Below, in pieces: positions 1-64,000 of a DNA stretch of 64,000 nucleotides. The notes below the pieces were generated by a model. The model ran no database searches. It saw only the letters and a program-made list of their open reading frames with translations, and had not been told where the DNA came from. The stretch's first letter is position 1. Every line of letters starts with the position of its first letter. Source of the stretch: Phytophthora sp. 'mugwort'. Lineage: Eukaryota > Oomycota > Peronosporomycetes > Peronosporales > Peronosporaceae. A program made the translations under genes and the position numbers. The DNA lies in the NCBI GenBank assembly GCA_033558025.1, contig JAUCEF010000013.1, positions 1,977,001 through 2,041,000 of the forward strand. The letters are read 5' to 3'.

Positions 1-376
1 GCACCCTCCAGCTCTCCCGGACACATCTATCTGCCACGTCTGCCGATCGCTCCCAGTCCGTCCCTCGCTCATCATGGCGGCTACACCTCAAGTTGACGGC
101 CTGTGGCCTGAGTGGTCCGCATTACGTCTATGCTGATAGTCCGGTCGGCTCGAATGTTAAGAATACCTGGCCATGCCTCCCAGCAGACCCGAAATAATTG
201 ACAACATCGAAAGCGCCATACGTTCGAAAGCAGTATCTATGTTCGTGAATAGCGGTCCGGGGTCTGTCGGTAGGACACGACACAACACGTCGGGACTGTG
301 TAGGCAGTGGCAAAATACACAAGGCATGCAACAAGCAGCAGAGAGTCTCGAACGGCCGTTGACGGAGACAAGAAGA

Positions 377-448
377 AGCGCGGGACCGGGATTGAACCAG
401 TGATCCTTCGAGCTGCAATCGAACGCTCTACCACTGAGCTACCCGCGC
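377..448 (-). tRNA. tRNA-Cys(GCA), array copy 1
   Basis: This copy stands as the description of all copies. Read on the minus strand, it folds into a full cloverleaf. The acceptor is GCGCGGG/CCCGCGC with 7 perfect pairs, and the D stem is GCTC/GAGC. The anticodon stem is TTCGA/TCGAA around loop TTGCAGC, so the anticodon is GCA (cysteine). The T stem is ACTGG/CCGGT with one T-G pair around loop TTCAATC. The discriminator base is U73, a known identity element for cysteinyl-tRNA synthetase. There is no intron and no encoded CCA, as expected for a nuclear eukaryotic gene. Internal Pol III A box (TAGCTCAGTGG) and B box (GGTTCAATCC) are present. The variable loop here is GGATC; most copies have GGGTC. 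Spacer type A. The nearest T4 run lies 61 nt beyond the discriminator base. Confidence 0.98.
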
Positions 449-929
449 GTCGAACCCTAACTATCCGCTACATCGTTTCAAAAATCTGGTTTGCTGGCCC
501 GGCACAGCCACACCTGCGCATCGACGCACGCTCGGCCTCGCCGCCGACCCCCCGCACCCTCCAGCTCTCCCGGACACATCTATCTGCCACGTCTGCCGAT
601 CGCTCCCAGTCCGTCCCTCGCTCATCATGGCGGCTACACCTCAAGTTGACGGCCTGTGGCCTGAGTGGTCCGCATTACGTCTATGCTGATAGTCCGGTCG
701 GCTCGAATGTTAAGAATACCTGGCCATGCCTCCCAGCAGACCCGAAATAATTGACAACATCGAAAGCGCCATACGTTCGAAAGCAGTATCTATGTTCGTG
801 AATAGCGGTCCGGGGTCTGTCGGTAGGACACGACACAACACGTCGGGACTGTGTAGGCAGTGGCAAAATACACAAGGCATGCAACAAGCAGCAGAGAGTC
901 TCGAACGGCCGTTGACGGAGACAAGAAGA

Positions 930-1001
930 AGCGCGGGACCGGGATTGAACCAGTGATCCTTCGAGCTGCAATCGAACGCTCTACCACTGAGCTACCCGCG
1001 C
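930..1001 (-). tRNA. tRNA-Cys(GCA), array copy 2
   Basis: Variable loop GGATC; spacer type A. Confidence 0.97.
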
Positions 1002-1482
1002 GTCGAACCCTAACTATCCGCTACATCGTTTCAAAAATCTGGTTTGCTGGCCCAGCACCGCCACACCTGCGCATCGACGCACGCTCGGCCTCGCCGCCGA
1101 CCCCCCGCACCCTCCAGCTCTCCCGGACACATCTATCTGCCACGTCTGCCGATCGCTCCCAGTCCGTCCCTCGCTCATCATGGCGGCTACACCTCAAGTT
1201 GACGGCCTGTGGCCTGAGTGGTCCGCATTACGTCTATGCTGATAGTCCGGTCGGCTCGAATGTTAAGAATACCTGGCCATGCCTCCCAGCAGACCCGAAA
1301 TAATTGACAACATCGAAAGCGCCATACGTTCGAAAGCAGTATCTATGTTCGTGAATAGCGGTCCGGGGTCTGTCGGTAGGACACGACACAACACGTCGGG
1401 ACTGTGTAGGCAGTGGCAAAATACACAAGGCATGCAACAAGCAGCAGAGAGTCTCGAACGGCCGTTGACGGAGACAAGAAGA

Positions 1483-1554
1483 AGCGCGGGACCGGGATTG
1501 AACCAGTGACCCTTCGAGCTGCAATCGAACGCTCTACCACTGAGCTACCCGCGC
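1483..1554 (-). tRNA. tRNA-Cys(GCA), array copy 3
   Basis: Variable loop GGGTC; spacer type A. Confidence 0.97.
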
Positions 1555-2035
1555 GTCGAACCCTAACTATCCGCTACATCGTTTCAAAAATCTGGTTTGC
1601 TGGCCCGGCACAGCCACACCTGCGCATCGACGCACGCTCGGCCTCGCCGCCGACCCCCCGCACCCTCCAGCTCTCCCGGACACATCTATCTGCCACGTCT
1701 GCCGATCGCTCCCAGTCCGTCCCTCGCTCATCATGGCGGCTACACCTCAAGTTGACGGCCTGTGGCCTGAGTGGTCCGCATTACGTCTATGCTGATAGTC
1801 CGGTCGGCTCGAATGTTAAGAATACCTGGCCATGCCTCCCAGCAGACCCGAAATAATTGACAACATCGAAAGCGCCATACGTTCGAAAGCAGTATCTATG
1901 TTCGTGAATAGCGGTCCGGGGTCTGTCGGTAGGACACGACACAACACGTCGGGACTGTGTAGGCAGTGGCAAAATACACAAGGCATGCAACAAGCAGCAG
2001 AGAGTCTCGAACGGCCGTTGACGGAGACAAGAAGA

Positions 2036-2107
2036 AGCGCGGGACCGGGATTGAACCAGTGACCCTTCGAGCTGCAATCGAACGCTCTACCACTGAGCTA
2101 CCCGCGC
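2036..2107 (-). tRNA. tRNA-Cys(GCA), array copy 4
   Basis: Variable loop GGGTC; spacer type A. Confidence 0.97.
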
Positions 2108-2588
2108 GTCGAACCCTAACTATCCGCTACATCGTTTCAAAAATCTGGTTTGCTGGCCCGGCACAGCCACACCTGCGCATCGACGCACGCTCGGCCTCGC
2201 CGCCGACCCCCCGCACCCTCCAGCTCTCCCGGACACATCTATCTGCCACGTCTGCCGATCGCTCCCAGTCCGTCCCTCGCTCATCATGGCGGCTACACCT
2301 CAAGTTGACGGCCTGTGGCCTGAGTGGTCCGCATTACGTCTATGCTGATAGTCCGGTCGGCTCGAATGTTAAGAATACCTGGCCATGCCTCCCAGCAGAC
2401 CCGAAATAATTGACAACATCGAAAGCGCCATACGTTCGAAAGCAGTATCTATGTTCGTGAATAGCGGTCCGGGGTCTGTCGGTAGGACACGACACAACAC
2501 GTCGGGACTGTGTAGGCAGTGGCAAAATACACAAGGCATGCAACAAGCAGCAGAGAGTCTCGAACGGCCGTTGACGGAGACAAGAAGA

Positions 2589-2660
2589 AGCGCGGGACCG
2601 GGATTGAACCAGTGACCCTTCGAGCTGCAATCGAACGCTCTACCACTGAGCTACCCGCGC
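2589..2660 (-). tRNA. tRNA-Cys(GCA), array copy 5
   Basis: Variable loop GGGTC; spacer type A. Confidence 0.97.
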
Positions 2661-3141
2661 GTCGAACCCTAACTATCCGCTACATCGTTTCAAAAATCTG
2701 GTTTGCTGGCCCAGCACCGCCACACCTGCGCATCGACGCACGCTCGGCCTCGCCGCCGACCCCCCGCACCCTCCAGCTCTCCCGGACACATCTATCTGCC
2801 ACGTCTGCCGATCGCTCCCAGTCCGTCCCTCGCTCATCATGGCGGCTACACCTCAAGTTGACGGCCTGTGGCCTGAGCGGTCCGCATTACGTCTATGCTG
2901 ATAGTCCGGTCGGCTCGAATGTTAAGAATACCTGGCCATGCCTCCCAGCAGACCCGAAATAATTGACAACATCGAAAGCGCCATACGTTCGAAAGCAGTA
3001 TCTATGTTCGTGAATAGCGGTCCGGGGTCTGTCGGTAGGACACGACACAACACGTCGGGACTGTGTAGGCAGTGGCAAAATACACAAGGCATGCAACAAG
3101 CAGCAGAGAGTCTCGAACGGCCGTTGACGGAGACAAGAAGA

Positions 3142-3213
3142 AGCGCGGGACCGGGATTGAACCAGTGATCCTTCGAGCTGCAATCGAACGCTCTACCACT
3201 GAGCTACCCGCGC
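3142..3213 (-). tRNA. tRNA-Cys(GCA), array copy 6
   Basis: Variable loop GGATC; spacer type A; this unit has the rare GAGCGG variant at 2875-2880. Confidence 0.97.
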
Positions 3214-3694
3214 GTCGAACCCTAACTATCCGCTACATCGTTTCAAAAATCTGGTTTGCTGGCCCGGCACAGCCACACCTGCGCATCGACGCACGCTCGG
3301 CCTCGCCGCCGACCCCCCGCACCCTCCAGCTCTCCCGGACACATCTATCTGCCACGTCTGCCGATCGCTCCCAGTCCGTCCCTCGCTCATCATGGCGGCT
3401 ACACCTCAAGTTGACGGCCTGTGGCCTGAGTGGTCCGCATTACGTCTATGCTGATAGTCCGGTCGGCTCGAATGTTAAGAATACCTGGCCATGCCTCCCA
3501 GCAGACCCGAAATAATTGACAACATCGAAAGCGCCATACGTTCGAAAGCAGTATCTATGTTCGTGAATAGCGGTCCGGGGTCTGTCGGTAGGACACGACA
3601 CAACACGTCGGGACTGTGTAGGCAGTGGCAAAATACACAAGGCATGCAACAAGCAGCAGAGAGTCTCGAACGGCCGTTGACGGAGACAAGAAGA

Positions 3695-3766
3695 AGCGCG
3701 GGACCGGGATTGAACCAGTGACCCTTCGAGCTGCAATCGAACGCTCTACCACTGAGCTACCCGCGC
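3695..3766 (-). tRNA. tRNA-Cys(GCA), array copy 7
   Basis: Variable loop GGGTC; spacer type A. Confidence 0.97.
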
Positions 3767-4247
3767 GTCGAACCCTAACTATCCGCTACATCGTTTCAAA
3801 AATCTGGTTTGCTGGCCCAGCACCGCCACACCTGCGCATCGACGCACGCTCGGCCTCGCCGCCGACCCCCCGCACCCTCCAGCTCTCCCGGACACATCTA
3901 TCTGCCACGTCTGCCGATCGCTCCCAGTCCGTCCCTCGCTCATCATGGCGGCTACACCTCAAGTTGACGGCCTGTGGCCTGAGTGGTCCGCATTACGTCT
4001 ATGCTGATAGTCCGGTCGGCTCGAATGTTAAGAATACCTGGCCATGCCTCCCAGCAGACCCGAAATAATTGACAACATCGAAAGCGCCATACGTTCGAAA
4101 GCAGTATCTATGTTCGTGAATAGCGGTCCGGGGTCTGTCGGTAGGACACGACACAACACGTCGGGACTGTGTAGGCAGTGGCAAAATACACAAGGCATGC
4201 AACAAGCAGCAGAGAGTCTCGAACGGCCGTTGACGGAGACAAGAAGA

Positions 4248-4319
4248 AGCGCGGGACCGGGATTGAACCAGTGACCCTTCGAGCTGCAATCGAACGCTCT
4301 ACCACTGAGCTACCCGCGC
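4248..4319 (-). tRNA. tRNA-Cys(GCA), array copy 8
   Basis: Variable loop GGGTC; spacer type A. Confidence 0.97.
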
Positions 4320-4800
4320 GTCGAACCCTAACTATCCGCTACATCGTTTCAAAAATCTGGTTTGCTGGCCCGGCACAGCCACACCTGCGCATCGACGCAC
4401 GCTCGGCCTCGCCGCCGACCCCCCGCACCCTCCAGCTCTCCCGGACACATCTATCTGCCACGTCTGCCGATCGCTCCCAGTCCGTCCCTCGCTCATCATG
4501 GCGGCTACACCTCAAGTTGACGGCCTGTGGCCTGAGTGGTCCGCATTACGTCTATGCTGATAGTCCGGTCGGCTCGAATGTTAAGAATACCTGGCCATGC
4601 CTCCCAGCAGACCCGAAATAATTGACAACATCGAAAGCGCCATACGTTCGAAAGCAGTATCTATGTTCGTGAATAGCGGTCCGGGGTCTGTCGGTAGGAC
4701 ACGACACAACACGTCGGGACTGTGTAGGCAGTGGCAAAATACACAAGGCATGCAACAAGCAGCAGAGAGTCTCGAACGGCCGTTGACGGAGACAAGAAGA

Positions 4801-4872
4801 AGCGCGGGACCGGGATTGAACCAGTGACCCTTCGAGCTGCAATCGAACGCTCTACCACTGAGCTACCCGCGC
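4801..4872 (-). tRNA. tRNA-Cys(GCA), array copy 9
   Basis: Variable loop GGGTC; spacer type A. Confidence 0.97.
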
Positions 4873-5353
4873 GTCGAACCCTAACTATCCGCTACATCGT
4901 TTCAAAAATCTGGTTTGCTGGCCCGGCACAGCCACACCTGCGCATCGACGCACGCTCGGCCTCACCGCCGACCCCCCGCACCCTCCAGCTCTCCCGGACA
5001 CATCTATCTGCCACGTCTGCCGATCGCTCCCAGTCCGTCCCTCGCTCATCATGGCGGCTACACCTCAAGTTGACGGCCTGTGGCCTGAGTGGTCCGCATT
5101 ACGTCTATGCTGATAGTCCGGTCGGCTCGAATGTTAAGAATACCTGGCCATGCCTCCCAGCAGACCCGAAATAATTGACAACATCGAAAGCGCCATACGT
5201 TCGAAAGCAGTATCTATGTTCGTGAATAGCGGTCCGGGGTCTGTCGGTAGGACACGACACAACACGTCGGGACTGTGTAGGCAGTGGCAAAATACACAAG
5301 GCATGCAACAAGCAGCAGAGAGTCTCGAACGGCCGTTGACGGAGACAAGAAGA

Positions 5354-5425
5354 AGCGCGGGACCGGGATTGAACCAGTGACCCTTCGAGCTGCAATCGAA
5401 CGCTCTACCACTGAGCTACCCGCGC
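5354..5425 (-). tRNA. tRNA-Cys(GCA), array copy 10
   Basis: Variable loop GGGTC; spacer type A. Confidence 0.97.
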
Positions 5426-5906
5426 GTCGAACCCTAACTATCCGCTACATCGTTTCAAAAATCTGGTTTGCTGGCCCGGCACAGCCACACCTGCGCATCG
5501 ACGCACGCTCGGCCTCGCCGCCGACCCTCCGCACCCTCCAGCTCTCCCGGACACATCTATCTGCCACGTCTGCCGATCGCTCCCAGTCCGTCCCTCGCTC
5601 ATCATGGCGGCTACACCTCAAGTTGACGGCCTGTGGCCTGAGTGGTCCGCATTACGTCTATGCTGATAGTCCGGTCGGCTCGAATGTTAAGAATACCTGG
5701 CCATGCCTCCCAGCAGACCCGAAATAATTGACAACATCGAAAGCGCCATACGTTCGAAAGCAGTATCTATGTTCGTGAATAGCGGTCCGGGGTCTGTCGG
5801 TAGGACACGACACAACACGTCGGGACTGTGTAGGCAGTGGCAAAATACACAAGGCATGCAACAAGCAGCAGAGAGTCTCGAACGGCCGTTGACGGAGACA
5901 AGAAGA

Positions 5907-5978
5907 AGCGCGGGACCGGGATTGAACCAGTGACCCTTCGAGCTGCAATCGAACGCTCTACCACTGAGCTACCCGCGC
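5907..5978 (-). tRNA. tRNA-Cys(GCA), array copy 11
   Basis: Variable loop GGGTC; spacer type A; private variant ACCCTCC near 5524. Confidence 0.97.
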
Positions 5979-6459
5979 GTCGAACCCTAACTATCCGCTA
6001 CATCGTTTCAAAAATCTGGTTTGCTGGCCCAGCACCGCCACACCTGCGCATCGACGCACGCTCGGCCTCGCCGCCGACCCCCCGCACCCTCCAGCTCTCC
6101 CGGACACATCTATCTGCCACGTCTGCCGATCGCTCCCAGTCCGTCCCTCGCTCATCATGGCGGCTACACCTCAAGTTGACGGCCTGTGGCCTGAGTGGTC
6201 CGCATTACGTCTATGCTGATAGTCCGGTCGGCTCGAATGTTAAGAATACCTGGCCATGCCTCCCAGCAGACCCGAAATAATTGACAACATCGAAAGCGCC
6301 ATACGTTCGAAAGCAGTATCTATGTTCGTGAATAGCGGTCCGGGGTCTGTCGGTAGGACACGACACAACACGTCGGGACTGTGTAGGCAGTGGCAAAATA
6401 CACAAGGCATGCAACAAGCAGCAGAGAGTCTCGAACGGCCGTTGACGGAGACAAGAAGA

Positions 6460-6531
6460 AGCGCGGGACCGGGATTGAACCAGTGACCCTTCGAGCTGCA
6501 ATCGAACGCTCTACCACTGAGCTACCCGCGC
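6460..6531 (-). tRNA. tRNA-Cys(GCA), array copy 12
   Basis: Variable loop GGGTC; spacer type A. Confidence 0.97.
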
Positions 6532-7012
6532 GTCGAACCCTAACTATCCGCTACATCGTTTCAAAAATCTGGTTTGCTGGCCCAGCACCGCCACACCTGC
6601 GCATCGACGCACGCTCGGCCTCGCCGCCGACCCCCCGCACCCTCCAGCTCTCCCGGACACATCTATCTGCCACGTCTGCCGATCGCTCCCAGTCCGTCCC
6701 TCGCTCATCATGGCGGCTACACCTCAAGTTGACGGCCTGTGGCCTGAGTGGTCCGCATTACGTCTATGCTGATAGTCCGGTCGGCTCGAATGTTAAGAAT
6801 ACCTGGCCATGCCTCCCAGCAGACCCGAAATAATTGACAACATCGAAAGCGCCATACGTTCGAAAGCAGTATCTATGTTCGTGAATAGCGGTCCGGGGTC
6901 TGTCGGTAGGACACGACACAACACGTCGGGACTGTGTAGGCAGTGGCAAAATACACAAGGCATGCAACAAGCAGCAGAGAGTCTCGAACGGCCGTTGACG
7001 GAGACAAGAAGA

Positions 7013-7084
7013 AGCGCGGGACCGGGATTGAACCAGTGACCCTTCGAGCTGCAATCGAACGCTCTACCACTGAGCTACCCGCGC
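7013..7084 (-). tRNA. tRNA-Cys(GCA), array copy 13
   Basis: Variable loop GGGTC; spacer type A. Confidence 0.97.
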
Positions 7085-7565
7085 GTCGAACCCTAACTAT
7101 CCGCTACATCGTTTCAAAAATCTGGTTTGCTGGCCCGGCACAGCCACACCTGCGCATCGACGCACGCTCGGCCTCGCCGCCGACCCCCCGCACCCTCCAG
7201 CTCTCCCGGACACATCTATCTGCCACGTCTGCCGATCGCTCCCAGTCCGTCCCTCGCTCATCATGGCGGCTACACCTCAAGTTGACGGCCTGTGGCCTGA
7301 GTGGTCCGCATTACGTCTATGCTGATAGTCCGGTCGGCTCGAATGTTAAGAATACCTGGCCATGCCTCCCAGCAGACCCGAAATAATTGACAACATCGAA
7401 AGCGCCATACGTTCGAAAGCAGTATCTATGTTCGTGAATAGCGGTCCGGGGTCTGTCGGTAGGACACGACACAACACGTCGGGACTGTGTAGGCAGTGGC
7501 AAAATACACAAGGCATGCAACAAGCAGCAGAGAGTCTCGAACGGCCGTTGACGGAGACAAGAAGA

Positions 7566-7637
7566 AGCGCGGGACCGGGATTGAACCAGTGATCCTTCGA
7601 GCTGCAATCGAACGCTCTACCACTGAGCTACCCGCGC
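7566..7637 (-). tRNA. tRNA-Cys(GCA), array copy 14
   Basis: Variable loop GGATC; spacer type A. Confidence 0.97.
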
Positions 7638-8118
7638 GTCGAACCCTAACTATCCGCTACATCGTTTCAAAAATCTGGTTTGCTGGCCCGGCACAGCCAC
7701 ACCTGCGCATCGACGCACGCTCGGCCTCGCCGCCGACCCCCCGCACCCTCCAGCTCTCCCGGACACATCTATCTGCCACGTCTGCCGATCGCTCCCAGTC
7801 CGTCCCTCGCTCATCATGGCGGCTACACCTCAAGTTGACGGCCTGTGGCCTGAGTGGTCCGCATTACGTCTATGCTGATAGTCCGGTCGGCTCGAATGTT
7901 AAGAATACCTGGCCATGCCTCCCAGCAGACCCGAAATAATTGACAACATCGAAAGCGCCATACGTTCGAAAGCAGTATCTATGTTCGTGAATAGCGGTCC
8001 GGGGTCTGTCGGTAGGACACGACACAACACGTCGGGACTGTGTAGGCAGTGGCAAAATACACAAGGCATGCAACAAGCAGCAGAGAGTCTCGAACGGCCG
8101 TTGACGGAGACAAGAAGA

Positions 8119-8190
8119 AGCGCGGGACCGGGATTGAACCAGTGATCCTTCGAGCTGCAATCGAACGCTCTACCACTGAGCTACCCGCGC
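8119..8190 (-). tRNA. tRNA-Cys(GCA), array copy 15
   Basis: Variable loop GGATC; spacer type A. Confidence 0.97.
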
Positions 8191-8671
8191 GTCGAACCCT
8201 AACTATCCGCTACATCGTTTCAAAAATCTGGTTTGCTGGCCCGGCACAGCCACACCTGCGCATCGACGCACGCTCGGCCTCGCCGCCGACCCCCCGCACC
8301 CTCCAGCTCTCCCGGACACATCTATCTGCCACGTCTGCCGATCGCTCCCAGTCCGTCCCTCGCTCATCATGGCGGCTACACCTCAAGTTGACGGCCTGTG
8401 GCCTGAGTGGTCCGCATTACGTCTATGCTGATAGTCCGGTCGGCTCGAATGTTAAGAATACCTGGCCATGCCTCCGAGCAGACCCGAAATAATTGACAAC
8501 ATCGAAAGCGCCATACGTTCGAAAGCAGTATCTATGTTCGTGAATAGCGGTCCGGGGTCTGTCGGTAGGACACGACACAACACGTCGGGACTGTGTAGGC
8601 AGTGGCAAAATACACAAGGCATGCAACAAGCAGCAGAGAGTCTCGAACGGCCGTTGACGGAGACAAGAAGA

Positions 8672-8743
8672 AGCGCGGGACCGGGATTGAACCAGTGATC
8701 CTTCGAGCTGCAATCGAACGCTCTACCACTGAGCTACCCGCGC
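8672..8743 (-). tRNA. tRNA-Cys(GCA), array copy 16
   Basis: Variable loop GGATC; spacer type A with the private variant CTCCGAG near 8475. Confidence 0.97.
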
Positions 8744-9224
8744 GTCGAACCCTAACTATCCGCTACATCGTTTCAAAAATCTGGTTTGCTGGCCCAGCAC
8801 CGCCACACCTGCGCATCGACGCACGCTCGGCCTCGCCGCCGACCCCCCGCACCCTCCAGCTCTCCCGGACACATCTATCTGCCACGTCTGCCGATCGCTC
8901 CCAGTCCGTCCCTCGCTCATCATGGCGGCTACACCTCAAGTTGACGGCCTGTGGCCTGAGTGGTCCGCATTACGTCTATGCTGATAGTCCGGTCGGCTCG
9001 AATGTTAAGAATACCTGGCCATGCCTCCCAGCAGACCCGAAATAATTGACAACATCGAAAGCGCCATACGTTCGAAAGCAGTATCTATGTTCGTGAATAG
9101 CGGTCCGGGGTCTGTCGGTAGGACACGACACAACACGTCGGGACTGTGTAGGCAGTGGCAAAATACACAAGGCATGCAACAAGCAGCAGAGAGTCTCGAA
9201 CGGCCGTTGACGGAGACAAGAAGA

Positions 9225-9296
9225 AGCGCGGGACCGGGATTGAACCAGTGACCCTTCGAGCTGCAATCGAACGCTCTACCACTGAGCTACCCGCGC
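9225..9296 (-). tRNA. tRNA-Cys(GCA), array copy 17
   Basis: Variable loop GGGTC; spacer type A. Confidence 0.97.
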
Positions 9297-9777
9297 GTCG
9301 AACCCTAACTATCCGCTACATCGTTTCAAAAATCTGGTTTGCTGGCCCGGCACAGCCACACCTGCGCATCGACGCACGCTCGGCCTCGCCGCCGACCCCC
9401 CGCACCCTCCAGCTCTCCCGGACACATCTATCTGCCATGTCTGCCGATCGCTCCCAGTCCGTCCCTCGCTCATCATGGCGGCTACACCTCAAGTTGACGG
9501 CCTGTGGCCTGAGTGGTCCGCATTACGTCTATGCTGATAGTCCGGTCGGCTCGAATGTTAAGAATACCTGGCCATGCCTCCCAGCAGACCCGAAATAATT
9601 GACAACATCGAAAGCGCCATACGTTCGAAAGCAGTATCTATGTTCGTGAATAGCGGTCCGGGGTCTGTCGGTAGGACACGACACAACACGTCGGGACTGT
9701 GTAGGCAGTGGCAAAATACACAAGGCATGCAACAAGCAGCAGAGAGTCTCGAACGGCCGTTGACGGAGACAAGAAGA

Positions 9778-9849
9778 AGCGCGGGACCGGGATTGAACCA
9801 GTGACCCTTCGAGCTGCAATCGAACGCTCTACCACTGAGCTACCCGCGC
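9778..9849 (-). tRNA. tRNA-Cys(GCA), array copy 18
   Basis: Variable loop GGGTC; spacer type A; shares the rare GCCATGTCTG variant with copy 38. Confidence 0.97.
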
Positions 9850-10330
9850 GTCGAACCCTAACTATCCGCTACATCGTTTCAAAAATCTGGTTTGCTGGCC
9901 CGGCACAGCCACACCTGCGCATCGACGCACGCTCGGCCTCGCCGCCGACCCCCCGCACCCTCCAGCTCTCCCGGACACATCTATCTGCCACGTCTGCCGA
10001 TCGCTCCCAGTCCGTCCCTCGCTCATCATGGCGGCTACACCTCAAGTTGACGGCCTGTGGCCTGAGTGGTCCGCATTACGTCTATGCTGATAGTCCGGTC
10101 GGCTCGAATGTTAAGAATACCTGGCCATGCCTCCCAGCAGACCCGAAATAATTGACAACATCGAAAGCGCCATACGTTCGAAAGCAGTATCTATGTTCGT
10201 GAATAGCGGTCCGGGGTCTGTCGGTAGGACACGACACAACACGTCGGGACTGTGTAGGCAGTGGCAAAATACACAAGGCATGCAACAAGCAGCAGAGAGT
10301 CTCGAACGGCCGTTGACGGAGACAAGAAGA

Positions 10331-10402
10331 AGCGCGGGACCGGGATTGAACCAGTGACCCTTCGAGCTGCAATCGAACGCTCTACCACTGAGCTACCCGC
10401 GC
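10331..10402 (-). tRNA. tRNA-Cys(GCA), array copy 19
   Basis: Variable loop GGGTC; spacer type A. Confidence 0.97.
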
Positions 10403-10883
10403 GTCGAACCCTAACTATCCGCTACATCGTTTCAAAAATCTGGTTTGCTGGCCCAGCACCGCCACACCTGCGCATCGACGCACGCTCGGCCTCGCCGCCG
10501 ACCCCCCGCACCCTCCAGCTCTCCCGGACACATCTATCTGCCACGTCTGCCGATCGCTCCCAGTCCGTCCCTCGCTCATCATGGCGGCTACACCTCAAGT
10601 TGACGGCCTGTGGCCTGAGTGGTCCGCATTACGTCTATGCTGATAGTCCGGTCGGCTCGAATGTTAAGAATACCTGGCCATGCCTCCCAGCAGACCCGAA
10701 ATAATTGACAACATCGAAAGCGCCATACGTTCGAAAGCAGTATCTATGTTCGTGAATAGCGGTCCGGGGTCTGTCGGTAGGACACGACACAACACGTCGG
10801 GACTGTGTAGGCAGTGGCAAAATACACAAGGCATGCAACAAGCAGCAGAGAGTCTCGAACGGCCGTTGACGGAGACAAGAAGA

Positions 10884-10955
10884 AGCGCGGGACCGGGATT
10901 GAACCAGTGATCCTTCGAGCTGCAATCGAACGCTCTACCACTGAGCTACCCGCGC
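10884..10955 (-). tRNA. tRNA-Cys(GCA), array copy 20
   Basis: Variable loop GGATC; spacer type A. Confidence 0.97.
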
Positions 10956-11436
10956 GTCGAACCCTAACTATCCGCTACATCGTTTCAAAAATCTGGTTTG
11001 CTGGCCCGGCACAGCCACACCTGCGCATCGACGCACGCTCGGCCTCGCCGCCGACCCCCCGCACCCTCCAGCTCTCCCGGACACATCTATCTGCCACGTC
11101 TGCCGATCGCTCCCAGTCCGTCCCTCGCTCATCATGGCGGCTACACCTCAAGTTGACGGCCTGTGGCCTGAGTGGTCCGCATTACGTCTATGCTGATAGT
11201 CCGGTCGGCTCGAATGTTAAGAATACCTGGCCATGCCTCCCAGCAGACCCGAAATAATTGACAACATCGAAAGCGCCATACGTTCGAAAGCAGTATCTAT
11301 GTTCGTGAATAGCGGTCCGGGGTCTGTCGGTAGGACACGACACAACACGTCGGGACTGTGTAGGCAGTGGCAAAATACACAAGGCATGCAACAAGCAGCA
11401 GAGAGTCTCGAACGGCCGTTGACGGAGACAAGAAGA

Positions 11437-11508
11437 AGCGCGGGACCGGGATTGAACCAGTGACCCTTCGAGCTGCAATCGAACGCTCTACCACTGAGCT
11501 ACCCGCGC
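11437..11508 (-). tRNA. tRNA-Cys(GCA), array copy 21
   Basis: Variable loop GGGTC; spacer type A. Confidence 0.97.
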
Positions 11509-11989
11509 GTCGAACCCTAACTATCCGCTACATCGTTTCAAAAATCTGGTTTGCTGGCCCGGCACAGCCACACCTGCGCATCGACGCACGCTCGGCCTCG
11601 CCGCCGACCCCCCGCACCCTCCAGCTCTCCCGGACACATCTATCTGCCACGTCTGCCGATCGCTCCCAGTCCGTCCCTCGCTCATCATGGCGGCTACACC
11701 TCAAGTTGACGGCCTGTGGCCTGAGTGGTCCGCATTACGTCTATGCTGATAGTCCGGTCGGCTCGAATGTTAAGAATACCTGGCCATGCCTCCCAGCAGA
11801 CCCGAAATAATTGACAACATCGAAAGCGCCATACGTTCGAAAGCAGTATCTATGTTCGTGAATAGCGGTCCGGGGTCTGTCGGTAGGACACGACACAACA
11901 CGTCGGGACTGTGTAGGCAGTGGCAAAATACACAAGGCATGCAACAAGCAGCAGAGAGTCTCGAACGGCCGTTGACGGAGACAAGAAGA

Positions 11990-12061
11990 AGCGCGGGACC
12001 GGGATTGAACCAGTGACCCTTCGAGCTGCAATCGAACGCTCTACCACTGAGCTACCCGCGC
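11990..12061 (-). tRNA. tRNA-Cys(GCA), array copy 22
   Basis: Variable loop GGGTC; spacer type A. Confidence 0.97.
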
Positions 12062-12542
12062 GTCGAACCCTAACTATCCGCTACATCGTTTCAAAAATCT
12101 GGTTTGCAGGCCCGGCACAGCCACACCTGCGCATCGACGCACGCTCGGCCTCGCCGCCGACCCCCCGCACCCTCCAGCTCTCCCGGACACATCTATCTGC
12201 CACGTCTGCCGATCGCTCCCAGTCCGTCCCTCGCTCATCATGGCGGCTACACCTCAAGTTGACGGCCTGTGGCCTGAGTGGTCCGCATTACGTCTATGCT
12301 GATAGTCCGGTCGGCTCGAATGTTAAGAATACCTGGCCATGCCTCCCAGCAGACCCGAAATAATTGACAACATCGAAAGCGCCATACGTTCGAAAGCAGT
12401 ATCTATGTTCGTGAATAGCGGTCCGGGGTCTGTCGGTAGGACACGACACAACACGTCGGGACTGTGTAGGCAGTGGCAAAATACACAAGGCATGCAACAA
12501 GCAGCAGAGAGTCTCGAACGGCCGTTGACGGAGACAAGAAGA

Positions 12543-12614
12543 AGCGCGGGACCGGGATTGAACCAGTGACCCTTCGAGCTGCAATCGAACGCTCTACCAC
12601 TGAGCTACCCGCGC
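12543..12614 (-). tRNA. tRNA-Cys(GCA), array copy 23
   Basis: Variable loop GGGTC; spacer type A. Confidence 0.97.
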
Positions 12615-13095
12615 GTCGAACCCTAACTATCCGCTACATCGTTTCAAAAATCTGGTTTGCTGGCCCGGCACAGCCACACCTGCGCATCGACGCACGCTCG
12701 GCCTCGCCGCCGACCCCCCGCACCCTCCAGCTCTCCCGGACACATCTATCTGCCACGTCTGCCGATCGCTCCCAGTCCGTCCCTCGCTCATCATGGCGGC
12801 TACACCTCAAGTTGACGGCCTGTGGCCTGAGTGGTCCGCATTACGTCTATGCTGATAGTCCGGTCGGCTCGAATGTTAAGAATACCTGGCCATGCCTCCC
12901 AGCAGACCCGAAATAATTGACAACATCGAAAGCGCCATACGTTCGAAAGCAGTATCTATGTTCGTGAATAGCGGTCCGGGGTCTGTCGGTAGGACACGAC
13001 ACAACACGTCGGGACTGTGTAGGCAGTGGCAAAATACACAAGGCATGCAACAAGCAGCAGAGAGTCTCGAACGGCCGTTGACGGAGACAAGAAGA

Positions 13096-13167
13096 AGCGC
13101 GGGACCGGGATTGAACCAGTGACCCTTCGAGCTGCAATCGAACGCTCTACCACTGAGCTACCCGCGC
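13096..13167 (-). tRNA. tRNA-Cys(GCA), array copy 24
   Basis: Variable loop GGGTC; spacer type A. Confidence 0.97.
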
Positions 13168-13648
13168 GTCGAACCCTAACTATCCGCTACATCGTTTCAA
13201 AAATCTGGTTTGCTGGCCCGGCACAGCCACACCTGCGCATCGACGCACGCTCGGCCTCGCCGCCGACCCCCCGCACCCTCCAGCTCTCCCGGACACATCT
13301 ATCTGCCACGTCTGCCGATCGCTCCCAGTCCGTCCCTCGCTCATCATGGCGGCTACACCTCAAGTTGACGGCCTGTGGCCTGAGCGGTCCGCATTACGTC
13401 TATGCTGATAGTCCGGTCGGCTCGAATGTTAAGAATACCTGGCCATGCCTCCCAGCAGACCCGAAATAATTGACAACATCGAAAGCGCCATACGTTCGAA
13501 AGCAGTATCTATGTTCGTGAATAGCGGTCCGGGGTCTGTCGGTAGGACACGACACAACACGTCGGGACTGTGTAGGCAGTGGCAAAATACACAAGGCATG
13601 CAACAAGCAGCAGAGAGTCTCGAACGGCCGTTGACGGAGACAAGAAGA

Positions 13649-13720
13649 AGCGCGGGACCGGGATTGAACCAGTGACCCTTCGAGCTGCAATCGAACGCTC
13701 TACCACTGAGCTACCCGCGC
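13649..13720 (-). tRNA. tRNA-Cys(GCA), array copy 25
   Basis: Variable loop GGGTC; spacer type A with the GAGCGG variant shared with copy 6. Confidence 0.97.
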
Positions 13721-14201
13721 GTCGAACCCTAACTATCCGCTACATCGTTTCAAAAATCTGGTTTGCTGGCCCGGCACAGCCACACCTGCGCATCGACGCA
13801 CGCTCGGCCTCGCCGCCGACCCCCCGCACCCTCCAGCTCTCCCGGACACATCTATCTGCCACGTCTGCCGATCGCTCCCAGTCCGTCCCTCGCTCATCAT
13901 GGCGGCTACACCTCAAGTTGACGGCCTGTGGCCTGAGTGGTCCGCATTACGTCTATGCTGATAGTCCGGTCGGCTCGAATGTTAAGAATACCTGGCCATG
14001 CCTCCCAGCAGACCCGAAATAATTGACAACATCGAAAGCGCCATACGTTCGAAAGCAGTATCTATGTTCGTGAATAGCGGTCCGGGGTCTGTCGGTAGGA
14101 CACGACACAACACGTCGGGACTGTGTAGGCAGTGGCAAAATACACAAGGCATGCAACAAGCAGCAGAGAGTCTCGAACGGCCGTTGACGGAGACAAGAAG
14201 A

Positions 14202-14273
14202 AGCGCGGGACCGGGATTGAACCAGTGATCCTTCGAGCTGCAATCGAACGCTCTACCACTGAGCTACCCGCGC
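14202..14273 (-). tRNA. tRNA-Cys(GCA), array copy 26
   Basis: Variable loop GGATC, the rightmost copy with this base; spacer type A. Confidence 0.97.
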
Positions 14274-14754
14274 GTCGAACCCTAACTATCCGCTACATCG
14301 TTTCAAAAATCTGGTTTGCTGGCCCGGCACAGCCACACCTGCGCATCGACGCACGCTCGGCCTCGCCGCCGACCCCCCGCACCCTCCAGCTCTCCCGGAC
14401 ACATCTATCTGCCACGTCTGCCGATCGCTCCCAGTCCGTCCCTCGCTCATCATGGCGGCTACACCTCAAGTTGACGGCCTGTGGCCTGAGTGGTCCGCAT
14501 TACGTCTATGCTGATAGTCCGGTCGGCTCGAATGTTAAGAATTCCTGGCCATGCCTCCCAGCAGACCCGAAATAATTGACAACATCGAAAGCGCCATACG
14601 TTCGAAAGCAGTATCTATGTCCGTGAATAGCGGTCCGGGGTCTGTCGGTAGGACACGACACAACACGTCGGGACTGTGTAGGCAGTGGCAAAATACACAA
14701 GGCATGCAACAAGCAGCAGAGAGTCTCGAACGGCCGTTGACGGAGACAAGAAGA

Positions 14755-14826
14755 AGCGCGGGACCGGGATTGAACCAGTGACCCTTCGAGCTGCAATCGA
14801 ACGCTCTACCACTGAGCTACCCGCGC
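14755..14826 (-). tRNA. tRNA-Cys(GCA), array copy 27
   Basis: Variable loop GGGTC; spacer type B, first of seven consecutive type-B units. Confidence 0.97.
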
Positions 14827-15307
14827 GTCGAACCCTAACTATCCGCTACATCGTTTCAAAAATCTGGTTTGCAGGCCCGGCACAGCCACACCTGCGCATC
14901 GACGCACGCTCGGCCTCGCCGCCGACCCCCCGCACCCTCCAGCTCTCCCGGACACATCTATCTGCCACGTCTGCCGATCGCTCCCAGTCCGTCCCTCGCT
15001 CATCATGGCGGCTACACCTCAAGTTGACGGCCTGTGGCCTGAGTGGTCCGCATTACGTCTATGCTGATAGTCCGGTCGGCTCGAATGTTAAGAATTCCTG
15101 GCCATGCCTCCCAGCAGACCCGAAATAATTGACAACATCGAAAGCGCCATACGTTCGAAAGCAGTATCTATGTCCGTGAATAGCGGTCCGGGGTCTGTCG
15201 GTAGGACACGACACAACACGTCGGGACTGTGTAGGCAGTGGCAAAATACACAAGGCATGCAACAAGCAGCAGAGAGTCTCGAACGGCCGTTGACGGAGAC
15301 AAGAAGA

Positions 15308-15379
15308 AGCGCGGGACCGGGATTGAACCAGTGACCCTTCGAGCTGCAATCGAACGCTCTACCACTGAGCTACCCGCGC
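15308..15379 (-). tRNA. tRNA-Cys(GCA), array copy 28
   Basis: Variable loop GGGTC; spacer type B. Confidence 0.97.
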
Positions 15380-15860
15380 GTCGAACCCTAACTATCCGCT
15401 ACATCGTTTCAAAAATCTGGTTTGCAGGCCCGGCACAGCCACACCTGCGCATCGACGCACGCTCGGCCTCGCCGCCGACCCCCCGCACCCTCCAGCTCTC
15501 CCGGACACATCTATCTGCCACGTCTGCCGATCGCTCCCAGTCCGTCCCTCGCTCATCATGGCGGCTACACCTCAAGTTGACGGCCTGTGGCCTGAGTGGT
15601 CCGCATTACGTCTATGCTGATAGTCCGGTCGGCTCGAATGTTAAGAATTCCTGGCCATGCCTCCCAGCAGACCCGAAATAATTGACAACATCGAAAGCGC
15701 CATACGTTCGAAAGCAGTATCTATGTCCGTGAATAGCGGTCCGGGGTCTGTCGGTAGGACACGACACAACACGTCGGGACTGTGTAGGCAGTGGCAAAAT
15801 ACACAAGGCATGCAACAAGCAGCAGAGAGTCTCGAACGGCCGTTGACGGAGACAAGAAGA

Positions 15861-15932
15861 AGCGCGGGACCGGGATTGAACCAGTGACCCTTCGAGCTGC
15901 AATCGAACGCTCTACCACTGAGCTACCCGCGC
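15861..15932 (-). tRNA. tRNA-Cys(GCA), array copy 29
   Basis: Variable loop GGGTC; spacer type B. Confidence 0.97.
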
Positions 15933-16413
15933 GTCGAACCCTAACTATCCGCTACATCGTTTCAAAAATCTGGTTTGCTGGCCCGGCACAGCCACACCTG
16001 CGCATCGACGCACGCTCGGCCTCGCCGCCGACCCCCCGCACCCTCCAGCTCTCCCGGACACATCTATCTGCCACGTCTGCCGATCGCTCCCAGTCCGTCC
16101 CTCGCTCATCATGGCGGCTACACCTCAAGTTGACGGCCTGTGGCCTGAGTGGTCCGCATTACGTCTATGCTGATAGTCCGGTCGGCTCGAATGTTAAGAA
16201 TTCCTGGCCATGCCTCCCAGCAGACCCGAAATAATTGACAACATCGAAAGCGCCATACGTTCGAAAGCAGTATCTATGTCCGTGAATAGCGGTCCGGGGT
16301 CTGTCGGTAGGACACGACACAACACGTCGGGACTGTGTAGGCAGTGGCAAAATACACAAGGCATGCAACAAGCAGCAGAGAGTCTCGAACGGCCGTTGAC
16401 GGAGACAAGAAGA

Positions 16414-16485
16414 AGCGCGGGACCGGGATTGAACCAGTGACCCTTCGAGCTGCAATCGAACGCTCTACCACTGAGCTACCCGCGC
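16414..16485 (-). tRNA. tRNA-Cys(GCA), array copy 30
   Basis: Variable loop GGGTC; spacer type B. Confidence 0.97.
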
Positions 16486-16966
16486 GTCGAACCCTAACTA
16501 TCCGCTACATCGTTTCAAAAATCTGGTTTGCAGGCCCGGCACAGCCACACCTGCGCATCGACGCACGCTCGGCCTCGCCGCCGACCCCCCGCACCCTCCA
16601 GCTCTCCCGGACACATCTATCTGCCACGTCTGCCGATCGCTCCCAGTCCGTCCCTCGCTCATCATGGCGGCTACACCTCAAGTTGACGGCCTGTGGCCTG
16701 AGTGGTCCGCATTACGTCTATGCTGATAGTCCGGTCGGCTCGAATGTTAAGAATTCCTGGCCATGCCTCCCAGCAGACCCGAAATAATTGACAACATCGA
16801 AAGCGCCATACGTTCGAAAGCAGTATCTATGTCCGTGAATAGCGGTCCGGGGTCTGTCGGTAGGACACGACACAACACGTCGGGACTGTGTAGGCAGTGG
16901 CAAAATACACAAGGCATGCAACAAGCAGCAGAGAGTCTCGAACGGCCGTTGACGGAGACAAGAAGA

Positions 16967-17038
16967 AGCGCGGGACCGGGATTGAACCAGTGACCCTTCG
17001 AGCTGCAATCGAACGCTCTACCACTGAGCTACCCGCGC
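16967..17038 (-). tRNA. tRNA-Cys(GCA), array copy 31
   Basis: Variable loop GGGTC; spacer type B. Confidence 0.97.
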
Positions 17039-17519
17039 GTCGAACCCTAACTATCCGCTACATCGTTTCAAAAATCTGGTTTGCAGGCCCGGCACAGCCA
17101 CACCTGCGCATCGACGCACGCTCGGCCTCGCCGCCGACCCCCCGCACCCTCCAGCTCTCCCGGACACATCTATCTGCCACGTCTGCCGATCGCTCCCAGT
17201 CCGTCCCTCGCTCATCATGGCGGCTACACCTCAAGTTGACGGCCTGTGGCCTGAGTGGTCCGCATTACGTCTATGCTGATAGTCCGGTCGGCTCGAATGT
17301 TAAGAATTCCTGGCCATGCCTCCCAGCAGACCCGAAATAATTGACAACATCGAAAGCGCCATACGTTCGAAAGCAGTATCTATGTCCGTGAATAGCGGTC
17401 CGGGGTCTGTCGGTAGGACACGACACAACACGTCGGGACTGTGTAGGCAGTGGCAAAATACACAAGGCATGCAACAAGCAGCAGAGAGTCTCGAACGGCC
17501 GTTGACGGAGACAAGAAGA

Positions 17520-17591
17520 AGCGCGGGACCGGGATTGAACCAGTGACCCTTCGAGCTGCAATCGAACGCTCTACCACTGAGCTACCCGCGC
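17520..17591 (-). tRNA. tRNA-Cys(GCA), array copy 32
   Basis: Variable loop GGGTC; spacer type B. Confidence 0.97.
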
Positions 17592-18072
17592 GTCGAACCC
17601 TAACTATCCGCTACATCGTTTCAAAAATCTGGTTTGCAGGCCCGGCACAGCCACACCTGCGCATCGACGCACGCTCGGCCTCGCCGCCGACCCCCCGCAC
17701 CCTCCAGCTCTCCCGGACACATCTATCTGCCACGTCTGCCGATCGCTCCCAGTCCGTCCCTCGCTCATCATGGCGGCTACACCTCAAGTTGACGGCCTGT
17801 GGCCTGAGTGGTCCGCATTACGTCTATGCTGATAGTCCGGTCGGCTCGAATGTTAAGAATTCCTGGCCATGCCTCCCAGCAGACCCGAAATAATTGACAA
17901 CATCGAAAGCGCCATACGTTCGAAAGCAGTATCTATGTCCGTGAATAGCGGTCCGGGGTCTGTCGGTAGGACACGACACAACACGTCGGGACTGTGTAGG
18001 CAGTGGCAAAATACACAAGGCATGCAACAAGCAGCAGAGAGTCTCGAACGGCCGTTGACGGAGACAAGAAGA

Positions 18073-18144
18073 AGCGCGGGACCGGGATTGAACCAGTGAC
18101 CCTTCGAGCTGCAATCGAACGCTCTACCACTGAGCTACCCGCGC
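18073..18144 (-). tRNA. tRNA-Cys(GCA), array copy 33
   Basis: Variable loop GGGTC; spacer type B. Confidence 0.97.
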
Positions 18145-18625
18145 GTCGAACCCTAACTATCCGCTACATCGTTTCAAAAATCTGGTTTGCTGGCCCGGCA
18201 CAGCCACACCTGCGCATCGACGCACGCTCGGCCTCGCCGCCGACCCCCCGCACCCTCCAGCTCTCCCGGACACATCTATCTGCCACGTCTGCCGATCGCT
18301 CCCAGTCCGTCCCTCGCTCATCATGGCGGCTACACCTCAAGTTGACGGCCTGTGGCCTGAGTGGTCCGCATTACGTCTATGCTGATAGTCCGGTCGGCTC
18401 GAATGTTAAGAATACCTGGCCATGCCTCCCAGCAGACCCGAAATAATTGACAACATCGAAAGCGCCATACGTTCGAAAGCAGTATCTATGTTCGTGAATA
18501 GCGGTCCGGGGTCTGTCGGTAGGACACGACACAACACGTCGGGACTGTGTAGGCAGTGGCAAAATACACAAGGCATGCAACAAGCAGCAGAGAGTCTCGA
18601 ACGGCCGTTGACGGAGACAAGAAGA

Positions 18626-18697
18626 AGCGCGGGACCGGGATTGAACCAGTGACCCTTCGAGCTGCAATCGAACGCTCTACCACTGAGCTACCCGCGC
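18626..18697 (-). tRNA. tRNA-Cys(GCA), array copy 34
   Basis: Variable loop GGGTC; spacer type A. Confidence 0.97.
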
Positions 18698-19178
18698 GTC
18701 GAACCCTAACTATCCGCTACATCGTTTCAAAAATCTGGTTTGCTGGCCCGGCACAGCCACACCTGCGCATCGACGCACGCTCGGCCTCGCCGCCGACCCC
18801 CCGCACCCTCCAGCTCTCCCGGACACATCTATCTGCCACGTCTGCCGATCGCTCCCAGTCCGTCCCTCGCTCATCATGGCGGCTACACCTCAAGTTGACG
18901 GCCTGTGGCCTGAGTGGTCCGCATTACGTCTATGCTGATAGTCCGGTCGGCTCGAATGTTAAGAATTCCTGGCCATGCCTCCCAGCAGACCCGAAATAAT
19001 TGACAACATCGAAAGCGCCATACGTTCGAAAGCAGTATCTATGTCCGTGAATAGCGGTCCGGGGTCTGTCGGTAGGACACGACACAACACGTCGGGACTG
19101 TGTAGGCAGTGGCAAAATACACAAGGCATGCAACAAGCAGCAGAGAGTCTCGAACGGCCGTTGACGGAGACAAGAAGA

Positions 19179-19250
19179 AGCGCGGGACCGGGATTGAACC
19201 AGTGACCCTTCGAGCTGCAATCGAACGCTCTACCACTGAGCTACCCGCGC
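19179..19250 (-). tRNA. tRNA-Cys(GCA), array copy 35
   Basis: Variable loop GGGTC; spacer type B. Confidence 0.97.
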
Positions 19251-19731
19251 GTCGAACCCTAACTATCCGCTACATCGTTTCAAAAATCTGGTTTGCTGGC
19301 CCGGCACAGCCACACCTGCGCATCGACGCACGCTCGGCCTCGCCGCCGACCCCCCGCACCCTCCAGCTCTCCCGGACACATCTATCTGCCACGTCTGCCG
19401 ATCGCTCCCAGTCCGTCCCTCGCTCATCATGGCGGCTACACCTCAAGTTGACGGCCTGTGGCCTGAGTGGTCCGCATTACGTCTATGCTGATAGTCCGGT
19501 CGGCTCGAATGTTAAGAATACCTGGCCATGCCTCCCAGCAGACCCGAAATAATTGACAACATCGAAAGCGCCATACGTTCGAAAGCAGTATCTATGTTCG
19601 TGAATAGCGGTCCGGGGTCTGTCGGTAGGACACGACACAACACGTCGGGACTGTGTAGGCAGTGGCAAAATACACAAGGCATGCAACAAGCAGCAGAGAG
19701 TCTCGAACGGCCGTTGACGGAGACAAGAAGA

Positions 19732-19803
19732 AGCGCGGGACCGGGATTGAACCAGTGACCCTTCGAGCTGCAATCGAACGCTCTACCACTGAGCTACCCG
19801 CGC
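19732..19803 (-). tRNA. tRNA-Cys(GCA), array copy 36
   Basis: Variable loop GGGTC; spacer type A. Confidence 0.97.
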
Positions 19804-20284
19804 GTCGAACCCTAACTATCCGCTACATCGTTTCAAAAATCTGGTTTGCTGGCCCGGCACAGCCACACCTGCGCATCGACGCACGCTCGGCCTCGCCGCC
19901 GACCCCCCGCACCCTCCAGCTCTCCCGGACACATCTATCTGCCACGTCTGCCGATCGCTCCCAGTCCGTCCCTCGCTCATCATGGCGGCTACACCTCAAG
20001 TTGACGGCCTGTGGCCTGAGTGGTCCGCATTACGTCTATGCTGATAGTCCGGTCGGCTCGAATGTTAAGAATTCCTGGCCATGCCTCCCAGCAGACCCGA
20101 AATAATTGACAACATCGAAAGCGCCATACGTTCGAAAGCAGTATCTATGTCCGTGAATAGCGGTCCGGGGTCTGTCGGTAGGACACGACACAACACGTCG
20201 GGACTGTGTAGGCAGTGGCAAAATACACAAGGCATGCAACAAGCAGCAGAGAGTCTCGAACGGCCGTTGACGGAGACAAGAAGA

Positions 20285-20356
20285 AGCGCGGGACCGGGAT
20301 TGAACCAGTGACCCTTCGAGCTGCAATCGAACGCTCTACCACTGAGCTACCCGCGC
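20285..20356 (-). tRNA. tRNA-Cys(GCA), array copy 37
   Basis: Variable loop GGGTC; spacer type B. Confidence 0.97.
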
Positions 20357-20837
20357 GTCGAACCCTAACTATCCGCTACATCGTTTCAAAAATCTGGTTT
20401 GCTGGCCCGGCACAGCCACACCTGCGCATCGACGCACGCTCGGCCTCGCCGCCGACCCCCCGCACCCTCCAGCTCTCCCGGACACATCTATCTGCCATGT
20501 CTGCCGATCGCTCCCAGTCCGTCCCTCGCTCATCATGGCGGCTACACCTCAAGTTGACGGCCTGTGGCCTGAGTGGTCCGCATTACGTCTATGCTGATAG
20601 TCCGGTCGGCTCGAATGTTAAGAATTCCTGGCCATGCCTCCCAGCAGACCCGAAATAATTGACAACATCGAAAGCGCCATACGTTCGAAAGCAGTATCTA
20701 TGTCCGTGAATAGCGGTCCGGGGTCTGTCGGTAGGACACGACACAACACGTCGGGACTGTGTAGGCAGTGGCAAAATACACAAGGCATGCAACAAGCAGC
20801 AGAGAGTCTCGAACGGCCGTTGACGGAGACAAGAAGA

Positions 20838-20909
20838 AGCGCGGGACCGGGATTGAACCAGTGACCCTTCGAGCTGCAATCGAACGCTCTACCACTGAGC
20901 TACCCGCGC
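20838..20909 (-). tRNA. tRNA-Cys(GCA), array copy 38
   Basis: Variable loop GGGTC; spacer type B; shares the GCCATGTCTG variant with copy 18, exactly 20 units away. Confidence 0.97.
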
Positions 20910-21390
20910 GTCGAACCCTAACTATCCGCTACATCGTTTCAAAAATCTGGTTTGCTGGCCCAGCACCGCCACACCTGCGCATCGACGCACGCTCGGCCTC
21001 GCCGCCGACCCCCCGCACCCTCCAGCTCTCCCGGACACATCTATCTGCCACGTCTGCCGATCGCTCCCAGTCCGTCCCTCGCTCATCATGGCGGCTACAC
21101 CTCAAGTTGACGGCCTGTGGCCTGAGTGGTCCGCATTACGTCTATGCTGATAGTCCGGTCGGCTCGAATGTTAAGAATACCTGGCCATGCCTCCCAGCAG
21201 ACCCGAAATAATTGACAACATCGAAAGCGCCATACGTTCGAAAGCAGTATCTATGTTCGTGAATAGCGGTCCGGGGTCTGTCGGTAGGACAGGACACAAC
21301 ACGTCGGGACTGTGTAGGCAGTGGCAAAATACACAAGGCATGCAACAAGCAGCAGAGAGTCTCGAACGGCCGTTGACGGAGACAAGAAGA

Positions 21391-21462
21391 AGCGCGGGAC
21401 CGGGATTGAACCAGTGACCCTTCGAGCTGCAATCGAACGCTCTACCACTGAGCTACCCGCGC
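21391..21462 (-). tRNA. tRNA-Cys(GCA), array copy 39
   Basis: Variable loop GGGTC; spacer type A with the ACAGGACAC variant. Confidence 0.97.
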
Positions 21463-21943
21463 GTCGAACCCTAACTATCCGCTACATCGTTTCAAAAATC
21501 TGGTTTGCTGGCCCGGCACAGCCACACCTGCGCATCGACGCACGCTCGGCCTCGCCGCCGACCCCCCGCACCCTCCAGCTCTCCCGGACACATCTATCTG
21601 CCACGTCTGCCGATCGCTCCCAGTCCGTCCCTCGCTCATCATGGCGGCTACACCTCAAGTTGACGGCCTGTGGCCTGAGTGGTCCGCATTACGTCTATGC
21701 TGATAGTCCGGTCGGCTCGAATGTTAAGAATACCTGGCCATGCCTCCCAGCAGACCCGAAATAATTGACAACATCGAAAGCGCCATACGTTCGAAAGCAG
21801 TATCTATGTTCGTGAATAGCGGTCCGGGGTCTGTCGGTAGGACACGACACAACACGTCGGGACTGTGTAGGCAGTGGCAAAATACACAAGGCATGCAACA
21901 AGCAGCAGAGAGTCTCGAACGGCCGTTGACGGAGACAAGAAGA

Positions 21944-22015
21944 AGCGCGGGACCGGGATTGAACCAGTGACCCTTCGAGCTGCAATCGAACGCTCTACCA
22001 CTGAGCTACCCGCGC
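21944..22015 (-). tRNA. tRNA-Cys(GCA), array copy 40
   Basis: Variable loop GGGTC; spacer type A. Confidence 0.97.
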
Positions 22016-22496
22016 GTCGAACCCTAACTATCCGCTACATCGTTTCAAAAATCTGGTTTGCTGGCCCGGCACAGCCACACCTGCGCATCGACGCACGCTC
22101 GGCCTCGCCGCCGACCCCCCGCACCCTCCAGCTCTCCCGGACACATCTATCTGCCACGTCTGCCGATCGCTCCCAGTCCGTCCCTCGCTCATCATGGCGG
22201 CTACACCTCAAGTTGACGGCCTGTGGCCTGAGTGGTCCGCATTACGTCTATGCTGATAGTCCGGTCGGCTCGAATGTTAAGAATACCTGGCCATGCCTCC
22301 CAGCAGACCCGAAATAATTGACAACATCGAAAGCGCCATACGTTCGAAAGCAGTATCTATGTTCGTGAATAGCGGTCCGGGGTCTGTCGGTAGGACACGA
22401 CACAACACGTCGGGACTGTGTAGGCAGTGGCATTATACACAAGGCATGCAACAAGCAGCAGAGAGTCTCGAACGGCCGTTGACGGAGACAAGAAGA

Positions 22497-22568
22497 AGCG
22501 CGGGACCGGGATTGAACCAGTGACCCTTCGAGCTGCAATCGAACGCTCTACCACTGAGCTACCCGCGC
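22497..22568 (-). tRNA. tRNA-Cys(GCA), array copy 41
   Basis: Variable loop GGGTC; spacer type A. This copy alone has CATTATAC in place of CAAAATAC at 22431-22438, which removes its first downstream T4 run. Confidence 0.97.
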
Positions 22569-23049
22569 GTCGAACCCTAACTATCCGCTACATCGTTTCA
22601 AAAATCTGGTTTGCAGGCCCGGCACAGCCACACCTGCGCATCGACGCACGCTCGGCCTCGCCGCCGACCCCCCGCACCCTCCAGCTCTCCCGGACACATC
22701 TATCTGCCACGTCTGCCGATCGCTCCCAGTCCGTCCCTCGCTCATCATGGCGGCTACACCTCAAGTTGACGGCCTGTGGCCTGAGTGGTCCGCATTACGT
22801 CTATGCTGATAGTCCGGTCGGCTCGAATGTTAAGAATACCTGGCCATGCCTCCCAGCAGACCCGAAATAATTGACAACATCGAAAGCGCCATACGTTCGA
22901 AAGCAGTATCTATGTTCGTGAATAGCGGTCCGGGGTCTGTCGGTAGGACACGACACAACACGTCGGGACTGTGTAGGCAGTGGCAAAATACACAAGGCAT
23001 GCAACAAGCAGCAGAGAGTCTCGAACGGCCGTTGACGGAGACAAGAAGA

Positions 23050-23121
23050 AGCGCGGGACCGGGATTGAACCAGTGACCCTTCGAGCTGCAATCGAACGCT
23101 CTACCACTGAGCTACCCGCGC
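23050..23121 (-). tRNA. tRNA-Cys(GCA), array copy 42
   Basis: Variable loop GGGTC; spacer type A. Confidence 0.97.
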
Positions 23122-23602
23122 GTCGAACCCTAACTATCCGCTACATCGTTTCAAAAATCTGGTTTGCTGGCCCGGCACAGCCACACCTGCGCATCGACGC
23201 ACGCTCGGCCTCGCCGCCGACCCCCCGCACCCTCCAGCTCTCCCGGACACATCTATCTGCCACGTCTGCCGATCGCTCCCAGTCCGTCCCTCGCTCATCA
23301 TGGCGGCTACACCTCAAGTTGACGGCCTGTGGCCTGAGTGGTCCGCATTACGTCTATGCTGATAGTCCGGTCGGCTCGAATGTTAAGAATTCCTGGCCAT
23401 GCCTCCCAGCAGACCCGAAATAATTGACAACATCGAAAGCGCCATACGTTCGAAAGCAGTATCTATGTCCGTGAATAGCGGTCCGGGGTCTGTCGGTAGG
23501 ACACGACACAACACGTCGGGACTGTGTAGGCAGTGGCAAAATACACAAGGCATGCAACAAGCAGCAGAGAGTCTCGAACGGCCGTTGACGGAGACAAGAA
23601 GA

Positions 23603-23674
23603 AGCGCGGGACCGGGATTGAACCAGTGACCCTTCGAGCTGCAATCGAACGCTCTACCACTGAGCTACCCGCGC
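23603..23674 (-). tRNA. tRNA-Cys(GCA), array copy 43
   Basis: Variable loop GGGTC; spacer type B. Confidence 0.97.
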
Positions 23675-24155
23675 GTCGAACCCTAACTATCCGCTACATC
23701 GTTTCAAAAATCTGGTTTGCAGGCCCGGCACAGCCACACCTGCGCATCGACGCACGCTCGGCCTCGCCGCCGACCCCCCGCACCCTCCAGCTCTCCCGGA
23801 CACATCTATCTGCCACGTCTGCCGATCGCTCCCAGTCCGTCCCTCGCTCATCATGGCGGCTACACCTCAAGTTGACGGCCTGTGGCCTGAGTGGTCCGCA
23901 TTACGTCTATGCTGATAGTCCGGTCGGCTCGAATGTTAAGAATACCTGGCCATGCCTCCCAGCAGACCCGAAATAATTGACAACATCGAAAGCGCCATAC
24001 GTTCGAAAGCAGTATCTATGTTCGTGAATAGCGGTCCGGGGTCTGTCGGTAGGACACGACACAACACGTCGGGACTGTGTAGGCAGTGGCAAAATACACA
24101 AGGCATGCAACAAGCAGCAGAGAGTCTCGAACGGCCGTTGACGGAGACAAGAAGA

Positions 24156-24227
24156 AGCGCGGGACCGGGATTGAACCAGTGACCCTTCGAGCTGCAATCG
24201 AACGCTCTACCACTGAGCTACCCGCGC
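24156..24227 (-). tRNA. tRNA-Cys(GCA), array copy 44
   Basis: Variable loop GGGTC; spacer type A. Confidence 0.97.
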
Positions 24228-24708
24228 GTCGAACCCTAACTATCCGCTACATCGTTTCAAAAATCTGGTTTGCTGGCCCGGCACAGCCACACCTGCGCAT
24301 CGACGCACGCTCGGCCTCGCCGCCGACCCCCCGCACCCTCCAGCTCTCCCGGACACATCTATCTGCCACGTCTGCCGATCGCTCCCAGTCCGTCCCTCGC
24401 TCATCATGGCGGCTACACCTCAAGTTGACGGCCTGTGGCCTGAGTGGTCCGCATTACGTCTATGCTGATAGTCCGGTCGGCTCGAATGTTAAGAATACCT
24501 GGCCATGCCTCCCAGCAGACCCGAAATAATTGACAACATCGAAAGCGCCATACGTTCGAAAGCAGTATCTATGTTCGTGAATAGCGGTCCGGGGTCTGTC
24601 GGTAGGACACGACACAACACGTCGGGACTGTGTAGGCAGTGGCAAAATACACAAGGCATGCAACAAGCAGCAGAGAGTCTCGAACGGCCGTTGACGGAGA
24701 CAAGAAGA

Positions 24709-24780
24709 AGCGCGGGACCGGGATTGAACCAGTGACCCTTCGAGCTGCAATCGAACGCTCTACCACTGAGCTACCCGCGC
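24709..24780 (-). tRNA. tRNA-Cys(GCA), array copy 45
   Basis: Variable loop GGGTC; spacer type A. Confidence 0.97.
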
Positions 24781-25261
24781 GTCGAACCCTAACTATCCGC
24801 TACATCGTTTCAAAAATCTGGTTTGCAGGCCCGGCACAGCCACACCTGCGCATCGACGCACGCTCGGCCTCGCCGCCGACCCCCCGCACCCTCCAGCTCT
24901 CCCGGACACATCTATCTGCCACGTCTGCCGATCGCTCCCAGTCCGTCCCTCGCTCATCATGGCGGCTACACCTCAAGTTGACGGCCTGTGGCCTGAGTGG
25001 TCCGCATTACGTCTATGCTGATAGTCCGGTCGGCTCGAATGTTAAGAATACCTGGCCATGCCTCCCAGCAGACCCGAAATAATTGACAACATCGAAAGCG
25101 CCATACGTTCGAAAGCAGTATCTATGTTCGTGAATAGCGGTCCGGGGTCTGTCGGTAGGACACGACACAACACGTCGGGACTGTGTAGGCAGTGGCAAAA
25201 TACACAAGGCATGCAACAAGCAGCAGAGAGTCTCGAACGGCCGTTGACGGAGACAAGAAGA

Positions 25262-25333
25262 AGCGCGGGACCGGGATTGAACCAGTGACCCTTCGAGCTG
25301 CAATCGAACGCTCTACCACTGAGCTACCCGCGC
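25262..25333 (-). tRNA. tRNA-Cys(GCA), array copy 46
   Basis: Variable loop GGGTC; spacer type A. Confidence 0.97.
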
Positions 25334-25814
25334 GTCGAACCCTAACTATCCGCTACATCGTTTCAAAAATCTGGTTTGCTGGCCCGGCACAGCCACACCT
25401 GCGCATCGACGCACGCTCGGCCTCGCCGCCGACCCCCCGCACCCTCCAGCTCTCCCGGACACATCTATCTGCCACGTCTGCCGATCGCTCCCAGTCCGTC
25501 CCTCGCTCATCATGGCGGCTACACCTCAAGTTGACGGCCTGTGGCCTGAGTGGTCCGCATTACGTCTATGCTGATAGTCCGGTCGGCTCGAATGTTAAGA
25601 ATACCTGGCCATGCCTCCCAGCAGACCCGAAATAATTGACAACATCGAAAGCGCCATACGTTCGAAAGCAGTATCTATGTTCGTGAATAGCGGTCCGGGG
25701 TCTGTCGGTAGGACACGACACAACACGTCGGGACTGTGTAGGCAGTGGCAAAATACACAAGGCATGCAACAAGCAGCAGAGAGTCTCGAACGGCCGTTGA
25801 CGGAGACAAGAAGA

Positions 25815-25886
25815 AGCGCGGGACCGGGATTGAACCAGTGACCCTTCGAGCTGCAATCGAACGCTCTACCACTGAGCTACCCGCGC
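25815..25886 (-). tRNA. tRNA-Cys(GCA), array copy 47
   Basis: Variable loop GGGTC; spacer type A. Confidence 0.97.
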
Positions 25887-26367
25887 GTCGAACCCTAACT
25901 ATCCGCTACATCGTTTCAAAAATCTGGTTTGCTGGCCCAGCACCGCCACACCTGCGCATCGACGCACGCTCGGCCTCGCCGCCGACCCCCCGCACCCTCC
26001 AGCTCTCCCGGACACATCTATCTGCCACGTCTGCCGATCGCTCCCAGTCCGTCCCTCGCTCATCATGGCGGCTACACCTCAAGTTGACGGCCTGTGGCCT
26101 GAGTGGTCCGCATTACGTCTATGCTGATAGTCCGGTCGGCTCGAATGTTAAGAATACCTGGCCATGCCTCCCAGCAGACCCGAAATAATTGACAACATCG
26201 AAAGCGCCATACGTTCGAAAGCAGTATCTATGTTCGTGAATAGCGGTCCGGGGTCTGTCGGTAGGACAGGACACAACACGTCGGGACTGTGTAGGCAGTG
26301 GCAAAATACACAAGGCATGCAACAAGCAGCAGAGAGTCTCGAACGGCCGTTGACGGAGACAAGAAGA

Positions 26368-26439
26368 AGCGCGGGACCGGGATTGAACCAGTGACCCTTC
26401 GAGCTGCAATCGAACGCTCTACCACTGAGCTACCCGCGC
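26368..26439 (-). tRNA. tRNA-Cys(GCA), array copy 48
   Basis: Variable loop GGGTC; spacer type A with the ACAGGACAC variant, exactly nine units after copy 39. Confidence 0.97.
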
Positions 26440-26920
26440 GTCGAACCCTAACTATCCGCTACATCGTTTCAAAAATCTGGTTTGCAGGCCCGGCACAGCC
26501 ACACCTGCGCATCGACGCACGCTCGGCCTCGCCGCCGACCCCCCGCACCCTCCAGCTCTCCCGGACACATCTATCTGCCACGTCTGCCGATCGCTCCCAG
26601 TCCGTCCCTCGCTCATCATGGCGGCTACACCTCAAGTTGACGGCCTGTGGCCTGAGTGGTCCGCATTACGTCTATGCTGATAGTCCGGTCGGCTCGAATG
26701 TTAAGAATACCTGGCCATGCCTCCCAGCAGACCCGAAATAATTGACAACATCGAAAGCGCCATACGTTCGAAAGCAGTATCTATGTCCGTGAATAGCGGT
26801 CCGGGGTCTGTCGGTAGGACACGACACAACACGTCGGGACTGTGTAGGCAGTGGCAAAATACACAAGGCATGCAACAAGCAGCAGAGAGTCTCGAACGGC
26901 CGTTGACGGAGACAAGAAGA

Positions 26921-26992
26921 AGCGCGGGACCGGGATTGAACCAGTGACCCTTCGAGCTGCAATCGAACGCTCTACCACTGAGCTACCCGCGC
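26921..26992 (-). tRNA. tRNA-Cys(GCA), array copy 49
   Basis: Variable loop GGGTC; spacer type C. Confidence 0.97.
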
Positions 26993-27473
26993 GTCGAACC
27001 CTAACTATCCGCTACATCGTTTCAAAAATCTGGTTTGCAGGCCCGGCACAGCCACACCTGCGCATCGACGCACGCTCGGCCTCGCCGCCGACCCCCCGCA
27101 CCCTCCAGCTCTCCCGGACACATCTATCTGCCACGTCTGCCGATCGCTCCCAGTCCGTCCCTCGCTCATCATGGCGGCTACACCTCAAGTTGACGGCCTG
27201 TGGCCTGAGTGGTCCGCATTACGTCTATGCTGATAGTCCGGTCGGCTCGAATGTTAAGAATACCTGGCCATGCCTCCCAGCAGACCCGAAATAATTGACA
27301 ACATCGAAAGCGCCATACGTTCGAAAGCAGTATCTATGTCCGTGAATAGCGGTCCGGGGTCTGTCGGTAGGACACGACACAACACGTCGGGACTGTGTAG
27401 GCAGTGGCAAAATACACAAGGCATGCAACAAGCAGCAGAGAGTCTCGAACGGCCGTTGACGGAGACAAGAAGA

Positions 27474-27545
27474 AGCGCGGGACCGGGATTGAACCAGTGA
27501 CCCTTCGAGCTGCAATCGAACGCTCTACCACTGAGCTACCCGCGC
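27474..27545 (-). tRNA. tRNA-Cys(GCA), array copy 50
   Basis: Variable loop GGGTC; spacer type C. Confidence 0.97.
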
Positions 27546-28026
27546 GTCGAACCCTAACTATCCGCTACATCGTTTCAAAAATCTGGTTTGCAGGCCCGGC
27601 ACAGCCACACCTGCGCATCGACGCACGCTCGGCCTCGCCGCCGACCCCCCGCACCCTCCAGCTCTCCCGGACACATCTATCTGCCACGTCTGCCGATCGC
27701 TCCCAGTCCGTCCCTCGCTCATCATGGCGGCTACACCTCAAGTTGACGGCCTGTGGCCTGAGTGGTCCGCATTACGTCTATGCTGATAGTCCGGTCGGCT
27801 CGAATGTTAAGAATACCTGGCCATGCCTCCCAGCAGACCCAAAATAATTGACAACATCGAAAGCGCCATACGTTCGAAAGCAGTATCTATGTTCGTGAAT
27901 AGCGGTCCGGGGTCTGTCGGTAGGACACGACACAACACGTCGGGACTGTGTAGGCAGTGGCAAAATACACAAGGCATGCAACAAGCAGCAGAGAGTCTCG
28001 AACGGCCGTTGACGGAGACAAGAAGA

Positions 28027-28098
28027 AGCGCGGGACCGGGATTGAACCAGTGACCCTTCGAGCTGCAATCGAACGCTCTACCACTGAGCTACCCGCGC
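28027..28098 (-). tRNA. tRNA-Cys(GCA), array copy 51
   Basis: Variable loop GGGTC; spacer type A with the GACCCAAAATAA variant. Confidence 0.97.
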
Positions 28099-28579
28099 GT
28101 CGAACCCTAACTATCCGCTACATCGTTTCAAAAATCTGGTTTGCAGGCCCGGCACAGCCACACCTGCGCATCGACGCACGCTCGGCCTCGCCGCCGACCC
28201 CCCGCACCCTCCAGCTCTCCCGGACACATCTATCTGCCACGTCTGCCGATCGCTCCCAGTCCGTCCCTCGCTCATCATGGCGGCTACACCTCAAGTTGAC
28301 GGCCTGTGGCCTGAGTGGTCCGCATTACGTCTATGCTGATAGTCCGGTCGGCTCGAATGTTAAGAATACCTGGCCATGCCTCCCAGCAGACCCAAAATAA
28401 TTGACAACATCGAAAGCGCCATACGTTCGAAAGCAGTATCTATGTTCGTGAATAGCGGTCCGGGGTCTGTCGGTAGGACACGACACAACACGTCGGGACT
28501 GTGTAGGCAGTGGCAAAATACACAAGGCATGCAACAAGCAGCAGAGAGTCTCGAACGGCCGTTGACGGAGACAAGAAGA

Positions 28580-28651
28580 AGCGCGGGACCGGGATTGAAC
28601 CAGTGACCCTTCGAGCTGCAATCGAACGCTCTACCACTGAGCTACCCGCGC
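28580..28651 (-). tRNA. tRNA-Cys(GCA), array copy 52
   Basis: Variable loop GGGTC; spacer type A with the GACCCAAAATAA variant. Confidence 0.97.
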
Positions 28652-29132
28652 GTCGAACCCTAACTATCCGCTACATCGTTTCAAAAATCTGGTTTGCTGG
28701 CCCGGCACAGCCACACCTGCGCATCGACGCACGCTCGGCCTCGCCGCCGACCCCCCGCACCCTCCAGCTCTCCCGGACACATCTATCTGCCACGTCTGCC
28801 GATCGCTCCCAGTCCGTCCCTCGCTCATCATGGCGGCTACACCTCAAGTTGACGGCCTGTGGCCTGAGTGGTCCGCATTACGTCTATGCTGATAGTCCGG
28901 TCGGCTCGAATGTTAAGAATTCCTGGCCATGCCTCCCAGCAGACCCGAAATAATTGACAACATCGAAAGCGCCATACGTTCGAAAGCAGTATCTATGTCC
29001 GTGAATAGCGGTCCGGGGTCTGTCGGTAGGACACGACACAACACGTCGGGACTGTGTAGGCAGTGGCAAAATACACAAGGCATGCAACAAGCAGCAGAGA
29101 GTCTCGAACGGCCGTTGACGGAGACAAGAAGA

Positions 29133-29204
29133 AGCGCGGGACCGGGATTGAACCAGTGACCCTTCGAGCTGCAATCGAACGCTCTACCACTGAGCTACCC
29201 GCGC
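29133..29204 (-). tRNA. tRNA-Cys(GCA), array copy 53
   Basis: Variable loop GGGTC; spacer type B. Confidence 0.97.
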
Positions 29205-29685
29205 GTCGAACCCTAACTATCCGCTACATCGTTTCAAAAATCTGGTTTGCAGGCCCGGCACAGCCACACCTGCGCATCGACGCACGCTCGGCCTCGCCGC
29301 CGACCCCCCGCACCCTCCAGCTCTCCCGGACACATCTATCTGCCACGTCTGCCGATCGCTCCCAGTCCGTCCCTCGCTCATCATGGCGGCTACACCTCAA
29401 GTTGACGGCCTGTGGCCTGAGTGGTCCGCATTACGTCTATGCTGATAGTCCGGTCGGCTCGAATGTTAAGAATACCTGGCCATGCCTCCCAGCAGACCCG
29501 AAATAATTGACAACATCGAAAGCGCCATACGTTCGAAAGCAGTATCTATGTTCGTGAATAGCGGTCCGGGGTCTGTCGGTAGGACACGACACAACACGTC
29601 GGGACTGTGTAGGCAGTGGCAAAATACACAAGGCATGCAACAAGCAGCAGAGAGTCTCGAACGGCCGTTGACGGAGACAAGAAGA

Positions 29686-29757
29686 AGCGCGGGACCGGGA
29701 TTGAACCAGTGACCCTTCGAGCTGCAATCGAACGCTCTACCACTGAGCTACCCGCGC
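29686..29757 (-). tRNA. tRNA-Cys(GCA), array copy 54
   Basis: Variable loop GGGTC; spacer type A. Confidence 0.97.
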
Positions 29758-30238
29758 GTCGAACCCTAACTATCCGCTACATCGTTTCAAAAATCTGGTT
29801 TGCAGGCCCGGCACAGCCACACCTGCGCATCGACGCACGCTCGGCCTCGCCGCCGACCCCCCGCACCCTCCAGCTCTCCCGGACACATCTATCTGCCACG
29901 TCTGCCGATCGCTCCCAGTCCGTCCCTCGCTCATCATGGCGGCTACACCTCAAGTTGACGGCCTGTGGCCTGAGTGGTCCGCATTACGTCTATGCTGATA
30001 GTCCGGTCGGCTCGAATGTTAAGAATACCTGGCCATGCCTCCCAGCAGACCCGAAATAATTGACAACATCGAAAGCGCCATACGTTCGAAAGCAGTATCT
30101 ATGTTCGTGAATAGCGGTCCGGGGTCTGTCGGTAGGACACGACACAACACGTCGGGACTGTGTAGGCAGTGGCAAAATACACAAGGCATGCAACAAGCAG
30201 CAGAGAGTCTCGAACGGCCGTTGACGGAGACAAGAAGA

Positions 30239-30310
30239 AGCGCGGGACCGGGATTGAACCAGTGACCCTTCGAGCTGCAATCGAACGCTCTACCACTGAG
30301 CTACCCGCGC
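30239..30310 (-). tRNA. tRNA-Cys(GCA), array copy 55
   Basis: Variable loop GGGTC; spacer type A. Confidence 0.97.
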
Positions 30311-30791
30311 GTCGAACCCTAACTATCCGCTACATCGTTTCAAAAATCTGGTTTGCAGGCCCGGCACAGCCACACCTGCGCATCGACGCACGCTCGGCCT
30401 CGCCGCCGACCCCCCGCACCCTCCAGCTCTCCCGGACACATCTATCTGCCACGTCTGCCGATCGCTCCCAGTCCGTCCCTCGCTCATCATGGCGGCTACA
30501 CCTCAAGTTGACGGCCTGTGGCCTGAGTGGTCCGCATTACGTCTATGCTGATAGTCCGGTCGGCTCGAATGTTAAGAATACCTGGCCATGCCTCCCAGCA
30601 GACCCAAAATAATTGACAACATCGAAAGCGCCATACGTTCGAAAGCAGTATCTATGTTCGTGAATAGCGGTCCGGGGTCTGTCGGTAGGACACGACACAA
30701 CACGTCGGGACTGTGTAGGCAGTGGCAAAATACACAAGGCATGCAACAAGCAGCAGAGAGTCTCGAACGGCCGTTGACGGAGACAAGAAGA

Positions 30792-30863
30792 AGCGCGGGA
30801 CCGGGATTGAACCAGTGACCCTTCGAGCTGCAATCGAACGCTCTACCACTGAGCTACCCGCGC
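30792..30863 (-). tRNA. tRNA-Cys(GCA), array copy 56
   Basis: Variable loop GGGTC; spacer type A with GACCCAAAATAA, five units after copy 51. Confidence 0.97.
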
Positions 30864-31344
30864 GTCGAACCCTAACTATCCGCTACATCGTTTCAAAAAT
30901 CTGGTTTGCAGGCCCGGCACAGCCACACCTGCGCATCGACGCACGCTCGGCCTCGCCGCCGACCCCCCGCACCCTCCAGCTCTCCCGGACACATCTATCT
31001 GCCACGTCTGCCGATCGCTCCCAGTCCGTCCCTCGCTCATCATGGCGGCTACACCTCAAGTTGACGGCCTGTGGCCTGAGTGGTCCGCATTACGTCTATG
31101 CTGATAGTCCGGTCGGCTCGAATGTTAAGAATACCTGGCCATGCCTCCCAGCAGACCCAAAATAATTGACAACATCGAAAGCGCCATACGTTCGAAAGCA
31201 GTATCTATGTTCGTGAATAGCGGTCCGGGGTCTGTCGGTAGGACAGGACACAACACGTCGGGACTGTGTAGGCAGTGGCAAAATACACAAGGCATGCAAC
31301 AAGCAGCAGAGAGTCTCGAACGGCCGTTGACGGAGACAAGAAGA

Positions 31345-31416
31345 AGCGCGGGACCGGGATTGAACCAGTGACCCTTCGAGCTGCAATCGAACGCTCTACC
31401 ACTGAGCTACCCGCGC
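31345..31416 (-). tRNA. tRNA-Cys(GCA), array copy 57
   Basis: Variable loop GGGTC; spacer type A with both GACCCAAAATAA (five units after copy 52) and ACAGGACAC (nine units after copy 48). Confidence 0.97.
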
Positions 31417-31897
31417 GTCGAACCCTAACTATCCGCTACATCGTTTCAAAAATCTGGTTTGCTGGCCCGGCACAGCCACACCTGCGCATCGACGCACGCT
31501 CGGCCTCGCCGCCGACCCCCCGCACCCTCCAGCTCTCCCGGACACATCTATCTGCCACGTCTGCCGATCGCTCCCAGTCCGTCCCTCGCTCATCATGGCG
31601 GCTACACCTCAAGTTGACGGCCTGTGGCCTGAGTGGTCCGCATTACGTCTATGCTGATAGTCCGGTCGGCTCGAATGTTAAGAATTCCTGGCCATGCCTC
31701 CCAGCAGACCCGAAATAATTGACAACATCGAAAGCGCCATACGTTCGAAAGCAGTATCTATGTCCGTGAATAGCGGTCCGGGGTCTGTCGGTAGGACACG
31801 ACACAACACGTCGGGACTGTGTAGGCAGTGGCAAAATACACAATGCATGCAACAAGCAGCAGAGAGTCTCGAACGGCCGTTGACGGAGACAAGAAGA

Positions 31898-31969
31898 AGC
31901 GCGGGACCGGGATTGAACCAGTGACCCTTCGAGCTGCAATCGAACGCTCTACCACTGAGCTACCCGCGC
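31898..31969 (-). tRNA. tRNA-Cys(GCA), array copy 58
   Basis: Variable loop GGGTC; spacer type B; private variant CAATGCATGC in the trailer near 31842. Confidence 0.97.
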
Positions 31970-32450
31970 GTCGAACCCTAACTATCCGCTACATCGTTTC
32001 AAAAATCTGGTTTGCAGGCCCGGCACAGCCACACCTGCGCATCGACGCACGCTCGGCCTCGCCGCCGACCCCCCGCACCCTCCAGCTCTCCCGGACACAT
32101 CTATCTGCCACGTCTGCCGATCGCTCCCAGTCCGTCCCTCGCTCATCATGGCGGCTACACCTCAAGTTGACGGCCTGTGGCCTGAGTGGTCCGCATTACG
32201 TCTATGCTGATAGTCCGGTCGGCTCGAATGTTAAGAATACCTGGCCATGCCTCCCAGCAGACCCGAAATAATTGACAACATCGAAAGCGCCATACGTTCG
32301 AAAGCAGTATCTATGTCCGTGAATAGCGGTCCGGGGTCTGTCGGTAGGACACGACACAACACGTCGGGACTGTGTAGGCAGTGGCAAAATACACAAGGCA
32401 TGCAACAAGCAGCAGAGAGTCTCGAACGGCCGTTGACGGAGACAAGAAGA

Positions 32451-32522
32451 AGCGCGGGACCGGGATTGAACCAGTGACCCTTCGAGCTGCAATCGAACGC
32501 TCTACCACTGAGCTACCCGCGC
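32451..32522 (-). tRNA. tRNA-Cys(GCA), array copy 59
   Basis: Variable loop GGGTC; spacer type C. Confidence 0.97.
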
Positions 32523-33003
32523 GTCGAACCCTAACTATCCGCTACATCGTTTCAAAAATCTGGTTTGCAGGCCCGGCACAGCCACACCTGCGCATCGACG
32601 CACGCTCGGCCTCGCCGCCGACCCCCCGCACCCTCCAGCTCTCCCGGACACATCTATCTGCCACGTCTGCCGATCGCTCCCAGTCCGTCCCTCGCTCATC
32701 ATGGCGGCTACACCTCAAGTTGACGGCCTGTGGCCTGAGTGGTCCGCATTACGTCTATGCTGATAGTCCGGTCGGCTCGAATGTTAAGAATACCTGGCCA
32801 TGCCTCCCAGCAGACCCGAAATAATTGACAACATCGAAAGCGCCATACGTTCGAAAGCAGTATCTATGTTCGTGAATAGCGGTCCGGGGTCTGTCGGTAG
32901 GACACGACACAACACGTCGGGACTGTGTAGGCAGTGGCAAAATACACAAGGCATGCAACAAGCAGCAGAGAGTCTCGAACGGCCGTTGACGGAGACAAGA
33001 AGA

Positions 33004-33075
33004 AGCGCGGGACCGGGATTGAACCAGTGACCCTTCGAGCTGCAATCGAACGCTCTACCACTGAGCTACCCGCGC
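33004..33075 (-). tRNA. tRNA-Cys(GCA), array copy 60
   Basis: Variable loop GGGTC; spacer type A. Confidence 0.97.
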
Positions 33076-33556
33076 GTCGAACCCTAACTATCCGCTACAT
33101 CGTTTCAAAAATCTGGTTTGCAGGCCCGGCACAGCCACACCTGCGCATCGACGCACGCTCGGCCTCGCCGCCGACCCCCCGCACCCTCCAGCTCTCCCGG
33201 ACACATCTATCTGCCACGTCTGCCGATCGCTCCCAGTCCGTCCCTCGCTCATCATGGCGGCTACACCTCAAGTTGACGGCCTGTGGCCTGAGTGGTCCGC
33301 ATTACGTCTATGCTGATAGTCCGGTCGGCTCGAATGTTAAGAATACCTGGCCATGCCTCCCAGCAGACCCGAAATAATTGACAACATCGAAAGCGCCATA
33401 CGTTCGAAAGCAGTATCTATGTTCGTGAATAGCGGTCCGGGGTCTGTCGGTAGGACACGACACAACACGTCGGGACTGTGTAGGCAGTGGCAAAATACAC
33501 AAGGCATGCAACAAGCAGCAGAGAGTCTCGAACGGCCGTTGACGGAGACAAGAAGA

Positions 33557-33628
33557 AGCGCGGGACCGGGATTGAACCAGTGACCCTTCGAGCTGCAATC
33601 GAACGCTCTACCACTGAGCTACCCGCGC
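33557..33628 (-). tRNA. tRNA-Cys(GCA), array copy 61
   Basis: Variable loop GGGTC; spacer type A. Confidence 0.97.
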
Positions 33629-34109
33629 GTCGAACCCTAACTATCCGCTACATCGTTTCAAAAATCTGGTTTGCTGGCCCGGCACAGCCACACCTGCGCA
33701 TCGACGCACGCTCGGCCTCGCCGCCGACCCCCCGCACCCTCCAGCTCTCCCGGACACATCTATCTGCCACGTCTGCCGATCGCTCCCAGTCCGTCCCTCG
33801 CTCATCATGGCGGCTACACCTCAAGTTGACGGCCTGTGGCCTGAGTGGTCCGCATTACGTCTATGCTGATAGTCCGGTCGGCTCGAATGTTAAGAATACC
33901 TGGCCATGCCTCCCAGCAGACCCGAAATAATTGACAACATCGAAAGCGCCATACGTTCGAAAGCAGTATCTATGTTCGTGAATAGCGGTCCGGGGTCTGT
34001 CGGTAGGACACGACACAACACGTCGGGACTGTGTAGGCAGTGGCAAAATACACAAGGCATGCAACAAGCAGCAGAGAGTCTCGAACGGCCGTTGACGGAG
34101 ACAAGAAGA

Positions 34110-34181
34110 AGCGCGGGACCGGGATTGAACCAGTGACCCTTCGAGCTGCAATCGAACGCTCTACCACTGAGCTACCCGCGC
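34110..34181 (-). tRNA. tRNA-Cys(GCA), array copy 62
   Basis: Variable loop GGGTC; spacer type A. Confidence 0.97.
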
Positions 34182-34662
34182 GTCGAACCCTAACTATCCG
34201 CTACATCGTTTCAAAAATCTGGTTTGCTGGCCCGGCACAGCCACACCTGCGCATCGACGCACGCTCGGCCTCGCCGCCGACCCCCCGCACCCTCCAGCTC
34301 TCCCGGACACATCTATCTGCCACGTCTGCCGATCGCTCCCAGTCCGTCCCTCGCTCATCATGGCGGCTACACCTCAAGTTGACGGCCTGTGGCCTGAGTG
34401 GTCCGCATTACGTCTATGCTGATAGTCCGGTCGGCTCGAATGTTAAGAATACCTGGCCATGCCTCCCAGCAGACCCGAAATAATTGACAACATCGAAAGC
34501 GCCATACGTTCGAAAGCAGTATCTATGTTCGTGAATAGCGGTCCGGGGTCTGTCGGTAGGACACGACACAACACGTCGGGACTGTGTAGGCAGTGGCAAA
34601 ATACACAAGGCATGCAACAAGCAGCAGAGAGTCTCGAACGGCCGTTGACGGAGACAAGAAGA

Positions 34663-34734
34663 AGCGCGGGACCGGGATTGAACCAGTGACCCTTCGAGCT
34701 GCAATCGAACGCTCTACCACTGAGCTACCCGCGC
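34663..34734 (-). tRNA. tRNA-Cys(GCA), array copy 63
   Basis: Variable loop GGGTC; spacer type A. Confidence 0.97.
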
Positions 34735-35215
34735 GTCGAACCCTAACTATCCGCTACATCGTTTCAAAAATCTGGTTTGCAGGCCCGGCACAGCCACACC
34801 TGCGCATCGACGCACGCTCGGCCTCGCCGCCGACCCCCCGCACCCTCCAGCTCTCCCGGACACATCTATCTGCCACGTCTGCCGATCGCTCCCAGTCCGT
34901 CCCTCGCTCATCATGGCGGCTACACCTCAAGTTGACGGCCTGTGGCCTGAGTGGTCCGCATTACGTCTATGCTGATAGTCCGGTCGGCTCGAATGTTAAG
35001 AATACCTGGCCATGCCTCCCAGCAGACCCGAAATAATTGACAACATCGAAAGCGCCATACGTTCGAAAGCAGTATCTATGTTCGTGAATAGCGGTCCGGG
35101 GTCTGTCGGTAGGACACGACACAACACGTCGGGACTGTGTAGGCAGTGGCAAAATACACAAGGCATGCAACAAGCAGCAGAGAGTCTCGAACGGCCGTTG
35201 ACGGAGACAAGAAGA

Positions 35216-35287
35216 AGCGCGGGACCGGGATTGAACCAGTGACCCTTCGAGCTGCAATCGAACGCTCTACCACTGAGCTACCCGCGC
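35216..35287 (-). tRNA. tRNA-Cys(GCA), array copy 64
   Basis: Variable loop GGGTC; spacer type A. Confidence 0.97.
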
Positions 35288-35768
35288 GTCGAACCCTAAC
35301 TATCCGCTACATCGTTTCAAAAATCTGGTTTGCAGGCCCGGCACAGCCACACCTGCGCATCGACGCACGCTCGGCCTCGCCGCCGACCCCCCGCACCCTC
35401 CAGCTCTCCCGGACACATCTATCTGCCACGTCTGCCGATCGCTCCCAGTCCGTCCCTCGCTCATCATGGCGGCTACACCTCAAGTTGACGGCCTGTGGCC
35501 TGAGTGGTCCGCATTACGTCTATGCTGATAGTCCGGTCGGCTCGAATGTTAAGAATTCCTGGCCATGCCTCCCAGCAGACCCGAAATAATTGACAACATC
35601 GAAAGCGCCATACGTTCGAAAGCAGTATCTATGTCCGTGAATAGCGGTCCGGGGTCTGTCGGTAGGACACGACACAACACGTCGGGACTGTGTAGGCAGT
35701 GGCAAAATACACAAGGCATGCAACAAGCAGCAGAGAGTCTCGAACGGCCGTTGACGGAGACAAGAAGA

Positions 35769-35840
35769 AGCGCGGGACCGGGATTGAACCAGTGACCCTT
35801 CGAGCTGCAATCGAACGCTCTACCACTGAGCTACCCGCGC
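35769..35840 (-). tRNA. tRNA-Cys(GCA), array copy 65
   Basis: Variable loop GGGTC; spacer type B; 5' flank carries the extra T and CCAGGCACAG. Confidence 0.97.
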
Positions 35841-36322
35841 GTCGAACCCTAACTATCCGCTACATCGTTTTCAAAAATCTGGTTTGCTGGCCAGGCACAG
35901 CCACACCTGCGCATCGACGCACGCTCGGCCTCGCCGCCGACCCCCCGCACCCTCCAGCTCTCCCGGACACATCTATCTGCCACGTCTGCCGATCGCTCCC
36001 AGTCCGTCCCTCGCTCATCATGGCGGCTACACCTCAAGTTGACGGCCTGTGGCCTGAGTGGTCCGCATTACGTCTATGCTGATAGTCCGGTCGGCTCGAA
36101 TGTTAAGAATACCTGGCCATGCCTCCCAGCAGACCCGAAATAATTGACAACATCGAAAGCGCCATACGTTCGAAAGCAGTATCTATGTCCGTGAATAGCG
36201 GTCCGGGGTCTGTCGGTAGGACACGACACAACACGTCGGGACTGTGTAGGCAGTGGCAAAATACACAAGGCATGCAACAAGCAGCAGAGAGTCTCGAACG
36301 GCAGTTGACGGAGACAAGAAGA

Positions 36323-36394
36323 AGCGCGGGACCGGGATTGAACCAGTGACCCTTCGAGCTGCAATCGAACGCTCTACCACTGAGCTACCCGCGC
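36323..36394 (-). tRNA. tRNA-Cys(GCA), array copy 66
   Basis: Variable loop GGGTC; spacer type C; trailer has GGCAGTTG instead of GGCCGTTG. Confidence 0.97.
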
Positions 36395-36875
36395 GTCGAA
36401 CCCTAACTATCCGCTACATCGTTTCAAAAATCTGGTTTGCAGGCCCGGCACAGCCACACCTGCGCATCGACGCACGCTCGGCCTCGCCGCCGACCCCCCG
36501 CACCCTCCAGCTCTCCCGGACACATCTATCTGCCACGTCTGCCGATCGCTCCCAGTCCGTCCCTCGCTCATCATGGCGGCTACACCTCAAGTTGACGGCC
36601 TGTGGCCTGAGTGGTCCGCATTACGTCTATGCTGATAGTCCGGTCGGCTCGAATGTTAAGAATTCCTGGCCATGCCTCCCAGCAGACCCGAAATAATTGA
36701 CAACATCGAAAGCGCCATACGTTCGAAAGCAGTATCTATGTCCGTGAATAGCGGTCCGGGGTCTGTCGGTAGGACACGACACAACACGTCGGGACTGTGT
36801 AGGCAGTGGCAAAATACACAAGGCATGCAACAAGCAGCAGAGAGTCTCGAACGGCCGTTGACGGAGACAAGAAGA

Positions 36876-36947
36876 AGCGCGGGACCGGGATTGAACCAGT
36901 GACCCTTCGAGCTGCAATCGAACGCTCTACCACTGAGCTACCCGCGC
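36876..36947 (-). tRNA. tRNA-Cys(GCA), array copy 67
   Basis: Variable loop GGGTC; spacer type B; 5' flank carries the extra T. Confidence 0.97.
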
Positions 36948-37429
36948 GTCGAACCCTAACTATCCGCTACATCGTTTTCAAAAATCTGGTTTGCTGGCCA
37001 GGCACAGCCACACCTGCGCATCGACGCACGCTCGGCCTCGCCGCCGACCCCCCGCACCCTCCAGCTCTCCCGGACACATCTATCTGCCACGTCTGCCGAT
37101 CGCTCCCAGTCCGTCCCTCGCTCATCATGGCGGCTACACCTCAAGTTGACGGCCTGTGGCCTGAGTGGTCCGCATTACGTCTATGCTGATAGTCCGGTCG
37201 GCTCGAATGTTAAGAATACCTGGCCATGCCTCCCAGCAGACCCGAAATAATTGACAACATCGAAAGCGCCATACGTTCGAAAGCAGTATCTATGTCCGTG
37301 AATAGCGGTCCGGGGTCTGTCGGTAGGACACGACACAACACGTCGGGACTGTGTAGGCAGTGGCAAAATACACAAGGCATGCAACAAGCAGCAGAGAGTC
37401 TCGAACGGCAGTTGACGGAGACAAGAAGA

Positions 37430-37501
37430 AGCGCGGGACCGGGATTGAACCAGTGACCCTTCGAGCTGCAATCGAACGCTCTACCACTGAGCTACCCGCG
37501 C
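37430..37501 (-). tRNA. tRNA-Cys(GCA), array copy 68
   Basis: Variable loop GGGTC; spacer type C; trailer GGCAGTTG. Confidence 0.97.
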
Positions 37502-37982
37502 GTCGAACCCTAACTATCCGCTACATCGTTTCAAAAATCTGGTTTGCAGGCCCGGCACAGCCACACCTGCGCATCGACGCACGCTCGGCCTCGCCGCCGA
37601 CCCCCCGCACCCTCCAGCTCTCCCGGACACATCTATCTGCCACGTCTGCCGATCGCTCCCAGTCCGTCCCTCGCTCATCATGGCGGCTACACCTCAAGTT
37701 GACGGCCTGTGGCCTGAGTGGTCCGCATTACGTCTATGCTGATAGTCCGGTCGGCTCGAATGTTAAGAATACCTGGCCATGCCTCCCAGCAGACCCGAAA
37801 TAATTGACAACATCGAAAGCGCCATACGTTCGAAAGCAGTATCTATGTTCGTGAATAGCGGTCCGGGGTCTGTCGGTAGGACACGACACAACACGTCGGG
37901 ACTGTGTAGGCAGTGGCAAAATACACAAGGCATGCAACAAGCAGCAGAGAGTCTCGAACGGCCGTTGACGGAGACAAGAAGA

Positions 37983-38054
37983 AGCGCGGGACCGGGATTG
38001 AACCAGTGACCCTTCGAGCTGCAATCGAACGCTCTACCACTGAGCTACCCGCGC
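37983..38054 (-). tRNA. tRNA-Cys(GCA), array copy 69
   Basis: Variable loop GGGTC; spacer type A. Confidence 0.97.
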
Positions 38055-38535
38055 GTCGAACCCTAACTATCCGCTACATCGTTTCAAAAATCTGGTTTGC
38101 AGGCCCGGCACAGCCACACCTGCGCATCGACGCACGCTCGGCCTCGCCGCCGACCCCCCGCACCCTCCAGCTCTCCCGGACACATCTATCTGCCACGTCT
38201 GCCGATCGCTCCCAGTCCGTCCCTCGCTCATCATGGCGGCTACACCTCAAGTTGACGGCCTGTGGCCTGAGTGGTCCGCATTACGTCTATGCTGATAGTC
38301 CGGTCGGCTCGAATGTTAAGAATTCCTGGCCATGCCTCCCAGCAGACCCGAAATAATTGACAACATCGAAAGCGCCATACGTTCGAAAGCAGTATCTATG
38401 TCCGTGAATAGCGGTCCGGGGTCTGTCGGTAGGACACGACACAACACGTCGGGACTGTGTAGGCAGTGGCAAAATACACAAGGCATGCAACAAGCAGCAG
38501 AGAGTCTCGAACGGCCGTTGACGGAGACAAGAAGA

Positions 38536-38607
38536 AGCGCGGGACCGGGATTGAACCAGTGACCCTTCGAGCTGCAATCGAACGCTCTACCACTGAGCTA
38601 CCCGCGC
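38536..38607 (-). tRNA. tRNA-Cys(GCA), array copy 70
   Basis: Variable loop GGGTC; spacer type B; 5' flank carries the extra T. Confidence 0.97.
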
Positions 38608-39089
38608 GTCGAACCCTAACTATCCGCTACATCGTTTTCAAAAATCTGGTTTGCTGGCCAGGCACAGCCACACCTGCGCATCGACGCACGCTCGGCCTCG
38701 CCGCCGACCCCCCGCACCCTCCAGCTCTCCCGGACACATCTATCTGCCACGTCTGCCGATCGCTCCCAGTCCGTCCCTCGCTCATCATGGCGGCTACACC
38801 TCAAGTTGACGGCCTGTGGCCTGAGTGGTCCGCATTACGTCTATGCTGATAGTCCGGTCGGCTCGAATGTTAAGAATACCTGGCCATGCCTCCCAGCAGA
38901 CCCGAAATAATTGACAACATCGAAAGCGCCATACGTTCGAAAGCAGTATCTATGTCCGTGAATAGCGGTCCGGGGTCTGTCGGTAGGACACGACACAACA
39001 CGTCGGGACTGTGTAGGCAGTGGCAAAATACACAAGGCATGCAACAAGCAGCAGAGAGTCTCGAACGGCAGTTGACGGAGACAAGAAGA

Positions 39090-39161
39090 AGCGCGGGACC
39101 GGGATTGAACCAGTGACCCTTCGAGCTGCAATCGAACGCTCTACCACTGAGCTACCCGCGC
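39090..39161 (-). tRNA. tRNA-Cys(GCA), array copy 71
   Basis: Variable loop GGGTC; spacer type C; trailer GGCAGTTG. Confidence 0.97.
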
Positions 39162-39642
39162 GTCGAACCCTAACTATCCGCTACATCGTTTCAAAAATCT
39201 GGTTTGCAGGCCCGGCACAGCCACACCTGCGCATCGACGCACGCTCGGCCTCGCCGCCGACCCCCCGCACCCTCCAGCTCTCCCGGACACATCTATCTGC
39301 CACGTCTGCCGATCGCTCCCAGTCCGTCCCTCGCTCATCATGGCGGCTACACCTCAAGTTGACGGCCTGTGGCCTGAGTGGTCCGCATTACGTCTATGCT
39401 GATAGTCCGGTCGGCTCGAATGTTAAGAATTCCTGGCCATGCCTCCCAGCAGACCCGAAATAATTGACAACATCGAAAGCGCCATACGTTCGAAAGCAGT
39501 ATCTATGTCCGTGAATAGCGGTCCGGGGTCTGTCGGTAGGACACGACACAACACGTCGGGACTGTGTAGGCAGTGGCAAAATACACAAGGCATGCAACAA
39601 GCAGCAGAGAGTCTCGAACGGCCGTTGACGGAGACAAGAAGA

Positions 39643-39714
39643 AGCGCGGGACCGGGATTGAACCAGTGACCCTTCGAGCTGCAATCGAACGCTCTACCAC
39701 TGAGCTACCCGCGC
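39643..39714 (-). tRNA. tRNA-Cys(GCA), array copy 72
   Basis: Variable loop GGGTC; spacer type B; 5' flank carries the extra T. Confidence 0.97.
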
Positions 39715-40196
39715 GTCGAACCCTAACTATCCGCTACATCGTTTTCAAAAATCTGGTTTGCTGGCCAGGCACAGCCACACCTGCGCATCGACGCACGCTC
39801 GGCCTCGCCGCCGACCCCCCGCACCCTCCAGCTCTCCCGGACACATCTATCTGCCACGTCTGCCGATCGCTCCCAGTCCGTCCCTCGCTCATCATGGCGG
39901 CTACACCTCAAGTTGACGGCCTGTGGCCTGAGTGGTCCGCATTACGTCTATGCTGATAGTCCGGTCGGCTCGAATGTTAAGAATACCTGGCCATGCCTCC
40001 CAGCAGACCCGAAATAATTGACAACATCGAAAGCGCCATACGTTCGAAAGCAGTATCTATGTCCGTGAATAGCGGTCCGGGGTCTGTCGGTAGGACACGA
40101 CACAACACGTCGGGACTGTGTAGGCAGTGGCAAAATACACAAGGCATGCAACAAGCAGCAGAGAGTCTCGAACGGCAGTTGACGGAGACAAGAAGA

Positions 40197-40268
40197 AGCG
40201 CGGGACCGGGATTGAACCAGTGACCCTTCGAGCTGCAATCGAACGCTCTACCACTGAGCTACCCGCGC
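40197..40268 (-). tRNA. tRNA-Cys(GCA), array copy 73
   Basis: Variable loop GGGTC; spacer type C; trailer GGCAGTTG; 5' flank carries the extra T. Confidence 0.97.
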
Positions 40269-40750
40269 GTCGAACCCTAACTATCCGCTACATCGTTTTC
40301 AAAAATCTGGTTTGCTGGCCAGGCACAGCCACACCTGCGCATCGACGCACGCTCGGCCTCGCCGCCGACCCCCCGCACCCTCCAGCTCTCCCGGACACAT
40401 CTATCTGCCACGTCTGCCGATCGCTCCCAGTCCGTCCCTCGCTCATCATGGCGGCTACACCTCAAGTTGACGGCCTGTGGCCTGAGTGGTCCGCATTACG
40501 TCTATGCTGATAGTCCGGTCGGCTCGAATGTTAAGAATACCTGGCCATGCCTCCCAGCAGACCCGAAATAATTGACAACATCGAAAGCGCCATACGTTCG
40601 AAAGCAGTATCTATGTCCGTGAATAGCGGTCCGGGGTCTGTCGGTAGGACACGACACAACACGTCGGGACTGTGTAGGCAGTGGCAAAATACACAAGGCA
40701 TGCAACAAGCAGCAGAGAGTCTCGAACGGCAGTTGACGGAGACAAGAAGA

Positions 40751-40822
40751 AGCGCGGGACCGGGATTGAACCAGTGACCCTTCGAGCTGCAATCGAACGC
40801 TCTACCACTGAGCTACCCGCGC
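40751..40822 (-). tRNA. tRNA-Cys(GCA), array copy 74 (last)
   Basis: Variable loop GGGTC; spacer type C; trailer GGCAGTTG. This is the last tRNA before the array edge. The next unit (type A) is cut off before its tRNA. Confidence 0.97.
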
Positions 40823-41244
40823 GTCGAACCCTAACTATCCGCTACATCGTTTCAAAAATCTGGTTTGCAGGCCCGGCACAGCCACACCTGCGCATCGACG
40901 CACGCTCGGCCTCGCCGCCGACCCCCCGCACCCTCCAGCTCTCCCGGACACATCTATCTGCCACGTCTGCCGATCGCTCCCAGTCCGTCCCTCGCTCATC
41001 ATGGCGGCTACACCTCAAGTTGACGGCCTGTGGCCTGAGTGGTCCGCATTACGTCTATGCTGATAGTCCGGTCGGCTCGAATGTTAAGAATACCTGGCCA
41101 TGCCTCCCAGCAGACCCGAAATAATTGACAACATCGAAAGCGCCATACGTTCGAAAGCAGTATCTATGTTCGTGAATAGCGGTCCGGGGTCTGTCGGTAG
41201 GACACGACACAACACGTCGGGACTGTGTAGGCAGTAGCAAAATA

Positions 41245-41594
41245 AAGGTAAAATACCAATTATAGCACGGTTTCGATTGGCTTAGAAACTGTAGTGTAGA
41301 TACCTCGATTTATAAAACTTGTGTATAAAAGTTATGTAACTGGAAATAGCATACACAAACTGAGCTGATGAACACAATATGATACCCCCCCCCCTGGCTC
41401 CTTTTTGTATATACGGAAGCGACAGGCAAGGTCAATAGAATATACAGGTAAAATCTGTTGTCCAGTTTGTGGCACGGTTCATACAAACTTAGGTCAATTC
41501 AAATCCCCTAGAACTTATACTACCGGAAGGGCCACGTTTGGCGAAAAGTCCTGAAACCAAGTTTAAAAGCGTGCCACAATTGATATTTTACCTT
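41245..41594. mobile_element. Short terminal-inverted-repeat element (MITE-like) at the array edge
   Basis: The left end (AAGGTAAAATACCAATT...) and the reverse complement of the right end (AAGGTAAAATATCAATT...) match over about 25 bases with three or four mismatches, so this is a 350-bp inverted-repeat element without coding capacity. A third copy of the terminal motif (AGGTAAAAT followed by GTGGCACGG) lies inside at about 41446, in the same orientation as the left end. That suggests two nested or tandem elements. A C10 run is at 41385-41394. The left end abuts the broken array unit and the right end abuts the Copia direct repeat. I cannot define a clean target-site duplication. Confidence 0.55.
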
Positions 41595-41828
41595 AGGAAA
41601 GGAAGAGCGTGCGGGGCGAGTCGATGAAGAAGGCTTCTTGGCGAGGTTGCAAAACCAAAAGTGAATGGGATTGATGTCGTTATTGTTCTCTACATTCCTA
41701 GCTGATTTCTTCTACTGTATCGCTACCATGAGTTTTCTAATCCAATCAGGTATCCCTTATGTATAGTGGGAAGATGCAAAAGTTGTGATCAAAGCGGGTC
41801 TCGAACCCGCTACCTGCTGGCTCGCATA
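41595..41828 (-). repeat. Left 234-bp direct repeat (probable 3' LTR)
   Basis: Collinear without indels with 45946-46179. I count about 11 mismatches by eye (roughly 95% identity), so this is not a fresh insertion. The outer third, read on the minus strand, contains a B-box-like GGTTCGAGACC and merges with a tRNA-like segment. I do not see clean TG...CA ends or a polypurine tract, so a pair of tRNA-derived SINE copies is a possible alternative. Confidence 0.65.
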
Positions 41829-41865
41829 CAATACTAAACCATCTGGGCTATAGAAGCATTTGGTC
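41787..41865 (-). pseudogene. tRNA-like segment (tRNA pseudogene or SINE head)
   Basis: On the minus strand there is an A-box-like TAGCCCAGATGG and a B-box GGTTCGAGACC. The T arm is perfect (GCGGG/CCCGC around TTCGAGA). A potential acceptor stem GACCAAA/TTTGATC pairs at 6 of 7 positions. The D stem and the anticodon stem do not pair properly and no anticodon can be assigned, so it is not a functional tRNA. Part of it is repeated at the far end of the Copia element. Confidence 0.55.
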
Positions 41866-42005
41866 TAGTAATTATGAATGCGTATCCATACCAAATCCAC
41901 ATAACTCACGCAAACCCACATATACATAACATATGCAAACCGGCACCTCAACACACGCAACATCACCTGCCAACACTCTCCCTTGATGTGCGTGCTGCTG
42001 CTTCC

Positions 42006-42500
42006 TCATTTTTCCATGCAAAGTCTTATGACGAACTTGCGATGCTTGCCACGCGCTAGCGCCTTTGTCATGCCATCAGCAACCATCTCATCGGTTGGCT
42101 TGTACTCCAAAGTGATAACCGCGCACTCAATCTTCTCACGCAGTAAGTGGAACTTGATGTCGATGTGCTTCGTGCGTGTGTGATACACTGGGTTCTTGGC
42201 CAGTGCGATTCACCCTTAATTATCTTGATATATTTTGTAGCACCTTGGTCCTTATAGTCCATGTCCTTAAGTAGTAGTCGCAGCCACACAGCTTCTTGAG
42301 TCGCACTGTAGAGACTCATGTACTCTGCTTCAGTACTTGATGTAGCCACAGTGGGTTGGCGTTTGGACTTCCACGATATCGCGCTGCCGTTCAGAAAAAA
42401 TACGTAGCCAGTAGTCGAGCGTCGCGTGTTAAGGTCGCCAGCCCAGTATGCGTCCGCAAAATTCACAAGCTCTCCCTTGACCGAACCATTAAACACAACT
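42006..42500 (-). pseudogene. Copia RNase H domain, frameshifted
   Basis: Two reading frames together cover a Copia RNase H. The first has the FADAYWAGD motif, then STTGYVFFLNG, then SSTEAEYMSL with the conserved acidic residues. The second continues with TKHIDIKFHLLRE and ends with an ALARGKH stretch. The frame break falls at about 42190-42230. It normally degrades the RNA strand of the RNA/DNA hybrid during reverse transcription. Confidence 0.88.
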
Positions 42501-42508
42501 CCGAGCTC

Positions 42509-43529
42509 TTAGGTCGTCTTCAGATACTTCAAAATGCGCTTCGCTGCCACCCAGTGGCTTTTGTTGTGGCGCTCGCAAAACTTGGCCACTTCACCCACTG
42601 CGTGTGAAATGTCTGGACGTGTGCAAGTTGCCACGTACATCAGTGCACCCACTAATTCGCGATACGGATACTTTGAGACGCACACATCATCGTCCGATAC
42701 CTTGACCAGTCTCGAGTTGCTGTCAGCCCGCGAATGCGTATCCTTGCATTTTTCCACACCAAACTTCTCTGAGAGTCGCTTAATGTACGCGCGCTGGTTC
42801 ATCATGATGATTTTATTTTCACGTCTGCGGTGGATCTCGATGCCGAGGCAATACTTGAGCTCTCCGAGTTCCTTGATGCTAAACTTGGACTTGAGCGGTT
42901 GCTTGATCTTCTCGATGTCGTGTTTCGTTTTGCCGAAGATCATCAAATCGTCCACATAGATAACCACGATTGTGTACTCGATGCTTGACTTCGCACATAC
43001 ACACACGGGTCTGCATCAGAGCGCTTGAAACCTTGGCCTTCCAGGTGGCATATTAGCTTGTTGTTTCATTGACGCGCCGCTTGTTTCGTGCCATAAAGCG
43101 CTTTCTCAAGCAAACATTTTGGGTGGGGTTGGATTGGTCTTCGAAACCGTCCGGCTGGTTCATATAGATCTCCTCTTCGACATCGCTATACAGGAAAGCC
43201 GTATCCACGTCCACATTTTCAGCCTCCAGATCTTCTTTCGCTGCAACCGCCAATGACGCGTTTATCGACTCTTTCCGAGCAACTGGGGCAAACGTCTCGG
43301 TGTAATCGATACCTGGACGCTGCGTGAATCCTTTAGCCACAAGCCGAGCCTTGAACTTCACGATGTTTCCTCTTGGATCGCGCTTAATCCGAAATACCCA
43401 CTTGCACCCACAGCCTTCTTGCCGGAGGGCATATCCACCAACTTCCAGGTGCGGTGGTTTTTTAGCGACTTCATTTCCGCTTCCATCGCACGCAACACTC
43501 GTTCTTGCTTGCTTGCATAACTTGATCAT
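42509..43529 (-). pseudogene. Copia reverse transcriptase, frameshifted
   Basis: The upstream frame (to about 43053) carries [38 protein letters not shown] and the catalytic-aspartate motif [11 protein letters not shown]. The downstream frame (42509-43006) carries YVDDLMIFG, the RT active-site box, then LGIEIHRR and CTRPDISHAVG typical of Copia. The two frames are separated by a disrupted stretch near 43006-43080, so no complete enzyme is encoded. Confidence 0.9.
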
Positions 43530-43684
43530 ACGTCACAGCACGCTCGCCGTCGTCTTCTTCGGCGTTAAAACAGTAGAGGGACTCGGCTCGCCCTCAAAGT
43601 CGCCCAAGTTGAACCCCCCACGCTGAGTACCTGGATATTCGTCTTCGTACCTTACCACACCGCGCCTCCTGCGTACCGGACGCA

Positions 43685-44577
43685 TCATCCACTCTTAGTT
43701 GCCGTCTCGCTCCGGTGTACTTGACCTCGGGTTGGTACAGAGTGGGTTGGGCCGTCGTGGTCGCTTTGTGTGGGTCCTTCGTGTGGTCCAGTCGGTGGGG
43801 TGTGGGGCTCGAATTCTGTACCTGGTTCCTCAGCTAATTCTTTAGCATTCGCATCTTCCAGGATGTCAATGACACCCTCACCGTGGATGCTCGACGTTTT
43901 GATCACAACATGCTCCGCAAACGTTACACTTCTTGAAATCATGATAGAGCCGTCGTTTGCATTGAGGAGTCGGTATGCCTTGTGCTGCTTCGCATATTCC
44001 AGGAAGCACTTCACACCGGAGTCATCCAACTTATTTCGCTTCTCCTTCGTCACGTGGGCGTAGCATTCTGAACCAAAAACACTCATGTGGTCCAAATGCG
44101 GTTTACGCCTGAACATGATTTCGAGCGGACTTAAGTGCGGGTTGGACGTTGTCGGCAGCACGTTGCGGATATCGGTTGCAATCTTAATGGCTTCGCACCA
44201 GAACGCCTCCCCCAATCCACTTTCCTTGAGCATACACCGTGTCATTTCACTAGCGACCGGTTCATCCGTTCAGCCATTCCGTTTTGTTGGGGGTTGTACG
44301 GCACCGTGAACTCCTGCTTGATCGACTTCTCGTCACAAAGCGCCTCCATTTGTGCGTTACGGTACTCCTCACCGTTGTCACTCCGAATCACATTGATCTT
44401 CAACCTGGCGGTCTTCATATCCTTGCAAAACTTCATGAACGCGTCTGGTACTTCACTCTTCTTGCGCAGCGGGTAGATAGTGACATAGCGGCTTTTCATC
44501 AGGATAAATGTCACAATGTACTTGACGCCAGACGTTGACTCAGGAGTGATGGGTCCAAGAACATCGAAACACACCAT
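43685..44577 (-). pseudogene. Copia integrase catalytic core and C-terminal part, frameshifted
   Basis: The frame at 44242-44577 holds the D,D,E triad of a retroviral-type integrase: D in CFDVLGPI, D in RSDNGEEY, E in NGMAERMNRSL. A frameshift near 44245 moves the reading into the frame at 43685-44245. That frame contains the Copia-typical ARNVLP-like stretch (DIRNVLPTTSNPHLSPLE), a CFLEYAKQHKAYRLL segment and a low-complexity tail rich in P, G and T. Confidence 0.88.
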
Positions 44578-45230
44578 GCTGTCTCTGCGTCTGCTCTCCT
44601 GGCTTCCAGCTCATCCTTGCTGGAATTGAACGTCTTTCGAATTTGCTTTGCGGTTGCGCACACTCCGCAAACTGTCCCGAGTTCAGCCTGCATCGCACTC
44701 AGCCGCCCATCCTTGACCATTGTGTTCAGTGTACTGAACGAGACATGTCCGAGTCGCCGATGCCAGAGTTCGATGTCGTCTTCAGCCGCATGACACTCCT
44801 CATTCGCTTCCGTGTTTAGGTACATTAGCTTTCCATACTTTCGCCCAGTAGCCACTACTTGATTATCGCGTTTCACAACACACTTCTCGCTGTCCATAGT
44901 CACAGTCATTCCGCGTGCTGTCGCAGTAGTCAACGAGAACAGGTTCTTGCTCAAATCCTGAACATGAAGCGCATTTTCCAGCCTAGCGTTGATCCACGAG
45001 CGACCAGTCCACACTTGCAGAGTCACAGTTCTAAAGCCGATAAGCTTCAACTCCGCGCTGCTCTTGGCACTCAAAACGCTGAGAGGGTTCTGCATCACTG
45101 TGTATTCACTGAATGCATCACGCGACTTGCACATATGTGCTGGAGCTCCACTGTCCATGACCCAGTTCTCACTTGCAAATTGCTCAGTCGCGTTAAACGC
45201 GACGTTAGACTGGTCTTGAACGGGTCAGCG
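44511..45230 (-). pseudogene. Copia protease and GAG-pre-integrase zinc domain
   Basis: DSGAPAHM near the start is the aspartic-protease active site of Copia polyproteins (usual form DSGA(S/T)xHM). It is followed by FSL...GMTVTMD and by LWHRRLGHVSFSTL...CGVC, the His/Cys zinc-binding pre-integrase domain. The frame leaves the integrase frame at about 44580. Confidence 0.88.
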
Positions 45231-45934
45231 CGAGTTCGAGTCCGACGGAGACACTCTTGCGAAGTGAACCTTTTGGCCGCAATTGAAGCAAGCACCAGTC
45301 GTCCCTTTCTTACGCCCACCGCGCTGGTCCTTCGTCTTGTATTGTGCTTCCCGTTGCTCTTACCAGCAAGCAGTGCGGTCGCTTGCTCAATGTGTGTCGA
45401 GTCTTTCTGACGCACTTCTTCTGCGGTCAGCTTGCTCACGAGGTCCGCCAAGCTGAACGTTGTCATCGACATGCGAAACGCTTGCACCAAGCTCTCGTAG
45501 CTTGCAGGTAGACTCCGCAGCATCGTCGCGCAGATGCCTTCCTCACTTGGCCCGCAGTTTGCGTTCCTCATCTTCAGCACCAGCATCTCCAACTCCATCA
45601 CGTGATCTTGATGTAGGAGGCGGTGTATTGAACGACGCGAACTTTCCTTGAGCCACAACCGATTCGCCATGTCTTGCGTACGCTGAAAGTTCTCCGGCCT
45701 TCCCCACGCGTCTCTCGCAGTCGCCGCGTCGATGACGTGCATCAGTTGCGAGTCCTTCAGGTTCAGTACGATCGCCATGTGCGCTTGCTGCTCCTTGACC
45801 GCAGTTAAGTTGCCTTCGCCGGAGACTGCCCCCCAACCCTTGGACATCAGCTACATCTTCATCTTGTAGCTCCACAGCGCGTAGTTGGACCCGTCCAAGG
45901 CCTCGACCTTGAACTTGGCGTCGTCTGCACTCAT
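45226..45934 (-). pseudogene. Copia gag, interrupted by a stop and a broken zinc knuckle
   Basis: The probable ATG is at 45934 and opens with a typical Copia gag start (ALDGSNYALWSYKMKM). It is followed by an in-frame TAG at 45851-45853, after which the same frame continues for about 200 residues (SKGWGAV, LNLKDSQLMHVI, WLKESS, MLRSLPASYESLVQAF), a UBN2-type capsid domain. The CCHC knuckle (CFNCGQKVHF) lies in a different frame near 45250-45290, so the C-terminus is frameshifted. Confidence 0.85.
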
Positions 45935-45945
45935 AACCTAAAGGT

Positions 45946-46179
45946 AGGAAAGGAAGAGCGTGCGGGGTGAGTCGATGAAGAAGGCTTTTTCGCGAGGTTG
46001 CAAAACCAAAAGTGAGTGGGATTGATGTCGTTATTGTTCTCTACCTTCCTACCTTATTTCTTCTACTGTATCGCTACCATGAGTTTTCTAATCCAATCAG
46101 GTATCCCTTATGTATAGTGGGAAGATGCAAAAGTTGTGGTCAAACCGGGACTCGAACCCGCTACCTGCTGGCTCTCATA
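45946..46179 (-). repeat. Right 234-bp direct repeat (probable 5' LTR)
   Basis: This is the partner of 41595-41828. It contains the T-arm half of the tRNA-like segment (B-box GGTTCGAGTCC). The similarity to the left tRNA-like segment continues about 10 bp further and stops exactly at the TAA where the Harbinger element begins. Confidence 0.65.
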
Positions 46180-46508
46180 GAGAGACTAAGGGTGTGTTCG
46201 ATGGCGACTGAATAGTTATTCTTTCGGTCAAGAATAGCCATCGGGTCATCAAACACATTTTGTTGATTTAGGTCAGAATAGCTATTTTTGAAATTGACGA
46301 AAAACAGCCTATCCAAGAATGACTATTCCTACCAAATGAGGTTTATACGAGTAAAACCTTAGCTAGGAATTCGTTTGAGATTTTTATGGAGCCAGAACCT
46401 CAATATTGATTGAAGTTGTCGCCAACGGAAAGACACATGAAGGGAAGCAAGCAGTAGCAGCAGGGAACACAACGGAAAGCCACCTGAAGGGAAACAAGCA
46501 GCAGCAGC

Positions 46509-47337
46509 ATGAAAGGCGGTGACAGGATCAGCACGTGGAGCACCGAAATGGAGCGCTGTCTTCTCGAGAGCGTACTCGCGGCAAAGACCGACCTAAAGCT
46601 GTTCACGGGGAAGGGCCTCAAGACTCATGCGTGGAAGAAAATCCAATCGAAGCTGGAGAAGCGATTCAACGTGACCTTCGGCGGAAACGGTACGCGCGTA
46701 TCCTCAATGCCAGTATGAGCTACTTAATGCGTTTTCGCTGCAAACAGGTAGGTGCCAGCAAAAGTATGAGCGATTGATGGCGACGTACGACAAGTACGTG
46801 CAGCTATCGGCAAGAGCGGTGGTGGTTGTGAAGTGGTATCCGGCAAGATCGCACTCCATGCAAATGTGTGGGAAGAACTCATCAACGCAGCAGACAAGCT
46901 CGGGAAGGCCAACATCCGCAAGATCAAGAACAACGGCTTCGATCATGTTGAAGTGACGATCTTTTGAAGGGTGACGCTGATCCTAAAGGAGCAAATGGCG
47001 ACTTATCAGCTCGTTCCTGAAACGCGCAGCAAGCATCGACGTCAAGATCAAACAGGAGGGTCGCAAGAAAAAAAGGAAGAAAGCAGAAGCAAGAGTCGAG
47101 AGAGGAATGCGGAGATGACGAGGAGAACGACAACAAGCTACCCCCCTTCCCGCAACGATCGTGCGAATAGAGCCAAACGTCATCGTGACGGTCGACCAGC
47201 ACACAGTTTACCTGACCGCGACGTGCAAGCGACCGAGGCGTTCATCCAAGAGTACACGGCCAGCGAGAGCTTCTTTTCCGTCACGCACGACGAAAAATAG
47301 CCGCATGGTGGAGACCCTCAACGATGACGACGACGAG
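46509..47337 (+). pseudogene. Harbinger Myb/SANT-like accessory protein, broken
   Basis: The first frame starts MKGGDRISTWSTEMERCL and has a trihelix/Myb-like segment (LKTHAWKKIQSKLEKRFNV). The reading then continues in other frames with KYERLMATYDKYVQLS, VWEELI and a lysine-rich KANIRKIKNNGFDH, followed by a basic, low-complexity region near 47040-47150 and an acidic DDDDE end. The pieces can be joined only through frameshifts or an unrecognised intron. Harbinger Myb-like proteins normally bring the transposase to the element ends and into the nucleus. Confidence 0.6.
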
Positions 47338-47592
47338 TAGATTTTTTTTAGGATCACATTTCTGTTTGCCGTTTAGTTTTGAATGATATTAGTATGCATG
47401 AGCTAAGGTGCTGTTTCTTCGCGTCAAGCCACTGCTAGTTTTGCATTAGCTAATCATACGTCTTCTAAATGAATTGTACTTAGCGGATCCGCTGACCACG
47501 TTGATGTAGTGGTCTTATAGCTCAGCCATATTTGTCGAGCGATGTAGTCGTGCTGCGCCGCCGTTGTTGGAAATTCAAAGGGAATCGGAGGC

Positions 47593-48446
47593 TCATTTTG
47601 AGGCTCCGGAGCTTCCACGTTTCGGTGTCTTCCACGGCGCCCCTGTCGTCTTCTTCCGCGAGGTCTTCGGCGAGGTCATCCTCGGTGCATGCGCGGATGA
47701 AGTTGTGAACGCACACGCTGCAAAGATAGCAATTTTTGCCGTCTCCAATTCGCTTTCATTCTTCGACCGAAAAAGCTTGATTCTGCGCTTGAGAACGTCG
47801 ATCACGCGCTCGACCACGTTGCGGGCTGTGGAATGGCGGAGATTGTACAACTCACGCTAGTTCTGGGGACGTCGCCGAAACTTTTTCGACCACTCATGAA
47901 GGTGATAACGGACACCTCGATGTGGTGTCAAAACTTGCGCTGTCAAGGCATAGCCAGCATCCGCCAAGACGTAGTAGTCCTCCGAAATCTCACTCAGCAT
48001 GCCGCTGAGCGCCAAAACCAGCGAATCGTGTGTGCTCCCTTCTGCGCCGGCGTGCGCGTAGCAAATGTTGAGATCATAATCGCTAAAGACGAAAATGTGG
48101 TCGTGATCGTCGTCTTCCGACTGCGAAGTTGATTTGAATCTGCAACAGCGACCATGATTTCAACGTGAGTGCCGTCGATGGCTTCAAGGGCCTGGTCAAA
48201 GTGCGGAAGGCGCTGGGCGAAGTCAGCAGGAACTTGGGTTGGTAGCTGAACGAGATGGGATAGCGTTGCTGTCGAACCAATGATCCCTGCGACACGATAC
48301 TCTCTACAAGTAGAATATGCGATCTGGAACTTTGTTTCTTGCTGCCTCGCAACACTTTCTGTGCCCAGCCGGTGAAGCGTTACTCCAAGTAGCTCGCGCT
48401 TGCTTCGCGTTCCATCATCAATGTGGGTCTCACACAGATCAAACAA
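47593..48446 (-). pseudogene. PIF/Harbinger DDE transposase, frameshifted
   Basis: The minus strand carries EAIDGTHVEI (first catalytic D at 48174-48176), YYVLADAGYAL then LTPHRGVRYHLHEW (second D at 47959-47961), and ELYNLRHSTARNVVERVIDV (E at 47809-47811). That is the D,D,E layout of DDE_Tnp_4/Harbinger transposases. The three motifs lie in more than one frame, with stops near 47995 and 47865, so it is inactive. It reads toward the Myb-like gene. Confidence 0.85.
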
Positions 48447-48486
48447 GCGGAGGTGGACGCTAGGGAACGCTCTAGCGGAGCGAGGC

Positions 48487-48780
48487 GAAGGGGGCGTGGC
48501 TTAGCGCCTCGCCACGAAATCTACTGATAATCTGTATATTCTCGTTTAAGTATGATTCTTACAAATTTTCGCACGTATGCAAGAAATTGTCGCACCAGTG
48601 AAAGAAGTACATTATACTTCTCTAGTCCACCATACTATGGCCCATGAGGTTTTTCTGTCGACCACAAAATATTTCTGAAGGCATTTAAATTGAGTAGGTT
48701 TACATATTCCTCTTGACGCCTAAACTGAAAGTCTAGCAAGTATAACATTTGACGCGCTTCCACCGTCGCCAACCCCTTCA
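48487..48780. other. AT-rich stretch without recognised features
   Basis: Between the end of Harbinger similarity and the start of the mariner relic. I see no ORF of note, RNA gene or clear inverted repeat. It may contain the lost right end of the Harbinger element or the 5' end of the mariner. Confidence 0.5.
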
Positions 48781-48838
48781 ACTCGAGTTATCACATACAG
48801 ACTGCTCACAGTTCGATTCACCGCAAGCGTCTTAAGCC

Positions 48839-50132
48839 ATGACAGCCAGCCCCAGCATGCCTCGCCACCCCAACCGACAGGACCTCTCGCCATGTATCAT
48901 GGTAGCCGTCGCGCTACACCTCGCTCAACGGTCAGTCGGCGGCCGCCTTCCGAGGGGCAGCATTGTCGCGCACCATTACCGCGCCGCAGCGGTCTTCGGA
49001 TTGCGCCGCCACACCGTTAGAGGTGTGATGGCAGCGCCACAACAGTGCTGTGCTGCTTGGAGGCCGCCAGCATCGCCCACCACCGTCGCACCGCCTCCCG
49101 ATGACGAAGTGGTAGAGAGGGTTCGTGATGTCCTTCTCTAGCATGCGCTCGCTAACCGCTGCAACCTGCATCTCCAAACGACGCTTCTGCGTTACTTGAA
49201 GCGCAGCGCCGTCCGCAGGAGGCCGGCGCTGTCGACTGTGCACGACGTGCGACGTTTGTCGTTGGCGCTATCGCTCATCGAGCGCCGCATAAATACACAC
49301 CAATATTGACTTTGCTTAGAATAATTGATATTCTATTCAGTTTTTTTGTTTTGTTGACCCAATAAAAATATTTTTTTGTTATTCCATTTTGGTTAGGAAC
49401 CAAGATGTTTCATGTACATCAGATAATATGAGACAGTACTGTTTTGATGATAAATGGTTTCACTTCTACAAGCAAATGCCACATACTACCATCCAAAGAC
49501 GAATAATTGCCCTACCGCGCGTGCCCAAACAAAAGATAGATAGGGAAAGATAATGTTCTTGGCTGCAGTTGCCAGATCCCGCTATGATTGCGACAAGAAG
49601 CGCTATTTTTATGGCAAAATAGGCGTTAGGGGCTATTGTAGAACAGACTGTGGCCGATGGAGCATCCAAAAACCGAGGTAAAGGAGCTCGAATCACCACC
49701 AACGTCTCCATGACACGCTGTATACACCAAAATGCTGCGTGAGAAGGCGTTCAGGAGAAATAATCCGGTAAGTGGAGTTGAAGTAGTTATGTTACTTGAA
49801 GTTACAACAATGAAGCAGCTTACATTTATGTTGCTAGTCTATTGCTGGAGGAATGTCGACTACAATAAAGATGCAGCAGGACAGCGCTGCCCCCATGTGC
49901 AAGATGACAACCTCTACATCGTCGAGGCTAGTCAGGAGGGCGGCCGGGTTATCCCAATGGTTAGCCAAGCGCCACGTTTCCCGATAAGAATATTTTAAAC
50001 CTCGGTTTATTCAGTTCGTTGCAGTCGTTGCAACATAATACCCCCACGTTCGACATGGACGGCCTGATCGCGGCTGTAGAGGCCTCGTTTGCACGGGTTA
50101 GCTACCATACTTTAGATAAGTGTTTTTTTTAA
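48839..50132 (+). pseudogene. Plant/oomycete-type mariner transposase, degenerate
   Basis: An N-terminal helix-turn-helix relic (LAQRSVGGRLPRGSI...TVRGVM) resembles the LLxRSxxGxLxxGxI...TVxRIW box of plant-type mariners. Downstream pieces in shifting frames give FDDKWFHFYK at about 49445-49475 (first catalytic D), KIMFLAAVARSRYD...FYGKIGVRGY, KMQQDSAAP at about 49867 (second D), and PDKNILNLGLFSSLQSLQH at 49981-50037 (third D region). A frame ending in AVEASFARVSYHTLDKCFF closes with TAA at 50130. Stops and frameshifts throughout make it inactive. Terminal inverted repeats were not identified. Confidence 0.75.
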
Positions 50133-50721
50133 GCTACCGAAAGTATTACGTACGGTTATTGCGCGCAAAGGGGCAATAACTACAGCCTTTCTTGCGTTCG
50201 CAAGTTCCACATGTGCCGGGGTATCTCGCCAATAGCACTGCCGGTGACGACAACATAGTTGCTGACCACTGACGTTTACGCCAATCATATTGTGCTTTTC
50301 AAGTCTTTTGGCGAATCGGACTTGAAAAACTGCCTTTTTCGGGAGTGCTGTTAGGTGAATATAACTTAGTTGCTGGAAAAGGTACATAATATTTCTTACC
50401 TATATAAACTGCCACTCAGAACAATAGTGAACAAGCTCCGATATCAGGATTCAAACGGCATGAAAAACCGCCTCCGAACAGCCAAGAGTCCGAATGGCTT
50501 GGAATTCGTCCGATATTCGGGCGTTCGTAGTAAAGCTAAAGTTAAAGACGACCTACTCAATTGATCTTCGTTGGAGAGGCATCGTGCTCATGTATGTCTA
50601 CTTGATTGATACAACCACAGTAGCAAGTGTATTCTGTCTATCTGATTGCAGCCTCAACCGATGATACAAACTCTTCCGCAGTATAGATAACATTTTAAAG
50701 AATGAGCCTCGAGCGAAGACA
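50133..50721. other. Intertransposon stretch, no recognised gene
   Basis: Lies between two transposase relics. It contains only short, non-conserved ORFs and no tRNA. It may include decayed termini of either flanking element. Confidence 0.4.
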
Positions 50722-50760
50722 TTGATGTGGCCCCTCGAAGTATGTGTATTCGTGCACGCG

Positions 50761-51441
50761 TATGTGAACGCACATCCATGCTTTTTTTTCGAGGTACGTT
50801 GCGAGATACGCTCGCGCTACAACGACTCAATCAGCTTGTCCGACTCGACCATTTGTCGTGCTCTCGGATTCGACCTTAAGCGACTCGAAAAGTGGCCACG
50901 AAGCGGGCAAGAGAGGGTATACGGCACGAGAGGCGTGAGTATGCCGAACGGCTAGCTCCTTTTTATAACGGTCCTAATCAGCTCGATTTTATGGATGAAA
51001 CATCGAAACGCGGAAGGTTAGTTTACTTCGCTAGATTATGTGCTGCTGGTTAGTAACATTATTTGGTGAACGTTGTTTTAGGTCAGTTCTACGGCGCTAT
51101 GGCTAACCTGCCAGGAATACGCCTGCACACGTCACAGTTCCATTCGGCCGCAGTAAGCGTGCTTTTATCTTTGCCGCGATGGACGTTAATTTTTTTTTCG
51201 AGTGGGGCGACGTCGACGGCACCTTCTTCGATCAAGTTTTCATGAATTTTACTCAAGTCCAAACTCTCCCTTTTTCTCAATCCATGGCCGTTGCCACGAT
51301 CCCATCGTTGTGATGGCTAACGCGAAAATTAAAATGCACAAGAAAATTCAGGAAACCAACGCTCTCCTTAGGAGAGGATCTGCACGCGGTACTGAGAGTC
51401 GCGATGTATTCATGTACACGGCGAAAGGAAGAGGTCGGTGA
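50761..51441 (+). pseudogene. IS630/Tc1-type (DDE_3) transposase relic
   Basis: A winged-helix-like segment (NAHPCFFFEVR...DSTICRALGFDLKRLEK) is followed in another frame by EYAERLAPFYNGPNQLDFMD and ETSKRGR, the first catalytic-D box (FIDETSKxGR) of IS630/Tc1-like enzymes. A probable 60-65 bp intron or insertion (about 51018-51081, GTTAGT...TTTTAG) precedes SVLRRYGWPARNTP, AFIFAAMDVNFF, DGTFFDQVF and, after more frame changes, VVMANAKIKMHKKI, corresponding to the DNAxxH box. The key Asp of that box appears changed (VVMAN instead of VVMDN). It is distinct from the mariner immediately upstream. Confidence 0.65.
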
Positions 51442-51550
51442 GAATTGTACAGCCACTGCGGCTACAAGCCAATTGCTTTGTCGATTAACGAATTGTAGTT
51501 TTTGCTTTACTCCTGTAAGCGGTCTCCTCTTCCCGAGCTTACTTATCTAA

Positions 51551-52310
51551 ATGATCTGTGTCTGCCATGTCTTCAGCTGGAGCTGGTGTATCAACACTTG
51601 CAGGGACATGAAACGGAGGACGGAGGCAGTAACTGAGGGAGAGACCAATAGCGGTGCGAAGATCGCTGACATTCACCTGCACGACAACAGGAACACCGTG
51701 GATTTTGATACGGACGAGTTTGTAATATGCGCTGACTTGCCTTGCTGCTGATCTTCCAGTAGCGAGTCTTTCATCGCAGCTTGCTGTGCATTCACTTGCT
51801 GCAACTGCCAGAAAATCGTTTTGTCTGGAACGACTAGTGGAGAACCTTCGGGATGTCTAGCTTGGGCCACCGCCATGCATGTTTTCGTCGCTGGTCCTGC
51901 TGAAATTCCTTGCTCGCGTAGAAGCCCAGCTCCGCGAGCGATCTGCTCTTGAATGCGTGACGCTATTGCCATCCTCAATGTTGTCGTAGGCTCGGCTGGC
52001 TTGACGTACACATAGATCGCTAAGACGAAACCGGCTTGGCCACCGTTGCGCAGGCTTGCCTTGTGCCATGCCGTGTTCGAGTTGAACTTGCATTGCATCG
52101 TTCCCGCTTCAAAGTACCTGGAAATCCTTCTGGTACGCATTGTTAGTAGGCTTGAAGTAAAGAGCAAAATCGGAATCGGAGCTCCACTGTCCAGGCAGCT
52201 TGTTCACAAAGTGATCTTCAATCTCCGTTCGCAGTATGCGATATCCTTCCACTACAGTGAAAACAAACGTAGGAGACGGGGATACCTTGTTACGGCACGA
52301 CCCATAAGGT
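51551..52310 (-). pseudogene. Frameshifted ORF of unknown repetitive family
   Basis: Three minus-strand frames join into one plausible protein: VEGYRILRTEIEDHFVNKL...DSDFALYFKPTNNAYQKDF (about 52110-52265), then AIYVYVKPAEPTTTLRM...GPATKTCMAVAQARHPEG...VPDKTIFWQLQQV (about 51740-52060), then VRIKIHGVPVVVQVNVSDLR (about 51660-51715). The smooth hand-over between frames suggests one ancestral gene broken by indels. I do not recognise a domain. Its place among transposon relics suggests a mobile or multicopy gene family. Confidence 0.4.
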
Positions 52311-52429
52311 AACCCTTTTTAATAAAAAACGACAAGCTAATCGCTCCGGAAGCGGGATTGTCAGATTCATCGCAAATTGTCATTAAATACATACTCCAAC
52401 GAGCTGTATAAACATCCCTTGCGTCAATG

Positions 52430-52775
52430 CTACCTTTGCTGCCGTTACCGCCGCCCATCGGCTGCCACTCATTGTTCTCCCCGCTCTATCTGCCGCTCTT
52501 GCCGCCTTCGCAGTCTTCGCGGCCTTCGCCGCCCTCGCTGCTGTCCATAAGCCGCCGCCTCTACCGTCTCGCTACCTTCGCCGTCCTCGCTGCTGTCCAG
52601 CTACTGCAGCTTCTACCGTCCTTGCTGCCTTCTCCATCCTCGCTGATGTCCAACCGCCCTTACTGTCCTAGCCGCCTTCGCTGTCCTCGCCGTTGTTCAT
52701 CTGCTGTCGCCTTCGCTGTCGTCCATCTGCCGTAACATCTGCCGTCTCTGCCGCTGTCCGGCTGCTGGTGCGCGT
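52430..52775. repeat. Pyrimidine-rich degenerate minisatellite
   Basis: About 345 bp made of imperfect repeats of CTTCGCCGTCCTCGCTGCTG-like units of roughly 20-40 bp. The plus strand is almost purely C, T and G with very few A. It is open in more than one frame, but the encoded Leu/Pro/Ser-rich peptides look like by-products of the repeat. Confidence 0.6.
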
Positions 52776-53276
52776 TCTCCCGCGGGCTTGATTCAAAATG
52801 AAGCCTCGGCGAATGTCCCCGCCTCGTGATTGCTGGCCACAAAATATGTGTGGCTGGCCCTGATTGTATTAAAACTAGAGGGTTTGGGATACTTTTATCG
52901 GCTGATGCCCATCGTTTTAGAATACTCGATTTCGATTGAGTAGCGGCTTAGCCATTACTCATCATCGGCAAACTACAGCAAAGCCAATTTGCTGCAGTTG
53001 GAACAATAAATTGTCACCTAACTCCGTACTGCTTGATGATTGGGCAATGTTATCCTTCCCTCTTATAATGTGCTGCGATATCGCAATAACGGAGAGTCAA
53101 ACCTTGCTTGGATAACATCAATTTGCTGGGCGTTCTTCCCATGTTGCTAAATTAGCCTAAATCTCGTGTAAAAGCGCGATGAATAATCGGTCAAGCTAAC
53201 ACGGTAAGATCATACAGTGTGGTGAGAGCTTTCGAACGTGCCGTGTGCTTTGAAATCACTGCTTTCTAAATCTATC
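52776..53276. other. Unassigned sequence before the foldback element
   Basis: About 500 bp of moderately AT-rich DNA with no ORF over 60 codons in any convincing frame, no RNA gene and no repeat that I recognise. Confidence 0.4.
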
Positions 53277-53278
53277 TA

Positions 53279-54186
53279 CACTCCGCGATAGATTAGATCA
53301 CCCACCTACGTCGGCAGTTGTAACTCAGTCAACTTTTATAGCTAGAATCTGCTGTTTAGATATGCGTGCTATTGTCCAAAACCGGCTATACGTGCTAACG
53401 AACGATTTCGACGTACACGGGAGGGCCCCTATACAAGCGTGCGGTTTTAGCACCGCGACAGATTAGATCACTCACCTCAGCTATATTAACTTTAAGTATA
53501 ATGTTAACCTAATGAATGTAGCAATTATTCACGCAAGTACAACAGATGAATGGGCTTGGTGGTTGTACTCACCCTAATGCTGCCCTGAGGCGCTGACAAC
53601 CTCCTAAAACTGTACGCGTGCCTCATTCTAGTCCCTACCGTCCATAGGGATCGTATTCCAGGAATTATATACAGCCGACAATAACGACCGAGACTAGCAC
53701 AGCTCGTCCTGAAGGTGTTGCTAATTCGGCATTGTTGTATGGAATAGTAGCAATATGAGTTGATTTTTATCCAGGCAGGTGTGACTCACATTGCGACCCC
53801 CATGGTAGCAATTGTAGTAATGACCTGAATTCTAGTGGTTATAAAGTATATCTAGGGGTAACAAGTTTGTTGGGCCGTCACTGCTATCCATACGAAGGCC
53901 GGACGAGATTGTCCGTCAGTAGAAATTGAAGCAATTGTGAATACTTGCTACATTCATTAGGTTACATTATACTTAAAGTTAATATAGCTGAGGTGAGTGA
54001 TCTAATCTGTCGCGGTGCTAAAACCGCACTGTATAGGGGCCCTCCCGTGTACGTCGAAATCGTTCGTTAGCACGTATAGCCGGTTTTGGACAATAGCACG
54101 CATATCTAAACAGCAGATTCTAGCTATAAAAGTTGACTGAGTTACAACTGCCGACGTAGGTGGGTGATCTAATCTGTCGCGGAGTG
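53279..54186. mobile_element. 908-bp foldback/MITE element with about 250-bp inverted arms
   Basis: The left arm (53279-53532) and the reverse complement of the right arm (53937-54186) are nearly identical. I see one substitution near the tips, a 3-bp and a 1-bp indel, and a few changes at the inner end. The tips are CACTCCGCG...CGCGGAGTG, and both sides are flanked by TA (53277-53278 and 54187-54188), the Tc1/mariner-type duplication. Each arm contains two copies of a GATTAGATCAC motif about 170 bp apart, so the arms themselves have an internal direct repeat. The roughly 400-bp core has no ORF. It is probably non-autonomous and moved by a mariner-type transposase. Confidence 0.85.
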
Positions 54187-54188
54187 TA

Positions 54189-54536
54189 CTTCGACTGCTA
54201 TATTAATAATATTGAAATGGCCATAGTACGGGGGACCAGAGGGGTATCCAAGTTTGGGTATGCCTGCTGCCGAGCATTCAGCCACCTGCACCGACAGGAA
54301 GCAAATCTCAGACTGCAAACACTGTTCAAGTTATGCCTCGCCCGCCACCGACACTGTGCCTTCCAGCAAAATCACAGCTCATCACCTGATCAGAGGTGAC
54401 GCGCTGCGGCTAGCTCCAAATTCCCTCGCGGCAAATCAATCAAAAGTGGCTCACCTTCGACTGACCATCACTCCAATACAAAACCAAGTCAAAAGGCAAC
54501 TTGAAGTCCACGCCCGTTCACCTCAATTCTAGTATG
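54189..54536. other. Upstream region of the aminotransferase gene
   Basis: 348 bp between the foldback element and the initiator element. Short ORFs here show no conserved features. It presumably holds the upstream regulatory DNA of the downstream gene. Confidence 0.5.
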
Positions 54537-54552
54537 GGTCATTCCGCAATCT
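54537..54552 (+). promoter_or_regulatory. Oomycete initiator (Inr) element
   Basis: GGTCATTCCGCAATCT matches the published oomycete Inr consensus GCTCATTYYNCAWTTT at 14 of 16 positions. It lies 40 bp before the ATG at 54593, the usual distance for a transcription start in Phytophthora genes. Confidence 0.75.
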
Positions 54553-54592
54553 GCACCATCGGGAGCGAGCCTTCTCCTCTCCTGCCGTCACG

Positions 54593-56107
54593 ATGTTGGT
54601 GCACATTCGCGCCCTGAAGCTTCGCTCTTCCCTATGGCGGCGCTCTATGAATACCCGCGCACGTTCCTTCCCCGCCACACCTGCCCCCGCCCTCTCAGAC
54701 GAGTACGCGCACGCCGAGATCGTGACGGACCAAGTGCCCGGCCCTAAGTCGCAGCAGCAGCTTAAGCGCCTCGCTGCGCTACAGAATACGGGCGCCGTCA
54801 ACTTCTTTGTGGACTACGTGGCCAGCAGGGGCAACTACCTGGTGGATGTGGATGGCAACCGCTTCTTGGACGTGTATGGGCAGATCGCGTCGCTGCCCAT
54901 CGGCTACAACCACCCCAAGATCTTCGAGGCCATGAGCGACAAGAACAACCTGGCCATGCTGGCACAACGCCCATGTCTCGGCGTATTCCCGCCGTCTGAT
55001 TGGGTGGATCGTATCGATGATACACTGCTTAAAGTGGCGCCCAAGGGGCTCGAGGACGTCAACACGCTTATGTGCGGCTCGTGCTCCAATGAGAACGCCT
55101 ACAAGGCGGTGTTCGTGTGGTTCCAGACCAAAATGAGAGGTGGACGACCGCCTTCCGAGCACGACCTCGAGACGTGCATGACCCACCAGCTGCCGGGAAC
55201 GCCCAACTTGAGCATTCTGTCCTTCCACGGCGGATTCCATGGCCGCTTGTTTGGCTGTCTCTCAACGACCCACTCGAAGGCTATCCACAAGGTCGATGTG
55301 TCTGCGTTTGACTGGCCAGTTGCACCGTTCCCAAAGCTGAAATACCCGCTGGATGTCCACCCAGCTGCAAACGAAGCAGAAGAAGCACGATGCTTGGATG
55401 AGGTCGAAAGACTGCTCAAGAACAGTGCCGAGCTGACCAAGGCCAAGGATTCGCGTATTGCTGGCATGATTGTTGAGCCGATTCAAGCCGAGGGAGGTGA
55501 TAACTACGCGAGCCCCGCGTTTTTCGGTGGACTGCGCGACCTGGCTACCAAGTATGGCGTGGCATTCATTGTGGATGAGGTTCAGACCGGAGGAGGCAGC
55601 ACGGGCAAGTTCTGGGCGCATGAGCACTGGGGGCTTGAAAACCCACCTGACCTCGTCACGTTCAGCAAAAAGATGCAAACTGGTGGATACTTTGCCAAGA
55701 AGGAGTTTCGTCTCAAGGAGGGCTACCGCATCTTCAATACCTGGATGGGAGACCCCACGAAGATGATCACTTTAAAGGCGGTGCTCGATGTGGTCGAGAG
55801 CGACAGCCTGCTGGAGAATGTCAACATCACCGGTGATTACCTGAAGGCTGGGCTGCACGAGATTGCGGTGGACTTCCCGGCATTGGTGTCTAATGTGCGT
55901 GGTCAGGGCACGTATTTGGCCATGGACTTCCCGACAGAAGCCGTGCGCAACGAGTTTGTCAGTCTAATGAAAGCAAAAGGTATCGCCTCGGGAGGTTGCG
56001 GAGTCAATTCGGTGCGCTTCCGACCAGCACTCGTCTTCCAGCCGAAGCACGCGGCGGAATACCTGGACAAGATGCACGAGGTCTGCGAGATTCTTAGCAC
56101 GGCATGA
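54593..56107 (+). CDS. 4-aminobutyrate aminotransferase (GABA transaminase), mitochondrial
   Basis: An intronless 504-residue class-III PLP aminotransferase. It converts GABA and 2-oxoglutarate to succinic semialdehyde and glutamate, the first GABA-shunt step in mitochondria. The first about 30 residues are rich in Arg and Ser with no acidic residue (MLVHIRALKLRSSLWRRS), a good import presequence. GSCSNENAYK matches the PLP-phosphate-binding segment and FHGGFHGRLFGCLSTTHSK is characteristic of animal and fungal GABA-T. D328 in VDEVQTGGG should bind the PLP ring nitrogen and K359 in TFSKKMQTGGYF forms the Schiff base. FNTWMGDPTKM follows, as in the family. Length is normal (about 500). The start is supported by the initiator 40 bp upstream and by the presequence. 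Orthologues in fungi are called UGA1 and in animals ABAT. All key residues are present and the gene looks intact. Confidence 0.96.
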   Translation: MLVHIRALKLRSSLWRRSMNTRARSFPATPAPALSDEYAHAEIVTDQVPGPKSQQQLKRLAALQNTGAVNFFVDYVASRGNYLVDVDGNRFLDVYGQIASLPIGYNHPKIFEAMSDKNNLAMLAQRPCLGVFPPSDWVDRIDDTLLKVAPKGLEDVNTLMCGSCSNENAYKAVFVWFQTKMRGGRPPSEHDLETCMTHQLPGTPNLSILSFHGGFHGRLFGCLSTTHSKAIHKVDVSAFDWPVAPFPKLKYPLDVHPAANEAEEARCLDEVERLLKNSAELTKAKDSRIAGMIVEPIQAEGGDNYASPAFFGGLRDLATKYGVAFIVDEVQTGGGSTGKFWAHEHWGLENPPDLVTFSKKMQTGGYFAKKEFRLKEGYRIFNTWMGDPTKMITLKAVLDVVESDSLLENVNITGDYLKAGLHEIAVDFPALVSNVRGQGTYLAMDFPTEAVRNEFVSLMKAKGIASGGCGVNSVRFRPALVFQPKHAAEYLDKMHEVCEILSTA

Positions 56108-56408
56108 GCAGAACGCATTTGAAACTAGTCATGAGGTAGATCTAGAGTAGAAGCAAATCATCGATGGAATGAATTTGTCGACCGCCGGCTATGATCCTGT
56201 GTGGTATGGTGACCCCTGTCGACTCGTTTGACGGTGACCGTATGAACAAGACGCGATAAATTTGCCGTATCCGAGCCGTTGCAATGAATTTTGCTGAGCT
56301 AAACCGACTTTTGGCAAGGGACAAAAGCGGACGAAGTGCTACATTAAAGCAGATTCGCGGGCGGCATCGCTGCATCCTGGATACTCTTTCGTTTGAGTTA
56401 CTGCCAAC

Positions 56409-59400
56409 ATGAGTGTGAGCATCAAGGTGTCGGTTCGATGCAGACCGTTCACGTGCGATGACAAGCTGGGCATCGTCATGACGCAGAGTGGCGAGGAAGA
56501 GGGTGATGTGGAGCTCATTAACTCAACGTATTCCACCACGAGGTTCCCGTTTAGCTACGCGTGGTGGAGTGCTTACGGCTACAAACGGCACATCCAGGGC
56601 GACTCATTGCAAGCCGACAATATGACCCTCGTCGACCAGCAGATGGCGTACGCGAGTGTCGGGCTCAAGATTAAGTCGGACCTGATGGGGGGCAACGCCG
56701 TTGTGCTGTTTGCTTATGGTCTCTCCGGGTCAGGAAAGACGTTCACCGTGTTTGGGGTGAGTTTGTTGTGCTCAGGGCTTCGCATTTTTTTTATTCGGCT
56801 CTGAAAGTTACGTTTTGTCATGCAAATGTACCAGCCGGACGCAATAGATATCCCCGAGGCGTGGTTCAAGCACGAAGAACCTCATCCACTGGTAAGAGCA
56901 TTTGGGACTGTAAATGTTAACTTGTTTTTCTGTGCTCAGATTTTTATGTTTTATTTTTTTCCATCTCTATCAGTGGGGAATCTTTCCTCGTCTGGCCTAC
57001 GAGTTGTTCAAGGAAAAGCAGGACGGCTGGAAGATCTCAATGAAGTACTTCCAAAACGTTGTGGACACCGTGCGCGATCTCATGTCCCCAGTAGCACAAG
57101 AACAACAGTACAAGTCGGGGATGCGCAAGGATCCAGACGGATTCACAGACATTGAGTGGTGCCAGTCAGTTGTGCTTAAGGACTGGAACGACCTGCGTAA
57201 AACTTTCATGGCAGCCAATGCCAAGAAAGCCATTGCGCCGACACAATTCAACCATCAGTCGACGCGTGGGCACTGCATCATGACCCTCGAAGTGGAGAAA
57301 CCCGATCCAGAGCGCGAGGGCATGAAACAAAGGGGCCGAGTCTACGTGTGCGATCTGGCCGGTACGGAACCTGCCGGTGACATTGTGTATGCCGACTACA
57401 AGAAAGTCGTCTTCGAGAACGGAGACATTGAGCACAAATTCGTGGGACCTCATCCAGATGCGTCGAAATCCAAGGAGTTGCAGGACCAGGGCAAGAAGAT
57501 CAATCTGTCGCTGACAGAGATGGCGCAATTCTTCATGAAGATGGCTGAAGCTGTCAAGGCCAACAAGCTTAAGCCGGGCATGTCCATTCCGGGATGTAAT
57601 TCGTATTTTCTGTGCAAGTATCTCAAGGACACGATGCTACAGGCTCGAACCTACCTCTTTTGCGCCATCCGTCCGGAGGTTAAGTTCCACAACTACACGT
57701 TCTCCACGCTGGGTTTTGCCAAGAATGCCTCTGTCATCAAGCTCCAGCCCAAGAAGGCATCTACAGCTGCAAGTCCAGCAGAACGGAAACTTATGGCTGA
57801 ACTGGAGCAAATGAAAGCCCTTGTGAGTCAGTTGAAGGATGAGAATGAACGCATTGCGAAGATGCGCAATGCCTCTGGGGCTTCTGGCGCTGCGACCGAT
57901 ACGCCTGAGAACGGTGAAGCTTCTGGGGGCGATGATGCAGCTAGTGCCCAGGTCGCGCAGTTGGCTGAGCTGCTCAACCAGAAGCAACAGGAACTGCAGA
58001 ATGTGCTGAGTGGAGGTAGTGGAGGTGCAAGTGGTGGCATGAGTGTGCAAGATGAAATGATGCAGCGTCAACGTGAGGAGTACGGCAAGCGTGGTATCCA
58101 TTTGTATCACTTCGAGGCCGACACGACGTCACCATACCTCATCAACCTGGACGTTGACGCATATCGATCCAAGCGATTCATGTTTTTGCTGGACAAACCT
58201 CATTTAACTGTGGGTCCACAAGGAGATATCCAGCCCATGTCTCTCAGCATCGTGAATGATCATTGCTCATTTGAGAACGACGGCACAGAAATCTTTCTCT
58301 GCGGTGGAGTTGGAGAATTAATGCGCAATGGAAAAAAAGTCGAGAAGAATGCACGCATACAGCTTGCACCGTATGACCGTGTTGTGATTGGCAACGAGCT
58401 CATGCTCTTCGTATATCCAGGCCGCGAGCCTGATGGCGAACCACCTTCGGCCGACACTGCTGCTGCAGAGTACAAGGAGGCGCTGCAGACGGTTGATTCG
58501 TCTGCCATGAACGAATTGCAAGAGCAAATGAAGAAGTTTGAAGAGGAGAAAGCAAGGTGGGAAAAGGAACGACTAGAACGAGAGGCAGCGGCAGCGGAGG
58601 CGGCGGCAGCAGCTGTGGCCGCTGCTGGTGTTAATAATACCACAAACTCTGCTGCGGCTGAAGCTGCGGTTGCAGAGGCTGCAGCGGCAGCAGCAAAAGC
58701 GGAGGAAGAAGCACGACTGGCAGCAGAGAAGCAACGCGAACTTCTCGCTCGACAGGTGAATGACCAGGAACTCCGGGAAGTCCTACCCAAGATCGCAGAG
58801 CTGGCGCAGATTGTTAAGTTTCTAAACCGCGATGTACTCAGCTTTGAGACGGCGCTGCAGAGTTCGTCTATGGAAGATAGGGATGGTAATGGTACCAGCG
58901 GGATCCCGAAGGTCAAGGTCAAAGTCTACAACAAGGCCACAGACGAAACCATTTTTCTAGATGTATTCGAGTTCGTTAAAGCGCACGCACTACTGAAAGA
59001 TGAAGTGGCCTTCCTTCGCAACGCACTCATGAACGATCGTGAGTACGAGTCGCCTGCAGGTCACGACCCGATCACGTTGCTTTTCGACAACTCGTTCCAC
59101 GTTGGCAGTTCCACCACGTTCCTAGAGTACTTGCTGTACAATTTGGAGACGGAGCCTGACGAGTCTCAGCTCAGTATCAAGCTGGCTGTTCCGCCGTTCA
59201 ACACAATCGGGAAATTGCAAGTGATCTGGATTCCGCTGTCGTCTCCTGATTCCGAGAAGCACAACGAAGATGACGTAATGGACGTTGAGAGTCCGAGTGA
59301 TCTCCTGGGCAAGCCTTGGACATTCAAGATTCGGATTGTCGGGGCAACCGGACTTCCCATCATAACAGATTTGGCTTACTGCCAGTACGAATTCTTGGGT

Positions 59401-60084
59401 GAGCTCTTCACGACCGAAAGTGTCGAACAGAACACACGAAATCCCGTATTCAACTACGAGTTCATTCATCATGTGGACTGCGTCACGGAACAGTTCATTC
59501 AGTATCTCCAAAGCGCACGCCTTGAATTCCAGGTATTCGTGAACCCGTACATCCTCGATCCGCCCAAAGACAAGATTTCGACGAAGAATCCCGTCATCGC
59601 TGCTCAACTCGGCGAGGGCCACGCAGGTTTGTATATCTTTGTTCTTTTTTTTTCTTTCTCGGAAGTTTTTCGCTGTTCTCACTCCTATATTATACTTTGA
59701 TGTACAGCCAAACCAACGTACGAAGATCTTCTTGCGAAGTGTGCGGACATGGAAAAGAGCCTGGCAGACATGACGGAGGACTTAAAATTCCTAGGAGAGC
59801 AATATCGCAACGCTGTCGGAAGGTAACGCCCACTTGCTTTCGATTTACTGCCTATTGCAACGTATTAATGTGCTCAATTTCGCGTTGCTACATCTAGTGA
59901 TCCCCCAACGCGCCCTTTGTCCAGCCTTGCAGGCTTTAATGATATCTCCAAAAGCCCAAACCACTCGGCACCGTGTACACCAAGAAAGAAAATTGAGTCG
60001 GCCAAAGCAAATGACATCCGTCTGAACAGTCCGACAAAGGAAGCGAGTGCTCCGGTTACGCCAAACCACACGACCTCCGAGTAG
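56409..60084 (+). CDS. Kinesin-3-like motor protein with FHA domain (5 exons)
   Basis: Exons by eye: 56409-56756, 56835-56891, 56974-59626, 59708-59822, 59898-60084, giving 1119 residues. All introns are 75-82 bp and GT..AG, and phases are consistent. An N-terminal motor (about 1-390) has P-loop GLSGSGKT (104-111), switch I NHQSTRGH (228-235) and switch II DLAGTE (262-267). All three vary from the usual GQTGSGKT, NxxSSRSH and DLAGSE. An FHA domain (about 515-605, LTVGP...SIVNDHCSF...GEVLxNG-like) follows. Next come a charged coiled coil with an Ala-rich stretch (about 640-730) and a C2-like segment (about 917-997, ATGLPIITDLAYCQYEFLGE) as in KIF1-type kinesins. The Ser/Pro-rich tail ends TPNHTTSE. 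Kinesin-3 motors carry vesicles along microtubules. Whether this divergent motor is processive cannot be told. There is no PH domain at the end, unlike KIF1A. Confidence 0.9.
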
Positions 60085-60182
60085 GAAAACAGATTGGCCA
60101 CCGCTGATAATCATGTCAGGAATAAAAGTTGCCTTACTCCATCCATTTAGAAGATCGGATTTAGCAGTAACATCAAAAGACG

Positions 60183-60205
60183 TCTCTCTCTCTCTCTCTC
60201 TCTCT
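60183..60205. repeat. (TC)n microsatellite
   Basis: A perfect TC dinucleotide run of 23 bases in the 242-bp gap between the kinesin and phosphatase genes, about 120 bp before the phosphatase ATG. Confidence 0.95.
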
Positions 60206-60286
60206 ACCCAGACGCTGCGCCATTTGTTGCTCATATTTTTAGGAAAAACACTACACAACTGCTGTGCGTCGAGGTCTGATCCTCAG

Positions 60287-60298
60287 CCATTTGCCATT
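60287..60298 (+). promoter_or_regulatory. Possible oomycete initiator of the phosphatase gene
   Basis: CCATTTGCCATT resembles the core of the oomycete Inr (TCATTYYNCAWT), with two mismatches. It lies 28 bp before the ATG. Weaker than the initiator at 54537. Confidence 0.4.
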
Positions 60299-60326
60299 GC
60301 CGCAAAACACTGCCAGTCTAGACCCG

Positions 60327-62871
60327 ATGGAAGACAAGCACGAGGTTAAGGTAGTCCCCGACGCGGGATTCGGCATTGCTACGAGGTCGAAATCAATGAT
60401 GCCTCGAGTCCACATCGAGGACATTCAACTCGAGGTGTGAAAGGAACAATCATCTGTTTATTGGTGCTTCTTCGCTAAGTTTGTGCTTTGTTCAGGTTGA
60501 TCATGAGTCAACTCGTCGACAAACCGCTCGCTCTCCACCGGCTTCGTCATCTACGATCCCTTTGGGGAACCGGAAGGCTTCGATCAATATCACGGGTACC
60601 ACGCTTAAAATTCTCATTGCGTCCTGGAATGTGGGCAACACGATGCCGCCCAAAGACTCCAAACTACTGGACGACTGGATTCCAGAAGGAGGCGGCGACT
60701 TTGATGTTATCGCCGTGGGGTTGCAAGAGAGCACTTATAAGAGCGAAAAGGTTTCGGAAAACCTGGTGAGAGCGGGTAGCTGGCACACGTCAAGCTCCAA
60801 GGCGGATGATCAGAATGACAATGGAACTGACACGGAACTTCCTGCGCTGGACAGCGTTATTGATGTCACTGAAGGTGAAGAGGGAGAAGAGGAAGAAGAT
60901 GACGAAGAAGAGGAAAATGAGGTGAAGGGTGATGGACCTGGCGATAAATCGACGAGTCTAAGATTCGGATCCGGCACTCTGAGGAGCTCGTCTAACGCCG
61001 ATGAGAACAACAGTCCCAGTAGCGAAGCTATACGAAATGGTCGTACCGGTGGTCAGTTTACCACTTCGACCTCAGAATCGATCGGCAATAAATCTTCGGA
61101 TGTGATTGTGAAGCGGTCACGGACCAAGAAGTCTATGCGCAAAATGACCAGAATGGTTCGCCAGCTAAGCAGCAACCTACGCGACACGATGGGGGACGCC
61201 CTCGACTATCCCTTCAGCAAGCAGATTTACGTGCATCTAGGTGAAAGCTACGTGCTGGCTGGCAAGGCTGAACTGATGGAGATGCGCTTGTTTGTTTATG
61301 TTCATGAACGTAACAACGTGTGCGATGTGGAAAAGCTCGCTGTCCCCACGGGTCTAGGAAGTGTCATCGGGAACAAGGTACTTTATCGTCCTCTACTGAT
61401 GATCGCGTACCGAGCCCACTTGAATTAACCTATGCTTCATGGATTAGGGTGGTCTGCTATTCAAGTGTGTCGTCGAAAATACTTCGCTATGCTTTGCTAG
61501 TTGCCACCTGGCTGCGCACCAAGACCAAAAGTTCCTCGACAAGCGCAATAGCGACGTAAGATTTTTACATGCCCGTCCACATTCTATTTATTCATTATCT
61601 ACTTGTTTCTGCAATGCTCTAGTGTGCCACCATTCTTGGCGCGCAGTTTGGTCAAAAGAACGTGACAATCGACCACCAGTTTGACCACTGCTTTTGGTTC
61701 GGTGATCTGAACTATCGCTTGGATCTAAGCTACACTGCCCCCCGCCAACGTAACCATGAAAAGCACTGCGCTGAGGTCATGACACTTGTACGTGCTAAGA
61801 AATGGGCTGCGTTGAATCAGAACGACCAGCTCAAGCATCAAATTGAAAGCAAGAAGACGCTTACCGGATGGAATCTACCACCAGCCCTCTTTCCACCAAC
61901 ATTCAAGCGGGTGAGACACACTCTCGACGAATATTTGGTGAGTCTAGGAGCTGTACTTGGGTTTTCGAGTTCGTTTTGTTGGTCTCACATGTGACTTGTT
62001 TTCGTTGCTGTTATTGTGAAGCTGGAGCGCGTACCTTCCTATTGCGATCGTGTCTTGTACAAGTCACTTCCGGGGTTTTGTGGCAATCTGAAGCTACAAC
62101 GATTCTCCTGTTTTGAAGCGATCGCTACCAGCGACCACAAACCCATTGCAGCTGCGTTTCAGGTGGACCAAACACCGCTAATCAATTCTGGCTCAGTGGA
62201 GAAGTCGACGCTTGTTGAAATTGCAGATCTCGCCGGCAAGAACCTTCTAGGGCTTGACCTTGCGGGGCTTAGTGACCCGTACATCAAGTTCTACTCGGCT
62301 CCGAGTAATGCAGTGCAGGTAGACACGAACGGAAGCCACCCAAGTACGGCCACGATCTCGAACACTTGTTCACCGAAGTAAGTCAGTCCTGTTCAACAGC
62401 TGATAGCGCCACAGAGCATCTAATAAGACTAACTGGTTCTGGTGATCTTACGAAGGTGGCGAGATGATCAGGTTCCCAAACTCCACATATTATGCGACAA
62501 CGAGCGCGATGTGAAGCATATCCATTTGACTCTGGTCGTAATGGACTATGACGCCACCTCGAAAGACGACTTAATGGGTAAGCCACTTCTGCATGCCGTC
62601 AGAATTACCTCCAACGACAAGATTTAACGATATGAATTTTACCGTGCTGCACATATACTGTATAGGTGTTGCGTCGGTGTCGCTCGGTAAATTCTGCCAA
62701 AGCCGCCCGCGCTTTATTCCGTTTGAAGTCCCCGTCGTCCTAAATGGAAAAGCTGCAGGTACCCTTTCTGGCAAAATTCGCGTCACCTTTCCTGGCCAAG
62801 CCACGCCGCCTGCAGAAGAAACAGGACCCCAATTAATTCGTGTGGCAGGATGCCACTGCGCTCTGTCCTAG
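60327..62871 (+). CDS. Inositol-polyphosphate 5-phosphatase with C-terminal C2 domain (7 exons)
   Basis: Exons by eye: 60327-60434, 60496-61377, 61448-61555, 61623-61937, 62022-62377, 62456-62577, 62666-62871, giving 698 residues. Introns are 61-88 bp, GT..AG, in frame. The phosphatase fold removes the 5-phosphate of phosphoinositides or soluble inositol phosphates. Visible motifs are SWNVGN (79-84), GLQES with metal-binding E114, GNKGG (328-332), CHLAAH (349-354), WFGDLNYR (391-398), PSYCDRVLYKS (476 on) and SDHKPI with D509 and H510. All catalytic residues are present. A long acidic and Ser-rich insertion (about 130-255, with runs such as EGEEGEEEEDDEEEEN) splits the catalytic domain after the QE motif. 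A C2 domain (about 535-670: LVEIADLAGKNLLG, LSDPYIKFY, LTLVVMDYD) should bind membranes. Exon 1 was added because it opens with ATG, keeps phase and follows an initiator-like site. Confidence 0.92.
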
Positions 62872-62906
62872 AACACGAGCATCGCAAAATGAAGCAGATA
62901 ACACGC

Positions 62907-62912
62907 AATAAA
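62907..62912 (+). terminator. Polyadenylation-signal-like AATAAA
   Basis: AATAAA 36 bp after the stop codon of the phosphatase gene, in the 135-bp gap between convergent genes. Confidence 0.4.
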
Positions 62913-63006
62913 GAATAACTATTACAATAGGCTTGCAGCACGGCGCGAGTTATCATCCTACTGATTTTTCGGTGCGTGCCTCCCCTCCTGTCTCTCACTC
63001 TTGCTC

Positions 63007-63879
63007 CTAGTTGGCGACAACATCGAATCTCAACAGGTCATGGTCTTCAAACAGCTCCTCTAGCCGCAAACGAGCTTGTCCTAGAATAAAGACTGCACCA
63101 ACGAGGCGACTTCCACGCGCCATGATGCCGCGGTAGAATCTTCCCACTCCTCCTTCACGGTAAATCCGACGAGCTGTGGCAAGCATACTAGGCCCACGAC
63201 CCAAAGGGAGCATCACTGCCTCACCCTGCATGACTGTCTTGATAGTATCCACTGGCTGCGTAAGCGGCACAACCACGAGCCCAGCAGCCAGACACCCGGC
63301 AATGGAAGCCGAGGCTTTCTGTGACGCTGTAGCAGTGTCATGGTGACCGAATGTCTGCGGTCTCAAACGATGCACCTCGCGTGCGAATAGCGGTCCCAAT
63401 GCCAAGTAACCAGCGCACCAGATAGCGTCACGTAAAGCGGTGGCAGGGTAGGCCCTCATGAGCCTCGTCACTCCGTGGCAATCCACTACAGCTTTCACCG
63501 TTGCCCCAAAGCTCCGTCCGTTGTTCAGCTGCAACGTCATGACGAGCTCGGCCGGGCCCGTGATGGCCGCTGCCGTTGCACCGGAGACCGTACTGCACAG
63601 CACTTTGACTTGGTCTGTTGGCGCCGTGTCAGTTCCGCTCGCCAGACGCAGCAATCGTCCGTTGATGGCGAAGCGGATGGCACTCACCGGCGCAATGGCG
63701 GACAAGGACACGCCGAGACCACGGTAGAGCGCCGGAATCGACCGAGGAACAGGTCGACCTTGCTGCACGGCGTTCTTTACGGCCACCCAGGGCTGTTGGA
63801 TGGTCATCTCAATCATACCGGCGAGGGAGCCCACTGCCCCATTCTGCAGCGCCGTCAGGTGTTGGGCCCGCTCCGTCAT
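63007..63879 (-). CDS. Mitochondrial carrier family protein, atypical
   Basis: A 290-residue, threefold-repeat solute carrier expected in the mitochondrial inner membrane. The third repeat has a full signature, QPVDTIKTVMQG (P209, D211, K214), followed by GRFYRGIMARGSR. The first repeat reads QQPWVAVKN (P30), with the acidic residue of Px[DE]xx[KR] replaced, and LYRGLGVSL follows. The second is GPAELVM, without the terminal basic residue. Small-residue-rich helices (GAVGSLAG, VSGATAAAITGP, IAGCLAAGLVVVPL) fit odd-numbered carrier helices. The length is normal. I chose the ATG at 63879 because it opens directly before helix 1; the open frame extends upstream to about 63936 without another ATG and a TAA lies just beyond. 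A short upstream exon cannot be excluded. Substrate unknown. It converges tail-to-tail on the phosphatase gene. Confidence 0.8.
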   Translation of the reverse strand: MTERAQHLTALQNGAVGSLAGMIEMTIQQPWVAVKNAVQQGRPVPRSIPALYRGLGVSLSAIAPVSAIRFAINGRLLRLASGTDTAPTDQVKVLCSTVSGATAAAITGPAELVMTLQLNNGRSFGATVKAVVDCHGVTRLMRAYPATALRDAIWCAGYLALGPLFAREVHRLRPQTFGHHDTATASQKASASIAGCLAAGLVVVPLTQPVDTIKTVMQGEAVMLPLGRGPSMLATARRIYREGGVGRFYRGIMARGSRLVGAVFILGQARLRLEELFEDHDLLRFDVVAN

Positions 63880-64000
63880 CGTGGCTTGGCGGCGAATCAG
63901 CGATTGATACCAGGAGAAGTTCAACCCTCCGACCAAAACTGGACCAATCCATGGGCGTTACTGGATCGAATCTACCTAAAGTACATGTACATTGCTTGAC
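63880..64000. other. 5' flank of the carrier gene
   Basis: 121 bp up to the window end. It contains an out-of-frame ATG (minus strand, about 63950) that could belong to an upstream exon, and no clear initiator. Confidence 0.4.

Follow-up and report, generated by a model that had tools for sequence, protein, structure and literature searches.

Here, we report that the genome of Phytophthora sp. 'mugwort' carries 194 intact tRNA-Cys(GCA) genes in one highly homogeneous tandem array of about 107.6 kb, and that 194 of the 195 close matches to this tRNA in the genome lie within it. The array enters the window (the whole 64,000-nucleotide stretch of contig C13 analysed here) from the left. Its tRNA-Cys(GCA) genes are likely functional nuclear genes that are transcribed by Pol III and evolve in concert, and they are probably the only intact nuclear source of this tRNA in the genome. 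It is an array of a known kind, since one of the same tRNA has already been published for P. infestans.

Within the window, ARAGORN identified 74 tRNA-Cys(GCA) genes, all on the minus strand (Table 1), as the initial annotation had counted. Their spacing is 553 bp in 68 cases and 554 bp in five; the right end, placed earlier at 41243, is one base off. The array had also been described as running past the left edge of the window, and it does: its bounds are C13:1,910,630-2,018,244 (the right edge being window position 41244), and a scan of C13:1,857,001-2,081,000 counted 194 tRNA copies, the first at 1,911,011 and the last at 2,017,751. Across the whole array the spacing is 553 bp (185 times), 554 bp (5) or 555 bp (3). 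The scanned region contains no N runs and no opposite-strand copies of the tRNA within 8 substitutions. The copy number comes from a script and a pattern search; ARAGORN was run on the 74 copies of the window and on two stretches of the array to its left (18 copies each), and the remaining copies were judged intact from their identity to the two tRNA sequences called by ARAGORN. Tandem Repeats Finder, whose longest period is 500, did not output the array. An array this regular cannot be the product of chance. Its 194 copies exceed any obvious need.

Table 1. Features of the window (positions in the window).
Feature	Position	Strand	Basis
Array, right-hand part: 74 of 194 tRNA-Cys(GCA) copies, unit 553-554 bp	1..41244	-	ARAGORN and spacing
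Likely Pol III terminator, first T4 run, +62 to +65 after the tRNA	312..315	-	putative function
Leftmost complete tRNA-Cys(GCA) gene of the window, 72 nt, U73	377..448	-	ARAGORN
Spacer between gene copies 1 and 2, 481 bp	449..929	-	between ARAGORN genes
Rightmost tRNA-Cys gene, the most upstream in the array	40751..40822	-	ARAGORN
Non-array flank	41245..43684	.	GC drop
Copia-type LTR-retrotransposon pieces (gag, pre-integrase, SH3-like), right flank	43685..45847	-	Pfam
Class-III aminotransferase gene, right flank	54593..56107	+	domain match
Gene with kinesin motor domain, right flank	56914..59700	+	domain match

Non-array sequence borders the array at both edges inside the single 5.37-Mb contig C13, and GC content is about 0.58 within the array vs 0.45 in the first flanking kilobase on the right. 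In the left flank, we found a retrotransposon SH3-like piece (L016:9517-9999), whose integrase match falls below the Pfam cut-off. The ten flank ORFs tested showed retrotransposon pieces singly, not clustered, and ordinary genes occur within tens of kb of the array on either side. The array is internal on C13, whose rDNA end lies 1.9 Mb away and whose telomere end lies 3.35 Mb away; a subtelomeric role, raised in the initial annotation, is rejected on this position and on the nearby genes. TTTAGGG repeats are present at the C13 contig end, and U2 snRNA genes are found in the genome in tandem with a reverse-transcriptase ORF; both observations fit an oomycete, the kind of genome that the initial annotation assumed.

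The 194 tRNA copies comprise two sequences only, present in 175 and 19 copies and differing by one base in the variable loop; the leftmost complete gene of the window is the minority variant, with an A there. Both have the GCA anticodon and a terminal T (discriminator U73), which bears out the earlier description of a single-isoacceptor array with an intact tRNA and U73 in every copy. In Rfam, the array copies score 65.5 bits. Each unit holds one tRNA gene, and Tandem Repeats Finder reported no tandem repeat within the array. On the consensus unit, from which the window position was calculated, the first T4 run begins at +62; it is the likely Pol III terminator and implies a 3' trailer probably of about 60 nt. 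Secondary structure prediction gives no support here: the tRNA with its trailer folds no better than shuffled sequences (z = -0.39), and the predicted minimum-energy structure is not a cloverleaf. Rfam detected no RNA family above the gathering score in the spacer, and the longest ATG ORF overlapping the spacer in the unit region examined has 76 aa.

Units are on average 99.5% identical in pairwise comparisons, and fall into 51 types arranged in irregular order. Identical units adjoin each other more than in shuffled arrays: the observed value was reached by 1 of 500 shuffles at lag 1, by 0/500 at lag 2 and by 2/500 at lag 3, the likeness being weaker at lags 4 and 6 (54/500 and 52/500). We also observed a tandem duplication of a seven-unit block with six distinct unit types (units 50-56 and 57-63); the longest block in shuffled arrays was equally long (maximum 7, mean 3.5; n = 100). 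Units of deviating length occur only near the edges, the three 555-bp ones being units 2-4 and the five 554-bp ones falling within units 185-193, which resembles the edge-clustered variants described in P. infestans (PMC9584435); base variants are dispersed along the array. Of 34 variation events, one maps to the 72-nt gene and 33 to the 481-bp spacer, a borderline deficit of variation in the gene (P = 0.053). Between -46 and +62, a stretch of 180 bp, there are five variable sites (P = 0.016); this region was picked after looking, and we do not rely on it.

A genome-wide search with a pattern for the 3' half of the tRNA yielded the 194 array copies and a single match on contig C7. The patterns were exact and return close matches only, so that a diverged tRNA-Cys could escape them; no second intact tRNA-Cys was found among the matches listed. 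The C7 match is a 106-bp insert, consisting of the tRNA from nucleotide 2 to its 3' end and of 35 trailer nucleotides, without the unit body and without an A-rich tail. A dispersed repeat carries it in one copy; of 28 further places found, 25 read across the junction without the insert. It resembles a pre-tRNA that was captured after its 5' end had been processed. ARAGORN still labels it tRNA-Cys and Rfam gives it 55 bits, so it may be an expressed tRNA gene. Searching with the whole unit (a DNA search that ignores words common in the genome) returned the C7 piece only. A general tRNA family search, with 63 of 9,329 candidates scored, returned eight loci, all belonging to one mitochondrial-type tRNA cluster, and is therefore silent on nuclear tRNAs; two more generic tRNA patterns had no matches in the genome. 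Judging from the pattern search, the array is probably the only intact nuclear source of tRNA-Cys(GCA).

In the model that we favour, the 553-bp unit would comprise a tRNA gene whose A and B boxes are internal, a long 3' trailer ended at the T4 terminator, and non-coding spacer sequence. Blocks of units would be copied and kept alike by unequal crossing-over or gene conversion, with unequal exchange as the presumed driver, and purifying selection on the total tRNA supply would preserve the intact gene. The genes would be transcribed, copy number would probably drift far above need, and most copies would be redundant. Since tRNA searches continue to recognise the C7 piece, our confidence in this model is slightly reduced. 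The tandem unit of ~550 bp with one tRNA could also be a SINE-like, tRNA-derived selfish element expanded in place, its tRNA serving merely as a Pol III promoter, as proposed for clusters in Peronospora effusa (PMC11540230), and the C7 insert provides one partial dispersed copy within another repeat. We consider this improbable, as all other matches are at one tandem locus, every copy has one of two intact tRNA sequences, and the array probably must supply the tRNA, given that a second intact gene was not found among the matches listed. Instead of the dispersed full-length copies with a tail that define a SINE, the searches recovered only the short C7 piece, and the Cys unit has no BLAST similarity to a 1,701-base piece of the tRNA-Ile array of this genome. 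A SINE, or a satellite that captured a tRNA gene, both mentioned in the initial annotation, thus fit poorly with the only intact tRNA-Cys locus recovered by the patterns. That the assembler produced the array, or its size, is very improbable. The assembly is not clean, with many small contigs containing a high-scoring tRNA place and the eight loci above sharing the mitochondrial-type cluster, and tRNA counts are reported to vary between assemblies of one species (PMC9584435); however, a single contig without N contains both edges, each with its own distinct flank, the irregular order of 51 unit types is unlike the simple duplication of one stretch, and representative P. infestans tRNA families were backed by read depth (PMC9584435).

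A large array bound by TFIIIC and Pol III, or heterochromatic, could serve mainly as a boundary, clustering or centromere element, with tRNA supply secondary. Its size and the retrotransposon pieces on both flanks, Copia-type at the right, are compatible with such a role: P. sojae has centromeres rich in Copia elements (PMC11139960), tRNA repeats have been tied to boundaries in human (PMC4041453) and to heterochromatin in Arabidopsis (PMC12308677), and the P. infestans authors raised a role in chromatin organisation (PMC9584435). The ordinary genes on both sides, the lack of retrotransposon clustering in the flank ORFs tested and the internal position nevertheless make it distinctly unlikely. 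Selection for dosage, under which 194 copies would be kept to satisfy a high demand for tRNA-Cys(GCA), for example from cysteine-rich secreted proteins, accords with every copy being intact and with the array as probable sole source. However, tRNAs for Ile and Phe are arrayed too, tRNA copy number and codon use in P. infestans are only modestly related (R = 0.41), and its most expanded families, Pro and Ser, serve infrequent codons (PMC9584435); we regard dosage selection as rather unlikely.

Besides the array of tRNA-Cys genes, we detected a tRNA-Ile array on contig C5 (three genes confirmed in L058) and a tRNA-Phe array on C11 (anticodon read by eye); the three came to light because their tRNAs fit the patterns used. 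Their tRNAs differ and their periods are nearly equal: 553-555 bp for Cys, mostly 540/544 for Ile and mostly 556/557 for Phe. It is conceivable, if doubtful, that unit length rather than sequence is under constraint, with a spacing set by chromatin (for example, some three nucleosomes for each gene); besides supplying tRNA, the arrays would then be phased Pol III chromatin. Units of 513, 717 and (dimeric) 850 nt published for P. infestans and P. effusa speak against a strict length, as do the consensus sequences of P. effusa clusters, which span 284-1,070 bp (PMC11540230).

The initial annotation knew of no such array in an oomycete, a statement outdated by reports on P. infestans (PMC9584435) and P. 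effusa (PMC11540230). In P. infestans, all 271 of 271 tRNA-Cys(GCA) genes are reported in one tandem array on Chr6 (PMC9584435, 2022). Isoacceptor, single tandem locus (here as regards close matches) and near-identical units are shared with our array, as are, for P. infestans arrays in general, one gene per unit, uniform direction and the arraying of other tRNAs; the copy number and unit differ (271 and 513 nt there, 194 and 553 nt here). P. effusa has 33-39 tRNA clusters per isolate, called SINE-like (PMC11540230, 2024), which are likewise tandem and at fixed places. In its Arg cluster, the tRNA varies less than the remainder of the unit, and the 717-bp unit is inverted in some isolates, whereas here 0 copies are inverted. 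Spacer ORFs are also described there, some of them annotated genes of ~300 nt with signal peptide and RXLR, in contrast to the 76-aa maximum here. The portions of the papers on P. parasitica satellites (PMC7290008) and on P. agathidicida (PMC9667082) drawn on here contain nothing on tRNA arrays, apart from tRNA counts per chromosome in the latter.

More distantly, the comparison with Entamoeba made in the initial annotation was worthwhile, as its tRNA genes also form long homogeneous tandem arrays (PMC2652664). An Entamoeba unit, however, can carry as many as 5 tRNA genes and, in E. histolytica/dispar, also short tandem repeats, and these arrays have been proposed to act at chromosome ends; C13 ends in TTTAGGG repeats. 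As each unit of the array described here has a single gene, and Tandem Repeats Finder reported no tandem repeat within the array, the Entamoeba type is rejected. By their descriptions, the Arabidopsis SYY cluster, which decodes serine and tyrosine (PMC12308677), and the human 1q23.3 repeat, with a 7.3-kb unit in 9-43 copies per allele (PMC4041453), are likewise nuclear tRNA genes in tandem.

These results bear on a live dispute, in which oomycete tRNA arrays are taken for real tRNA genes in the P. infestans paper and for SINE-like elements in the P. effusa paper. That all close matches but one lie at a single locus, with no other intact tRNA-Cys among those listed, argues against the SINE-like reading for this array, and if a genome has its only intact tRNA-Cys(GCA) genes in such an array, the array is not merely selfish. 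Dependence of an essential tRNA on one tandem locus is an oddity, and such loci are reported to vary in size between P. effusa isolates. As a second, fully bounded tRNA-Cys array beside that of P. infestans, the array described here suggests that arraying of this isoacceptor at a single locus may be common to the group.

ARAGORN predicted 74 genes for tRNA-Cys(GCA) in the window, every one on the minus strand, in agreement with the initial annotation, and the array did continue past the left edge as had been proposed. Counting copies across C13:1,857,001-2,081,000 (the window, C13:1,977,001-2,041,000, together with C13:1,857,001-1,977,000 and C13:2,041,001-2,081,000; C13 is contig JAUCEF010000013.1), we found 194, spaced by 553 bp (185), 554 bp (5) or 555 bp (3). 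The same region contained no runs of N, and no tRNA-Cys copy on the opposite strand with up to 8 substitutions allowed. Each edge of the array is cut between genes and then passes into unrelated sequence; the array thus lies wholly inside one 5.37-Mb contig of the assembly (G000; 86.26 Mb, 154 contigs).

Location of the tRNA-Cys array, the isolated tRNA-Cys match and two further tRNA arrays
Feature	Location	Extent	Strand	Remarks
tRNA-Cys(GCA) array	~C13:1,910,630 to 2,018,244	~107.6 kb	minus	right edge at window 41244
C7 piece (L025)	G000:C7:4854099-4854204	106-bp insert		tRNA-Cys and trailer
tRNA-Ile(AAT) tandem array	G000:C5:1702083 onward			three genes confirmed
tRNA-Phe(GAA) tandem array	G000:C11:1720389 onward			anticodon read by eye

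Ten flank ORFs were tested for gene content. Retrotransposon pieces flank the array on both sides, those on the right being Copia-type; the flanking genes include a CNNM-domain protein on the left, and a class-III aminotransferase, a kinesin-domain gene and a mitochondrial carrier on the right. C13 starts inside an 18S rRNA gene, 1.91 Mb from the array, and its other end, 3.35 Mb from the array, carries TTTAGGG repeats. With such distances to both ends, the subtelomeric location entertained in the initial annotation was rejected.

Two other features were observed nearby. Adjacent ORFs at window 63007-63879 and C13:2,041,713-2,042,570 are likely a local duplicate pair, since their proteins begin alike and the first ORF has a match to the mitochondrial carrier family. 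To the immediate right of the window (L021-L024, C13:2,041,001-2,081,000) there is a second tandem array, in which U2 snRNA (10 matches: one of 144.9 bits, eight at 76 and a cut-off copy at 49.6) alternates with an ORF; this ORF recurs at 2,953-bp intervals (six times) and then, in a 2,116-aa form, at 6,726-bp intervals (three times). The first copy of this ORF has a reverse transcriptase match, and the array looks like the U2-targeting Utopia non-LTR elements published in PMC4640811.

Among the 194 copies there are two tRNA-Cys sequences only (175 vs 19 copies), one variable-loop base apart (linear nt 45). Both end in U73, which bears out the presence of this base in every copy. The ARAGORN calls cover the copies in the window and in two stretches of the array farther left; the remaining copies have identical sequences. 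In the consensus unit the first T4 3' of the gene is at +62, and a 3' trailer of ~60 nt would therefore be expected on the transcript. No RNA family scored above the Rfam gathering score in the spacer. The longest ATG ORF in the unit region examined is 76 aa, in contrast to P. effusa units, for which spacer ORFs are reported (PMC11540230).

The 193 complete units comprise 51 distinct sequences with 35 variable columns and a mean pairwise identity of 99.5%; length variants occur at the two array edges only. Counting one two-base insertion once, there are 34 variation events. All but one fall in the spacer (33 vs 1 in the 72-nt gene; binomial P = 0.053), a shortage in the gene that is suggestive, not decisive. 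Identical units lie close together above the shuffle level, with observed values of 0.130 at lag 1 (reached in 1/500 shuffles), 0.162 at lag 2 (0/500) and 0.121 at lag 3 (2/500); the likeness is weaker at lags 4 (54/500) and 6 (52/500), and absent by lag 15-20. A block of 7 units, of 6 types, is duplicated in tandem (units 50-56 = 57-63), its length by itself proving little because shuffles also reach 7 (maximum in 100 shuffles; mean 3.5). Unequal exchange or gene conversion would be expected to leave such a pattern.

A tRNA-Cys 3'-half pattern matched 195 places genome-wide, the 194 array copies and one on C7. A looser pattern gave 363 matches (reversed-pattern control, 14); about the first 100 were listed, and those beyond are, we infer, mostly tRNA-Ala copies on many small contigs. 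ARAGORN called a tRNA in 2 of 9 non-array loci (L027-L035) taken from pattern searches that included the looser one: a tRNA-Cys, which is the C7 piece, and a tRNA-Ala(TGC). A pattern with G for A in the T-loop, excluding tRNA-Ala(TGC) spacing, gave 4 matches (control, 10); three of these were among the ARAGORN loci and had no tRNA call, and the fourth is on C16. The C13 array is the only intact tRNA-Cys(GCA) locus found by these sequence searches, which could miss a diverged gene.

The C7 piece runs from tRNA-Cys nt 2 through the 3' end and 35 nt of trailer, inside one copy of a dispersed repeat. An insert-less query of this repeat gave 30 matches: the two C7 flanks themselves, 25 that span the insert-less junction and 3 that stop short of it. 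Because the piece begins at nt 2, it suggests a captured pre-tRNA with its 5' end already cut; chance alone would place an insert end this close (within one base) to the 5' or 3' terminus of the tRNA in ~2% of cases. It may be taken as a single, indirect hint of transcription. The piece itself may not be dead, since ARAGORN and Rfam (55 bits) still call it a tRNA.

A generic tRNA pattern gave 669 matches genome-wide (control, 0), and the ~100 listed were all in the tRNA-Ile array; a narrower version of it gave 82, of which one was on C10, and the 81 others, on C11, were read as tRNA-Phe(GAA). The periods of the tRNA-Ile array (540 or 544 bp in 37/38 gaps, first 39 places listed) and the tRNA-Phe array (556 or 557 bp in 27/29 gaps, first 30 places listed) are near that of the Cys array (553 bp). 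When the Cys unit was compared by BLAST with 1,701 bases of the Ile array, no similarity was detected at E = 1. These results hint that a period near 550 bp is common to unrelated arrays. Separately, one high-scoring tRNA place recurs on many small contigs in the range C15 to C115, and eight loci (L001-L008) have a common Asn-Ser-Met-Pro-Met-Gly tRNA cluster; the contigs with this cluster probably represent pieces of the mitochondrial genome that remain in the assembly in repeated form.

The initial annotation knew of no such array in an oomycete, a view overtaken by publications on P. infestans (7,519 tRNA genes reported; PMC9584435) and P. effusa (33-39 tRNA clusters per isolate, holding ~99.6% of >6,000 tRNA genes; PMC11540230). 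Since both report tRNA arrays, the tRNA-Cys array is of a kind already published in oomycetes; we found no published array for this particular genome in the literature, and do not claim that the array is unpublished. It is real, large, well bounded and of known kind. PMC11540230 proposes the term SINE-like for the P. effusa clusters, and arrays of this kind could be read as tRNA-derived selfish repeats. What the present array adds is its probable status as the sole source of tRNA-Cys(GCA), which favours true tRNA genes over SINE-like elements, together with the hint of a ~550-bp period across unrelated tRNA arrays.
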